DNA of 64,000 nucleotides, taken from contig JAVTVY010020552.1 in assembly GCA_036873755.1 (NCBI GenBank), positions 1 to 64,000 of the forward strand, read 5' to 3'. This DNA comes from Hanleya hanleyi (taxonomy: Eukaryota > Mollusca > Polyplacophora > Lepidopleurida > Hanleyidae). Of this stretch, positions 1-64,000 are shown piece by piece. How positions within the stretch are numbered: the stretch's first letter is position 1; each line of letters opens with the position of its first letter. The translations under genes were made by a program, and so were the position numbers. The notes under the pieces are model-generated. The model saw nothing but the letters and a program-made list of their open reading frames with translations, was not told the DNA's origin and searched no databases.

Positions 1-3000
1 AATATGGGGCTCAACTCTTTTAATTCAATGGCCGTATAGGCCATTTCCTTATTCATTTCCTTATTCAGAACAGCGCCCCCTGGTGTCGGATCGACAAACT
101 AGTGGCACCACTTTGTAGCATTCCATGAGTATAGTATATGTACCAAATATGGGGGCTCAACTCTTTTATTTAATGGCCGTATAGGCCATTTCTTTATTCA
201 TTTCCTTATTCAGAACAGCGCCCCATGGTGACGGATCGAGAAACTAGTGCCACCATTTTGTAGCATTCCATGAGTATAGTATATGTACCAAATATGGGGG
301 CTCAACTCTTTTATTTAATGGCCGTATAGGCCATTTCCTTATTCATTTCCTTATTCAGAACAGCGCCCCCTGGTGCCGGATCGAGAAACTAGTGACACCG
401 TTTTGTAGTATTCCATGAGTATAGTATATGTACCAAATATGGGGGCTCAACTCTTTTATTTAATGGCCGTATAGGCCATTTCCTTATTCATTTCCTTATT
501 CAGAACAGCGCCCCCTGGTGCCGGATCGAGAAACTAGTGGCACCATTTTGTAGCATTCCATGAGTATAGTGTATGTACCAAATATGGGGGCTCAGCTCTT
601 TTATTTAATGACCGTATAGGCCATTTCCTTATTCATTTCCTTATTCAGAACAGCGCCCCTGGTGTCGTATCGAGAAACTATTGGCACCATTTTGTAGCAC
701 TCTATGGGTATAGTATATGTACCGAATATGGGGGCTCAACTCTTTGATTTAATGGCCGTATGGGCCATTTTCCTGATTCATTTCCTTATTCGGAACAGCG
801 CCCCCTGGTGTCGTATCGAGAAACTAATGGCACTATTTTGTAGCACTCTATGAGTATAGTATATGTACCAAATATGGGGCTCTACTCTTTGATTTAATGG
901 CCGTATGGGCCATTTTCTTTGATTCATTTCCTTATTCAAGGAACAGCGCCGCCTGGTGTCGTACCAAAACTAGTGGCACCATTTTGTAGCGCTCTATGAG
1001 TATAGTATGTACCAAATATGGGGGCTCAATTCTTTGATTTAATGGCCGTATAGGCCATTTCCTTATTCATTTCCTTATTCAGAACAGCGCCCCCTGGTGT
1101 CGGATCGAGAAACTAGTGGCACCATTTTGTAGCACTCTATGAGTATAGTATATGTACCAAATATGGGGGCTCAACTCTTTGATTTAATGGCCGTATAGGC
1201 CATTTCCTTATTCATTTCCTTATTCAGATCAGCGCCCCCTGATGTCGGATCGAGAAACTAGTGCCACTATTTTGTAGCACTCTATGAGTATAGTATATGT
1301 ACCAAATATGGGGGCTCAACTCTTTGATTTAATGGCCGTATAGGCCATTTCCTTATTCAGAACAGCGCCTTCTGGTGTCGTATCGAGAAACTATTGGCAC
1401 CGTTTTGTAGCACTCTATGGGTATAGTATATGCACCGAATATGGGGGCTCAACTCTTTGATTTAATGGCCGTAGAGGCCATTTCTTTATTCATTTCTTAT
1501 TCAGAACAGCGCCCCCCTGGTGTCGGATCGAGAAACTAGTGGCACTATTTTGTAGCCCTCTATGAGTATAGTACATGTACCAAATCTGGGGTCTCAACTC
1601 TTTGATTTAATGGTCGTATAGGCCATTTCTTTATTCATTTCCTTATTCAGAACAGCGCCCCCTGGTGTCGTATCGAGAAACTGATGGCACCATTTTGTAG
1701 CACTCTATGAGTATAGTATATGTACCAAATATGGGGTCTCAACTCTTTGGTTTAATGGACGTATAGGCCATTTCCTTATTCATTTCATTATTCAGAACAG
1801 CGCCCCCTGGTGTCGTATCGAGAAACTAATGGCACTATTTTGTAGCACTCTATGAGTATAGTATATGTACCAAATATGGGGGCTCAACTCTTTGATTTAA
1901 TGGCCGTATAGGCCATTTCCTTATTCATTTCCTTATTCAGAACAGCGGCCCCTGGGGTCGGATCGAAACCTAGTGGCACCATTTGTAGCACTCTATGAGT
2001 GTAGTATATGTACCAAATATGGGGGCTCAACTCCTTGATTTAATGGCCGTATAGGCCATTTCCTGATTCATTTTCTTATTCAGAACAGCGCCCCCTGGTG
2101 TCGTATCGAGAAACTATTGGCACCATTTTGTAGCACTCTATGAGTATAGTATATGTACCGAATATGGGGGCTCAACTCTTTGATTTAATGGACGTATAGG
2201 CCATTTCCTGATTCATTTCCTTATTCAGAACAGCGCCCCCTGGTGTCGTATCGAGAAACTAATGGCACTATTTTGTAGCACTCTATGAGTATAGTATATG
2301 TACCAAATATGGGGGCTCAACTCTTTGATTTAATGGCCGTATAGGCCATTTCCTGATTCATTTCCTTATTCAGAACAGCGCCGCCTGGTGTCGTACCGAG
2401 AAACTAGTGGCACCATTTTGTAGCGCTCTATGAGTATAGTATATGTCCCAAATATGGGGGCTCAACTCCTTGATTTAATGGCCGTATAGGCCATTTCCTT
2501 ATTGATTTCCTTAGTCAGAACAGCGCCCCCTGGTGTCGGATCGAGAAACTAGTGGCACCATTTTGTAGCACTCTATGAGTATAGTATATGTACCAAATAT
2601 GGGGGCTCAACTCTTTGATTTAATGGCCGTATAGGCCATTTCCTTATTCATTTCCTTATTCAGATCAGCGCCCCCTGATGTCGGATCGAGAAACTAGTGC
2701 CACTATTTTGTAGCACTCTATGAGTATAGTATATGTACCAAATATGGGGGCTCAACTCTTTGATTTAATGGCCGTATAGGCCATTTCCTTATTCAGAACA
2801 GCGCCTTCTGGTGTCGTATCGAGAAACTATTGGCACCGTTTTGTAGCACTCTATGGGTATAGTATATGCACCGAATATGGGGGCTCAACTCTTTGATTTA
2901 ATGGCCGTAGAGGCCATTTCTTTATTCATTTCTTATTCAGAACAGCGCCCCCCTGGTGTCGGATCGAGAAACTAGTGGCACTATTTTGTAGCCCTCTATG

Positions 3001-6000
3001 AGTATAGTACATGTACCAAATCTGGGGTCTCAACTCTTTGATTTAATGGTCGTATAGGCCATTTCTTTATTCATTTCCTTATTCAGAACAGCGCCCCCTG
3101 GTGTCGTATCGAGAAACTGATGGCACCATTTTGTAGCACTCTATGAGTATAGTATATGTACCAAATATGGGGTCTCAACTCTTTGGTTTAATGGACGTAT
3201 AGGCCATTTCCTTATTCATTTCATTATTCAGAACAGCGCCCCCTGGTGTCGTATCGAGAAACTAATGGCACTATTTTGTAGCACTCTATGAGTATAGTAT
3301 ATGTACCAAATATGGGGGCTCAACTCTTTGATTTAATGGCCGTATAGGCCATTTCCTTATTCATTTCCTTATTCAGAACAGCGGCCCCTGGGGTCGGATC
3401 GAAACCTAGTGGCACCATTTGTAGCACTCTATGAGTGTAGTATATGTACCAAATATGGGGGCTCAACTCCTTGATTTAATGGCCGTATAGGCCATTTCCT
3501 GATTCATTTTCTTATTCAGAACAGCGCCCCCTGGTGTCGTATCGAGAAACTATTGGCACCATTTTGTAGCACTCTATGAGTATAGTATATGTACCGAATA
3601 TGGGGGCTCAACTCTTTGATTTAATGGACGTATAGGCCATTTCCTGATTCATTTCCTTATTCAGAACAGCGCCCCCTGGTGTCGTATCGAGAAACTAATG
3701 GCACTATTTTGTAGCACTCTATGAGTATAGTATATGTACCAAATATGGGGGCTCAACTCTTTGATTTAATGGCCGTATAGGCCATTTCCTTATTCATTTC
3801 CTTATTCAGAACAGCGCCCCCTGGTGTCGGATCGAGAAACTAGTGGCACCATTTTGTAGCCCTCTATGAGTATAGTATATGTACCAAATATGGGGGCTCA
3901 ACTCTTTGATTTAATGGCCGTATAGGCCATTTCCTTATTCATTTCCTTATTCAGAACAGCGCCCCCTGGTGTCGGATCGAGAAACTAGTGGCACCATTTT
4001 GTAGCACTCTATGAGTATAGTATATGTACCAAATATGGGGGCTCAACTCTTTGATTTAATGGCCGTATAGGCCATTTCCTTATTCATTTCCTTATTCAGA
4101 TCAGCGCCCCCTGATGTCGGATCGAGAAACTAGTGCCACTATTTTGTAGCACTCTATGAGTATAGTATATGTACCAAATATGGGGGCTCAACTCTTTGAT
4201 TTAATGGCCGTATAGGCCATTTCCCTATTCATTTCCTTATTCAGAACAGCGCCCCCTGGTGCCGTATCGAGAAACTAATGCCACGATTTTGTAGCACTCT
4301 ATGGGTATAGTATATGTACCGAATATGGGGGCTCAACTCTTTGATTTAATGGCCGTAGAGGCCATTTCCTTATTCATTTCTTATTCAGAACAGCGCCCCC
4401 TGGTGTCGGATCGAGAAACTAGTGGCACTAATTTGTAGCCCTCTATGAGTATAGTACATGTACCAAATATGGGATCTCAACTCTTTGATTTAATGGCCGT
4501 ATAGGCCATTTCCTTAATCATTTCCTTATTCAGAACAGCGCCCCCTGGTGTCGTATCGAGAAACTGGTGCCACTATTTTGTAGCACTCTATGAGTATAGT
4601 ATATGTACCAAATATGGGGTCTCAACTCTTTGATTTAATGGACGTATAGGCCATTTCCTGATTCATTTCCTTATTCAGAACAGCGCCCCCTGGTGTCGTA
4701 TCGAGAAACTAATGGCACTATTTTGTAGCACTCTATGAGTATAGTATATGTACCAAATATGGGGGCTCAACTCTTTGATTTAATGGCCGTATAGGCCATT
4801 TCCTGATTCATTTCCTTATTCAGAACAGCGCCGCCTGGTGTCGTACCGAGAAACTAGTGGCACCATTTTGTAGCGCTCTATGAGTATAGTATATGTACCG
4901 AATATGGGGGCTCAACTCTTTGATGTAATCGCCGTATAGGCCATTTCCTTATTCATTTCCTTATTCAGAACAGCGGCCCCTGGTGTCGGATCGAAAACTA
5001 GTGGCACCATTTGTAGCACTCTATGAGTATAGTATATGTACCAAATATGGGGGCTCAACTCTTTGATTTAATGGCCGTATAGGCCATTTCCTTATTCATT
5101 TCCTTATTCAGAACAGCGCTCCCTGGTGTCGTACCGAGAAACTAGTGGCGCTATTTTGTAGCACTCTATGAGTATAGTATATATACCAAATATGGGGGCT
5201 CAACTCTTTGATTTAATGGCCGTATAGGCCATTTCCTTGTTCATTTCCTTATTCAGAACAGCGCGCCCTTATGTCGGATCGAGAAACTAGTGGCACTATT
5301 TTGTAGCACTCTATGAGTATAGTATATGTAACAAATATGGGGGCTCAACTCTTTGATTTAATGGCCGTATAGGTCATTTCCTTATTCAGAACAGCGCCCC
5401 CTGGTGTCGTATCGAGAAACTACATGTAGTGTCACCATTTTGTAGCACTCTATGAGTATAGTATATGTACCGAATATGGGGGCTCAACTCTTTGATTTAA
5501 TGGCCGTATATGCCATTTCCTTATTCAGAACAGCACCCCCTGGTGTCGGATCGAGAAACTAGTGGCACTATTTTGTAGCACTCTATGAGTATAGTATATG
5601 TACCAAATATGGGGGCTCAACTCTTTGATTTAATGGCCGTATAGGCCATTTCCTTATTCATTTCCTTATTCAGAACAGCGCCCCCTGGTGTCGTACCGAG
5701 AAACTAGTGGCGCTATTTTGTAGCACTCTATGAGTATAGTATATATACCAAATATGGGGGCTCAACTCTTTGATTTAATGGCCGTATAGGCCATTTCCTT
5801 ATTCATTTCCTTATTCAGAACAGCGCCCCCTTATGTCGGATCGAGAAACTAGTGGCACTACTTTGTAGCACTCTATGAGTATAGTATATGTAACAAATAT
5901 GGGGGCTCAACTCTTTGATTTAATGGCCGTATAGGTCATTTCCTTATTCAGAACAGCGCCCCCTGGTGTCGTATCGAGAAACTACCTGTAGTGTCACCAT

Positions 6001-6876
6001 TTTGTAGCACTCTATGAGTATAGTATATGTACCGAATATGGGGGCTCAACTCTTTGACTTAATGGCCGTATAGGCCATTTCCTTATTCAGAACAGCACCC
6101 CCTGGTGTCGGATCGAAAAACTAGTGGCACTATTTTGTAGCACTCTATGAGTATAGTATATGTACCAAATATGGGGGCTCAACTCTTTGATTTAATGGCC
6201 GTATAGGCCATTTCCTTATTCATTTCCTTATTCAGAACAGCGCCCCCTGGTGTCGTATCGAGAAACTAGTGGCACCATTTTCTAGCACTCTATGAGTATA
6301 GTATATATACCAAATATGGGGTCTCAACTCTTTGAATTAATGGCCGTATAGGCCATTTCCTTATTCATTTCCTTATTCAGAACAGCGCCCCTGATGTCGG
6401 ATCGAGAAACTAGTGGCCCTATTTTGTAGCACTCTATGAGTATAGTATATGTACCAAATATGGGGGCTCAACTCTTTGATTTAATGGCCGTAGAGGCCAT
6501 TTCCTTATTCAGAACAGCGCCCCCTGGTGTCGTATCGAGAAACTAGTGTCACCATTTTGTAGCACTCTATGAGTATAGTATATGTACCGAATATGGGGGC
6601 TCAACTCTTTGATTTAATGGCCGTATAGGCCATTTCCTTATTCATTTCCTTATTCAGAACAGCGACCCCTGTTGTCTGATCGAGAAACTAGTGGCACCAT
6701 TTTGTAGCACTCTATGAGTATAGTATATGTACCGAATATGGGGGCTCAACTCTTTGATTTAATGGCCGTATAGGCCATTTCCTTATTCATTTCCTTATTC
6801 AGAACAGCGACCCCTGGTGTCGGATTGAGAAACTAGTGGCACCATATTGTAACCCTCTACCTGTATAGTCTATGTA
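1..6876. repeat. Satellite array, ~145 bp monomer
   Basis: About 47 head-to-tail copies of a ~145 bp unit fill this stretch; copies begin near 1, 146 and 291. Each monomer carries AATGGCCGTATAGGCCATT, a 7-bp inverted repeat around GTATA, and then a run like CAGAACAGCGCCCCCTGG. Some monomers lack one copy of an internal CATTTCCTTATT direct repeat and are about 12-15 bp shorter. A 1,436 bp higher-order repeat is visible because private variants recur exactly that far apart, for example the GCGCCTTCTGG variant at 1365 and 2801 and the GCGGCCCCTGGGG variant at 1945 and 3381. A second, 562 bp higher-order unit occurs at about 5116 and 5678. The array decays near 6840-6876. No ORF is credible inside it. 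Confidence 0.97.
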
Positions 6877-7294
6877 CCAAAGATGAATTGTCTACTACGT
6901 GCCGTAATGGCACTATTAAACAATAATATATTATCCGCGAATTATTGACTGCTCCCCTGATTTGCTACTTGAATAGTGAACTGTGAACTGGGAACTGGGC
7001 GCCAACTTCTAAGGTGTTTCAAACATCTATTCCGGTCATTATAGTGAAACATTTCACAACCCTCAAATAGCTGTATTCTTACGTCTATGAGACATGTTTT
7101 CATGGAAACACAGGGTGAAACATGTAGCACTATGGAGCATCTCACATGTTACCCATCTCAAAATGAAACGTTAAACATGTAACCTCTTTTTTACAGTGTA
7201 CTGAAATTTGCCCTTTGGCCCCCTTGGATTTTGCCTCAAATGCAAGTCGGCGGCCAAAATCCAAAATCCATTGTAACAGTCACATTAATGATTT

Positions 7295-8130
7295 AGATTG
7301 GTTCTTCGCTGTTTCTATTTGAAATTGCTGTCTAGTGTGGGGTTTGCGGGAGCATGGAACTTGATTCTGTTCATCAGAATGCCCTTTAAGTTCATTAGCA
7401 TCTTAACTTCAAAACGGACAGCAAAATCCTAAATGATCGCCAAATTCACATAATCTCTGCAGCTTCTACTTGCAGCAAGAATTAGGTTTTTGTGTCTGTT
7501 ATTGAATATCCGGGATTATGGAGTTCATTCTATATACCACAATGCTCTTTTGAACCTTGATAACATATAAAATCCAATATGTTAGCCAAAAACATATAAA
7601 TAAGATCACGCGCATCTTTCATTTGTGGCAGAAATTAGCTTTGTGTGTCTAATATCGGGTATATGATATAGGATTTAGGACGTTGAGTCCACGAACTAAA
7701 ATACTCATTAGGGCATCTAAAATACAAGATGGTCACAAAAACTCAACGGACCAACAGAATCACTTAAATTGGATCTCGTCAGCTCATATTTTCACAGAAA
7801 TCAGCTTTTTGTGTCTCTTATGAGTTCGCAGGACCAAGAAAGTTGATTCTGTGCATTATATGCCAATAGTTTCCTTGGGTCTTAAATGGTCGCCAAATTT
7901 TGGATCTGTGCAGCTTCTATCTGTAGCAGGAATTAGCTTTGTGTGTCTATTATTGGGCTTGCAAGATTCCGAGAGTTTATTTTACACGCTACAATGTTCT
8001 TTGGAGCTTTAGTAACCTCTAGAATCCAACATGGCTATAATAGTTCTGTAAAGCCCATTTCCCACAGCTTCTCTTTGTTGCATAAATTAGCTTGCCATGT
8101 TTAAATATGGGGTTTGCAGCATTCAAGTTG
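7295..8130. repeat. Degenerate tandem repeat, roughly 125-175 bp spacing
   Basis: A loosely conserved phrase (GCAGCTTCTA, then a few bases, GAATTAGCTTTGTGTGTCT) recurs near 7460, 7612, 7785, 7910 and 8065, with related sequence between. The copies are strongly diverged, so this looks like an old array. No coding signal is seen. Confidence 0.6.
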
Positions 8131-9404
8131 ATTGCTCGGCGCGTGCATTGCTCAGACAGAATCCCCGACATTTGCATGCGAAATTTCGGTTGTTCACAGC
8201 TGTAGTTAGTTAAAAAAGATTGTTTCATTGCGTAAAAAAAAAAATACAAGTGAACATGTAAACTATAACGCATTTTCACGGGGCGATGTAGGCCCGTAGG
8301 GACTAATGGTCCTGTCTTGTAGTCAGAAAAAATTGAGCACCAGCTCTGTGTCTTGCTAACACAGCAATAGATAGAGTTCTTACACGACAAGAAAGAGGTC
8401 TGAAATTTCCTTCTTTAGAGTGTCCAGGTTTCTGTGTTTTTAATGTTCGCGTATAGTTGCAGGTCTGATATGTTTAAGTTACATTTCCATTTATCTAATT
8501 TTATGCGTGTTTTCGTTCATTAAACCACAGATTTTGAGAGGCGCATGTTGAGTGATTTTGTGGGACTAACTAATTCTCATTAGAAAGCGTGTTTGGGCAG
8601 TAACTTAGTATTAAATAATACCAGTATAAGTGTAATTCATTGTAGAAAACAATGGGATATTTCACTTTGCCTGTATTCATTTACATTTTCATGAAATAAG
8701 TGTGTTGAGTTGCAGTTTGGAATTTTCACAATTTAATCTTACCCCTCTAGACCCTCTCCATTATCTTTTTATAGTAAGTTTCTAAAATCCAGTGGTGGTC
8801 AAATCATTTACGTAATAATTTCCCTGTATTCATAAATGGGTTTTCTCCATTCTGCTTCTGGAATATTCATGGAATGATCTCTGCATATTACATGCACCCA
8901 ATGTGTAAAACTATTTCTGTGCAGGAATGGTTACAGATGAGATAACGAGTGATGTCCCTTGATTGAACAGGAATACAAAATTTTCAGCTATCTCAAAAAC
9001 ATATATTTTAAAGTGTTAACGTTGTTACACTCCTCTGTCGACTTTTATAATTGTTGCTGGACAACCCAAACTGCTTGGTGGAGATTTGTGAGACTTCGTT
9101 TTTCCGAATTTGCGACGAAAAGTTGACAGAACATAAAATAGGTAACGGAAACTGGCCACTCATTAACATGGCGGCAGTAGAGACTGCCCTTGACGTTCAT
9201 ATGATCATGTTGAGGTTTTACTTGACCCTAATGAATGCCCCTTCTATGGAAGAGCCCAGAATATGTTTTAAATACAAACTAGATCCTGGTGGGGAATGTA
9301 TAACAAATTATCAGTCTGGAAAACTCAACTGTGGCACTATGTGTATGGCTTGTGGGTTAGGCCAGTAACAACAACAACACCGGTCATACCAGGACATCAT
9401 ATCG
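8131..9404. other. No recognisable feature
   Basis: AT-rich sequence with short ORFs only (one of 105 codons at 9051). None shows a domain, splice context or repeat that I recognise. Confidence 0.5.
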
Positions 9405-9526
9405 TTGAACTTTGCCTGCGACGCGACCCAATACCAATGTACATGTCTTTTCGTTATTGTGACACCAAACCAGCTGGGGACATTGAAGTCAACCCAGGTC
9501 CAATTCGGAATCCGTGCAAAGTGTAA
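9405..9526 (+). pseudogene. Remnant of a retrotransposon ORF start with a 2A-like motif
   Basis: The frame ending at 9526 contains AGDIEVNPGP at 9473-9502. This fits the 2A / StopGo consensus D-[VI]-E-x-N-P-G-P, at which the ribosome skips one peptide bond. It is followed by IRNPCKV and a stop. In several invertebrate non-LTR retrotransposons of the CR1/L2/Rex group a 2A-like motif sits near the N terminus of an ORF, just before a cysteine-rich YPCxxC-type segment, and the NPCKV here followed by TGT in another frame is consistent with that. No reverse transcriptase follows, so this is a short relic. The motif match is direct; the family assignment is inference. Confidence 0.5.
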
Positions 9527-10185
9527 GCGGAGCTAAGGGAAATGTGTTGCAGCAAATCACAGAGCTTAATATCCCGTGACAAGTGAATTTTTTTTACAAA
9601 TATTGGTAACATGCAGTGAAGACATTATTTTATCATTTCATCAGGTTGGTTTCATAATAAATGTCTGTCCCAGCGGGTTTTTTTAAAATATATATATGTG
9701 TACAATTACACTAATGCACTAAAGATCCTTGTTGAGAGGAATGTGTGAGACTACAAGTATGGCTCTTCGCCATGAGATGGAACAAAAAGTTAGTGGAATT
9801 ATTCCAACAGCCTATTTTACATTTAAATAGCCCCGTTTCAGTGCCTAAGGCTCTAGTTTATGTTATGCGTTATTTTTTGGACAATTTGAAAAAAAAGGTT
9901 TACTGAATCTCTGATCAATCAGTTTGTACAACATGCAAATATATGATTGTGCTGACTGTTGTCGTATCTTAATATTCTGTAACGAATATATACTAATATT
10001 GTTCGTTACGTATTTCGTTGAAAATAATATAATGATTCAAAATTGATATCAATATAACATGCAATTGTTTTATATGTATTTGTCTTTGCGTGACTCGGCC
10101 TCACTTGATCAAGACGATCGAAGTTGACATCATGGCAATTAGTAGAAACAAGAGCCAGAAAAACTTAATTCTCGAGTATTACAGG
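9527..10185. other. No recognisable feature
   Basis: AT-rich sequence with homopolymer runs and no ORF or repeat that I can name. Confidence 0.5.
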
Positions 10186-12062
10186 ATTGATTGAGTTGCT
10201 GGTGATCAGTGACCTTGAACGTTATCCGCTTCACCTCAAAATTTGTACCCGACCCATCGCTTCTGACCAATGCATACACTCAAACAATTCCATTGTTTCC
10301 TGTTTTTGTTGTCAAGTGGCCTTGACCGTTGACCTTTCGACCTCAACGGGTTTCTTGTTTGCTGTAAACGGTATATACTTCTGAAGTTTGATCACGATCC
10401 ACATTCTTGGACTGGAGCAATGGCACAGACATTGTATTCAATAATTTCATGTTTGGGGCAACGGTGTGTTTGACCTTTGACCTGTTTGAACTTTTCAGTA
10501 CGCGGAATATCGTCTCTAACTAAAGTATTGTCTCAGAACAATAATTTGCATTTCGTTGATTTCCTAATTTTTCGGGTCAAAGTGATCTTGACCCCTTTGA
10601 CACATAGTCTTCCCTCCTATATCCACTCGTAAAAATGCAGTTTTCAATAATTTCCGACTGTTAGGCCACAGTGACCTAAACCTTTGATTCGCTGGTCTCA
10701 ATTACTGAAGTATTGATCATGATATTATTAGCATGATGGCTATTTGCCCGATGTATATAATGTAAAACTTTGAATTGAATTGACTTAACGGTTTCTAAGT
10801 TATCGTGCTATCAAGAATTTTGGGAGACAGCGATTCTATATCTCCTGTTCAGGGTCCAGGTGGGGGATAATAATAGGCTTCCTGTGAATGATATCAGCAA
10901 CAAATTTGTGAAGTCTTGAGAAGTTTGGTGAATAATACCTCCAGATAGCTATTTTCAGTTTTGGAGGGCTATGAGCGTGACCTTTGACCTAAAAATAAAT
11001 AGGCATCCTTAAAGTCACATGGATAACAAATACGTGAAATTTCGAGATATATATTCGTACAAATTTTTCCTTAAGAATTTTAGTATATCGCATGTTGTTG
11101 GTGACAAGATCATACTGAAGCATACTGAAATTTACCACCTCAAGCCTGTATTGGTGGCCACTACTGGACGTTAGTGTGACTCAGTGTGTGAAAAACGATG
11201 GCAAAGGCATTTCGCCCCTGTAACGGGACGATAAGCAAAGAACGCGAGAGAAATGGAAACGAAACATTTTTGATAGAGAAGTTGCTCGCATGATTCATAA
11301 TGCTTTATTGCTTGCAGGGTCACTGTTTTGTGGCGATCGACCCCGAAGCCTTTGGGTCGGGTTTCACGGACAGAATGAGCGATCTTATGGGAATTTGTCG
11401 GGACTTAACTCCTGTGAGTATCTTTACCCCTCGGTCAATTTTGATCGAATGGTATTGTCGCCGTCAGCGATGTCCGTCCGTCTGTCTGTTCATCGTCAAT
11501 GATACCTTAAAATAATATAGTTCATCCAGTGTATCAACAGTTGTATCTGACGATGGACCAGAGCCTGTTGAATATGATTGACCTTGACCTAATTTTTCGA
11601 AATTGAAATGCCGAAAGCGATGTTAAAATCCAACTAAATCAATCGCTTTTAACACTTCTTTAAAACAAGTAACACGTTGAAAGTAGTCTTCTTAAATTTG
11701 TATCACAAAAGCATCCGTTTATTGACCCGAACTTTATGAATGATGACAATGTTTTCGGGAGTAAATTATATGGTGAAAGTAAGTTTCAGAGCACAATATA
11801 TATTGAAGGATTATAGCCTAGTATTTCCATTTTCGTAGTAGAAATGCAGCTAGCGATGAACCAGAGGCCTTTCAAACATGCCCAATCATGGCATATTTTA
11901 GCAGGGCCAAACAATATGTTAAGAGTTTATTTCAGTGCTATCTTGAAGGATTAGATCTACATATATCCTTTCCAAATTCGCACCACAGATGCAGATACTC
12001 ATAGGCCAGAATTATGTTGAACGTGACTGACCTTGACCTATTTCCAAGGTCAGATTGTACGG
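10186..12062. repeat. Degenerate repeats with TGACCTTGACC-type cores
   Basis: Cores of the form TGACCTTGACC or TGACCTTTGACC recur irregularly, for example near 10205, 10315, 10470, 10577, 10665, 10977, 11578 and 12027, separated by diverged sequence. Scattered repeats of this sort are common in bivalve genomes as I recall them. The core also reads on the other strand as TCAAGGTCA, a nuclear-receptor monomer site, but nothing shows that it acts as one. One exon of the dehydrogenase gene (11318-11413) lies within this stretch. Confidence 0.5.
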
Positions 12063-14738
12063 TAATGAGGTTAACACAATATCTCTTGCATCTTCTCTAG
12101 CCAAGTCGACGTACATCACGTTGCTCTGTACATTGCCTTGGCATACTTCTCTAGTAAAGTTGAAACGTGAATCCTCATCGATGAGTGGAATGCAGAGACG
12201 GCTTGCTGCATCCAATCAGAATGCGCGTTACGTACGGGTAGCAGTTACCTGTTATGGAGGTCCCCACTAATAACAAGCTGTGTCGAATGCGTGGGGAAAT
12301 TCTGCCGAAACAAAAAACAGGAGAAGCATTTTCACGGCCACTTTCGGTGTTCTGATCAGTTGAATGAGCTTTTGGGACGCGCTGCACGGTCGAACGATAA
12401 CGATTCGCCCTACGAGTGTAGTCGACTTGAAATTGAAGGGGAACAACTCCTGGAGGCAAAAAGTCGCTCATCGTTAAAACTTCCGCTAGGTGGCGCAGAG
12501 CAGTACTCCTCTGCCACCAGCCAAGAATGTCAAGGCAGCGTAGAGAGCTTTGCGATGTAGTTGACTTGGCTGGTGAAGATGTATCTCTTGCAGCTTAGGA
12601 GCTAGATTTTCACTACATATCCATATCAGCTAATTAGTCCCAACCCCAGTGACATTGCCTGATCCTGATCTATTTTTCTAAGGTAAAATAAAGTTTGTCT
12701 ATCCATCATTGATGTTATCTCAATATATGTTGAACCAGTTTCGTAAGATGACCAGTCGTATCAATGGATCAGCAATTGGTTATTAACCAAAACCGTATCA
12801 ACAATAAGAGATTTGACTTACTCTTCCCACGGTGCTTTTCAAATAAAATTATTATATCTCACGAAGAATCCTAGCTTCATATACTCGTCTCATATGTGAA
12901 GACTATACACGTATTTGGCAATACATCAGTTTAGTATTACCATATTTGAAAGTGGGATGTAAACAAATGCACAGTTATCCCCCACCCTTCCCCTGCTAAG
13001 AGGGATTTGAAGTCGTCAAGATGCTGGCTGGCAGTGTGTAAACGGGGTTAACTGACAAAGCTATCATCTTGTCATTAACCACCACATTTCCAACAGAACA
13101 CACATTATACTTCCTTGATTAACTATAGTGCAAGAAACATAACATTACTGCCGAATTCCCGTGTCTCTGGTCGCTTGTCAACCCCCGGACAACTCCAGCG
13201 CACAACATGTGAACTGGCGAAACGTCAGGCAGCAATCCCCCATTGAGTTCGGTGCACCGCAGCGCCCTCTATGTTTACAAAATATCCCTGTACGTGTGTA
13301 TGGATCAGGACCCTGGTAGGGGATTATTTTCTAGCCTTCAACCAGACTTTAACGGTACACGCATATAGCGGTATACGTATATAAATAACTGAATATGGCC
13401 AAACTTTTTTGATGTCAACCACACATTCATCTGGATCTCAATCCCCGAGGGGTTTTGGGCCAGTTGAACTAATTTGTTACTAGTAGTAATCAGACCAATA
13501 TAGGTATGCAATTAAAACTCACAATACACTGTTCAAGTTTAAATCATAGTGGTTCTAACAAAGTAACGTGAATGTGCATATCTACTTGTTTATATACCAC
13601 TGTATTTACAGGTATATGTTTTCTTCGTACATTCTGACCCATATTTGCTCATAATCCAGTCAATTCTGTATTAAGAGAAAAATGGTCTCCTGGTGTAGGT
13701 GCACCTTTATTTAACATGAAGTTCCATACTGTGGTCCTTAAATGCAGGTGGTCACTCGATGAAGGTGGCCATAAAAGCGGGTTCGACTGTATATCCATTA
13801 GTGATAACACATTCGATATACACTCTCAAAACGCAAATGTTAGATTTAACATCTAGAGGGTTGGAGGAGGGAAAACATTTAGAAAGTGTTGCATTCACCA
13901 CTTTTAAGTGCTAAATTCAACGTTTTTTATCTGTTACTCCAACACTTAAAAGTGATGAAACAACACTTTCAAAATGTTTTCCCTCCTCCAACCCTCTAGA
14001 TGTTAAATATAACATTTGCGTTTTAAGAGTGTAATAACACCCGTCTTAGGATTTTCTGGTCGTTTGGACTAAAAAAATTTCATGCTACGATATTATGTTT
14101 ATTCCCAGGCCGATGAAGAAAACCCAGTTCTAGTTCCAGGAGATCCAGAGAGAATCCATATGGAGAAATGTGCGCAACTGGGAGGGATACCATACCATCC
14201 AGCCCTGATTCAGCATGCGGTGAGCGTGTTTGACATTTTTCTTGTAATTTTACATATTAATATTAAACGTAACATTAAAACGGTACATGATCGAGTAATC
14301 CCCTGCCCCGCCCCAGCCTCATTCCAAACCCAAAATGTAAATAAATGTAAATAGAAGGCTGTAAATTGCGATGAAATTGATTCCGTTTGACACTGCATGA
14401 GTATTAAAGAACGCGGCGGTCCGATTTCACTAGAGATTGAGTCCGACCTTGGATTCCAAATCAATACATTACAGTAGTGATGCCCAGGCAGGCATCACAT
14501 TGATATTGCCTCTTATTTTTCTTTGCGATTCTTTAAACCCTGAACATGCAATACATGCTCAATTGTAGATGCTCGATCAGTTTCCAGGTGAAATCAATGG
14601 ATCTACTACATATACCATATTTTCTTTCTTCAACAGAATGATATTGCTGAAAAATATGGAGTGACACCTCTGAAGACATTAAAGAGGACTCTATATGCCG
14701 ATGGTCCAGACTATATGAACAACCGAACGAATGTTTAG
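11318..14738 (+). CDS. Malate/L-lactate dehydrogenase-like protein (LDH2 family), last three exons
   Basis: Three exons join without a phase change. Exon 11318-11413 encodes 32 residues beginning GHCFVAIDPEAF, between TTGCAG and GTGAGT. Exon 14109-14219 encodes 37 residues including VLVPGDPERIHMEK and GIPYHPALIQHA. Exon 14637-14738 encodes NDIAEKYGVTPLKTLK and stops at TAG 14736-14738, just before AATAAA. The GHCF-AI-EAF segment, the V-L-V-P-G-[DE]-P segment and the GIP(Y/L) segment are typical of the C-terminal part of the NAD(P)-dependent malate/L-lactate dehydrogenase family (Ldh_2; YlbC/YjmC relatives), which oxidises 2-hydroxyacids such as malate or lactate. This family is distinct from classical LDH/MDH. 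The upstream exons with most of the catalytic and cofactor region were not found between 6.9 and 11.3 kb, so the gene probably extends left of the window and may have the satellite array in an intron. The exact substrate cannot be told from the C terminus. Confidence 0.82.
12063..13818. other. Intron of the dehydrogenase gene
   Basis: This is intronic sequence between exons ending at 11413 and starting at 14109. Several overlapping ORFs of 67-98 codons on both strands at 12012-12560 look fortuitous. No repeat is obvious apart from the fold-back element that begins at 13819. Confidence 0.5.
13819..14033. mobile_element. Fold-back MITE with TA ends, in the dehydrogenase intron
   Basis: The two ends are inverted repeats of about 60 bp. 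The left starts TACACTCTCAAAACGCAAAT and continues to a GGGTTGGAGGAGGGAAAACA segment; the right half mirrors it and ends in GCGTTTTAAGAGTGTA. The TA at each boundary fits a TA target duplication, as in Tc1/mariner-type MITEs, although TA could also be part of the terminus. There is no coding capacity. It lies 75 bp upstream of the exon at 14109. Confidence 0.8.
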
Positions 14739-14740
14739 TC

Positions 14741-14746
14741 AATAAA
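14741..14746 (+). terminator. Polyadenylation signal of the dehydrogenase gene
   Basis: AATAAA lies 3 bp after the TAG stop of the last exon, so the 3' UTR would be short. Confidence 0.6.
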
Positions 14747-14759
14747 TTCATCGTCATCA

Positions 14760-17080
14760 TGATCCTAGTCCAGCGAACGTCCTGTCGGGAGCAACACTAA
14801 CGATTTCACAAACTGCTCTATAACAGAGATAAACACCATTTAATAAGGGTGCTGTCCATACCATTTACCAAGTTGGAAAATTATATATATATTTATATAA
14901 CCACTGGCATTTGTCTCATCCCATTCTTCTAAGTTTTATGGCTACTAAGAGAAGTTCCATTTCCCAGAAAAAACACTCCCATTGTCTCCACAATTTAAGT
15001 TTATGGGCTGCTTTATATATAAAAAGAAAAAGTATTTCACAGATATCCTCAAAAAGTGTTGCTGCCTTCAACTTTGTGGATCGTAAATGTGCGTTTTCGT
15101 CATCGTTCTTCTAAACTGTTGCCCTTTCAAGCATGAAAGTGCCCAAAATAATTATATTTCATATCAGACAGTTATTATTTTGAATTTATTATGTCGCTTT
15201 TGTGGATAAGATGGCAAAAATATGAAACAAATCGTAAAATTTGATCGGCAAATCGACCCCAAAAATGGGGAAAATATTTTTCGAATATGATGGCATCAGT
15301 GACTCCATCTTGGATTTGTATTTATTTTGGTAGAGATTGACTTCCAAGATGTACGAAGAGTTAGCCCTCTAGCGCCAAGAGCAAGAAACTATTCAGGAAA
15401 GGGGCGAAAATTGCCAGGTCTGGAAGGGTTAAAAGCTCACGGTGCTTCAACTATTTAACTACTCAGGTCAAAGTTTAGTCAACATTTTTAAATGATCACA
15501 AATTTATCAGTTTGTCCTTGGTCGGTGACGTATTATCTTGTCTGGAATAAAATGATTATTTGGTCTTATTATCAGAATAATCCTTTGCGCAAAGCAGAAT
15601 GACTAAATTAAATATGGCGACCATATATATGCGAAATTTGGGATTTTTCTTATATTTTGAGCCATTCACGACATTGTTATAAGATCAAAGTACATTTTGT
15701 CACAAGTGCTTCATATTATATCTTATTTCTTAGTCTATTCGCATAATCGTTGGGGCGAATCGTGATTATTCAAAATGGCGGCCAGAAGAGGTAATATGAA
15801 ACCAATCTCTTTTAATAAATATTATCAAATTGATAAAAAAAAAATGCAAACTCTAACGCTTTCACACATTTTGTCCGTATTTACATAACCCACAGTTAAT
15901 CATGGTTGAAACTTAAGCATTATTATGTTCGATAAAATTCAAGCCTCGGCACATCATATCATTTTAGGTGGGTTTTCAGCAATTTTTTGTGATACAATAC
16001 TTAGCTCAATTAATTAGGTGAAATAAATATTGTGGACATCTGCAACAAGCAACAAGCAAATTTATATAATGCTGGCTATAATGTGGATAATTTTCCTTAA
16101 TTTCATTTAACCGGGCGTTTAAATCCAACATCGTAGCTCATCAGTTAGGCTGATTTGGAAAATATGTGTATGTTCTTCTACCCAATACTTTAGTTTATTA
16201 TGCGAAATAAAATCTCCTCAAAATCAGACTGGAATACTGATCCATTAAACAGATTTGGGTCATTTACTAAGTCGAATCTTATTTACCATCTGTTGAAGAG
16301 GGGAGCTCCTTTCGTCCCTTCGCTGAAGATCTTTCCTACTCTTCGAGCTACGGAGTAAAACTTTCCACGTTATCCAAGACGGCCACACTGATGACGTCGC
16401 AATGTCATATTCGAAAAATATAGTTTTTTGGATAGATTTTGCGAGTTTTGTTTGCTATTTTGTCCGTAAATGCTACACTATACATTAGAAAACAATGATC
16501 TGATGTGAAATAAAACATTTTATGTACTTTTAGAAGTAGGAAAGCAACCATTTGGAAGCAAAACAACCAAAACGCAACTTTTCAGTCCACAAATGAGCGC
16601 CATCTTTGATTCTGGGTACGCAACTTTTCAGTTCACAAATGAGCGCCATCTTTGATTCTGGGTTGAAGGCAGTAAATTTTCTAGAGGACACCTATGAATT
16701 ATTGCTTCTTGTTACAGAAAGAAGCAAATAAATACAGTGAACTTAATTTGTAAAATGGGTACAATGGGACCATATAACTGAGCCCGTTACGGGAAACAAA
16801 CCTCCGCTTATACACATTGAATGTGCTGTATGCTTTCCACATTGGAGCTCACAGTTATTTTATTTATCTATTAGATACAGAATCAACATGTACCATAAAA
16901 CAATATATACATTATACTCATGTCAGTAAGATTACAATAATATACGTGGTAAAGTATCAAGTGATTTAAAATATACAGTTATAAATGATTAAAACTAATA
17001 TAAGTATATTTCGGAAACAATATTAAAGATAAATCAATCATCGATTATGTGCGTTGCAAAAATGTCACTTGTGATACAAT
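14760..17080. other. Intergenic AT-rich stretch
   Basis: No gene is recognised. Short phrases such as AAGATGGCG and CCATCTTTGAT recur, as they do elsewhere in this window. A small direct duplication at 16572-16663 is listed separately. Confidence 0.5.
16572..16663. repeat. Two tandem copies of a 46 bp unit
   Basis: The unit starting ACGCAACTTTTCAG and containing GAGCGCCATCTTTGATTCTG is present twice, at 16572 and 16618, with one clear mismatch. It is probably a local duplication. Confidence 0.85.
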
Positions 17081-17109
17081 AGTTTAAAAATGCGGCTCAA
17101 GTAAATAAA

Positions 17110-17397
17110 ACTTACGGAACGTAATATGTTTTATGTTGGAGAGAGGAGCTTGCGGTGGTCCATGGGAGGTAACTCTAAACAGACTGCTGAACAAATTGTC
17201 CGAGAACGCCATTTCAGTTTTTGGGGTAATGAGGTGAGCCGCACTGAATGACGTCTCCACGTACTTCTTGGCCAATCGGATCAGGCCACGTCACAATTCG
17301 CATCCACCGCATGTTCATATTTGATTTCTCTGTCAGTTCTAGTCTCTTTTTAATCGAAGAAAGTCGTTTTCGCCTTTGTGGCTTCAACTTGAGCTTG
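17110..17397 (+). repeat. Segmental duplication, copy 1 (partner 35475-35757)
   Basis: About 285 bp, from GGAACGTAATATGTTTTATG to GTGGCTTCAACTTGA, matches 35475-35757 in the same orientation with only scattered substitutions. Flanking sequences differ on both sides. The two copies bracket the 595 bp palindrome, the first giant element, the minisatellite and the DIRS-like element. Confidence 0.9.
17116..17212 (-). CDS. Possible first coding exon of an unidentified gene
   Basis: On the minus strand an ATG at 17212-17210 in good context (GAAATGG) opens MAFSDNLFSSLFRVTSHGPP and runs to a consensus donor (CGTTCC then GTAAGT, 17115-17110). Upstream are an ATTGG (CCAAT) box and CpG-containing sequence, as at a promoter. 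The segment is conserved in the duplicate at 35.5 kb, where the donor is weakened to GTAATT. No downstream exon was found before 14.75 kb, and I do not recognise the peptide, so this may be a promoter/first-exon fragment captured by the duplication rather than a working gene. Confidence 0.3.
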
Positions 17398-17443
17398 AAA
17401 ACCAGAACTAGCTCCCTTTCACTCGTCTGATCTCTCTGGTAAG

Positions 17444-18038
17444 TTAGCCCCAACAGGAACCTAATGATACTGTCATTCATTAGGTCCCACGTACATCTTA
17501 GCCACCATCGTCGTGTAGAAGCCCGAATCGTATAAACAATGATTTAGTTGCTCCTTGCCATGCGTTTTACGATAAAACATATCATGAACTAGTCCGAATC
17601 GTCCGAACGGCCAATATCTGTTGTCTTTTTGAGTGGGTTTCGCCGCCTTTTGTACCAGTCCCCGCTTGAATATATGATCAGCTCCGCCATGTTTGTTTTC
17701 ACGCTGGAGTGTCGACTGTGCAAACGGTGGCGTGTATGGTGTTTATTGCGGCCACCGTTTGCACAGTCGACACTCCAGCGTGGAAACAAACATGGCGGAG
17801 CTGTTTGAAATTTTCAACGGCGACTGGTACAAAAGGCGGCGAAACCCACTCAAAAAGACAACAGATGTTGGCCGTTCGGACGATTCGGACTAATTCATGA
17901 TATGTTTTATCGGAAAACGCATGGTAAGGAGCAACTAAATCATTGTTTATACGATTCGGGCTTCTACACGACGATGGTGGCTAAGATGTACGTGGGACCT
18001 AATGAATGACAGTATCATTAGGTCCCTGTTGGGGCTAT
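17444..18038. repeat. 595 bp near-perfect palindrome (fold-back element)
   Basis: Arms of about 288 and 288 bp face each other around a 19 bp loop at 17732-17750. The left arm starts TAGCCCCAACAGGAACCTAA and the right arm mirrors it, ending GGTCCCTGTTGGGGCTA. Only scattered substitutions and 1 bp gaps separate the arms. Mirror-image 66-codon ORFs in the arms are a by-product of the symmetry. No target duplication was seen. It may be a fold-back element or a recent inverted duplication. Confidence 0.9.
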
Positions 18039-18655
18039 CTGGTAAGTGTGCTTTCACTTCATTCTTCTCAGAAATCGATCATACGTGTGCATTTAAGATG
18101 CTGGAAATTGAGAGTCAGGTGTGTGTGAATGAACCCCATCATTCACCCCCCCCCCCCCCCCTCGTAAAAGTCTCCATCTTTACGCCATCTCAAAGATTAT
18201 CTATCACACAGCTTCCATAATCGACACCTAAATCCTACTCAATTTGACGTTTCATATCTGGGTATTGGCGGGGGGAGGGTTGACTCGATGCCGAGTCATA
18301 TTCAAGCTAAAGTTCGCTCGTCATCCTGGCCACCAGACATAATATGTTTACATTTTGGTGAAATCTGTCAACAGCACCCGCAGAGATTTAATTTTAGTGG
18401 CAAATTACTTATTACTGTGTTGTAAGGTGACGTTTGTTGTGATAGGGCAGCTCCTGCCGCGCATCAAATGTCCTGTTAACTTTAATCAGAAGGTTAAAGA
18501 AACTAACTGCTTATTAGAGCAAGCATTGCACTCTGCAACCCGCGTGAAATTCTGGAAACACAGAGGATTCTGGAAACCCCTACTTTCTTTTATTTTCTAA
18601 AGATGGCGTTCATCTTAATAAATCACCAGGTCTTCCAAAATATTACCACAGTATA
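18039..18655. other. Spacer between the palindrome and the first giant element
   Basis: Contains a run of C residues near 18148-18161 and an 81-codon ORF at 18355 without recognisable features. Nothing else is supported. Confidence 0.5.
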
Positions 18656-21462
18656 CGCGAGTAGTATATAAAGCGTATTACAGGTCTTATTGACCTACTT
18701 TTTTGTTCCCCCCGGGTAAAATTTGTGGCGGAAATTGTGGCGGGGTTTCCCAGTGGGGGGATTCCCCAGTGGGGGTTTCCCATGACGATCACGTGATCAA
18801 GGCATGTCCTGACTTGTTCTGGGTTGTACAGTTCTGCCATGCGGAGGATGGGTACTAGTATTTCGCTGACGTCCTAGTAATAAACATAATCTATAGGTGT
18901 TGTACCATGTTAATAGGATCAGTCTAGCATCTGTACCACCCTAGTGTCGAGTGTTTATTGTCCCGTGTATCTCCGCAGAAAATCAACAAACAAAATGGCG
19001 GCTCCAGGATGGTGTGGGGACGCCCTTTCCACATCACGGCGTCGATCCTAATCATAGCGCCATCTGCACGCACTGACGCAAGGGAGACAACTCGTGTGGC
19101 CCAAGGGTATGGAAATAGCCGTGTTGGAGCTAGGGGAGCCACAAATGGTCCAATGGGATCGAGTGAGGTATCAAAGTGAAGCCTAGGTGAGGGGGCATCT
19201 AATGGGCTGGGTGTGGGGTTGAACTATCGGCATTCTGCGCATGCGCGGTGGCCCAAGGGTATGAAAATAGCCGTTTTGGAGCTAGGGGAGCCACTAATGG
19301 GCCGATGGCGTTCTATGAGGTATCAAAGTGAAGCATTCGTGAAGGGGCATATCACTGGACTAGTGGGTTGACATATCGGCATTCTGGGCATGCGCGGTGG
19401 CCGAAGGGTATGGAAATAGACGTTTTGGAGCTAGGGGAGCCCCTAATGGACCAATGGAGTCGAGTGAGGTATCAAAGTGAAGCATTCGTGAAGGGGCATC
19501 TAATGGGCTGGGTGTGGGGTTGAACTATCGGCATTCTGCGCATGCGCGGTGGCCCAAGGGTATGAAAATAACCGTTTTGGAGCTAGGGGAGCCCCTAATG
19601 GTCGAATGGGGTCGAGTGAGGTATCAAAGTGAAGCATTCGTGAAAGGACATCTGATGGGTTGGGTGTGCGGTAGGGATATCATTCTGCGCATGCGCAGAC
19701 GCAATGCGGAGCTCTCGTCCAATCAGAAGCGAGTATTTCAAATCCGTCACAGATCTCTCAGCCAATTAGCAGCGAGTATTTTGACCCGGTGCATTATGAG
19801 ACATATCCAAGATGGCGGCACGTATGTTCAAGATGGCGGCACATCCGGTGTCGAAAACTGGCCATTTCGTCGGGATGTGGTCGCCTAGTGTCGAAAACTG
19901 GACCTTGTATGGGTCCTGCTAGACGTTTTGGAGCTAGGGGAGCCCCTAATGGGCCGATGGAGTTGTATGAGGTATCAAAGTCAAGTACATTTCAAGCATG
20001 GGTGGGTGCATGTAAAATGTTTCCTGAAAAAATACGGAACACGGATTTTATCCTAAATTACGTGAAAATGCCTATATGGGGTATGGGGTGGTATAGGACC
20101 ATCCTGGGAAACCTACTTCTCGACATTTGCGGTATAGGTTGTGGGGTCTCGTTTTCTTAGTCTCGTCAAGACAAACATGATAGGAAGTGTCCCGGTACGA
20201 ATCGGTGGAATTTTTGAAAAAGTATGATATAGCCCCATATAGGCCCATACTGGGGTATAGGATCAATGTTTGTCCCCCCTGGGAAACGTACTTCTATACA
20301 TTTGCGGTAGGGTTGTGGGGTCTCGTTTTACTCGACTCGTCATGTAGAACATGATAGGAAGTGTCCCGGCACGAATCGGTGAAATTTTTGAAAAAGTACG
20401 ATATAGTCCCATATAGACATATATATATAAATATATAGTCCCATACTGGGGGTATAGGTTCAATGTTTATCCTACTGGGAAACCTACTTCTCGACATTTG
20501 CGGTAGGGTTGTGGGGTCTCGTTTTTCACGTCTCGACATTTAGAACATAATAGGAAGGGTCGCGGAGCGAATCGGTGAAATTTTTGGAAAAAGTCACCAA
20601 GGCCTGGGTAAGCCCATAGGCCTATACTGCATGGCTATGGGTGTATAGGGCCATACGGGTTGGACATGTTGGAGTCTAGGTGAGTCCCTGGTGGTCCAAT
20701 GGGGTCGAGTGAGGTCTTATTTTGAAGCTCTCGTGGAGGAGCACTTGACTACACTAATGGTTCGGCCGTGTTTAATAGTCTGCGCATGCGCAGACTGGCC
20801 CGTAGTATAGAAAGTAGGCATTTTGGGGGGGTATGTGGGTGTATGTTTGAGGTAGAGAGGGACTATTCACGGTTCGAATGGGTCGTGGAAGGCGTCAAAG
20901 TGAAGCTTGTGTGGGGTAGAGTCAGAATGGCGTGTTTTTGAATGCAAGTCGCGTCAATCTGCGCATGCGCAGTTGGTTGTAGTAAGTAAAGTGGCCATGT
21001 TGGGGCAGTGAAGGAAGGTGTTTGGGGTAGAGAGGGACCATCCTTGGTCTGAATGCGTCCTGGCAGATGTCATATTGTAGCTCTCGGGGTGTACATTCCG
21101 ATTTGAGGCATGTCCGAAGCATCTGTGACGTCATTGTTGACGTCATCAGTACGAGTAATAGCGAAAGTGGGCATTTTGGGGCAGTGAAGGAAGGTGTTTG
21201 GGGTAGAGAGAGACTATTCACGGTTCGAATGGGTCGTGGAAGGTGTCAAAGTGAAGCTTGTGTGGGGTAGAGTCAGAATGGCGTGTTTTTGAATGCAAGT
21301 CGCGTCAATCTGCGCATGCGCAGTTGGTTGTAGTTGTCATTAGTGACGTCATCGGTACGAGTAGTAGCGAAAGTGGGCATTTTGGGGCAGTGAAGGATGG
21401 ATTAGTAGTATGAAAGCGCATGTCCAGCCCCATTGACCTTGCGGCGCATTGCGCAATGAGTT

Positions 21463-21503
21463 TGCATGTGTGTGTGTATGCGTCTGTGTGTGTGTGTGTA
21501 TGC

Positions 21504-21538
<35 letters not shown>

Positions 21539-21772
21539 CATGTGTGTGTGTATGCGTCTGTGTGTATGTGTGTGTGTGTATATGTGCGTGTGTGTCTGTG
21601 CGTCTGTGTGCATGTGTGCGTACGTGTGTGTGTGTGTACGGGCGCGTGTGTGTGTATACGTCTATATGCGTGTGTTTATGCGTGTGTGTGTGTGTGTATG
21701 CGTCTCATGCGTGTGTTTGTGTGTGTGTGTGTGTGTAGGAATCTGTGTGTCTGTGTGCGTGTGTGCATGCGC
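21463..21772 (+). repeat. (TG)n tract of the left arm
   Basis: About 310 bp of TG-rich simple repeat with interspersed TATGCG and GTC. It yields long spurious ORFs rich in Cys-Val or His-Thr in most frames. Confidence 0.95.
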
Positions 21773-22074
21773 CGAGTTCTAAGAGCCCCGGAGAGAGAAC
21801 AACAACAACAAGGATGACACATGAGAGAACAACAAGAAGTTTTTGTCATATAGTTTATTATCCCCAAATTTTACATCATACCCAGGCTGGGGGAGCCGCC
21901 CTGGGTATGTTTAGTATGTTCACAGCAAAACAAATTGAAATATCAAACACCATGTTTTATTATTCAACGCATCGTCACATCAGGCACAAGTGTTTACTGA
22001 GCTCAAGTCAACGATCAGCATGTAGACATAGAGAGTATGTACGGCATGTTGTGGTATTCATCAGTGCATGGGTG

Positions 22075-22243
22075 ACGCATTCACCCGATGGAGGTGGTTG
22101 GTCGTCTTGGTAAGGAAAAACGTAACATTGGTTACCCTCTTTACCACCCATTGTGTGTTGGGGCGTTGACGATGTGCCCATCTCAAGGCATCCAATTGTT
22201 CCACTTGGCCCAGCATCATCTCTAGCGACGCCCGGTGAATGGT
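22075..22243 (-). pseudogene. Stub of a B-type zinc-finger gene (C terminus only)
   Basis: Read on the minus strand it encodes the last ~56 residues of the B-type protein (RASLEMMLGQVEQLDALRWA, then the RPNT, TNVTFF and LHRVNASPMH segments). At 22243 homology stops and a (GGT)n-like purine-rich patch begins. So the left-hand gene of element 1 has been lost except for its 3' end. The stub is informative because it keeps the sequence deleted from gene B on the opposite side. Confidence 0.85.
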
Positions 22244-22323
22244 GTTGGTGGTGTGCGGCGGTGGTGTTGGTGGAGTCGGTGGTGGTGGGTGTGGTGGTGG
22301 TAGAGTCTTTAAATCAGCGCGCG

Positions 22324-22563
22324 CCGGGGTCAAAGGTCAGTTCCGGTCACGTGAACGGAAGCGGAAGTGACCTCACAGAGGTCATATGCAAATGTCACTT
22401 TCGAGCTCTGAGCTCCACAGGCTTTGAGCTCCAAGAGCTCCGATCCAAGAAACACACTCGCAAACACACACATACACACACGCCTACATCCGGGTTCTTG
22501 TCGCTGACGTCCAAGTTGAACTGATTGTGCTAAAAATAGATCAACAGCTAGCTTGCTATAAAA
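22324..22563 (+). promoter_or_regulatory. Central spacer and promoter of zinc-finger gene A
   Basis: In order: GGGTCAAAGGTCA at 22327-22339 (a perfect DR1 nuclear-receptor site), CACGTG at 22348-22353 (E-box), ATGCAAAT at 22386-22393 (octamer), a cluster of GAGCTC words, a short (CA)n, GCTGACGTCC (CRE-like), CTAAAAATAG at 22530-22539 (exact MEF2 consensus) and TATAAAA at 22557-22563. Motifs are read directly; binding is inference. Between TATA and ATG the leader carries AAACGGCCTGGCCGTTT, a near-perfect hairpin. Confidence 0.65.
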
Positions 22564-22609
22564 AGGAAACGGCCTGGCCGTTTCATCAGACACTCTGTCA
22601 ACCACCAAG

Positions 22610-23554
22610 ATGTTCACTTGTACTGCGTGCTCGAAATCATTCACTCGCCGGCACGACTTCCGCCGCCATGAGGCTACCAAGCACGATGGAACCGCCCGGT
22701 ATAGCTGTACGATATGTAGGTCTACACTGTCGTTTCAGCGCCCAGATCATTTACAGCGCCATGAACGTTCAATTCATGGGCCACCCAAGCGTCCATGCGA
22801 AGAATGTGGTCAACTCTTCAGACGACCCAGTCAGTTAAAACGGCATGAGCGTTTGATTCATGGTCCGTCACCACGGCATGAGGGACAACTTTCCACTAAA
22901 GAGGCACCCAGGAGGGACAGATCCACTGAAGATGAACCCGGGGAGAAGAATGCCCCTGGTGATGCGATCACGGAGAGCCCGCCTATACCCATAGCTCAGA
23001 AGAGCCTAGATATCCAGCCGGTCCCTAGCATTACTGTTTCCAGTCATACGCCTGACAACAACGAAAATTTTCTGGAAGATGTTCCCAGCGATCTCTTACC
23101 CGAAGATCATCCAGTGAGTGAGATGTATCGACGCCATTGGTCCATGATCCGACACTGCTTCCACCGTCATCGCCCTATATTGAACTTGTACAATTTCCGA
23201 CTGACCGACCTCGCCCGTCAACGCAGCTACGTGGAAGCCATCTTCAATGACCAACCTACGTCCTTCACATTAAATGTAGCATTTGGGTACATCTTATGCC
23301 ATAAGATGACGCGTGAATTGTGCTATTTCTATTCCAATGCTATCAACCCAGTGTACGACCATCCTTTCACAATCACCAATCGGGCGTCGCTAGATACGAT
23401 GCTGGCCCAACTGGACACTGTGGATCCCTTGGAATGGGCCTATGAACAGCGTCCCAACACCGAGTGGATAGTAGAGAGGGTGACCAATGTCACGTTTTTC
23501 GTTACCAAGCTGACCGACCACCCCCATCGGCTGAATGTGCCACCCTTGCACTGA
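22610..23554 (+). CDS. Zinc-finger gene A (type A), intact, 314 aa
   Basis: Intronless ORF; the ATG lies 53 bp after the start of a TATA box. Three C2H2 fingers occupy residues 4-25 (C4, C7, H20, H25), 33-56 (C33, C36, H51, H56, with an unusually long 14-residue middle) and 63-84 (C63, C66, H79, H84); all use the four-residue His spacing. Residues ~85-165 form an acidic, Pro/Ser/Glu-rich linker (TKEAPRRDRSTEDEPGE). Residues ~175-313 are a conserved domain shared by every copy in the window, with HCFHRHRP, LRSY/QRSYVEAIF, LNVAFGYILCHKM, FYSNAINPVYD, QRPNTEW and VTNVTFFVTKL. I do not know a named family for it. The fingers suggest nucleic-acid binding in the nucleus. It is the only intact full-length type A copy. 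Gene B follows 150 bp downstream on the same strand. Confidence 0.8.
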   Translation: MFTCTACSKSFTRRHDFRRHEATKHDGTARYSCTICRSTLSFQRPDHLQRHERSIHGPPKRPCEECGQLFRRPSQLKRHERLIHGPSPRHEGQLSTKEAPRRDRSTEDEPGEKNAPGDAITESPPIPIAQKSLDIQPVPSITVSSHTPDNNENFLEDVPSDLLPEDHPVSEMYRRHWSMIRHCFHRHRPILNLYNFRLTDLARQRSYVEAIFNDQPTSFTLNVAFGYILCHKMTRELCYFYSNAINPVYDHPFTITNRASLDTMLAQLDTVDPLEWAYEQRPNTEWIVERVTNVTFFVTKLTDHPHRLNVPPLH

Positions 23555-23624
23555 TGAATACCATAGCATGCAATACATACTCTATATGTCTGGTCCTCGA
23601 CTTAGGGTAGTTGAACTGAGTGTG

Positions 23625-23658
23625 CTAAAAATAGATCACCAGCTAGCGTACTATAAAA
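23625..23658 (+). promoter_or_regulatory. Promoter of zinc-finger gene B
   Basis: CTAAAAATAG at 23625-23634 and TATAAAA at 23652-23658, 27 bp apart, with the ATG 53 bp after the TATA start: the same geometry as gene A. It lies only 70 bp after the stop of gene A, so B has its own promoter rather than being co-transcribed by necessity. Confidence 0.7.
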
Positions 23659-23704
23659 GGGAAGCGGCCTGGTCGTTTCATCGGATACTCTGTCAACCAC
23701 CAAG

Positions 23705-24682
23705 ATGTTCACTTGCACAACTTGCCAGAAGCAGTTTATTCGCCCAGAAGATTTGCGACGACACGAGGCCTCCATCCACAACGGTGCACGATATACTTGT
23801 ATAACCTGCGCACGGTCATTTAATCGGGAAGATGCTTTACTGCGCCATGAACGCTCACTCCACGAGGGTGCGACGGAACAATGTAATGAATGTGGTCAAC
23901 TCTTCAAACGACCCAGACAGTTAAGACGGCACCAACGTTTGATTCATAGTCCATCACCACGGTATGCGCGACAACCTTCTACTATAGAGGAGCCGCGGAA
24001 GGTCAGGCCCAGTGAAGATAAGCCCGGGGAGACGAACGCCACTGGTGATGCGATGACGGAGAGCCCGCCTATACCCACAGTTCAGAAGAGCCTGGATATC
24101 CAGCCGGACCCAAGCGTTACGGTTTCGAGTCATTCGCCTGACAACATCGAACATTTTCTGGTCGAGCCCATAAATGTTCCTGGCGATCTCTTACAGGACA
24201 ACCATCCAGTGAGTGACGACGATCGGGGCCATTGGTCTATGACACGGTACTGTTTCCACCGTCATCGCCCTATTCAAGATATCTACAATTTCCCACTGAC
24301 CAAACTCACCCGTCTACGCAGCTACGTGGAAGCCATCTTCGAAGATCAAACTACGGCCTTCAAATTGAGTGTCGCTTTCGGGTACATCTTACGTCACAAA
24401 AGGACGGACCAGTTACGGTATTATTACCCCAGTGCCAACAACCTTGTGTTTGACCTGCCGTTTACCATCATTCACCGGGCGTCGCTAGAGATGATGCTGG
24501 CCCAAGTGGAACAATTGGATGCCTTGAGATGGGCACATCGTCAACCCAAAGAGGGTAACCAATGTTACGTTTTTCCTTACCAAGACGACCAACCACCTCC
24601 ATCGGGTGAATGCGTCACCCATGCACTGATGAATACCACAACATGCCGTACATACTCTCTATGTCTACATGCTGATCGTTGA
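23705..24682 (+). CDS. Zinc-finger gene B (type B), C-terminal frameshift, 325 aa
   Basis: Same architecture as gene A but a distinct paralogue. Fingers are FTCTTCQKQF..., YTCITCARSF... and EQCNECGQLF..., all C-x2-C-x12-H-x4-H, followed by an acidic linker and the shared domain (HCFHRHRPIQDIYNFPLTKL, LRSYVEAIF, FGYILRHKR, RYYYPSANN). At about 24545 the frame breaks. Compared with the stub at 22075-22243, 23 bp encoding part of the RPNTQWV segment are replaced by 3 bp, a net loss of 20 bp. The last ~36 residues are therefore out of frame, the TNVTFFLTK motif is lost and the stop is later than in intact copies. AATAAA signals follow at 24729 and 24832. Probably damaged, though the fingers are whole. 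Confidence 0.8.
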   Translation: MFTCTTCQKQFIRPEDLRRHEASIHNGARYTCITCARSFNREDALLRHERSLHEGATEQCNECGQLFKRPRQLRRHQRLIHSPSPRYARQPSTIEEPRKVRPSEDKPGETNATGDAMTESPPIPTVQKSLDIQPDPSVTVSSHSPDNIEHFLVEPINVPGDLLQDNHPVSDDDRGHWSMTRYCFHRHRPIQDIYNFPLTKLTRLRSYVEAIFEDQTTAFKLSVAFGYILRHKRTDQLRYYYPSANNLVFDLPFTIIHRASLEMMLAQVEQLDALRWAHRQPKEGNQCYVFPYQDDQPPPSGECVTHALMNTTTCRTYSLCLHADR

Positions 24683-24831
24683 CTTGAGCTCAGTAAACAC
24701 TTGTGCCTGATGTGACGATGCGTTGAATAATAAAACATGGTGTTTTGATATTTCAATTTGTTTTGCTGTGAACATACTAAACATACCCAGGGCGGCTCCC
24801 CCAGCCTGGGTATGATGTAAAATTTGGGGAT

Positions 24832-24837
24832 AATAAA
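24832..24837 (+). terminator. Candidate polyadenylation signals after gene B (24729 and 24832)
   Basis: AATAAA at 24729-24734 and again at 24832-24837, before the GTTGTTGTTCTCTC repeats. The second, in the context GGGATAATAAACTATATGA, is kept after D2 (43866), which argues that it is the functional one. Confidence 0.5.
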
Positions 24838-24924
24838 CTATATGACAAAAACTTCTTGTTGTTCTCTCATGTGTCATCCTTGTTGTTGTTGTTCTCTCTC
24901 CGGGGCTCTTAGAACTCGGCGCAT

Positions 24925-25275
24925 GCACACACGCACACAGACACATAGACTCCTACACACACACACACAAACACACGCATGAGACGCATACACACACACA
25001 CGCATAAACACACGCATATAGACGTATACACACACACACGCGCGTACACACACACACACGTACGCACACATGCACACAGACACACAGACACACACGCACA
25101 TATACACACACACACATACACACACACGTACACGCAAGCACACATGCACACAGACACACAGACACACACACACACACACACAGACGCATACACACACACA
25201 TGCACGCACACACACACACACACACACACAGACGCATACACACACACACAGACGCATACACACACACATGCATAC
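24925..25275 (+). repeat. (CA)n tract of the right arm
   Basis: Mirror of the (TG)n tract in the left arm, about 350 bp, with the same interspersed ACGCATA and GAC words. Confidence 0.95.
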
Positions 25276-26831
25276 TCATTGCGCAATGCGCCGCAAGGTC
25301 AATGGGGCTCGACATGCGCTTTCATACTACTAATCCATCCTTCACTGCCCCAAAATGCCCACTTTCGCTACTACTCGTACCGATGACGTCACTAATGACG
25401 TCACAGATGATGCGAACATCCCTTAAATCGGGATCTACACCCTAAGCGCTACAAAATGGCACCTCACACGATCCATTCGGACCAAGGATGGTCCCTCTCT
25501 ACCCCAAACACCTTCCTTCACTGCCCCAAAATGCCCACTTTCGCTACTACTCGTACTGATGACGTCCACTGATGACGTCACAGATGACGCGGACATCCCT
25601 AAAATGAAGATGTACACCCCGAGAGCTACAACATGACACCTCACACGACGCATTCGGACCAAGGATGGTCCCTCTCTACCCCAAACACCTACCTGCACTG
25701 CCCCAAAATGTTCACTTTCGCTACTACTCGTACCAATGACGTCATCGATGACGTCACAGATGAAGCGAACATCCCTAAAATGGAGATGTACACCCCGAGA
25801 GCTACAACATGACACCTCACACAACGCATTCGGACCAAGGATGGTCCCTCTCTACCCCAAATACCTACCTGCACTGCCCCAACATGGCCACTTTACTTAC
25901 TACAACCAACGGCGCATGCGCAGATTGACGCGACTTGCATTCAAAAACACGCCATTCTGACTCTACCCCACACAAGCTTCACTTTGACACCTTCCACGAC
26001 CCATTCGAACCGTGAATAGTCTCTCTCTACCCCAAACACCTTCCTTCACTGCCCCAAAATGCCCACTTTCGCTATTACTCGTACTGATGACGTCAACAAT
26101 GACGTCACAGATGCTTGGGACATGCCTCAAATCGGAATGTACACCCCGAGAGCTACAAGATGACATCTGCCAGGACGCATTCAGACCAAGGATGGTCCCT
26201 CTCTACCCCAAACACCTTCCTTCACTGCCCCAACATGGCCCCTTTACTTACTACAACCAACTGCGCATGCGCAGATTGACGCGACTTGCATTCAAAAACA
26301 CGCCATTCTGACTCTACCCCACACAAGCTTCACTTTGACACCTTCCACGACCCATTCGAACCGTGAATAGTCCCTCTCTACCTCAAACATACACCCACAT
26401 ACCCCGCCAAAATGCCTACTTTCTATACTACGGGCCAGTCTGCGCATGCGCAGACTATTGAACACATGCGAACCATTAGTGTAGTCAAGTGCTCCTCCAC
26501 GAGAGCTTCAAAATAAGACCTCACTCGACCCCATTGGACCACCAGGGACTCACCTAGACTCCAACATGTCCAACCCGTATGGCCCTGTACACCCATAGCC
26601 ATGCAGTATAGGCCTATGGGCCTACCCAGGCCTTGGTGACTTTTTCCAAAAATTTCACCGATTCGCTCCGCGACCCTTCCTATTATGTTCTAAATGTCGA
26701 GAAGTGAAAAACGAGACCCCACAACCCTACCGCAAATGTCGAGAAGTAGGTTTCCCAGTAGGATAAACATTGAACCTATACCCCCAGTATGGGACTATAT
26801 ATTTATATATATATGTCTATATGGGACTATA

Positions 26832-27233
26832 CAACCACCTCGCTGGGGGTCTAATAACACCCCAGCCACCAGTCAGATTTTTGGACCGGATTCGGGGCCT
26901 TCGCGCACATCGCCGGAAGTGACATCATATATAGTAAAATAGATGTTTAGCGAAAATTTTGATTACTTTTCAAGTCTGCATAATACCTCCGTTGACCTAG
27001 CGTTAAAAAGAATTATCTGGAGATAATTTTCCCTGTTTATCTGGACAGAGCATATGAAAAGTAGTTCACTCATGTGCAACACTAAAGGAGTTGTTTGGTC
27101 GGATTCAAACTGAACCGTGCGTTGGTTGGTTTCCCCTATGCGTCATAGCAACGTAGTAAAGGTCAACTTCCGCTATTGGAGGCAGGGATGTTATTGGAGC
27201 CTGCGAAATGGAGCATGCGCTGTGGGGAGGTTG
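26832..27233. mobile_element. 402 bp insertion in the right arm, 9 bp target duplication
   Basis: GGGACTATA at 26823-26831 is repeated at 27234-27242. The left arm of element 1 keeps the unoccupied site (ATGGGACTATATCGTAC when read in this orientation). The insert starts CAACCACC and ends GGAGGTTG, short imperfect inverted ends. An 8-9 bp duplication fits hAT or Mutator-like non-autonomous elements. It has no ORF and postdates the inverted duplication of the arms. Confidence 0.85.
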
Positions 27234-28879
27234 GGGACTATATCGTACTTTTTCAAAAATTTCACCGATTCGTGCCGGGACTCTTCCTATCATGTTCTAC
27301 ATGACGAGACGAGTAAAACGAGACCCCACAACCCTACCGCAAATGTATAGAAGTACGTTTCCCAGGGGGGACAAACATTGATCCTATACTCCAGTATGGG
27401 CCTATATGGGGCTATAACGTACTTTTTCAAAAATTTCACCGATTCGTGCCGGGACACTTCCTATCATGTTTGTCTTGACGAGACTAAGAAAACGAGACCC
27501 CACAACCTATACCGCAAATGTCGAGAAGTAGGTTTCCCAGGATGGTCCTATACCACCCCATACCCCATATAGGCATTTTCACGTAATTTAGGATAAAGTC
27601 CGTGTTCCGTATTTTTTCAGGAAAAATTTTACATGCACCCACCCATGCTTGAAATATACTTGACTTTGATACCTCATACAACTCCATCGGCCCATTAGGG
27701 GCTCCCCTAGCTCCAAAACGTCTAGCAGGACCCATACAAGGTCCAGTTTTCGACACTAGGTGACCACACCCCGACGAAATGGCCAGTTTTCGACACCGGA
27801 TGTGCCGCCATCTTGAACATACGTGCCGCCATCTTGGATATGTCTCATAATGCACCGGGTCAAAATACTCGCTGGTAATTGGCTGAGAGATCTGTGACGG
27901 ATTTGAAATACTCGCTTCTGATTGGACGAGAGCTCCGCATTGCGTCTGCGCATGCGCAGAATGATATCCCTACCGCACACCCAACCCATCAGATGTCCTT
28001 TCACGAATGCTTCACTTTGATACCTCACTCGACCCCATTCGACCATTAGGGGCTCCCCTAGCTCCAAAACGGTTATTTTCATACCCTTGGGCCACCGCGC
28101 ATGCGCAGAATGCCGATAGTTCAACCCCACACCCAGCCCATTAGATGCCCCTTCACGAATGCTTCACTTTGATACCTCATAGAACTCCATCGGCCCATTA
28201 GTGGCTCCCCTAGCTCCAAAACGGCTATTTTCATACCCTTGGGCCACCGCGCATGCGCAGAATGCCGATAGTTCAACCCCACACCCAGCCCATCAGATGC
28301 CCCTTCACATAAGCTTCACTTTGATACCTCACTCGATCCCATTGGACCATTTGTGGCTCCCCTAGCTCCAACACGGCTATTTCCATACCCTTGGGCCACA
28401 CGAGTTGTCTCCCTTGCGTCAGTGCGTGCAGATGGCGCTATGGTTAGGATCGACGCCGTGATGTGGAAAGGGCGTCCCCACACCATCCTGGAGCCGCCAT
28501 TTTGTTTGTTGATTTTCTGCGGAGATACACGGGACAATAAACACTCGACACTAGGGTGGTACAGATGCTAGACTGATCCTATTAACATGGTACAACACCT
28601 ATAGATTATGTTTATTACTAGGACGTCAGCGAAATACTAGTACCCATCCTCCGCATGGCAGAACTGTACAACCCAGAACAAGTCAGGACATGCCTTGATC
28701 ACGTGATCGTCATGGGAAACCCCCACTGGGGAATCCCCCCACTGGGAAACCCCGCCACAATTTCCGCCACAAATTTTACCCGGGGGGGAACAAAAAAGTA
28801 GGTCAATAAGACCTGTAATACGCTTTATATACTACTTACGCGGTGCAATCTTGGTAATTCGCCGTCAGATTTGATTTAT

Positions 28880-29375
28880 GTGTACTGCAAGAATCATTTT
28901 GTCGTTCATCCCCGCCATAATTGTTTGGCTTGTCATTACTGTCATTGATGGTTTGGTAAATCAAGGCCATAATTGTTTGTCATATCATTACTGCCATAAT
29001 CGTTTGGGAGATCAGTGCCATAATTGTTTGGCGTATCATCACTGCCATAATTTGTTTGGCAGCTCAATGCCATAATTGTTTGGCATATCATTACTGCCAT
29101 ATTTGTTTGGTAGCTAAATGCCATAATTGTTTGACATTTCTTCACTGCCATAATTGTTTGGCAGATCGATGCCATATTGTTTGGCCTCTCTTCACTGCCA
29201 TAATTGTTTGGCAGATCGACGCCATAATTGTTTGGCCTCTCTTCACTGCCATAATTGTTTGGCAGATCAGTGCCATAATTGTTTGGCATATTATTCACTG
29301 CCATAATTGTTTGGCAGATCATCGCTACCAAAACAATGTTTGGCAGATATCGGTGTCATAATTGTTTGGCACATA
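28880..29375 (+). repeat. Minisatellite, core GCCATAATTGTTTGGCA, left part
   Basis: Units of about 20-50 bp, each with GCCATAATTGTTTGGC and then a variable AGATCGATG or TATCATTACT spacer. The core is itself an imperfect inverted repeat (GCCA...TGGC). A long ORF on each strand here is a by-product. An AT dinucleotide run follows at 29388-29410. Confidence 0.95.
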
Positions 29376-29822
29376 TCATAAAAAAAAAAAATATATATAT
29401 ATATATATATAGAGAAAAACACTACACATAATGTAGAATATGAGCTAAAACTGTATATTATACTGCTAAACCGGTATCGTGGATTTCACCCACTTTTCAA
29501 TAGCATGATACACGTTTGTAATATTGATACAATACGAATGTACAAAGTTTATATATACAAACAGATGCATGTCCGTTGGACAAGTCTAAACAAGTTTTTA
29601 CAAGTTTACAGGAGATCTCGAAAAAGTTACGATGAATACAATAAGTAATTACAGTAGGCCTTGTGTTCGTCATAGTCGTTGTGTGGTATAATCTCCAACG
29701 GCTTATTTACCTGCTCAGACAGGCCGTTCAATGCTATACAATTACGTCTGCTCCCACTTCAATAACTTGACTGACACTGGCGTTAATTAACTAGTCTGTT
29801 ATAATAATTCTAGTATAACAAT
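29376..29822. other. AT-rich stretch, likely 3' region of the Penelope-like element
   Basis: No ORF. It lies on the 3' side of the minus-strand element, so it is probably its untranslated tail. Confidence 0.4.
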
Positions 29823-31066
29823 TCAACAGTTTAATTCACATCGGAATTTGCTAATAAAGTATTGTTCCATCGTCTGTCGCCTGATGTTGTCATCAGTTTT
29901 CACTTTGTAAAAGGGGAAAATACTGAATTTAGTTTCAAGATGACCAGCACAATCGGCTATGTGTTTACTGACTTTTAAGTGTCTTAATGCAGGCGTATTA
30001 ATTTGTTGACGATGGACCCTAACTCTATTTCTCAGCAAATCCCCAGTTTCACCGATATACGTTTTGTCACATCCATTGCAAGAAATGACATACAACAAAT
30101 TTTGCGAGCTGCAGTTCATGTCACTGTTAACTTTGAAATTAGTACCAGTGTGACGAAACAAAAACGACTGTCTTACTTGTATATTTTTGCAACATTTACA
30201 CCTGTTGCTTCCACATCTTGACACAGAAAAAGCATTACTTTTTGATGTGAACTTAGCAGAGGTGAGTAATTGTTTCAGGTTTGGTGCCTGTCGCTTTCCA
30301 TTTATTACTTTAATCCCACCAAAACACTTTTTCATTCGTTCATTCGATTCGAGCACCTTGAGACGGTCCTTAATTATTGGGAAAAAGTTTTCATTATTTG
30401 GATTATAAGTGTTGATGAAAGTAAGTAATCCCTGGCTAGGTGATTCCTTGGTAGATTTTCTCAATTCATTAATATTAATATCAAGCGCTTTCTTGATTCC
30501 CACATTAATAACACCTTCTGGATAATTTCTAGCTGTCAAGAAAATCTTGAGTTCACCTAACCGTTTGACACGCAGATCAGCGTCAGTGACAATGGTACAA
30601 ATTCTCCTCGCAAGTGTAAAAGGAACCTGATTTTTTGTATGTCGAGGATGACATGAGTTATATGACAGGTACTGTTTGGTGTCAGTTGCCTTATAGAAAA
30701 TATCTGTGATGATTTTGTTGTCTTCTCGCTTTAGCAAAATATCGAGAAAGGAAATTTCTGACATACTACTCTCGATAGTAAACTTAATATTTGGATCAAG
30801 CTCATTCAAAAGATTGTGAAATTCATCCAAGCGGCCAAATTTGGAGTTCCAGATTATGAAGCAATCGTCCAGAAATCGTTTGAACGAACCTTCAATCTTT
30901 TCTTTGACATCACTACCGAAATGGTTTTCAACTTTATCAGAGAGCTGGTTTTCGAGGTATCCCAAAACTAAGGTCGCATAGGTTGGTGCGAACTTCGTTC
31001 CCATCGCCGTGCCTAAAGTTTGGCGGTAATTTTTGTCCCCAAATTTAAATGAATTATTTTCGATAT
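29823..31066 (-). pseudogene. Penelope-like retroelement, 5'-truncated RT plus GIY-YIG
   Basis: An uninterrupted minus-strand frame of about 414 codons enters at ~31066 without a start codon and stops at 29823. It begins in the reverse transcriptase (FGDKNYRQTLGTAMGTKFAP), continues through the catalytic RFLDDCFIIW box and thumb region, and ends in a GIY-YIG endonuclease (YVISCNGCDKTYIGETGDL, then R-x-R-x-x-x-H-x-x-Q). RT followed by a C-terminal GIY-YIG domain is the hallmark of Penelope-like elements. The N-terminal part of the RT is missing, cut exactly where the minisatellite resumes, which is typical 5' truncation on insertion. The frame has no stops, so the insertion is young. Confidence 0.9.
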
Positions 31067-31350
31067 ATTTGCCAGATTATCAGTGCCATAGCTCTTTGAC
31101 ATACCACCACGGCCTACTGTTTACCAGATCATTTTTGTCATCTCTTCACTGCCTTAATTGTTTGGCAGATAAATGCAATAAATTTTTGGCATATCATTCA
31201 CTGCCATAATCGTTTGGCAGATCATCGCTACATAAACAATGTTTCGGTGTCATAATTGTTTGCCATATATCATCACTAAAATTGTTCGGCAGATTATCAG
31301 TGCCATAACTGTTTGGCATATCACCACGGTCTACTTTTTACCAGACCGTT
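31067..31350 (+). repeat. Minisatellite, right part, beyond the Penelope-like element
   Basis: The same GCCATAATTGTTTGGCA units resume after the retroelement, so that element inserted into a once-continuous array. Confidence 0.9.
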
Positions 31351-31596
31351 AATGTTAGTTATTGCTATAAAACCTGGATTAACTAGATATAATTCAGCCA
31401 TGGTTGTCATAATGGGTTGAGCTCTTTTTATTGTCGATTGCGAGAGCATCAGCCTTTTGTTTCTACCTGCCGGTTTCACAATAATAACCGATCCATTACA
31501 TCGATCCTTTTATTCTGTTCAAATGTTGTCTTTCCGATTAGACATGTCATATTGTCGCATATTCCTGCCGCTGTTCGGATTCGTTTGTTGCAGAAT

Positions 31597-32046
31597 ATGC
31601 CAGCCAAGAGGAAAAGGCGAGCGGCTCAATCAGTCACCAATTACGCCACGGTTGAGGCAAGTGGACTCCTAGTATTCCTGCATCCGTACCCGAGGTTCAG
31701 AGAAGGGCAGACCCGCCCACCCTTTCCGACGATCAGTTGTCCCGTCTGACTGATGGGCCCAGGAATTTCGTCAGTCCTCGACAGGAGCTTCTGCGGACAG
31801 CGGACCCACTTCTATAGAGACAACTCCTCATCTCTCTCACCAGTCATTGTTCCAGCTGGAACCACGATGAATCCTTCGTCGGGGAAGCTGATTGATTTGG
31901 TCAACTCAACTCAAACTGCGGTATTAGGTGAGCCCTCTGCCCCACACTCAGATTCAGACTACATAAATATTCAAGATATCGATCACTCTGTTCCACTGGA
32001 TGCGTCCCTCACCGGTTTATTCGTAATTCAGCAAGACAGCTCGGCA
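31597..32046 (+). pseudogene. Possible ORF1 (gag-like) remnant of the DIRS-like element
   Basis: Two overlapping frames suggest a broken coding region. One begins MPAKRKRRAAQSVTNYA at 31600; another ends in a Ser/Asp-rich stretch (SGKLIDLVNSTQTAVLGEP, 31880-31940) and stops at 32046. A basic start and the position upstream of the RT fit a gag-type ORF1 of a DIRS element, but no diagnostic motif is present. At least one frameshift and one stop lie inside. Confidence 0.35.
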
Positions 32047-32498
32047 TAGATACAATACAATACTTTATTTTCCATATATGAATCATACAGAAATTAAAAA
32101 AGAACTTAACTTAAAACAAAAGCCACTAGGACAATTACTGTGTTAAAAATAATTTGCTCGGAATGCGTCAGAATGTTATACAACGTTATAAATGAAACCG
32201 TAACTAGGATTGGGAACGGTTCATCCACATAGTCCGTTGTTCAACTATATAACACTTTTCCCTCTCTAAAGATAATGGACGAGCCGCTAATACTAGTTAT
32301 TCAAATTAGCGTTAAATCTGTAAATCAATCTGTTAACATCTCAGTAAAGATTGTATATGAACTCATTAACTGTAAATGGCGCAAAACCACGTAAAACGCT
32401 TATAAACCACACAGATGTTCCACGTGTGGAAATTGTATCATACGGACAACAATATAGAGAAACCACACGTGTGTTCATTTTGTTTGGCAACCTTTTAA

Positions 32499-33024
32499 CC
32501 CCATCTGGCCTGGGCTTTTTGGGACCTGTCCAGGCCTGGGGGGCCGAAATGGCCTGGGGGCCGAATTACACTATACCCTTGGGTCAAGCTCTACCAGAAA
32601 ATGTAAAAAAATCCAAGATGGCCGCTTTGATGACGTCACAGTGACGCCATTTTGAAAAACGGTATTTTTTGGTCAGATTTTCCGAATTTTTTATTTTTGC
32701 AATTTCTCCACAAAAACTGCATGAAAAATTAGCAAATATTAATGTGATACGAAATAAAATAGTTTTTGCCCACTTTTCATTGCGGAAAAGCAGAAATTTT
32801 GAAGAAATATGACAAAAAATCACTTTTCTGGTACACCACGTGGCCGCCATCTTGAACTTACCCATGATCCTCTGCTCGGGGGGTTATGAAAATAGGCTCA
32901 AAATGACCCCAATAAGACAAATGATAAAGTCACGGAGTTTCAGCTCTCCATTGTTTGCCGTCCCGGAGATAGTGCAGAAAGTTTGGTAGGGGGGGCCATA
33001 ATGGCCCCCCCAGGCCAGGTAGGG
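32499..33024. mobile_element. Non-autonomous TTAA-flanked transposon (piggyBac-like)
   Basis: TTAA at 32495-32498 and 33025-33028 bracket ends CCCCATCTGGCCTGGGC and CCCAGGCCAGGTAGGG, which are inverted repeats. TTAA target sites with CCC...GGG ends are the signature of piggyBac-type elements. The 526 bp body has no transposase. It lies between the putative ORF1 and RT of the DIRS-like element. Confidence 0.8.
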
Positions 33025-33169
33025 TTAAAGTTCGTAATATTGATAAATGCTTTGTAATTTAAAGTTTCTCTCAAAGTGTGTTATTGTCTCTGCAGCCTTC
33101 ACAATAACGTTCACCAATTCAATTAATTTGTAATTATATGTACTTTAGTTCAAAAGTTTTGGGCAAAAT

Positions 33170-34882
33170 TGCCTTTTGGCTAAAGCAGACATTGAGGACG
33201 CTTTTCGTATTATTCCCATCGACCCGTCCGGTTATCCCTTTCTAGGTTTCACTTGGGATAATAAATTTTACTTCGAAAAATGTATGCCGGTGGGAGTGGA
33301 TATGAAACACAAATTTTTCTATGCCCGACGTTACGCACATTGTAGACGAATTTTTTTTTTCTGGACCGCCATCATCAAATTCCTGTGCAAACGATTTGCT
33401 TACTTTCATTTCCTTGTACGAGCATATAGGTATACCTATAAAACACGGGAAAGCAATCCAACCGACAAACAGGAATATGCACGTAATCGAAAATGATTCC
33501 ACTACTATGCTAGCAACTCTATCCCAGGAAAAGTTAAACAAACTGAAACAAATGTTGAACGGTTTCTGGAAAAAAAAACCCAACAAAACATGGCTATACT
33601 TTTTGGAAGATTTTAACGGAAAAAATTTTCTCTGACGCGGCGGGGGCACAGGGTTTCGCCGTCGTTTTTGGTTCACAATGGATAGCCCAAGAAATGGCCC
33701 GACTCCCTAGCCCATTACCACATCACGGTCAAGGAACTCTTTCCCATATTTTTCGCACTCAAAATGTGGGGTTCCAAGCTAGCGAATCACAAAGTTTTCT
33801 TCTGCGACAACATAGCCGTGGTTTGTATTATCAACAAACAGTCTTCGAAGGATCCGTCTGTGATGAAACTGGTTCGGCGTTTAGTAGCTGCCTCTATACC
33901 CAATAATAAGTCCAGACAGGTAGTTGGCTCGTCAAATTAACTTCCCGACAAAGTATCTCGCTTGAAATTTCAGAAAGCTCTGTCAACCCTGAATCGTCCC
34001 CTGGTTACATCCTCGACCCCAACCAGTTCCAGAAAAGTTATTGAGTATACCGTGATTTCATTCTACAAGTTGGGCAAACCACGGAACAGTTTATTCCCCT
34101 TTTCAACGGCTCAATTAGTTGGTTTTCTTTCATACCTACATCTCCGCAATTATGCTCCGTCGACCGCTCAAACGTTCATATCTGTCATTAGCTATGTACA
34201 TAAGGTAGCGGACCAGAGCGACCCAACACAATCCTTTCTTACTAAATGATATGGCCAAGCTCCATGGCCTAAAAGATCCAAGACTGCCAATTACAAAAGA
34301 AATCTTGTACAATTTAGTCGACGCACTCGCGCATATCATTGCCTCATTACAGCTATGTTTCTATTCGCTTTTTACGCACTTCTTCGTGTTGGCGAATTTA
34401 CAGTGTACCCAAATCACAATGTTGACAACGTTAAACAAATTTGAGATGTCCGTTTCTCTTTCGATCATTCTTTGGTAAAGGCCATGGAGATAGAGCTGAC
34501 CATTCGCATTTTCAAACATAATGCTAGTCAAAAACCCGTCCATCTTTCTATCGCAGCATCTCACGATCAGATCAGTTACTACCCAGTTCGAGCTGTCCGT
34601 ACATATCTGTCACTGCTTCAACCTCTGGTATCCACTGGGGCTCTCTTCCAAGTCCGCGATGGTTCCCCCGTATCAAACGGTTACTTTTCTTCACAACTTA
34701 GAGCCGCCGTAGTATTCATAGGTCTAAATCCCGCCTACTGCAAACCTCACTCGTTCCGAATAGGATACGCCACGAGTATATTTGCCGCAGGTGTTCCGGA
34801 ACAAACGATTCAAAAGATGGGCAGGTGGAAATCTAACGGATACAGCGTTTATATCCGGATCGATCATTTCGCCATGAGTTAA
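33170..34882 (+). pseudogene. DIRS-like retrotransposon: RT, RNase H and tyrosine recombinase, decayed
   Basis: Pieces occur in order across shifting frames. RT at 33177-33290 (KADIEDAFRIIPIDPSGYPF) and 33321-33635 (HIVDEFFFSGPP, where the usual second Asp of the catalytic pair is Glu). An RNase H-like segment at about 33640-33905 is read in two frames (GFAVVFGSQW; ITVKELFPIFFALKMWG; KVFFCDNIAVVCIINKQSSK). A tyrosine recombinase follows at 33962-34249 (N-terminal core-binding part) and 34472-34882 (catalytic part, with PHSFRIGYAT for the H-x-x-R box and GRWKSNGYSVYIR with the nucleophilic Tyr). RT plus RNase H plus tyrosine recombinase defines DIRS-type elements, which integrate without a DDE integrase. 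Several frameshifts make it inactive. Confidence 0.88.
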
Positions 34883-35474
34883 TAAGTCAGTCAGGGGCTG
34901 CTATTACTCGTTTCGAAATCATATGTTCTGATAAAAAAAATTTTTTTTTTTTTTTTTTCTTATTCGACAAATAGGAATTGCAATATTCAGCTGGGGCTGT
35001 AATTACGACATCTAACTTCTCTTGTTTAATTTTACCCAGTTTACTCAGAGATGATCGCTCAAAAACAGAAATCTACCAAGGTCAGTCTGGGGACTGCTTG
35101 TTATGGTCTGAGGAGTCTGAAGGTCTTAATAGGCGAGGCTTGGGGTGAGGGCGCTAGCACGCTAGCGTGTGGCCTGTTTTATTCTGTCCCCTCACCTTTG
35201 TTCCTTCTGAGTATTCATCGAGAGGCTATATCATTGCATAATCAAATACATACTTCGTATAAGAGGGAGATAACGTGACTTGTATTTCATGTATTTTTGA
35301 CAAGCAATCTTTCTGGAGGGCTAATACGCCTCTCTTCGTTATATTAATAAACGTCATTTTTATTAAAATGACATTTCCACAAACTTGATTTGTTGTTGAA
35401 GTTTATAAGAAACAAACGAGCTAAGCCTCTGCCTGAACAATTTAATCGTGGCGCGTCTGCCTACATAAATAAAA
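34883..35474. other. 3' flank of the DIRS-like element
   Basis: Includes an A8/T19-type run near 34934-34960, a GCTAGCACGCTAGC inverted repeat near 35152-35165, and AATAAA at 35346. No gene recognised; part of it may be the 3' end of the DIRS-like element. Confidence 0.4.
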
Positions 35475-35757
35475 ATTACGGAACGTAATATGTTTTATGT
35501 TGGAGAGAGAAGCTTGCGGTGGTCCATGGGAGGTAACTCTAAACAGACTGCCGAGCAAATTGTCCGAGAACGCCATTTCAGTTTTTGGGGTAATGAGGTG
35601 AGCCGCACTGAATGACGTCTCCACCTACTTCTTGGCCAATCGGATCAAGCCACGTCACAATTCGCATCCACCGCATGTTCATATTTGATTTCTCTGTCAG
35701 TTCTGGTCTCTTTTTAATCGAAGAAAGTCGTTTTCGCCTTTGTGGCTTCAACTTGAT
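35475..35757 (+). repeat. Segmental duplication, copy 2 (partner 17110-17397)
   Basis: Nearly identical to copy 1, including the minus-strand ATG and CCAAT-type box, but the splice donor is GTAATT instead of GTAAGT. Homology ends abruptly at a CACCACCTCCCCTGG stretch. Confidence 0.9.
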
Positions 35758-36084
35758 CCCACCACCTCCCCTGGTCACCTCCAGCTACCTTGTTAATTTT
35801 TACCTCTTCTAAAAACTTGGAATACCTTCGAAAACTTGGCACTGACATACAACCTAAGACAGATTGTCAGTGTTGGTAATTACTCGATTATTTTTTAGGC
35901 ATTACGTACAACCTGAGACAGATCGTCAACGCCAGTAGTATATAAAACATTTTTCGAGCCTCCATGACCTCAAAAATTTGCATATTGGGGGAGGTCACGG
36001 GGAGGTCACACAGCCAATCAGAAGCGAGTATTTTGACCTCTGACCAAAAAGCTACCTCCAACACAGGCGAGTTCCAATTGTTGC
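35758..36084. other. Spacer left of the compound element
   Basis: Contains AGTAGTATATAAAA near 35931, which resembles the terminus of element 1 (AGTAGTATATAAAGCG), two GGGGAGGTCAC copies near 35985, and CCAATCAGAAGCGAGTATTT near 36014, also found in the arms of element 1 (19718). The compound element may therefore begin as far left as ~35930. Confidence 0.45.
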
Positions 36085-39000
36085 AGGGAATGTATTCATC
36101 CGTGGTGATGCGGTCCTGGCGGTAATGCGGTCGCGGGAAAAATCTTCCGCGTAGAAAAAGTAGTCCCTAGATAAAATGGTCCGATGGGGTCGAGTGAGGT
36201 ATCAAAGTGAAGCAATCGTGAAGGGGCATCTGATGGGCTGGGTGTGGGGTTGAAATATCGGCATTCTGCGCATGGGCGGTGGCCAAAGGATATGAAAATA
36301 GACGTTTTGGGAGCTAGGGCAGTCCCTAATGGGCCGATGGAGTTGTATGAGGTATCAAAGTGAAGCATTCGTGAAGGGGCATCTGATGGGCTGGGTGTGG
36401 GGTTGAAATATCGGCATTCTGCGCATGCGCGGTGGCCAAAGGGTATGAAATAGACGTTTTGGGATGTAGGTGAGCCCCTAATGGTCCAATGGGGTCGAGT
36501 GAGGTATCAAAGTGAAGCATTCGTGAAGGGGCATCTGATGGGCTGGGTGTGGGGTTGAAATATCACCATTCTGCGCATGCGCGGTGGCCAAAGGGTATGA
36601 AAATAGACGTTTTGGAGCTAGGGGAGTCCCTAATGGTCCAATGGGGTCGAGTGAGGTATCAAAGTGAAGCATTCGTGAAGGGGCATTTGATGGGCAGGGT
36701 GTGGGGTTGAAATATCACCATTCTGCGCATGCGCGGTGGCCAAAGGGTATGAAAATATACGTTTTGGAGCTAGGGGAGTCCCTAATGGTCCAATGGAGTT
36801 GTATGAGGTATCAATGTGAAGCCTATGTGAGGAGGCATCTGACTGAACTAGTGGCTCGAGCGTTGTCACCATTCTACGCATGCGCAGACAGGGAATTGTG
36901 GGGAAAGTGTATGGAAATAGACGTTTTGGGATGTAGGTGAGCCACCAGTGGGCCGATGGGGTGGAGTGAGGTATCAAAGTGAATCATTCGTGAAGGGGCA
37001 TCTGATGGGCTGGGTGTGGGGTTGAAATATCAGCATTCTGCGCATGCGCGGTGGCCAAAGGGTATGAAATAGACGTTTTGGGATCTAGGGGAGCCCCTAA
37101 TGGGCCTATCGAGTTGTATGAGGTATCAATGTGAAGCCTATGTGAAGGGGCATCCAGTCATGGGTGGGTGCGTGTAAAATTTTTCTTGAAAAAAAAAATG
37201 GAACACCGACTTTATCGAAAAATCCGGGAAAATGGCTATATGGGGTATGGGGGGTATATAGGTCGCCGGGCTTAACGGGGCTTGCCTACCAATAGAGTTA
37301 TCTCCCCCTAGTTCCAGGGTGGGTGTATGTAAAATTTTTCCTGAAAAAATACGGAACACGGACTTTATCCTAAATTACGGAAAATGGCTATATGGGGTAT
37401 GGGGGGTATAGGACCATCCTGGGAAACCTACTTCTCGACATTTGCGGTATAGGTTGTGGGGTCTCGTTTTCTTAGTCTCGACAAGACAAACATGATAGGA
37501 AGTGTCGCGGAGCGAATCGTTGAAATTTTTGGAAACAGTTTAGGGAGACCTATATAGTCCCCTACTGGGGGTATAGGACCAATGTTTGTCCCACTGGGAA
37601 ACCTACTTCTAGACATTTGCGGTATGGTTGTTTGGATTTGTTTTTCTTAGTCTCGTCATTTAAAACATGATAGGAAGTGTCCCGGAGCGAAACGGTGAAT
37701 TTTTTGAAAAAGTACCATATAGCTCCATATAGACCCATATAGTCCCATACTGGGGGTATAGGACCAATGTTTGTCCCACTGGGAAACCTACTTCTATACA
37801 TTTGCGGTATGGTTGTTTGGATTTGTTTTTTTAGTCTCGTCATTTAGAACACGATAGGAAGTGTCCCGGAGCGAAACGGTGAAATTTTTGAAAAAAGTCA
37901 CCGAGACCCATATAGACCCATATAGACCCATACTGGGAGTATAGGACCAATGTTTGTCCCACTGGGAAACCTACTTCTAGATATTTGCGGTATGGTTGTT
38001 TGGATTTGTTTTCTTAGTCTCGTCAAGACAAACATGATAGGAAGTGTCCCGGCACGAAACGGTAAAATTTTTGAAAAAGTACCATATAGCCCCATATAGA
38101 CCCATATAGTCCCATACTGGGGGTATAGGACCAATGTCTGTCCCACTGGGAAACCTACTTCTATACATTTGCGGTATGGTTGTTTGGATTTGTTTTCTTA
38201 GTCTCGTCATTAAGAACACGATAGGAAGTGTCCCGAAGCGAAACGGTGAAATTTTTGAAAAAAGTCACCGAGACCCATATAGACCCATATAGACCCATAC
38301 TGGGGGTATAGGACCAATGTTTGTCCCACTGGGAAACCTACTTCTATACATTTGCGGTATGGTTGTTTGGATTTGTTTTCTTAGTCTCGTCAAGACAAAC
38401 ATGATAGGAAGTGTCCCGGCACGAAACGGTGAAATTTTTGGAAAAAGTTCACCGAGCCCTGGGTAGGCCCATAGGCATATACTGCATGGCTATGGGAGTC
38501 CCTGGTGGTCCAATGGTGTCGTATGAGGTCTTATTTTGAAGCTCTCATGCAGGAGCACTTGACTACACTAATGGTTCGTACGTTGTCAATACTCTGCGCA
38601 TGCGCAGTCTGGCCATAGTATAGAAAGCAGGCATTTTGGGGGTATGTGTGTGTGTGTTTGGGGTAGAGATGGACCGCTATGGATCCGAATGGGTCGTGGA
38701 AGGTGTCAAAGTGAAGCTTGTGTGGGTTAGAGTCAGAATGGTTTATTTTTAAGTGCAAGTCGCGTTAATCTGCGCATGCGCAGTTGGTTGTAGTAAGTAA
38801 AGTGGCCATTTTGGGGCAGTACATGAAGGTATCTGGGGTCAAGATGGGCTATTCACGGTTCGAATGCGTCCTGGAATGTGTCAGCTTGTAGCTCTCGGGG
38901 TGTAGATCTCGATTTGAGGGCTGTTCACAGCATCTGTGACGTCATTGGTGACGTCATCAGTATGAGTAGTAGCGAAATGGGGCATTTTGGGGCAGTGAAG

Positions 39001-39740
39001 GATGGTATTTGGTGTAGAGATGGACCATCCTTGGTGCGAATGCGTCGTGTGAGGTGTCATGTTGTAGCTCTCGGGGTATAGACCCCGATTTGAGGGATAT
39101 CCACAGCATCTGTGACGTCATTGGTGACGTCATCAGTATGAGTAGTAGCGAAATGGGGCATTTTTTAGCAGTGAAGGATGTTACTTGGTGTAGAGATGGA
39201 CCATCCGCGGTGCGAATGCGTCGTGTGAGGTGTCATCTTGTAGCAACGCCCACCAACGCCATTCTTAATGCTTCAACGCCCTGGTGAAATAGCTCAAAAG
39301 CTCTGATATTCCATGGAATTGTCACTAATTCTTCGAAATGCAGTGACGCCTGTCGACGCCCGTCGTTACACCTTAACACTCTAACATAACGCCATGATAT
39401 AGACCGGAGAGAGAACAACAACAGCAACAACAACAAGGATGACACATGAGAGAACAACAACAACAAGAAGTTTTTTCATATAGTTTATTCTCCCCAATGT
39501 TACATCATACCCACGCTGGGGGAGCCGCGTCGGGTATATTTACAATTGAACAAGATTCTTATCCAATCAGAGGCCACCATTTGCATCTGTCATATTCGTT
39601 CCTGTCCGTTAGATGTATTCTCGGCTACTCTTGTCCAATCAGAAGTCGCCATTTCAGAAAGTTCTATCTTCGGCCATGTTCGCTCTGAACCGTTTGTTCT
39701 AATCGTCATCGGACAGGCCAGGATATCGTTGAGGAAACAT
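36085..39740 (+). repeat. Left arm of the compound element
   Basis: Alpha units (~152-165 bp) run from about 36180 to 37150, with TGCGCATGCGC near 36418, 36570, 36724 and 37036. Beta units run from about 37320 to 38450 and number about five, more than in element 1. Gamma units run from about 38580 to 39240 with TGACGTCA pairs near 38937/38949 and 39115/39127. Then come an AACGCC-rich patch, GAACAACAACA repeats and the 3' flank of gene C. It mirrors 49752-53816. Confidence 0.85.
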
Positions 39741-39744
39741 ATCC

Positions 39745-40788
39745 TCAGATAGTTGTTTGCGCATTCTGAGTATCTATCAGTGCATGGGTGAATACTTTCA
39801 TCCGATGGGGGTGGTGGATCAGCTTGGTAAGGAAAAACGTAACATTGGTCACCTTCTTCGCTGTCCACTTGGTGTTGGGTCGTTGTTGATGGGCCCATCC
39901 CAAGACATCCAATTGTTCCAGTTTCTCCAGCATCATCTCTAGTGACCTCCGGTTAATGATGGTAAACGGTTGGTCGTACACTGGGTTGATGGCACTGGAA
40001 TAGAAATAGCGCAATTCACCCGTCATCTTATGGCATAAGATGTACCCAATTGCTACATTTAATGTGAAGGCCGTAGGTTGGTCATTGAAGATGGTTTCCA
40101 CGTAGCTGCGTAGACGGGTGAGGTTGGTCAGTGGAAAATTGTAGATATCTTGAATAGGGCGATGACGGTGGAAACAGTGCCGTGTCATGGACCAATGGCG
40201 CCGAGAGATGTCACTCTCTGGATGATCTTCGGGTAAGAGAGCGCTAGGAACATTTATGGGCTCGTCCAGAAAATGTTCGATGTATGACGTATGACTCGAA
40301 ACCGTAACGGTGGGGTCCGGCCGGAAATCCAGGCTCTTCCCAACTGTGGGTATAGGCGGGCTCTCCGTCATCGCATCACCAGTGGCGTTCGTCTTCCCGG
40401 GCTTATCTTCACTGGGTCTGACCTTCCGCGGCTCCTCTTCAGTAGGAAGTTGTCGCCAAAACCGTAGAGACGGACCATGAATCAAACGCTCATGCCGTTT
40501 TAACTGACTGGGTCGTTTGAAGAGTTGACCACAATCCTTACATTGTTTCGTCGCGCCCTCGTGGAATGAGCGCTCGTGGCGCAGTAAATGATCCTCCCGA
40601 TTAAATGACCGTGCGCAGGTTATACAAGTACGTTCATGGCGCTGTAAATGATCTGGGCGCTGAAACGACAGTGTAGGCCTACATATCGTACAGCTATACC
40701 GGGCGGTTCCATCGTGCTTGGTAGCCTCATGGCGGCGCAAGTCGAGCCGGCGAGTGAATGATTTCGAGCACGTAGTACAAGTGAACAT
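39745..40788 (-). CDS. Zinc-finger gene C, A/B chimera, 347 aa
   Basis: Minus-strand intronless ORF. The N terminus is type A (FTCTTCSKSFTRRLDLRRH; YSCTICRPTLSFQRPDHLQR). After HLQRHER the sequence switches to type B finger 2 (TCITCARSFNREDHLLRH), then finger 3 and the type B linker and C-terminal domain (LRSYVETIF, NVAIGYILCHKM, QRPNTKW, VTNVTFFLTKL). The switch lies where A and B share CAGCGCCATGAACG-like sequence, as expected for a deletion or crossover between tandem genes. It removes the last His of the second finger, so that finger is broken while the others are whole. A small 3' indel extends the end by about 12 residues (FTHALIDTQNAQTTI) past the usual stop. The gene diverges from D1 across the central spacer. 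Function unknown beyond probable nucleic-acid binding. Confidence 0.78.
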   Translation of the reverse strand: MFTCTTCSKSFTRRLDLRRHEATKHDGTARYSCTICRPTLSFQRPDHLQRHERTCITCARSFNREDHLLRHERSFHEGATKQCKDCGQLFKRPSQLKRHERLIHGPSLRFWRQLPTEEEPRKVRPSEDKPGKTNATGDAMTESPPIPTVGKSLDFRPDPTVTVSSHTSYIEHFLDEPINVPSALLPEDHPESDISRRHWSMTRHCFHRHRPIQDIYNFPLTNLTRLRSYVETIFNDQPTAFTLNVAIGYILCHKMTGELRYFYSSAINPVYDQPFTIINRRSLEMMLEKLEQLDVLGWAHQQRPNTKWTAKKVTNVTFFLTKLIHHPHRMKVFTHALIDTQNAQTTI

Positions 40789-40834
40789 CTTGGTGGTTGA
40801 TAGAGTGTCTGATGAAACGGCCAGGCCGTTTCCT

Positions 40835-40868
40835 TTTTATAGCAAGCTAGCTGTTGATCTATTTATAG
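40835..40868 (-). promoter_or_regulatory. Promoter of gene C
   Basis: On the minus strand CTATAAATAG (40868-40859, still a MEF2 consensus match and itself TATA-like) lies 27 bp from TATAAAA (40841-40835), with ATG 53 bp beyond. The leader hairpin AAACGGCCTGGCCGTTT is present. Confidence 0.65.
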
Positions 40869-41059
40869 CACAATCAGTTCAACTTGGACGTCAGCGACAA
40901 GAACCCGAATGTAGGCGCGGACGTCAGCGACAAGAACCCGGATGTAGACGCGGACGTCAAACAGGTGCACGCTCCTGTGGTGCACCGTGTACCCTAGGAT
41001 GTTCACGAATGTTCCACCATCCCCGACTTCCACCAGGCCTGTATGCTTGCGTGTATGCA

Positions 41060-41102
<43 letters not shown>

Positions 41103-41147
41103 CGTGTATGTGTGTATATGCGCCTCTGTGTATGCCTGTGTGTTTGG

Positions 41148-41178
<31 letters not shown>

Positions 41179-41536
41179 CGTCTGTGTAAGCATGTGTGCA
41201 TGCGTCTGTGTGTGCGTGTGTGTGTATGCGTGTGTATATGCGTGTGTGTGTATGCGTGCGTGCGTGTATGCAAGTGTGTGTAAAGGTTTCCACCGCGGTG
41301 GAAACCTTTGCGCGCCGGGGTCAAAGGTCCGTTCCGGTCACGTGAACGGAAACGGAAGTGACCTCACACAGAGGTCATATGCAAGTGTCACTTCCAAGCT
41401 CTGAGCTCCACAGGATTTGAGCTCCAAGAGCTCCGATCCAAGAAACACACTCGCAAGCACACACATACACACACGCAGGCATACATACACACACATACAC
41501 ACGCACATGCACGCACACGCACACACACACAACCGC

Positions 41537-41574
<38 letters not shown>

Positions 41575-41667
41575 GCAAACACACATTTGCATACACACAC
41601 ACACACGCTCGCATACACAGACGCATACACACACTTGCATACACGCACGCACGCATACACACACACG

Positions 41668-41717
<50 letters not shown>

Positions 41718-41906
41718 CATGCACGCAAGCATACAGGCCTGGTAGAAGTCGGGGATGGAGGAACATTCGTGAACATCCTAGGGTACACGGTGCACCACAG
41801 GAGTGTGCACCTGTTTGACGTCCGCGTTTACATCCGGGTTCTTGTCGCTGACGTCCGCGCCTACATTCGGGTTCTTGTCGCTGACGTCCAAGTTGAACTG
41901 ATTGTG
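40869..41906. repeat. Central spacer of copy 2, symmetric, between divergent genes C and D1
   Basis: From outside in: tandem CTGACGTCC...TTCTTGTCG units of ~31-33 bp on both sides; a mirrored GTGCACC/GGTGCAC segment; (TG)n at 41041-41280; a perfect 28 bp palindrome at 41282-41309 centred on CCGCGG; then a unique ~150 bp stretch with GGGTCAAAGGTCC (DR1-like), CACGTG and GAGCTC words; then (CA)n at 41455-41726. So genes C and D1 are driven outward from one bidirectional centre. Confidence 0.8.
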
Positions 41907-41940
41907 CTAAAAATAGATCAACAGCTAGCTTGCTATAAAA
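41907..41940 (+). promoter_or_regulatory. Promoter of D1
   Basis: CTAAAAATAG at 41907-41916, TATAAAA at 41934-41940 and ATG at 41987: the 27/53 bp geometry. Three GACGTC-containing repeats lie just upstream. Confidence 0.65.
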
Positions 41941-41986
41941 AGGAAACGGCCTGGCCGTTTCATCAGACACTCTGTCAACCACCAAG

Positions 41987-42601
41987 ATGTTCACTTGTAC
42001 TACGTGCTCGAAATCATTCACTCGCCGGCACGACTTGCGCCGCCATGCGGCTACCAAGCACGATGGAACCGCCCGGTATAGCTGTACGATATGTAGGCCT
42101 ACACTGTCGTTTCAGCGCCCAGATCATTTACAGCGCCATGAACGTTCAATTCATGGACCACCCAAGCGTCCATGCGAAGAATGTGGTCAACTCTTCAAAC
42201 GACCCAGTCAGTTAAAACGGCATGAGCGTTTGATTCATGGTCCGTCACCACGGCATGAGGGACAACTTTCCACTAAAGAGGCACCCAGGAGGGACAGATC
42301 CACTGAAGATGAACCCGGGGAGGAGAATGCCACTGGTGATGCGATCACGGAGAGCCTGCCTATACCCACAGCTCAGAAGAGCCTAGATATCCAGCCGGTC
42401 CCTAGCATTACTGTTTCCAGTCATACGCCTGACAACAACGAACATTTTCTGGAAGATGCGGTGGATGTTCCCAGCGATCTCTTGCCCGAAGATCATCCAG
42501 TGAGTGAGATGTATCGACGCCATTGGTCCATGATCCGACACTGCTTCCACCGTCATCGCCCTATATGTGCTAAAAATAGATCAACAGCTAGCGTGCTATA
42601 A
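41987..42601 (+). pseudogene. Zinc-finger gene D1 (type A), C-terminally deleted, 204 aa
   Basis: Type A N terminus with three intact fingers and the acidic linker. After HCFHRHRPI the reading frame runs into the MEF2 box and promoter of D2 and stops at TAA 42599-42601, inside the TATAAAA of D2 (42597-42603). Compared with gene A, everything from the middle of the C-terminal domain to the upstream flank of gene B is deleted. The product, if made, would be fingers plus linker without the conserved domain. The identical junction exists in copy 3 (48725), so the deletion came before the tandem duplication. Confidence 0.8.
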
Positions 42602-42603
42602 AA
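42570..42603 (+). promoter_or_regulatory. Promoter of D2, overlapping the 3' end of D1
   Basis: CTAAAAATAG at 42570-42579 and TATAAAA at 42597-42603, with ATG at 42650. The same bases encode the last residues and the stop codon of D1. Confidence 0.7.
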
Positions 42604-42649
42604 GGGAAGCGGCCTTGCCGTTTCATCAGACACTCTGTCAACCACCAAG

Positions 42650-43624
42650 ATGTTCACTTGCACAACTTGCCAGAAGCAGTTTACTCGTCTAGATAATTTA
42701 CGACGCCACGAGGCCTCCACCCACAAGGATGCACGGTATACTTGTATAACCTGCGCACGGTCATTTAATCGGGAGGATCATTTACTGCGCCACGAAAGCT
42801 CATTCCACGAGGGCGCGACGGAACAATGTCAGGATTGTGGTCAACTCTTCAAACGACCCAGTCAGTTAAAACGGCATGAGCGTTTGATTCATGGTCCGTC
42901 TCTACGGTTTTGGCGACAACTTCCTACTGAAGAGGAGCCGCGGAAGGTCAGACCCAGTGAAGATAAGCCCGGGAAGACGAACGCCACTGGTGATGCGATG
43001 ACGGAGAGCCTGCCTATACCCACAGTTGGGAAGAGCCTGGATTTCCAGCCGGACCCCACCGTTACGGTTTCGAGTCATACGTCATACATCGAACATTTTC
43101 TGGACGAGCCCATAAATGTTCCTAGCGATCTCTTACCCGAAGATCATCCAGAGAGTGACATCTCTCGGCGCCATTGGTCCATGACACGGCACTGTTTCCA
43201 CCGTCATCGCCCTATTCAAGATATCTACAATTTCCCACTGACCAACCTCACCCGTCTACGCAGCTACGTGGAAACCATCTTCAATGACCAACCTACGGCC
43301 TTCACATTAAATGTAGCATTTGGGTACATCTTATGCCATAAGATGACGGGTGAATTGCGCTATTTCTATTCCAGTGCCATCAACCCAGTGTACGACCAAC
43401 CGTTTACCATCATTAACCGGAGGTCACTAGAGATGATGCTGGAGAAACTGGAACAATTGGATGTCTTGGGATTGGCCCAACAACAACGACCCAATACCAT
43501 GTGGACAGTGAAGAAGGTGACCAATGTTACGTTTTTCCTTACCAAGCTGATCCACCACCCCCATCGGATGAAAGTATTCACCCATGCACTGATAGATACT
43601 CAGAATGCGCAAACAACTATCTGA
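42650..43624 (+). CDS. Zinc-finger gene D2 (type B), 324 aa
   Basis: Type B with three fingers (FTCTTCQKQFTRLDNLRRH; YTCITCARSFNREDHLLRH; EQCQDCGQLFKRPSQLKRH), the linker (EEEPRKVRPSEDKPGKTNA) and the whole C-terminal domain (HCFHRHRPIQDIYNFPLTNL, LNVAFGYILCHKM, FYSSAINPVYD, QRPNTMW, VTNVTFFLTKL). It ends with the same FTHALIDTQNAQTTI extension as C and E, in contrast to F, which ends ASLVH. AATAAA follows at 43866. Apart from that 3' extension it is intact, and it repairs the frame lost in gene B. Confidence 0.8.
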   Translation: MFTCTTCQKQFTRLDNLRRHEASTHKDARYTCITCARSFNREDHLLRHESSFHEGATEQCQDCGQLFKRPSQLKRHERLIHGPSLRFWRQLPTEEEPRKVRPSEDKPGKTNATGDAMTESLPIPTVGKSLDFQPDPTVTVSSHTSYIEHFLDEPINVPSDLLPEDHPESDISRRHWSMTRHCFHRHRPIQDIYNFPLTNLTRLRSYVETIFNDQPTAFTLNVAFGYILCHKMTGELRYFYSSAINPVYDQPFTIINRRSLEMMLEKLEQLDVLGLAQQQRPNTMWTVKKVTNVTFFLTKLIHHPHRMKVFTHALIDTQNAQTTI

Positions 43625-45171
43625 GGATATGTTTCCTCAACGGTATCCTGGCCTGCCCGATGACGATTAGAACAAACGGTTCAGAGCGAACATGGCCGAA
43701 GATGGAACTTTCTGAAATGGCGACTTCTGATTGGACAAGAGTAGCCGAGAATACATCTAACGGACAGGAACGAATATGACAGATGCAAATGGTGGCCTCT
43801 GATAGGACAAGAATCTTCTTGAATTGTAAGATCCCCCAGCGTGGGTATGATGTAACATTGGGGAGAATAAACTATATGAAAAAAACTTCTTGTTGTTGTT
43901 GTTCTCTCATGTGTCATCCTTGTTGTTGTTGCTGTTGTTGTTCTCTCTCCGGCCTATATAATGGCGTTATGTTAGAGTGTTAAGGTGTAACGACGGGCGT
44001 CGACGGGCGTCACTGCATTTCGAAGAATTAGTGACAATTCCATGGAATATCAGAGCTTTTGAGCTGGCGTTGGTGGGCGTTGCTACAACATGACACCTCA
44101 CACGACGCATTCGCACCGCGGATGGTCCATCTCTACCCAAAATACCTTCCTTCACTGCTAAAAAATGATGCTACTACTCGTCCGTTACCGATCGTCACAG
44201 ATGACGCCATCCCTCAAATCGGGGTCTACCCCCGAGAACTACAAGATCCCTCCCACGACGCATCGGGGTGACATCTCTACCCCAAATACCTTCCTTCACT
44301 GCCCCAAAATGGCCACTTTACTTACTACAACCAACTGCGCATGCGCAGATTGACGCGACTTGCACGCAGATTGAAAAACACACCATTCTGACTCTACCCC
44401 ACACAAGCTTCACTTTGACACCTTCCACGACCCATTCGGACCCATAGCGGTGCATCTCTACCCCAAACACACACCCACATACCCCCCAAAATGCCTGCTT
44501 TCTATACTACGGGCCAGACTGCGCATGCGCAGACTATTGAACACGGACGAACCATTAGTCCAGTCGGATGCTCCTCCACGAGAGCTTCAAAATAAGACCT
44601 CATACGACACCATAGGACCATTAGGGACTCACCTAGACCCCAACACGTCCACCCCGTATGGGCCTATACTCCCATAGCCATGCAGTATAGGCCTATGGGC
44701 CTACCCAGGCCTCGCTGACTTTTTCCAAAAATTTCACCGTTTCGCTCCAGGACCCTTCCCATCGTGTTCTAAATGACGAGACGTGAAAAACAAATCCAAA
44801 CAACCATACCGCAAATGTCTAGAAGTGGGTTTCCCAGTGGGACAAACATTGGTCCTATACCACAGTATGGGACTATATGGGTCTATATGGGTCTCGGTGA
44901 CTTTTTTCAAAAATTTCACCGATTCGTGCCGGGACACTTCCTATCATGTTCTAAATGACGAGACTAAGAAAACAAATCCAAACAACCATACCGCAAATGT
45001 ATAGAAGTAGGTTTCCCAGTGGGACAAACATTGGTCCTATACCTCAGTATGGGCCGAGATGGGTCTATATATGGGTCTCGGTGACTTTTTTCAAGAATTT
45101 CACCGATTCGTGCCGGGACACTTCCTATCGTGTTCTAAATGACGAGACTAAGAAAACAAATCCAACAAATC
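43625..45171 (-). repeat. Truncated right arm of copy 2
   Basis: 3' flank of D2, GTTGTTGTTCTCTC repeats, gamma units (about 44090-44340), the beta/gamma spacer and two to three beta units (about 44740-45160). At ~45171 it is cut inside a beta unit and joined to the 3' flank of gene E (CTGAACCGTTTG). The alpha block and the terminus are missing. This is the junction of the tandem duplication. Confidence 0.8.
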
Positions 45172-45230
45172 TGAACCGTTTGTTCTAATCGTCATCGGGC
45201 AGGCCAGGATACCGTTGAGGAAACATATCC

Positions 45231-46274
45231 TCAGATAGTTGTTTGCGCATTCTGAGTATCTATCAGTGCATGGGTGAATACTTTCATCCGATGGGGGTGG
45301 TGGATCAGCTTGGTAAGGAAAAACGTAACATTGGTCACCTTCTTCGCTGTCCACTTGGTGTTGGGTCGTTGTTGTTGGGCCCATCCCAAGACATCCAATT
45401 GTTCCAGTTTCTCCAGCATCATCTCTAGTGACCTCCGGTTAATGATGGTAAACGGTTGGTCGTACACTGGGTTGATGGCACTGGAATAGAAATAGCGCAA
45501 TTCACCCGTCATCTTATGGCATAAGATGTACCCAAATGCTACATTTAATGTGAAGGCCGTAGGTTGGTCATTGAAGATGGTTTCCACGTAGCTGCGTAGA
45601 CGGGTGAGGTTGGTCAGTGGAAAATTGTAGATATCTTGAATAGGGCGATGACGGTGGAAACAGTGCCGTGTCATGGACCAATGGCGCCGAGAGATGTCAC
45701 TCTCTGGATGATCTTCGGGTAAGAGATCGCTAGGAACATTTATGGGCTCGTCCAGAAAATGTTCGATGTATGACGTATGACTCGAAACCGTAACGGTGGG
45801 GTCCGGCTGGAAATCCAGGCTCTTCCCAACTGTGGGTATAGGCAGGCTCTCCGTCATCGCATCACCAGTGGCGTTCGTCTTCCCGGGCTTATCTTCACTG
45901 GGGCTGACCTTCCGCGGCTCCTCTTCAGTAGGAAGTTGTCGCCAAAACCGTAGAGACGGACCATGAATCAAACGCTCATGCCGTTTTAACTGACTGGGTC
46001 GTTTGAAGAGTTGACCACAATCCTTACATTGTTTCGTCGCGCCCTCGTGGAATGAGCGCTCGTGGCGCAGTAAATGATCCTCCCGATTAAATGACCGTGC
46101 GCAGGTTATACAAGTACGTTCATGGCGCTGTAAATGATCTGGGCGCTGAAACGACAGTGTAGGCCTACATATCGTACAGCTATACCGGGCGGTTCCATCG
46201 TGCTTGGTAGCCTCATGGCGGCGCAAGTCGTGCCGGCGAGTGAATGATTTCGAGCACGTAGTACAAGTGAACAT
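45231..46274 (-). CDS. Zinc-finger gene E, A/B chimera, 347 aa
   Basis: Near-identical to gene C with the same fusion point and the same broken second finger. Differences include RRHDLRRH (C has RRLDLRRH), NVAFGYI (C has NVAIGYI) and AQQQRPNTKW. Since C and E share the fusion, it happened before the tandem duplication. Promoter at 46321-46354 with the usual spacing. Diverges from E2 across the central spacer of copy 3. Confidence 0.78.
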   Translation of the reverse strand: MFTCTTCSKSFTRRHDLRRHEATKHDGTARYSCTICRPTLSFQRPDHLQRHERTCITCARSFNREDHLLRHERSFHEGATKQCKDCGQLFKRPSQLKRHERLIHGPSLRFWRQLPTEEEPRKVSPSEDKPGKTNATGDAMTESLPIPTVGKSLDFQPDPTVTVSSHTSYIEHFLDEPINVPSDLLPEDHPESDISRRHWSMTRHCFHRHRPIQDIYNFPLTNLTRLRSYVETIFNDQPTAFTLNVAFGYILCHKMTGELRYFYSSAINPVYDQPFTIINRRSLEMMLEKLEQLDVLGWAQQQRPNTKWTAKKVTNVTFFLTKLIHHPHRMKVFTHALIDTQNAQTTI

Positions 46275-46320
46275 CTTGGTGGTTGATAGAGTGTCTGATG
46301 AAACGGCCAGGCCGTTTCCT

Positions 46321-46354
46321 TTTTATAGCAAGCTAGCTGTTGATCTATTTATAG
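46321..46354 (-). promoter_or_regulatory. Promoter of gene E
   Basis: On the minus strand CTATAAATAG is followed 27 bp later by TATAAAA (46327-46321) and 53 bp later by the ATG at 46274. Same as the promoter of gene C. Confidence 0.65.
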
Positions 46355-46545
46355 CACAATCAGTTCAACTTGGACGTCAGCGACAAGAACCCGAATGCAG
46401 GCGCGGACGTCAGCGACAAGAACCCGGATGTAGACGCGGACGTCAAACAGGTGCACGCTCCTGTGGTGCACCGTGTACCCTAGGATGTTCACGAATGTTC
46501 CACCATCCCCGACTTCTACCAGGCCTGTATGCTTGCGTGTATGCA

Positions 46546-46584
<39 letters not shown>

Positions 46585-46629
46585 CGTGTATGTGTGTGTA
46601 TGCGCCTCTGTGTATGCGTGTGTGTTTGG

Positions 46630-46660
<31 letters not shown>

Positions 46661-47018
46661 CGTCTGTGTAAGCATGTGTGCATGCGTCTGTGTGTGCGTG
46701 TGGGTGTATGCGTGTGTATATGCGTGTGTGTGTATGCGTGCGTGCGTGTATGCAAGTGTGTGTAAAGGTTTCCACCGCGGTGGAAACCTTTGCGCGCCGG
46801 GGTCAAAGGTCCGTTCCGGTCACGTGAACGGAAACGGAAGTGACCTCACAGAGGTCATATGCAAATGTCACTTCCGAGCTCTGAGCTCCACAGGATTTGA
46901 GCTCCAAGAGCTCCGATCCAAGAAACACACTCGCAAGCACACACATACACAGACGCAGGCATACACACATACACATACACACGCACATGCACGCACACGC
47001 ACACACACACAACCGCCT

Positions 47019-47049
<31 letters not shown>

Positions 47050-47366
47050 AACACACATTTGCATACACACACACACACGCTCGCATACACGGACGCATAC
47101 ACACACTTGCATACACGCACGCACGCATACACACGCACGCATACACACACACACGCACACACACACACACACACATGCATGCACGCAAGCATACAGGCCT
47201 GGTAGAAGTCGGGGATGGAGGAACATTCGTGAACATCCTAGGGTACACGGTGCACCACAGGAGCGTGCACCTGTTTGACGTCCGCGTCTACATCCGGGTT
47301 CTTGTCGCTGACGTCCGCGCCTACATTCGGGTTCTTGTCGCTGACGTCCAAGTTGAACTGATTGTG
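46355..47366. repeat. Central spacer of copy 3
   Basis: Same organisation as the spacer of copy 2: GACGTC repeats, (TG)n at about 46551-46760, a 28 bp perfect palindrome at 46764-46791, a unique stretch with the DR1-like site, CACGTG and an ATGCAAAT octamer near 46859 (mutated to ATGCAAGT in copy 2), and (CA)n to about 47176. Confidence 0.8.
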
Positions 47367-47446
47367 CTAAAAATAGATCAACAGCTAGCTTGCTATAAAA
47401 AGGAAACGGCCTGGCCGTTTCATCAGACACTCTGTCAACCACCAAG

Positions 47447-48725
47447 ATGTTCACTTGTACTACGTGCTCGAAATCATTCACTCGCCGGCACGACTTGCGC
47501 CGCCATGAGGCTACCAAGCACGACGGAACCGCCCGGTATAGCTGTACGATATGTAGGCCTACACTGTCGTTTCAGCGCCCAGATCATTTACAGCGCCATG
47601 AACGTTCAATTCATGGGCCACCCAAGCGTCCATGCGAAGAATGCGGTCAACTCTTCAAACGACCCAGTCAGTTAAAACGGCATGAGCGTTTGATTCATGG
47701 TCCGTCACCACGGCATGAGGGACAACTTTCCACTAAAGAGGCACCCAGGAGGGACAGATCCACTGAAGATGAACCCGGGGAGGAGAATGCCACTGGTGAT
47801 GCGATCACGGAGAGCCCGCCTATACCCACAGCTCAGAAGAGCCTAGATTACAAGCGTCTAGTCCGTCATTCATAATCCAGCCGTCGTCCATTAGAGAATA
47901 TCCGCGTCCATAATCCAAAGACCTATTCCATTTCCATATAACAGTATTAGCACCAAATTCAAAAAGACAAAAGTATATATAAACATAGGCTTGTTTCCTG
48001 CAAGAGAGAAGCGGTCAACAATTTTCAATGATGCCGGCAAGACATCATGATGTTCCAAAATATCAAATCCGTATCGCTGATCAGTATTCTTAATCCATAA
48101 TATTCGTTGTAAAGTCGTCATCTAAAGAATGATGTATCTCAGTCACGCTTTTGATTGTGACTGTTCATATGAGTACCATGAGGATCTTGAAGTACATAGG
48201 TTCATACGGCCCCTAGCCCCGGGTTAAGCGGAATTAGACACAAGTTACGAAACGTAGCGCCATAGATCTTGCACGCTACGTTCGTATTTTGCTATCAGCA
48301 TGCGATATGTATCGCCAAATTTGCGAAACTTTGAGTGGAGGCGCTTGGTGGAATAGCCCTGTTTTATAAGTTTCTGCAACAATGTTTTGTGACGTTGATT
48401 AAAATCATCACATTTAACACAGGATCTAGCAAATGCTACTAAGCGAGATATGTATACGCCATATGCAGGTCCCACTGGAATATTACTATCCAGAAAGGGA
48501 TAGTTTACGATGTCGAAATTGTAATCATCTCTTTTGTCATAAAGTCGACGAGAGCCGGTCCCTAGCATTACTGTTTCCAGTCATACGCCTGACAACAACG
48601 AACATTTTCTGGAAGATGCGGTGGATGTTCCCAGCGATCTCTTACCCGAAGATCATCCAGTGAGTGAGATGTATCGACACCATTGGTCCATGATCCGACA
48701 CTGCTTCCACCGTCATCGCCCTATA
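47447..48725 (+). pseudogene. Zinc-finger gene E2 (type A), interrupted by a retroelement fragment
   Basis: Promoter (CTAAAAATAG 47367-47376, TATAAAA 47394-47400) and three intact type A fingers, then the acidic linker. At ~47850, after KSLD, foreign sequence enters and the frame stops at 47875. The gene resumes at ~48553 (CCGGTCCCTAGCATTACTG) and reaches the same deletion junction as D1 at about 48725, in front of the promoter of F. It was therefore already C-terminally deleted when hit. Confidence 0.85.
47850..48552 (-). mobile_element. ~700 bp retroelement fragment inserted in E2
   Basis: The minus strand encodes about 100 residues with LYDKRDDYNFDIVNYPFLDS, then PAYGVYISRLVAFARSC and YSTKRLHSKFRKF. 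As I recall, very similar segments (LYDKRDDF-F-IVNFPHL, PAYGVYISQLIR) occur downstream of the reverse transcriptase in a widespread invertebrate retroelement group; I cannot name the family with certainty. No target duplication is visible, and a few bases of the host gene (ATCC-region) are missing at the site. Confidence 0.65.
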
Positions 48726-48729
48726 TGTG

Positions 48730-48763
48730 CTAAAAATAGATCAACAGCTAGCGTGCTATAAAA
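48730..48763 (+). promoter_or_regulatory. Promoter of gene F
   Basis: CTAAAAATAG at 48730-48739, TATAAAA at 48757-48763 and ATG at 48810. Same geometry as the others. Confidence 0.7.
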
Positions 48764-48809
48764 GGGAAGCGGCCTTGCCGTTTCATCAGACACTCTGTCA
48801 ACCACCAAG

Positions 48810-49751
48810 ATGTTCACTTGCACAACTTGCCAGAAGCAGTTTACTCGTCTAGATAATTTACGACGCCACGAGGCCTCCACCCACAAGGATGCACGGTATA
48901 CTTGTATAACCTGCGCACGGTCATTTAATCGGGAGGATCATTTACTGCGCCACGAAAGCTCATTCCACGAGGGCGCGACGGAACAATGTCAGGATTGTGG
49001 TCAACTCTTCAAACGACCCAGTCAGTTAAAACGGCATGAGCGTTTGATTCATGGTCCGTCTCTACGGTTTTGGCGACAACTTCCTACTGAAGAGGAGCCG
49101 CGGAATGTCAGACCCAGTGAAGATAAGCCCGGGAAGACGAACGCCACTGGTGATGCGATGACGGAGAGCCCGCCTATACCCACAGTTGGGAAGAGCCTGG
49201 ATTTGCAGCCGGACCCCACCGTTACGGTTTCGAGTCATACGTCATACATCGAACATTTTCTGGACGAGCCCATAAATGTTCCTAGCGATCTCTTACCCGA
49301 ATATCATCCAGAGAGTGACATGTCTCGGCGCCATTGGACCATGACACGGCACTGTTTCCACCGTCATCGCCCTATTCAAGATATCTACAATTTCCCACTG
49401 ACCAAGCTCACCCGTCTACGCAGCTACGTGGAAACCATCTTTAATGACCAACCTACGGCCTTCACATTAAATGTAGCATTTGGGTACATCTTATGCCATA
49501 AGATGACGGATGAATTGCGCTATTTCTATTCCAGTGCCATCCACCCAGTGTACGACCAACCGTTTACCATCATTGACCGGAGGTCACTAGAGATGATGCT
49601 GGACCAAGTGGAACAATTGGATGTCTTGGGATTGGCCCAACAACAACGACCCAACACCAAGTGGACAGTGAAGAGGGTGACCAATGTTACGTTTTTCCTT
49701 ACCAAGCTGATCCACCACTGCCATCGGTTGAATGCGTCACTCGTGCACTGA
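48810..49751 (+). CDS. Zinc-finger gene F (type B), intact, 313 aa
   Basis: Three C2H2 fingers, the acidic linker and the full C-terminal domain: HCFHRHRPIQDIYNFPLTKL, LRSYVETIF, LNVAFGYILCHKM, FYSSAIHPVYD, QRPNTKW, VTNVTFFLTKL. It ends at LNASLVH, matching the end of the stub at 22075 (VNASPMH) and of gene A (VPPLH), so it is the best-preserved type B copy and gives the reference for the ends of B, C, D2 and E. It lies directly before the complete right arm. Role unknown; DNA or RNA binding is likely from the fingers. Confidence 0.82.
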   Translation: MFTCTTCQKQFTRLDNLRRHEASTHKDARYTCITCARSFNREDHLLRHESSFHEGATEQCQDCGQLFKRPSQLKRHERLIHGPSLRFWRQLPTEEEPRNVRPSEDKPGKTNATGDAMTESPPIPTVGKSLDLQPDPTVTVSSHTSYIEHFLDEPINVPSDLLPEYHPESDMSRRHWTMTRHCFHRHRPIQDIYNFPLTKLTRLRSYVETIFNDQPTAFTLNVAFGYILCHKMTDELRYFYSSAIHPVYDQPFTIIDRRSLEMMLDQVEQLDVLGLAQQQRPNTKWTVKRVTNVTFFLTKLIHHCHRLNASLVH

Positions 49752-52700
49752 TGAATACTCAGAATGCGCAAACAACTATCTGAGGATATGTTGCCTCAAC
49801 GGTATCCTGGCCTGCCCGATGACGATTAGAACAAACGGTTCAGAGCGAACATGGCCGAAGCTGGAACTTTCTGAAATGTCGACTTCTGATTGGACAAGAG
49901 TAACCGAGAATACATCTAACGGACAAGAACGAATATGACAGATGCAAATGGTGGCCTCTGATTGACAAGAATCTTTCTTAGTTTGTAATGAGCATCTAAC
50001 GGGCCCCAGCGTGGGTATGATGTAACATTGTGTGGCATCAAGCCAACATGGTTGAAAACTCTTGTTGTTGTTGTTCTCTCATGTGTCATCCTTGTTGTTG
50101 TTGCTGTTGTTACTTTCCTCCGGTCTATATCATGGCGTTATGTTAGAGTGTTAAGGTGTAACGACGGGCGTCACTGCATTTCGAAGAATTAGTGACAATT
50201 CCATGGAATATCAGAGCTTTTGAGCTATTTCACCAGGGCGTTGAAGCATTAAGAATGGCGTTGGTGGGCGTTGCTACAACATGACACCTCACACGACGCA
50301 TTCGCACCGCGGATGGTCCATCTCTACCCAAAACACTGCTAAAAAATGCCCACTTTCGCTACTACTCGTACTGATGACGTTACCGATGGCGTCACAGATG
50401 ACGCGAACATCCCTCAAATCGGGGTCTACACCGCGAGAACTACAAGATGACACCTCCCACGACGCATTCGGGGTGAGAATGGAGCATCTCTACCCCAAAT
50501 ACCTTCCTTCACTGCCCCAAAATGTCCACTTTCGCTACTACTCGTAGTGATGACGTCATCGATGACGTCACAGATGACGGGAACATCCCTCAAATCGGAA
50601 TGTACACCCCGAAAACTACAAAATGACACCTCCCAGGACGCATTCGGACCAAGGATGGTCCATCTCGACCCCAAATACCTTCATGTACTGCCCCAAAATG
50701 GCCACTTTACTTACTACAACCAACTGCGCATGCGCAGATTAACGCGACTTGCACTTAAAAATACACCATTCTGACTCTAACCCACACAAGCTTCACTTTG
50801 ACACCTTCCACGACCCATTCGGATCCATAGCGGTCCATCTCTACCCCAAACACACACCCACATACCCCCCAAAATGCCTGCTTTCTATACTACGGGCCAG
50901 ACTGCGCATGCGCAGACTATTGAACACGGACGAACCATTAGTCCAGTCGGATGCTCCTCCACGAGAGCTTCAAAATAAGACCTCATACGACACCATAGGA
51001 CCATTAGGGACTCACCTAGATCCCAACACGTCCACCCCGTATGGGCCTATACTCCCATAGCCATGCAGTATAGGCCTATGGGCCTACCCAGGCCTCGGTG
51101 ACTTTTTCCAAAAATTTCACCGTTTCGCTCCAGGACCCTTCCCATCGTGTTCTAAATGACGAGACGTGAAAAACAAATCCAAACAACCATACCGCAAATG
51201 TCTAGAAGTGGGTTTCCCAGTGGGACAAACATTGGTCCTATACCACAGTATGGGACTATATGGGTCTATATGGGTCTCGGTGACTTTTTTCAAAACTTTC
51301 ACCGATTCGTGCCGGGACACTTCCTATCATGTTGGTCTTGACGAGACTAAGAAAACAAATCCAAACAACCATACCGCAAATGTCTAGAAGTAGGTTTCCC
51401 AGTGGGACAAACATTGGTCCTATACCCCAGTATGGGACTATATGGGTCTATATGGGTCTCGGTGACTTTTTTCCAAAATTTCACCGTTTCGCTCCGGGAC
51501 ACTTCCTATCGTGTTCTAAATGACGAGACTAAGAAAACAAATCCAAATAACCATACCGCAAATGTATAGACGTAGGTTTCCCAGTGGGACAAACATCGGT
51601 CCTATACCCCTAGTATGGGACTATATGGGCTACATGGTACTTTTCCAAAAATTTCAACGATTCGCTCCGCGACACTTCCTGTCATGTTTGTCTTGACGAG
51701 ACTAAGAAAACGAGACCCCACAACCTATACCGCAGATGTCGAGAAGTAGGTTTCCCAGGATGGTCCTATACCCCCATACCCCATATAGGCATTTTCCGTA
51801 ATTTAGGATAAAGTCCGTGTTCCGTATTTTTTCAGGAAAAATTTTACATACACCCACCCTGGAACTAGGGGGAGATAACTCTATTGATAGGCCAGCCCCG
51901 TTAAGCCCGGCGACCTATATACCCCTCATACCCCATAAAGGCATTTTCCGGGATTTTTCGATAAAGTCCGTGTTCCGTTTTGGGGTTTTTTCAGGAAATT
52001 TTTTACATGCACCCACCCATGACTGGATGCCCCTTCACATAGGCTTCACATTGATACCTCATACAACTCCATCGGCCTATTAGGGGTTCCCCTAGATCCC
52101 AAAACGTCTATTTTCATACCCTTTGGCCGCCGCGCATGCGCAGAATGCAGATATTTCAACCCCACACCCAGCCCATCAAATGCTCCTTCACGAATGCTTC
52201 ACTTTGATACCTCATATGACCCCATTGGTCCATTAGGGACTCCCCTAGCTCCAAAACGTCTATTTTCATACCCTTTGGCCACCGCGCACGCGCAGAATGC
52301 CGATATTTCAATCCCACACCCAGCCCATCAGATGCCCCTTCACGAATGCTTCACACTGATACCTCATATGACCCCATTGGATCATTAGGGGCTCACCTAA
52401 ACCCTAAAACGTCTATTTCCATACCCTTTTCCCACAATTCCCTGTCTGCGCATGCGCAGAATGGTGACAACGCTCGAGCCACTAGCCCAGTCAGATGCCC
52501 CCTCACATAGGCTTCACATTGATACCTCACTCGACACGATCGGATCATTAGGGGCTCCCCTAGATCCTAAAACGTCTATTTCCATACCCTTTTCCCACAA
52601 TTCCCTGTCTGCGCATGCGCAGAATGGTGACAACGGCCGAGCCACTAGTCCAGTCAGATGCCTCCTCACATAGGCTTCACATTGATACCTCATACAACTC

Positions 52701-53816
52701 CATTGGACCATTAGGGACTCCCCTAGATCCCAAATCGTCTATTTCCATACCCTTTGGCCATCGCGCATGCGCAGAATGCCGATATTTCAATCCCACACCC
52801 AGCCCAACAGATGTCCCTTCACGAATGCTTCACATTGATACCTCATATGACCCCATTGGACCATTAGTGGCTCCCCTACATCCCAAAACGTCTATTTCCA
52901 TACCCTTTGGCCACCGCGCATGCGCAGAATGCCGATATTTCAACCCCACACCCAATTTCTGCGCATGCACAGAATGGTGACAACGGCCGAGCCACTAGTC
53001 CAGTCAGATGCCTCCTCACATAGGCTTCACATTGATACCTCATACAACTCCATTGGACCATTAGGGACTCCCCTAGATCCCAAAACGTCTATTTCCATAC
53101 CCTTTGGCCACCGCGCATGCGCAGAATGCCGATATTTCAATCCCACATCCAGCCCATCAGATGCCCCTTCACGAATGCTTCACATTGATACCTCACTCGA
53201 TCCAATCGGCCCACTCGTGGCTCACCTACATCCCAAAACGTCTATTTCCATACACTTTTCCCACAATTCCCTGCCTGCGCATGCGTAGAATGGTGACAAC
53301 GCTCGAGCCACTAGTCCAGTCAGATGCCCCCTCACATAGGCTTCACATTGATACCTCATACAACTCCATCGGCCCATTAGGGGCTCCCCTAGATCCAAAA
53401 ACGTCTATTTCCATACCCTTTTCCCACAATTCCCTGTCTGCGCATGCGCAGAATGGTGACAACGCTCGAGCCACTAGTCCAGCCAGATGCCCCTTCATGA
53501 ATGCTTCACATGGATACCTCATATGACCCCATCGGCTCATTAGTGACTCCCCTAGCTCCAAAACGTCTATTTCCATACCCTTTGGCCATCACGCATGCGC
53601 AGAATGCCGATATTTCAACCCCACACCCAGCCCATCAGATGCCCCTTCACGAATGCTTCACTTTGATACCTCACTCGACCCCATCGGTCCACTAGCGGTC
53701 CCTACAGATTGCCGAACACTTTCACGAAAATCCACGGTTTTGGGACTAATTTCGGTCCGCGGAGGCAGACCGCATCACCGCCAGACCGCATCACCGCGGA
53801 GAAATACATGCCCCCA
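49752..53816 (-). repeat. Right arm of the compound element
   Basis: Mirror of 36085-39740. Gamma units about 50280-50700, beta units about 51090-51800, alpha units about 52010-53700 with TGCGCATGCGCAGA near 52446, 52610, 52915 and 53439. Alpha units alternate between two sequence variants (CCTTTGGCC...GCCGATATTTC and CCTTTTCCCACAATTCCCTG...GGTGACAACG), so the block has grown by duplication of two-unit pairs. Confidence 0.85.
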
Positions 53817-54137
53817 AGGTCACGCCCCATTCACCCAGACCGGAAGTGACGTCATACCTGCGCACAACACTCCTGCGCACACCGCCACAATACCGCCACA
53901 ATTTTTTTTTCTGCGCATGCGCAGTGAGGCGCTATTCCGCCCATTTCAGTAGACACTACTACTCTTGGTGGCCCCGATGCAAGAGGATATGGGGCAGGTA
54001 ACTCCTGCTGAGCCGTCACGTGATCGGGAGTGACCTTTGACCCGGACGTGAACTTTGACCCGGAAGTGACCTTTGACCCGGAAGTTACGTCACCGGTTAC
54101 CACGTCATCCGTGACGTCATAGCGACGTCACCTCCGC
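53817..54137 (+). promoter_or_regulatory. CpG-rich stretch with clustered DR1 and CRE motifs
   Basis: Three TGACCTTTGACCC or GAACTTTGACCC units (54030-54075), each a DR1-type site on the minus strand, are followed by ACGTCATCCGTGACGTCATAGCGACGTCACC (several CRE cores, 54100-54131). One more TGCGCATGCGCA is at 53911. The stretch lies immediately upstream of the ORF at 54138. Motif reading is direct; promoter activity is inference. Confidence 0.45.
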
Positions 54138-54524
54138 GTGATTCTGCATCAGCCTCAGCCTCAATACTCAGGAATTTGCTCTTTCCCTGCTACTGGTGAG
54201 ATTATACTGGTGGACGTTTCGTCCCCGAGGCTTGCCCTCTGTACAAATCATTGTGATTGTAGTTTTGTGACTTGTGAAATGGTGGGGAATGAAGCGCTCG
54301 ATCAGCGCCTGGCCTCACACGTATTTGTGCTGAATACGAATTCAGCATTCAATAAATACTCCTCGTTTGGACGGTTTTTACTAACTGGCGGTCACATAGT
54401 TCATCATTCTCCAACAGATGACTTGATAGAGCTATTATATCATCGATCTGGAATATTTGTACCTAATACCGCTTACGCCTGTGCTAGGGGCCGTGCGGTC
54501 ATGTCATTCAATATGTCCACATGA
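54138..54524 (+). CDS. Hypothetical ORF, 128 codons, unrecognised
   Basis: Open frame from 54138 (GTG) to a stop at 54522-54524, with the first ATG codon at 54280. AATAAA at 54534 follows within 10 bp, and a CpG- and CRE-rich stretch precedes it. The residues (for example HVFVLNTNSAFNKYSSFGRF, then GRAVMSFNMST) show no domain, signal peptide or membrane segment that I recognise. It could be a small gene, a terminal exon or chance. Confidence 0.25.
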   Translation: MILHQPQPQYSGICSFPATGEIILVDVSSPRLALCTNHCDCSFVTCEMVGNEALDQRLASHVFVLNTNSAFNKYSSFGRFLLTGGHIVHHSPTDDLIELLYHRSGIFVPNTAYACARGRAVMSFNMST

Positions 54525-54873
54525 ACAGCTACAATAAAAGCGTGCGCGACTGGGATACAAATCATCACAGGGATCACTTTTCGCGGGGGATGAAATGTAC
54601 GAGATTGTATAATGGAGGCAACGACTCAAGAACTCATGCATTCGAATCACCAAAAATGTCCAGGTAAACCCTCTGCGAGGATTTAGGATTTACGTGGACT
54701 TGTGAAGATGGGTGGGGAGGGGGTATTATGGTTCCTGTGTCTTCTACCCCTAACGCGGAAGCTCCATTTCCATATCATGTCAAAGCTCCGCGTATGCACG
54801 CAGTCAAACATCTCAACCCAAAGAAACACCCTCCCCCATCCCACCCATTTGCGTACACTTCGCCATCCATAAG
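54525..54873. other. Intergenic
   Basis: No repeat or gene recognised. AATAAA at 54534 may serve the preceding ORF. Confidence 0.4.
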
Positions 54874-55039
54874 ATGGCTTGCGAATCGTGTGTCTCCATT
54901 ATTGCGGAGCGATATCCGGTATATTACCGGATTCTGTTCGGCCTTCATCCGGCGGAGAACAGACCCGAGAAATCTGATATATTACAGGTTTTCAAACCAC
55001 TTCTGAAACAGATATTGCCTTGGTTTACAAAATATATAG
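54874..55039 (+). CDS. Candidate first coding exon of a host gene
   Basis: ATG in good context (AAGATGG) opens MACESCVSIIAERYPVYYRI, continues through LLKQILPWFTKYI and meets a strong donor (AG then GTATGT) in phase 1. A possible next exon is 56437-56465, after a TTTTTTTTGCAG acceptor, which would keep the frame and encode DLNTELGTGK before GTAAGT. Neither joins in phase to the FBXL4-like exons at 59.4 kb as read here, so this may be another gene or lack an exon. Protein family not recognised. Confidence 0.4.
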
Positions 55040-55338
55040 GTATGTATAACTTTCGTATCATCCAAGTAGTTCATCACATGACTCGAAAATGGCGAGTTAC
55101 GTTGGGGTTACGTCGGTAGACTTTAGCTGATTGGCTGACGAAGTCACGTGGTATTGACTTATGGCAATTCCCTCTGGCAGTTGCCGAAAGTAGGCTGAAC
55201 ATGGATACACACGATCCCAGGGTCAGTCTTACCACGTATAGATGACCGGGATGGTTACAGGTTGCCATCCCACCGTACATTTTCATTTTCTAAAAGAACA
55301 CAAACTTTTCATTGCCTATGGCACTCGAGACTAAAAAG

Positions 55339-55855
55339 AAGTGATCGTAAACCCTCAAGTAAAGTTGCCATCAAATGAAAGACCATTGTGAACCTTTTCG
55401 GAAAATATTTATTTCAATTTTTTACGATTTTATTACACAGAGCCTTAATACATATATTTCAAACTTTCCAGTGCTTGATTTAAGCTTAAGGTGTGTATAC
55501 TTTGAGTTTCAACACAGACTCACTGTTTCAATGTGCATGTTCCAAAATCTGGGAAACCAAATGCAAGATTCAAATTGACTTTTGAACAGTGAGTCTGTGT
55601 TGAAACTCAAAGTATACACAGCTTAAGCTTGAATTAAGCATTGGAAAGTGCATACAAAGTTTGAAATATGTATTAAGGCAGTGTGACGTCACTGGACCTA
55701 AATATGATTGCAACAGACCACCATAGAATACCATGCGTTAATTGCAGTTTACTCCGTGTAATAAAATCGTAAAAAATTAAAATAAATATTTTCCGACAAG
55801 GTTCGCAATGGTCTTTCATTTGATGGCAACTTTACTTGAGGGTTTACGATCACTT
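55339..55855. mobile_element. 517 bp fold-back element
   Basis: Long inverted repeat: AAGTGATCGTAAACCCTCAA at the left end mirrors GAGGGTTTACGATCACTT at the right. Inside, a second mirrored segment (GAGTTTCAACACAGACTCAC) flanks the loop near 55530-55580. The right arm has an extra ~60 bp. No coding capacity; no target duplication noted. Confidence 0.88.
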
Positions 55856-57257
55856 GAAGGAATTTCTCTATGGAAATGACCCTGGTTAGAAAGAAGAGTT
55901 GATTGCCCCAAGACGAGATCGTGAAATGGGTAGGCCATCTGCACATGTTAAGATTCTAGGATGGGATGTTAACAGTTACCCAAGTCGGGATCTTAATATT
56001 GTGAGTTAGCCTGTTATGTTACTAACAACTTTATGCCAGCCCATTGAGCAGATTGATTAAGACCAGGTAAGCACGTGACAAGTCCAGACGTGTTGAACAG
56101 AGGCGTATATTAATTCGCGTCAAGTATCCTCCACATTTTGAATAAAAATATTAATTTTAGATATAAATCCTTGAATTTAAGAAAAATATGTGGAACAATC
56201 CGGCGAATCTGCAGGAAATACCTCTTCATATTTTTAAGAAAAAAATACACTTAACCATTTAAGTGGTGTCAAGCAGCACATGTTATAAATAATGACTTCT
56301 CCCTTTGTTTACTTCCTATATGAATTATCACAGGTCTGTAAATGCCAGTGGCTATATGGTATCGTATATGTACTGATATACTTGCACAGTGGCTTTAACT
56401 GGCTTAGTGACTGGAATCCAAGAATTTTTTTTGCAGATCTGAATACTGAATTAGGAACTGGGAAGGTAAGTACAGTACCGGTCAGAGCCAACAACACTGT
56501 GTTGTTATTTTGATGAAAGGCTTGACAACCAGCGCTGCTGACAGGTCTTTTGCTTGTACTACCTGTGAAATATGCTTGTTATTTAACCGTATTTCGTTCA
56601 ATCCGAAAGTAAAATATAAGCCTAATTCTCTCAATTAATTAAAGGACCAAAAATCTAATTAGAAAACCAGTAAATACAAGGATGGATGGATGGATGTACT
56701 TGTGCACTCTAAGTTAACGGGTGAAAGAACTAGCAGCTGGTTACCAAGCCTTCTACCTGTAATTTCATGGCATTGTTATAGCTGTGACTGGTGAAATAAA
56801 ATTTGTAACATTTGGTGTATATATAGTTGAGATAGATGCATTATACCCATCGTCTCCACGCACGTTTATCGCATACCGTAACTAACGCAGATCGCACAAA
56901 CTGCGCCGCAGTTGTGTTTGATAGGGATACGAAGGGCCGTGAGCTGTATAGGCGTACTCGATTGTCGCCTGAATATAATAACTTGACATCGTATTCATCA
57001 TTAATATCAAATTTCATGGGTAGGCTACATGTATTTGGTGGATTTTTATATGAAAGCTTTTCTGCGTTATACGTAGACCCAATATCGGTACCGGTACGTA
57101 TCGGTGGTCAATGCCTGGCAGTAGTGTAAAATTAGTTCCATTGAGACACAGGATCAGAATCAGTACCGTCATCATAATCAGGATCAAAAGGAGCAAACAA
57201 GGTCAAAGAGGAGAAAACTAGGTCAAAGAGGAACAAACAATGCCAAAGAGGCGCATG
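55856..57257. other. Sparse region
   Basis: Apart from the possible mini-exon at 56437, nothing firm. A short array of GGTCAAAGAGGA-type units lies at 57172-57250. ORFs of 60-97 codons at 56292 and 56836 have no supporting context. Confidence 0.4.
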
Positions 57258-57455
57258 CTCTCTAAAATAATTAGATTGAAATTAGCGACCAATCTTTTAT
57301 TGAATGAAAATATTCAATCTAATAGATTGAAAACGATAAAATGAATCTGTTGTAGGCAAAAAATTCAATGTACTCGATTGAAATTTTTAATTTAATAGAT
57401 GGAATATTCAATCGAATAGATTGGTCACTATTTTCAATCTAATTTTTGTAGAGAG
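57258..57455. mobile_element. 198 bp MITE
   Basis: Imperfect inverted ends of ~40 bp: CTCTCTAAAATAATTAGATT at the left and its mirror ending AATTTTTGTAGAGAG at the right. The interior is filled with ATTCAATCTAATAGATTGAA-type words. No ORF. Confidence 0.8.
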
Positions 57456-58059
57456 TGGTCAGGGAGGGATCAGGGTGCAGAAGAAGTTGTAAAACTGGTT
57501 TAGGTTAAGGGATTCAACCAATCAGAATTAAATATGCGACCGCCAAGTTTGATGACGTAGCTATACTCAAAATCAACAACAACTGAACTTCAATCGTCAT
57601 AGAAGTAGGAATGTTTACTATACAACCATGTCTTTACTTGGTTGTTATTGAGAGGATGGCAATAAGAGGGAGTGACACAATTTTGATTCTGAACAAGTAT
57701 CTTAAGGCAAAGACAATTAATTATACACATTAGTGAAGTAGAAATGGCGTAATAAAGGCGGAAGTCAACAGCGAAGAACTTGGAAAAGCTCCAACATTTC
57801 TGTAATTTCTATTATGAACATAAGTAGAAGGGAGGCGATTTTGTTAATAGTACACAACACAGATAAATAAATGCAAACTTAATATATAGCAAAATATGTG
57901 TTTTATTCGGCAACGAGTTAAAGTGCAATATTTCTACGGATCATTGTAAATACATAACATTGTATATTTGTTTTTCTCATACATAATATACTCATATATA
58001 ATTCTTCTAAATATTAAAAATTTACTTTTATTTATTCTTTCAGAAAAAAAATCGTTTAT

Positions 58060-59022
58060 ATTTCGTAATCTTCACTACCCGAATCGTATTCGCCACCTCT
58101 AAATTTCTAGAATAAGTCATTTCTCTGTTTGATCGCTTCCTCATAGTTAATATAGTGAACTTGACTAACTTTCCTCAAAATTTCGTTCTACATGTAATAA
58201 TCATTTTTATTCCAATGCAATTGATCACTTGATCATAAAAATCTAACGTATTCTCTTTTCTATTGTTGGAATATAGTCCTTCTTTGCCATTTAACCATAT
58301 TCATCTTCATCACAACCCTGTATTACATACTGTTGTTTCCTCTCATCGATACCTTCGCTGTATTCCTTCCTTATAGAATCAGTAAACATATTTCTCCAGC
58401 CATTATATTTGATACATCAGTATTAGTAGGCTGATCTATCTCTCTGTGATGAATGCTTTCTTCATAATCTCTCATCATTTGAAGAACTTTTTCTTTTACG
58501 TCGTCCCATTCCAATCATACTCGTGATCATACCCAGACCCTTTTGGAATTGAACATCTTCAAGGTGGTATTGATCTAGTTTGTGGCCAGTTCCAGCTTGT
58601 AGTATCTGTACACCCCTTTCAATTTCCTTCGATTTATGCCTTGTGAATTTAACACTTCGGATTAAATTTGTGCAGCCTTTGATGTTCCTGAGTATTCCAT
58701 TTGAGATCGATGAATAAATTTTCATAAGGTGAAGAAATGGTATCGTCATACATTTTTATAAAGTAGTTTAGTCGTTGTGAATAAATACGACGACCTAATA
58801 ATGAAATTTGATATTTGTCAATGGGATTATTCAAAGGAACTACGCCGGTAATTGAAGCTGCATGAAAGAAGAGCACCCATTATCAAATTGTGTGAATGCT
58901 ACTTCCTGTCTGACGACATTGGTGGGGTTTTGTGTGTGTGTGTGTGTATGTGTGTGTGTTTTTATCCTCCCATTGATGCCCCCGACAGTCAGTTTCTTTT
59001 CTAAATGCATGATTTTGTCCAC
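58060..59022 (-). pseudogene. Degenerate minus-strand coding region, unrecognised
   Basis: Consecutive minus-strand ORF pieces overlap in different frames: 59022-58840 (MDKIMHLEKKLTVGGINGRI, then TNVVRQEVAFTQFDNGCSSF), 58876-58649 (GVVPLNNPIDKYQISLLGRR, IKMYDDTISSPYENLFIDLK), 58749-58462 (SVKFTRHKSKEIERGVQILQ) and a further stretch near 58400 (NGWRNMFTDSIRKEYSEG). They look like one protein of 250-350 residues broken by frameshifts and interrupted by a (CA)n run at 58928-58958. I do not recognise the family; a structural or replication gene of a mobile element is one possibility. Confidence 0.45.
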
Positions 59023-59413
59023 GAATTCTACTTCAAGATTGTCACAATGTAGCGGTATAATAAATAAGTTAAATTAAAAAGACGGGTCATGCACCTTCAA
59101 AAAATCCGGTTTACTTGAAATGCAAGAACCATTTGATTACCCGGTATAATTTTGTAATGCGTGAAACGAATTCCTGCGAAGAGCAAATGTGATTTACTTA
59201 GACTCGTCCAATTGATCTACGATAGCAACGAAATGATCATATTTAAAATGTCCCCAGTTTGCAGTGGCAATTTCCCTGTAATCGTTCAGGCAGTAAGTTA
59301 ATTACTGACCACCTCAGACACTATTGGGGTAAAACATGTGAAATATTAATTCTTGACTTTCGTGTAGGTACACTGGTATCCCATCCAGGGAAAGTATAGT
59401 AGTTTTACCTGCA

Positions 59414-62290
59414 ATGGCCGAGGAGAAACCAGGGGTGAGAAAACACTGGGCCAACAAGCTGATCGCCTACTCTTCACAGTATGACGACGTTCAGTATGTA
59501 TTCTTTATACTTGATAGCGAGAGAAATGATCATTCAGGGTTTTTCACTAGTGCTACATGATCTACGGATATGCTAAGGATCAGGTATGAAAGGATACTGA
59601 AAGGAGCTAAGAAACTAAGCTAAGAAATCCTGCTTATTTCAGTATGACTTTTTTGCTGACGGCCTTTACATTACCAGATTATTCAAATCTGCATTTGCAT
59701 TTGGTATCTATTCTACATTTTGAGTATAACTTATAATAAATGTATTACCTATATTGCATATGTGAAAGGACTCCTAGTCCTAGGAAATGTACTCGGACTC
59801 TTGGTACTTAGATTCTTGGTATGTGCTTTAGAAAAGTTAACCGGAAGACTATACTGTGAAGTCATGTGACTCTGTCAGTATGTCGGCACCTCTTCCCACT
59901 TCCCTTATATGTGTTGTAATCTTAACGGACAAGACTGCTATTTCCAATTCGTGTATGGTAGGAAAACAAGTATTAGCTCAATCTCAGTAAATGCGTGAAT
60001 ATTGCTGAATATTCTGGTATACCATCTTGGTTGACCTATATTGATTTTAGCTGGGCCAAAATGTAGCAAGGGGTCTATAATTCTTAATGGGCTAACTTTC
60101 CGTTTACACGGGACGATACCGATTAAATGGCATAAATCTGTTTCAGATGGCCGGCAACAGAAGCGCTGGGTCCTCCTAAAGTCTACCCCAGATATGGCGA
60201 TCGTCCCGGAGCTTGGGCCCCTGGTGATCTTGACAACCAACAGTATATAGAAGTAAACATTCTAAAATTGAACGCTTGTGTTTTAAAGTAGGCCCTAGTT
60301 CATACATAGTCAAATTAAAATTTGTATATATAAATATTGATTTAGAATCACGAGATCCATTTCTATTTCAAAGTATCAGTTTTAAAGGAAGTTTAAGATT
60401 GTTTTTTTACATGTTATAGGGATCATGGTGTTGAAATAACTAACGAATATTGACTCGGAATTATCGGTCAAAATATCAAATTTGACGCATTGATATTTAC
60501 TGCCGAGTGGCGCCATAGCGGAGAACACATCTCCTCAATAATGGTACCATCTGCTCCCCAAAGCGGACCGTCGTCGGTTGTTCTCCGCTCGGGAGACCAT
60601 ATGGTACCATATGACAGAAAAAAAGTCCTCCCCGTAATGTTTCTTCGCCGAGGAGATGGGATGGCACCGGCTGTATACGCAGAAACGTTTTCCACTATGG
60701 CGCCACTCCGATGTGCTCAAGTTGTTCTCGTCAACGGAGAACTGTATATATTCATACAATAACACTTTTTCACCATCGGCGTCAAGGTTGGGTTTCCAGA
60801 GGCTTTGTTCTTGAGCAGGGTCGACATCTATGAAACATTTAACGCAGGTGGAATCCGACGGCTTTCAGCACGCATTTCCGGGAACCAATGGCAGACTCTG
60901 TATCAGTGTGATACAGTTAGTGTGATTGGCCACAGTAGGATATTCTCTCCTCCAATACCAGTGAGTGTAACAATATGGATACCGTCATTATGTGTCATTA
61001 GTGAGTTGTGCGCTGGCACACGTTAGCATTTCTTTCCTTCGCGATGAAGTACATGTACTTCTGTAGTATAAACAAAGACTACGGCACCAAAACAGTACAT
61101 CGGAGCTTTGCATCACTCATAGTGTGTTTCTAAATACCCCCAACATACACTACAGAAGGTCGATATGACATCGTCGATATTAGTAGTAAATGGGGCACTA
61201 TGGTTAAAATTCACATTTATAAGAAGCTCATTAATATTCATGAATGAAACATGTAATAAGTTCTATCCATGATCCATGACGCCAAATGTACAGTTGATAT
61301 TGTTTGTGATAAAATAGGTCGAAATAAGCCTAACAGAAATTTAAAAATAAGTGTTCATTATGAAAACAAGTATAAGTTGTATATATATATATGAAATGGA
61401 AATGAAGTTCGCATAAACTTGGTATGATCTTTAATTACAGTCTCTGTCCTGTAAAGTGGACGCCTTACGAATAGAGGTGGACTGCACGGTTAGTCAGGAC
61501 TGGGTGGAGATTGATGCCGTTCAAATCCATGGACTAAGATTTGGTCAGGGTAGGTCCTCATATTTTAAATCCATGGACAAAGATTTGGCTTGGGTATGTC
61601 CTCATATTTCAAATGCATTGTGGAAACAGACAATCCTAATGTTGCAGATTTGAGTCGACATGGCTACCCTTGACTGAGCGGAATATAAATGAAGCTGTAG
61701 TATCACTTAACAGTTCATTAAACCCTCTGGCGTAGGGCAGCATGGTTTGTACCATGTTTGTCTGGCACAGGAGGTAGATTAAAGAATCAAAAAGATTGGG
61801 CTCTCTGAGGATCCATTGTGATCAGTGTCTGTAGAGCCTAATTTTCAAAATTTTCAAAATTCGAAATTCAATTTTATTTTTTTTAGTTTTGGCTGGGTTT
61901 TTGTTGGGGTTGGGGTTTTGTTAGGGTGTGTTTGTTTGTGTCATCGTCGCCGTGTGACCAATAAGGTTAGGTGCGACGTTAAACTTCAACCAACCAACCA
62001 ACAGTTCATTACACAATCAAGGCTGAATACTGCTTGTTTGTCTTGCTGCATGAAGATGGTTAATAGTATTTTATACTGAATCGTTATCCTCTTTTTCAGA
62101 GCCTCCCCCTCCATTGTCACAACTGTCAGATGACATGAAATCGTTGGTGAATAACGAACAGTTCAGTGACGTTCAGTTTGTGGTGGAGGAAAAGCCCATA
62201 TTTTGTCATAAGGCCATTCTCTGTGCCAGATCACAGTATTTCAGAGCAATGTTCGGCGAAGGAACCAAGGAGTCTAAATACACCAATAAG
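59414..62290 (+). CDS. FBXL4-like N-terminal region plus BTB/POZ domain protein, five exons, 3' incomplete
   Basis: Five exons join in phase. 59414-59493 (start MAEEKPGVRKHWANKLIAYS); 60147-60252 (GPPKVYPRYGD, then NQQYIE); 60787-60960 (FLSRVDIYETFNAGGIRRLS, SRIFSPPIP); 61441-61549 (LRIEVDCTVSQDWVEIDAVQ, IHG); 62100-62290 (PPPPLSQLSDDM, then FSDVQFVVEEKPIFCHKAIL and CARSQYFRAMFGEG). The YSSQY, GPP..YP.YGD, VDIYETF..G and W.EIDAVQIHG motifs match the N-terminal galactose-binding-like region of F-box/LRR protein 4. The last exon is the first half of a BTB domain, with the H-K-x-x-L-x-A-R-S-x-Y-F core. BTB proteins commonly serve as Cullin-3 adaptors. The remainder of the BTB domain should lie on an exon beyond 62290, not found before 64000. 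The start could be further upstream, since the frame stays open to an acceptor at 59367. Donor and acceptor dinucleotides are all GT/AG. Confidence 0.8.
60505..60708. mobile_element. 204 bp MITE in an intron of the BTB gene
   Basis: Perfect 14 bp inverted ends GAGTGGCGCCATAG / CTATGGCGCCACTC, with weaker complementarity inside (GGAGAACACATCTCC against GGAGATGGG). Two ATGGTACCAT words lie in the middle. It sits between exons 2 and 3. Confidence 0.75.
61721..61999 (+). mobile_element. SINE with 12 bp target duplication
   Basis: AACAGTTCATTA at 61709-61720 is repeated exactly at 62000-62011. The insert starts with a tRNA-like head (TCTGGCGTAGGGCAGCATGG near 61726 as a degenerate A box) and ends GTGCGACGTTAAACTTCAAC and a (CCAA)n tail. 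The CGACGTTAAAC tail resembles SINE 3' ends I recall from bivalves and other lophotrochozoans. It lies in intron 4 of the BTB gene, plus orientation. Confidence 0.8.
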
Positions 62291-63240
62291 GTAAATACAT
62301 ATACAGTCTCAGACAAAAAAGTGTCTGAAAGGGCTGTCTTTAGCACATCAATACAAGGGGAACCAAATAAAAGATTTCATGTAGCGACAAATTCGTGCAG
62401 TCATATCGGTTCCCTATAGAGACTCTAGAATTGACCGAATTTTCTTCCTATTATCTCCACATGTCAATGAAAATTCCGTATTTTTTTTAAATTTGAACTA
62501 ACCAATCAAATGGTTCAAAACTGGAAGATGTCCCGTGATGCACTATTCTATCTATAAAACTCCATTACGTAAGTTTAGTAGAAAGAGCCAAATACACACA
62601 ATATGAGAGTAGATAAATGAAAGAAGAGTTAATTCCCTTGATAATATTCGAGAAAGAGCTACCTCTCCTGTCGTGACGTCGATGATAAAACATACAGTCG
62701 ACGTCACGACAGCAGACGTAACTGATAGTCGACGTCACGACAGGGGACGGAACTCTCTCTGGAATATTATACAGGAAAGTAACTGTTCCTCTTTCACTCA
62801 TTTATTCTCATATTGATCATTATCAACTCCATATGTACCCATCAATTCAAATATTCAGATTCAAGCTCCTGTGGTCAAATACCGTCACCGAAACAAATGT
62901 TCAAAGAATATGCTTCAGAGCACATTCGGTTCGAAGAAGCATTTAGTCAAACCATCTGCCACTTTTAATTTAAACAATGGATTATTAATTTGATGAAATG
63001 AGGGCTTTCAACATATCCAGCGAAACGGATTGCTTTGACTCCTTTTAAACAGTAAGTACATTGTTTGTTTGGCTACCCCGTGCTAGACTGGTACGATTAT
63101 ATTATGAGAAATATTCCATGCGTTGATAGATTCGTTCTATGAAGAAACCTTTTATTACTTTGATCACCTGATGTGGTGTACACCGAAAAAAAAACATTCC
63201 TGAAACATTGTTAGTAGTGTATAAAGGGCAACTAAAGTAA
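62291..63240. other. Intron or spacer downstream of the BTB exon
   Basis: Contains the MITE at 62600. No further BTB exon was recognised. Confidence 0.4.
62600..62814. mobile_element. 215 bp fold-back MITE with CRE-like core repeats
   Basis: Ends AATATGAGAGTAGATAAATG / CATTTATTCTCATATT are inverted. The middle holds CTGTCGTGACGTCGA once and its reverse complement TCGACGTCACGACAG twice (about 62668, 62697 and 62729), each with a GACGTC core. No ORF. Confidence 0.85.
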
Positions 63241-63298
63241 ACTTTCACCCGGATGTAACTATGACGTCACAACTGTATGGTTTGTAACGAGGCTTTTG

Positions 63299-63634
63299 AT
63301 TGGTTGAATTGTAAGTGTGAGGTTGAATTTGATTGGTTGAGGTGTCGTCCCTGTTGTAAAGCAAGATGGTGGGTGTCGGCCCTGTTGTAAAGCAAGATGG
63401 TGGCGTGATAGCAAGATGGCGGTGTGGTTCGGAGATGTTCGGGTGTGTTCGGGCCTGTTCGGGCCTGTTCGCGAAGGGTGGAAAGCAAGATGTCGGCTGT
63501 CGGTCCTGTTGTAAAGCAAGATGGCGGTTGTCGTCCCTGTTGTAAAGCAAAATGGTGGCTGTGGGCCCTGTTGTAAAGCAAGATGTCGGAGTTGGTTCGT
63601 GAATGTTCGGGAATGGGGTGAAAAACATATAAAA
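63299..63634 (+). promoter_or_regulatory. Promoter-like region with CCAAT and TATA boxes, over a minisatellite
   Basis: ATTGG at 63299-63303 and 63332-63336 and TATAAAA at 63628-63634. Between them, units containing GCAAGATGGCGG and CCTGTTGTAAAGCAA (~35 bp) repeat about six times (63350-63590). It may drive the ORF starting at 63919. Confidence 0.4.
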
Positions 63635-63702
63635 GTAGGTGATTTTTAGTGAATGGGTTATAATCATTGGACTACTTTGGGAAGTTTTTTCACCACTGAC
63701 CT

Positions 63703-63895
63703 GATTTGCCTGCCTGCCTGCCTGTCCAGCCAGCCTGCCTGACCAGTTCCAGCTCCTGCCTGACCAGTTCCAGCTCCTGCCTGACCCGTTCCTGTCTGAC
63801 CTGTAACCACCCAACCAGCCAGCCAGCCTGCTCCTGCCTGCCTACTTGTCCAGCCAGCCTGCCTGACCAGCTCTTGCCTGACCTCTAACCAGCCA
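63703..63895 (+). repeat. CCTGCCTGACCAG minisatellite
   Basis: Irregular repeats of CTGCCTGACCAGTTCCAGCT and CCAGCCAGCCTGC words. Pro/Ser-rich ORFs across it are by-products. Confidence 0.85.
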
Positions 63896-63918
63896 CCCTG
63901 CCCCGTGTGTTTGGAAGC

Positions 63919-64000
63919 ATGATACGTGGAGAAGATTTTCCCTTTGACCCAGCAGTCCCTCCTGTAGAAGTTTTGCCTGAAGACGAGCGTGTGAGGCAGC
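63919..64000 (+). CDS. Start of an unidentified ORF, cut by the window end
   Basis: ATG at 63919 opens MIRGEDFPFDPAVPPVEVLP and stays open to base 64000; an in-frame TAA lies upstream near 63888. It is acidic and follows a TATA box by about 290 bp. It could be the start of a gene or of a mobile-element ORF; it does not resemble the rest of a BTB domain. Confidence 0.3.
   Translation, partial: MIRGEDFPFDPAVPPVEVLPEDERVRQ

Follow-up and report, generated by a model that had tools for sequence, protein, structure and literature searches.

Mavericks, or polintons, are the described mobile elements closest to the locus studied here. Their integrase generates a target-site duplication. They are described as carrying a protein-primed polymerase together with a retrovirus-like integrase. 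In vertebrate Mavericks, according to one survey (PMC8097293), (AGT)2//(ACT)2 is the commonest end motif and target duplications measure 6 bp. A second kind of precedent comes from adeno-associated virus (AAV), which, according to one report (PMC8235507), yields snap-back subgenomes carrying part of the replication gene.

Here we analyse 64,000 nucleotides of the mollusc Hanleya hanleyi (contig JAVTVY010020552.1), the whole stretch being called the window below. It contains two large palindromic elements, E1 and E2, whose kinship with Mavericks/polintons of the adintovirus class is well supported. We consider it likely that both are helper-dependent Maverick derivatives that encode a stand-alone zinc-finger terminal protein (ZF-TP) and became palindromic through fold-back copying.

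Ends, arms and repeat arrays of E1 and E2

E1 (18660..28836; 10177 bp) runs from AGTAGT to ACTACT, and its arms align from base one: AGTAGTATATAAA is the start of the element at 18660, the complement of AGTAGTATATAAA is its end at 28836, and in self-comparison the arm alignment stops at the same base as the termini (offset 0). A target-site duplication, TACGCG, lies on either side (18654..18659 and 28837..28842, both plus strand), the flanks being identical at exactly 6 bp and not at 3-5 or 7-12 bp when compared length by length. Among the 86 AGTAGT/ACTACT pairs that lie 3-30 kb apart in the whole window, only that of E1 has identical six-base flanks, about 0.02 being expected. The ends and 6-bp duplication of E1 match those reported for Mavericks/polintons. 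Its terminal inverted repeats (18660..19095, plus strand, and its mirror 28400..28836, minus strand) are 99.5% identical over 437 aligned bp, so that one natural end is kept twice in E1, as is not the case for the tips of E2. Because these near-identical ends stand inside a single target duplication, E1 was probably already a palindrome when it was inserted.

The main arm pairings of E1 in self-comparison are 18660-19547 with 28836-27948 (95.6% identical), 19248-20410 with 28399-27234 (95.9%), 20402-21334 with 26831-25899 (98.6%) and 20779-22244 with 25924-24466 (82.6%), the other, weaker rows being off-register repeats; inverted pairs cover 76% of its 10177 bases, a count that includes off-register repeat pairings. 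TRF detected the three kinds of tandem array, alpha, beta and gamma, as well as the TG/CA runs, all of them described in an earlier sequence-only reading. In E1 the left alpha array (19096..19672, plus strand) has a 152-bp unit and its counterpart lies at 27972..28399 (minus strand), while the right gamma array (25338..26389, plus strand; 176-bp unit) is mirrored at about 20779-21400, as seen by TRF and self-comparison. The left (TG)n (21467..21765) and right (CA)n (24926..25268), both given on the plus strand, sit between gamma and the 3' ends of the genes. Both arms also contain a 161-aa stop-to-stop open reading frame (19675-20160 and 27484-27969).

E2 (35934..53963; about 18.0 kb) also begins with AGTAGT and ends with ACTACT, without a matching target duplication, as the flanks AACGCC and CTTGGT differ; the duplications that the sequence-only reading had proposed looking for are thus perfect in E1 and absent from E2. 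The ends given in that reading are corrected to exactly 18660 and 28836 for E1, and fall about 150 bp short of the E2 termini on each side. The E2 tips, 153 and 151 bp beyond a shared block, are unlike each other and unlike the E1 tips in self-comparison, and recombination between two elements may have produced E2, or one of its ends may have been replaced.

Three copies had originally been counted, but the second and third (36085-45171 and 45172-53816) are one element, E2, with a tandemly duplicated core, because 39684-45165 repeats in tandem from 45170 and the outer arms pair. The two core copies identified by self-comparison (39684..45165 and 45170..51546, both plus strand, the second interrupted at about 47848-48553) correspond segment by segment: 39684-42388 to 45170-47848 (98.0% identical), 42393-44319 to 48553-50532 (92.1%) and 44083-45165 to 50440-51546 (91.7%). 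At the duplication junction, 45169/45170, a beta repeat runs straight into the core start. In self-comparison the outer arms pair 36239-38080 with 52954-51101 (86.0% identical), and 37751-40630 pairs with 51776-48899 (89.0%); inverted pairs take in 92% of 18030 bases, off-register repeat pairings and the duplicated core included. TRF places the left alpha (36175..37154), beta (37419..38448; 183/367-bp unit) and gamma (38807..39244) arrays on the plus strand and the right beta (51094..51758) and alpha (52322..53583) arrays on the minus strand. The (TG/CA)n arrays of E2 lie upstream of gene starts, between divergent genes. The long inverted arms noticed in the sequence-only reading are real, but the single plan that it ascribed to all copies is not uniform, the placement of (TG/CA)n differing between E1 and E2.

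A Penelope-like open reading frame adjoins the elements. Nine bivalve-named proteins (Mytilus, Saccostrea, Pinctada and Crassostrea; 45-48% identical) stand among the best 120 of its 473 matches, and one relative bears the name of a symbiont MAG.

ZF-TP genes and their C-terminal domain

The C2H2 zinc-finger genes described in the sequence-only reading are present in both elements. E1 has two tandem plus-strand genes, namely gene 1 (22610..23554), an intact open reading frame of 314 aa from MFTC with an RPNT motif, and gene 2 (23705..24682), whose reading frame is shifted by a deletion in which the RPN motif is lost. On its left is a remnant of a third gene (22094..22237, minus strand), in which tblastn and alignment recover the end of the TP-like domain only. 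Each E2 core unit has one minus-strand and two plus-strand genes, some truncated: c (39745..40788, minus), g (41987..42601, plus; truncated inside the TP-like domain) and d (42650..43624, plus) in the first, and their respective duplicates e (45231..46274, minus), h (47447..47875, plus; cut by the insertion) and f (48810..49751, plus; predicted linking Thr at 49656-49658) in the second. A divergent arrangement, once taken to be general, is thus found in E2 and is not the only layout, E1 having a tandem pair plus a remnant.

In the alignment E1 gene 1 and E2 gene f share the position of the stop after the TP-like domain, and a one-base insertion extends E2 genes c, d and e; genes of both elements stop before the position of the OTU motif discussed below. 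Since this stop position is common to both, the stand-alone ZF-TP form probably predates the split of E1 and E2. We also considered a missing downstream exon and rejected it, as no conserved GT donor was seen downstream of the domain in the aligned genes and none of the tblastn rows extends to the OTU motif.

The C-terminal domain, at first thought uncharacterised, is not an orphan, for it is present in 65 longer database proteins (P0003-P0067). In most of the long ones it is followed by an OTU-like motif and by motifs of family-B DNA polymerase (PolB), with OTU-like, exonuclease and palm parts (the last with a Vsr-like insert) in one protein, and 36 of the 67 related proteins have a C2H2-like match near the start. 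Alignment and motif counts place the domain just before the OTU motif in the PolB relatives. The OTU region is assigned from its motif and its position; among the 50 matches listed for a 980-aa model there is no OTU domain, an absence that excludes nothing. The domain found at the C-terminus in the window proteins stands at the N-terminus, as the TP-like domain, in zinc-finger/OTU/PolB proteins. Only 11 of the 65 relatives are named, all of them cnidarian (Actinostola, Actinia, Exaiptasia, Paramuricea and Porites) and annotated only as 'zinc finger', 'hypothetical' or 'uncharacterized' protein or similar, and the present results point to a role for the domain in question.

An AlphaFold2 model of the TP-like domain of E2 gene f (pLDDT 81) has the order beta-alpha-beta-beta-alpha-beta, with a four-stranded sheet and two helices, besides a short extra strand at 114-116 and a second helix in two pieces. 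Sheet and helix counts for the polinton and PRD1 terminal proteins were taken from PMC11071308 and the order of strands and helices in that topology is our own reading; on this basis the predicted fold of the domain matches the topology published for those proteins. It also resembles the little-finger domains of Y-family polymerases, with middling structural scores, and the best viral structural match is the C2H2 protein of Drosophila-associated adintovirus 2 (BFVD A0A7D4VFN9). An RPN-Ser/Thr motif at model residues 142-145, between helix 2 (134-141) and the last strand (147-166), occupies what would be the expected place of the DNA-linking residue and may have that linking role. The window proteins are putative terminal proteins.

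The zinc fingers presumably bind DNA, and two 9-mers were predicted as candidate sites from a zinc-finger recognition code. In a crude scan against 20 shuffles neither is enriched in the E1 arms or in E2, which gives no support to self-binding of the elements, and outside the elements the same 9-mers, at no more than two mismatches, occur 50 times against a shuffle maximum of 34 and 48 times against 42.

Besides computing dN/dS for all 28 pairs of the eight genes, we compared eight pairs of five genes with a neutral simulation, TP and ZF parts separately (16 tests, 2000 runs); the simulation takes no account of relatedness or gene conversion and the pairs are non-independent. In eight of the 16 tests amino-acid differences fall below the neutral level (at most 20 of 2000 simulations), the other eight ranging from 64 to 2000 of 2000. 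The former are E1 gene 1 against gene 2 (0/2000 for TP, including the frameshifted tail, and 0/2000 for ZF), the TP part of E1 gene 2 against E2d and E2f (4/2000 and 1/2000, tail again included), the ZF part of E1 gene 1 against E2d, E2c and E2f (0/2000, 14/2000 and 0/2000), and E2c against E2d for ZF (0/2000). The TP part of E1 gene 1 gives 64/2000 against E2d, 116 against E2f and 239 against E2c, and the duplicates E2d and E2f are without constraint in TP (1617/2000). The evidence is weaker after removal of the frameshifted tail of E1 gene 2, whose TP part then gives 2 (E1 gene 1), 34 (E2d), 7 (E2f) and 24 (E2c) of 2000. These comparisons point to purifying selection on the ZF-TP genes in part, and some of the constraint may be older than the loss of the polymerase.

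Autonomy and origin of the elements

With the 67 related proteins as queries, tblastn gave 562 rows from 65 of them, all within E1 or E2, and none of them extends as far as the OTU motif (24 rows of three queries that lack this motif were set aside). When all six frames of E1 and E2 were scanned against Pfam at E<=1e-4 (18660-28602 for E1, which spans 18660-28836), zinc fingers were the only domains returned and rve integrase was not among them. The same scans gave no match to capsid proteins, ATPase or protease in either element, although Pfam may lack capsid models and the scans have limited sensitivity, having missed the known zinc-finger gene at 45231-46322 (long minus-strand frames). The statement that no recognisable mobility gene is carried agrees with these searches. 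As no protein-primed PolB gene was found, E1 and E2 are not autonomous members of the Mavericks/polintons, and the suggestion of a non-autonomous element was probably right. Outside the window, no relatives were found in viral contigs (with a window protein, a related protein and two alignments of relatives as queries) or in a genome contig collection (one alignment of relatives). An 18-base alpha-repeat pattern had no match in viral contigs and two single matches in bacterial genomes, chance level by our own reckoning. The Rfam search gave no match at gathering scores, and no tRNA was found.

For E1 and E2 we infer helper dependence with mobilisation in trans, and a fold-back origin of the palindromes. 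The elements would have retained ends recognisable by a Maverick integrase and protein-primed polymerase, and their ZF-TP would correspond to the N-terminal portion of a ZF-TP-OTU-PolB protein minus its OTU protease and polymerase, a related autonomous element acting as the trans source of PolB and integrase. With the first nucleotide attached to the threonine of RPNT, the TP would prime copying at either end while the zinc fingers anchor it to DNA, and the helper integrase would insert the copy, giving the 6-bp duplication. During strand-displacement copying the displaced strand may have folded back and been copied, resulting in a head-to-head molecule with two identical ends, comparable to the snap-back defective genomes of viruses. 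Our search of the open-access literature did not find non-autonomous palindromic Mavericks with a stand-alone TP gene. More tentatively, the elements might be palindromic Maverick satellites whose own priming ZF-TP marks their ends for the helper polymerase and which may interfere with the helper; if so, they would be the inherited, integrated counterpart of defective interfering genomes.

A different history, possible but in our judgement unlikely, is that E1 and E2 are what decay has left of Mavericks, all other parts having been lost through deletions and inverted duplications; the ZF-TP genes would be passengers with inactive products, and the mirror plan would have arisen after insertion. 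In one survey of vertebrates 96% of the Maverick loci are degraded (PMC8097293), and here E1 gene 2 is frameshifted, the third E1 gene is a remnant, E2 genes g and h are truncated, E2d and E2f are unconstrained, and in eight of the 16 selection tests the differences do not lie clearly below the neutral level. Simple decay, however, does not lead one to expect a palindrome that reaches both E1 termini inside one 6-bp duplication with ends 99.5% identical, a stop common to both elements, or several comparisons with fewer amino-acid changes than neutral.

Foldback-type elements have giant inverted arms with subterminal repeat arrays, which E1 and E2 recall. That a separate foldback or palindromic family captured a ZF-TP fragment and moves by an unrelated transposase, its Maverick-like ends being coincidental, would suit the lack of any Maverick enzyme detected by tblastn and Pfam scans and of a matching duplication around E2, but it is improbable, needing two independent coincidences, namely the Maverick motif with an exact 6-bp duplication in E1 and a cargo that is a Maverick-class replication domain. 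A distinct family of no known affiliation, as was proposed initially, is likewise not required, given the Maverick ends and duplication of E1 and the TP-like domain. Palindromes are a known class of assembly error, but chimeric or fold-back reads are a highly improbable source of these ones because the main E1 arm pairings differ (82.6-98.6%, tips 99.5%) and have unequal repeat numbers, and the E1 target duplication lies outside both arms while the internal copies of E2, 92-98% alike, are too diverged.

If other copies confirm the reading of E1 and E2 as helper-dependent, fold-back Maverick derivatives, they would form a natural experiment on which protein-primed parts a Maverick must encode in cis. 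Confirmation would also mean that errors of fold-back replication in animal Mavericks have left a fossil record, and would point to a possible defective-interfering system that is inherited.

Comparison with known systems

Like Mavericks/polintons (PMC8097293), the window elements have (AGT)2//(ACT)2 ends and, in E1, terminal inverted repeats and a 6-bp duplication; the AGTAGT motif is found at both E2 ends too, the duplication in E1 only. Their TP-like domain is related to the N-terminus of the Maverick polymerase. They differ in that PolB, integrase, ATPase, protease and capsid genes were not found in E1 or E2, in their mirror-image plan, and in the length of the E1 arms, about 3.6-4.4 kb against terminal inverted repeats of 46-1447 bp in the same text (PMC8097293). 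The adintoviruses, as described (PMC11071296), also encode a hexon and an integrase, neither of which was found in E1 or E2, whereas the C2H2 protein of Drosophila-associated adintovirus 2 matches structurally. A coral polinton of Stylophora pistillata also has its TP separate from the OTU-polymerase, but the polymerase is in the same element, and a palindrome is unmentioned in the accessible portion of the account (PMC11071308).

The ZF/TP-like/OTU/PolB proteins share with the window proteins the same domain and RPN-Ser/Thr, often after C2H2 fingers, whereas the window genes end before the OTU motif. For the palindromic form, symmetric adenovirus recombinants exist and are a closer parallel than AAV, which is not known to be protein-primed. 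The AAV subgenomes (PMC8235507) are alike in being snap-back forms of a linear viral genome with a partial replication gene; they are found in particles, whereas E1 and E2 are integrated elements.

An open reading frame in the E1 arms and features of proteins related to the zinc-finger genes

Each inverted arm of E1, the palindromic Maverick/polinton-like element, carries between the alpha array (tandem repeats of a 152-bp unit) and the element's centre a stop-to-stop ORF of 161 aa, found at 19675-20160 on the plus strand in the left arm and at 27484-27969 on the minus strand in the right. The two copies are almost identical, and six-frame Pfam scans of E1 returned no match for them. Among the database relatives of the window's zinc-finger genes that share the zinc finger/OTU-like/PolB plan (P0003-P0067), the polymerase part of 34 of the 35 long proteins contains a Vsr-like segment, GCxWH, that separates motif A from motif B, and many predicted proteins show a break near motif B that perhaps marks an intron position.

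Tandem repeats outside the elements

A satellite array of about 48 copies of a 145-bp unit occupies 1-6885 and extends past the window's left edge. A minisatellite (28914-29381; unit 51/103 bp) begins ~70 bp beyond the right end of E1, and tandem repeats of a 31-bp unit lie at 63341-63589, close to the window's right edge.

Retroelement-like sequences around E2

Between E1 and E2, the second such element, lies a minus-strand ORF for a Penelope-like reverse transcriptase with a GIY-YIG domain (29823-31076); its 120 top-scoring matches out of 473 include ten with an organism name, and nine of those names are bivalves. Within E2, gene h is interrupted by an insertion (47848-48553) containing a minus-strand ORF of 111 aa, which resembles reverse-transcriptase C-termini and for which Pfam gave nothing above cut-off. 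To the left of E2, the plus strand at 33149-34882 matches reverse transcriptase weakly (E 0.087) and has, close by, a tyrosine-recombinase fragment (Phage_integrase, E 1e-6); the two may be traces of a decayed element of DIRS/Ngaro type.
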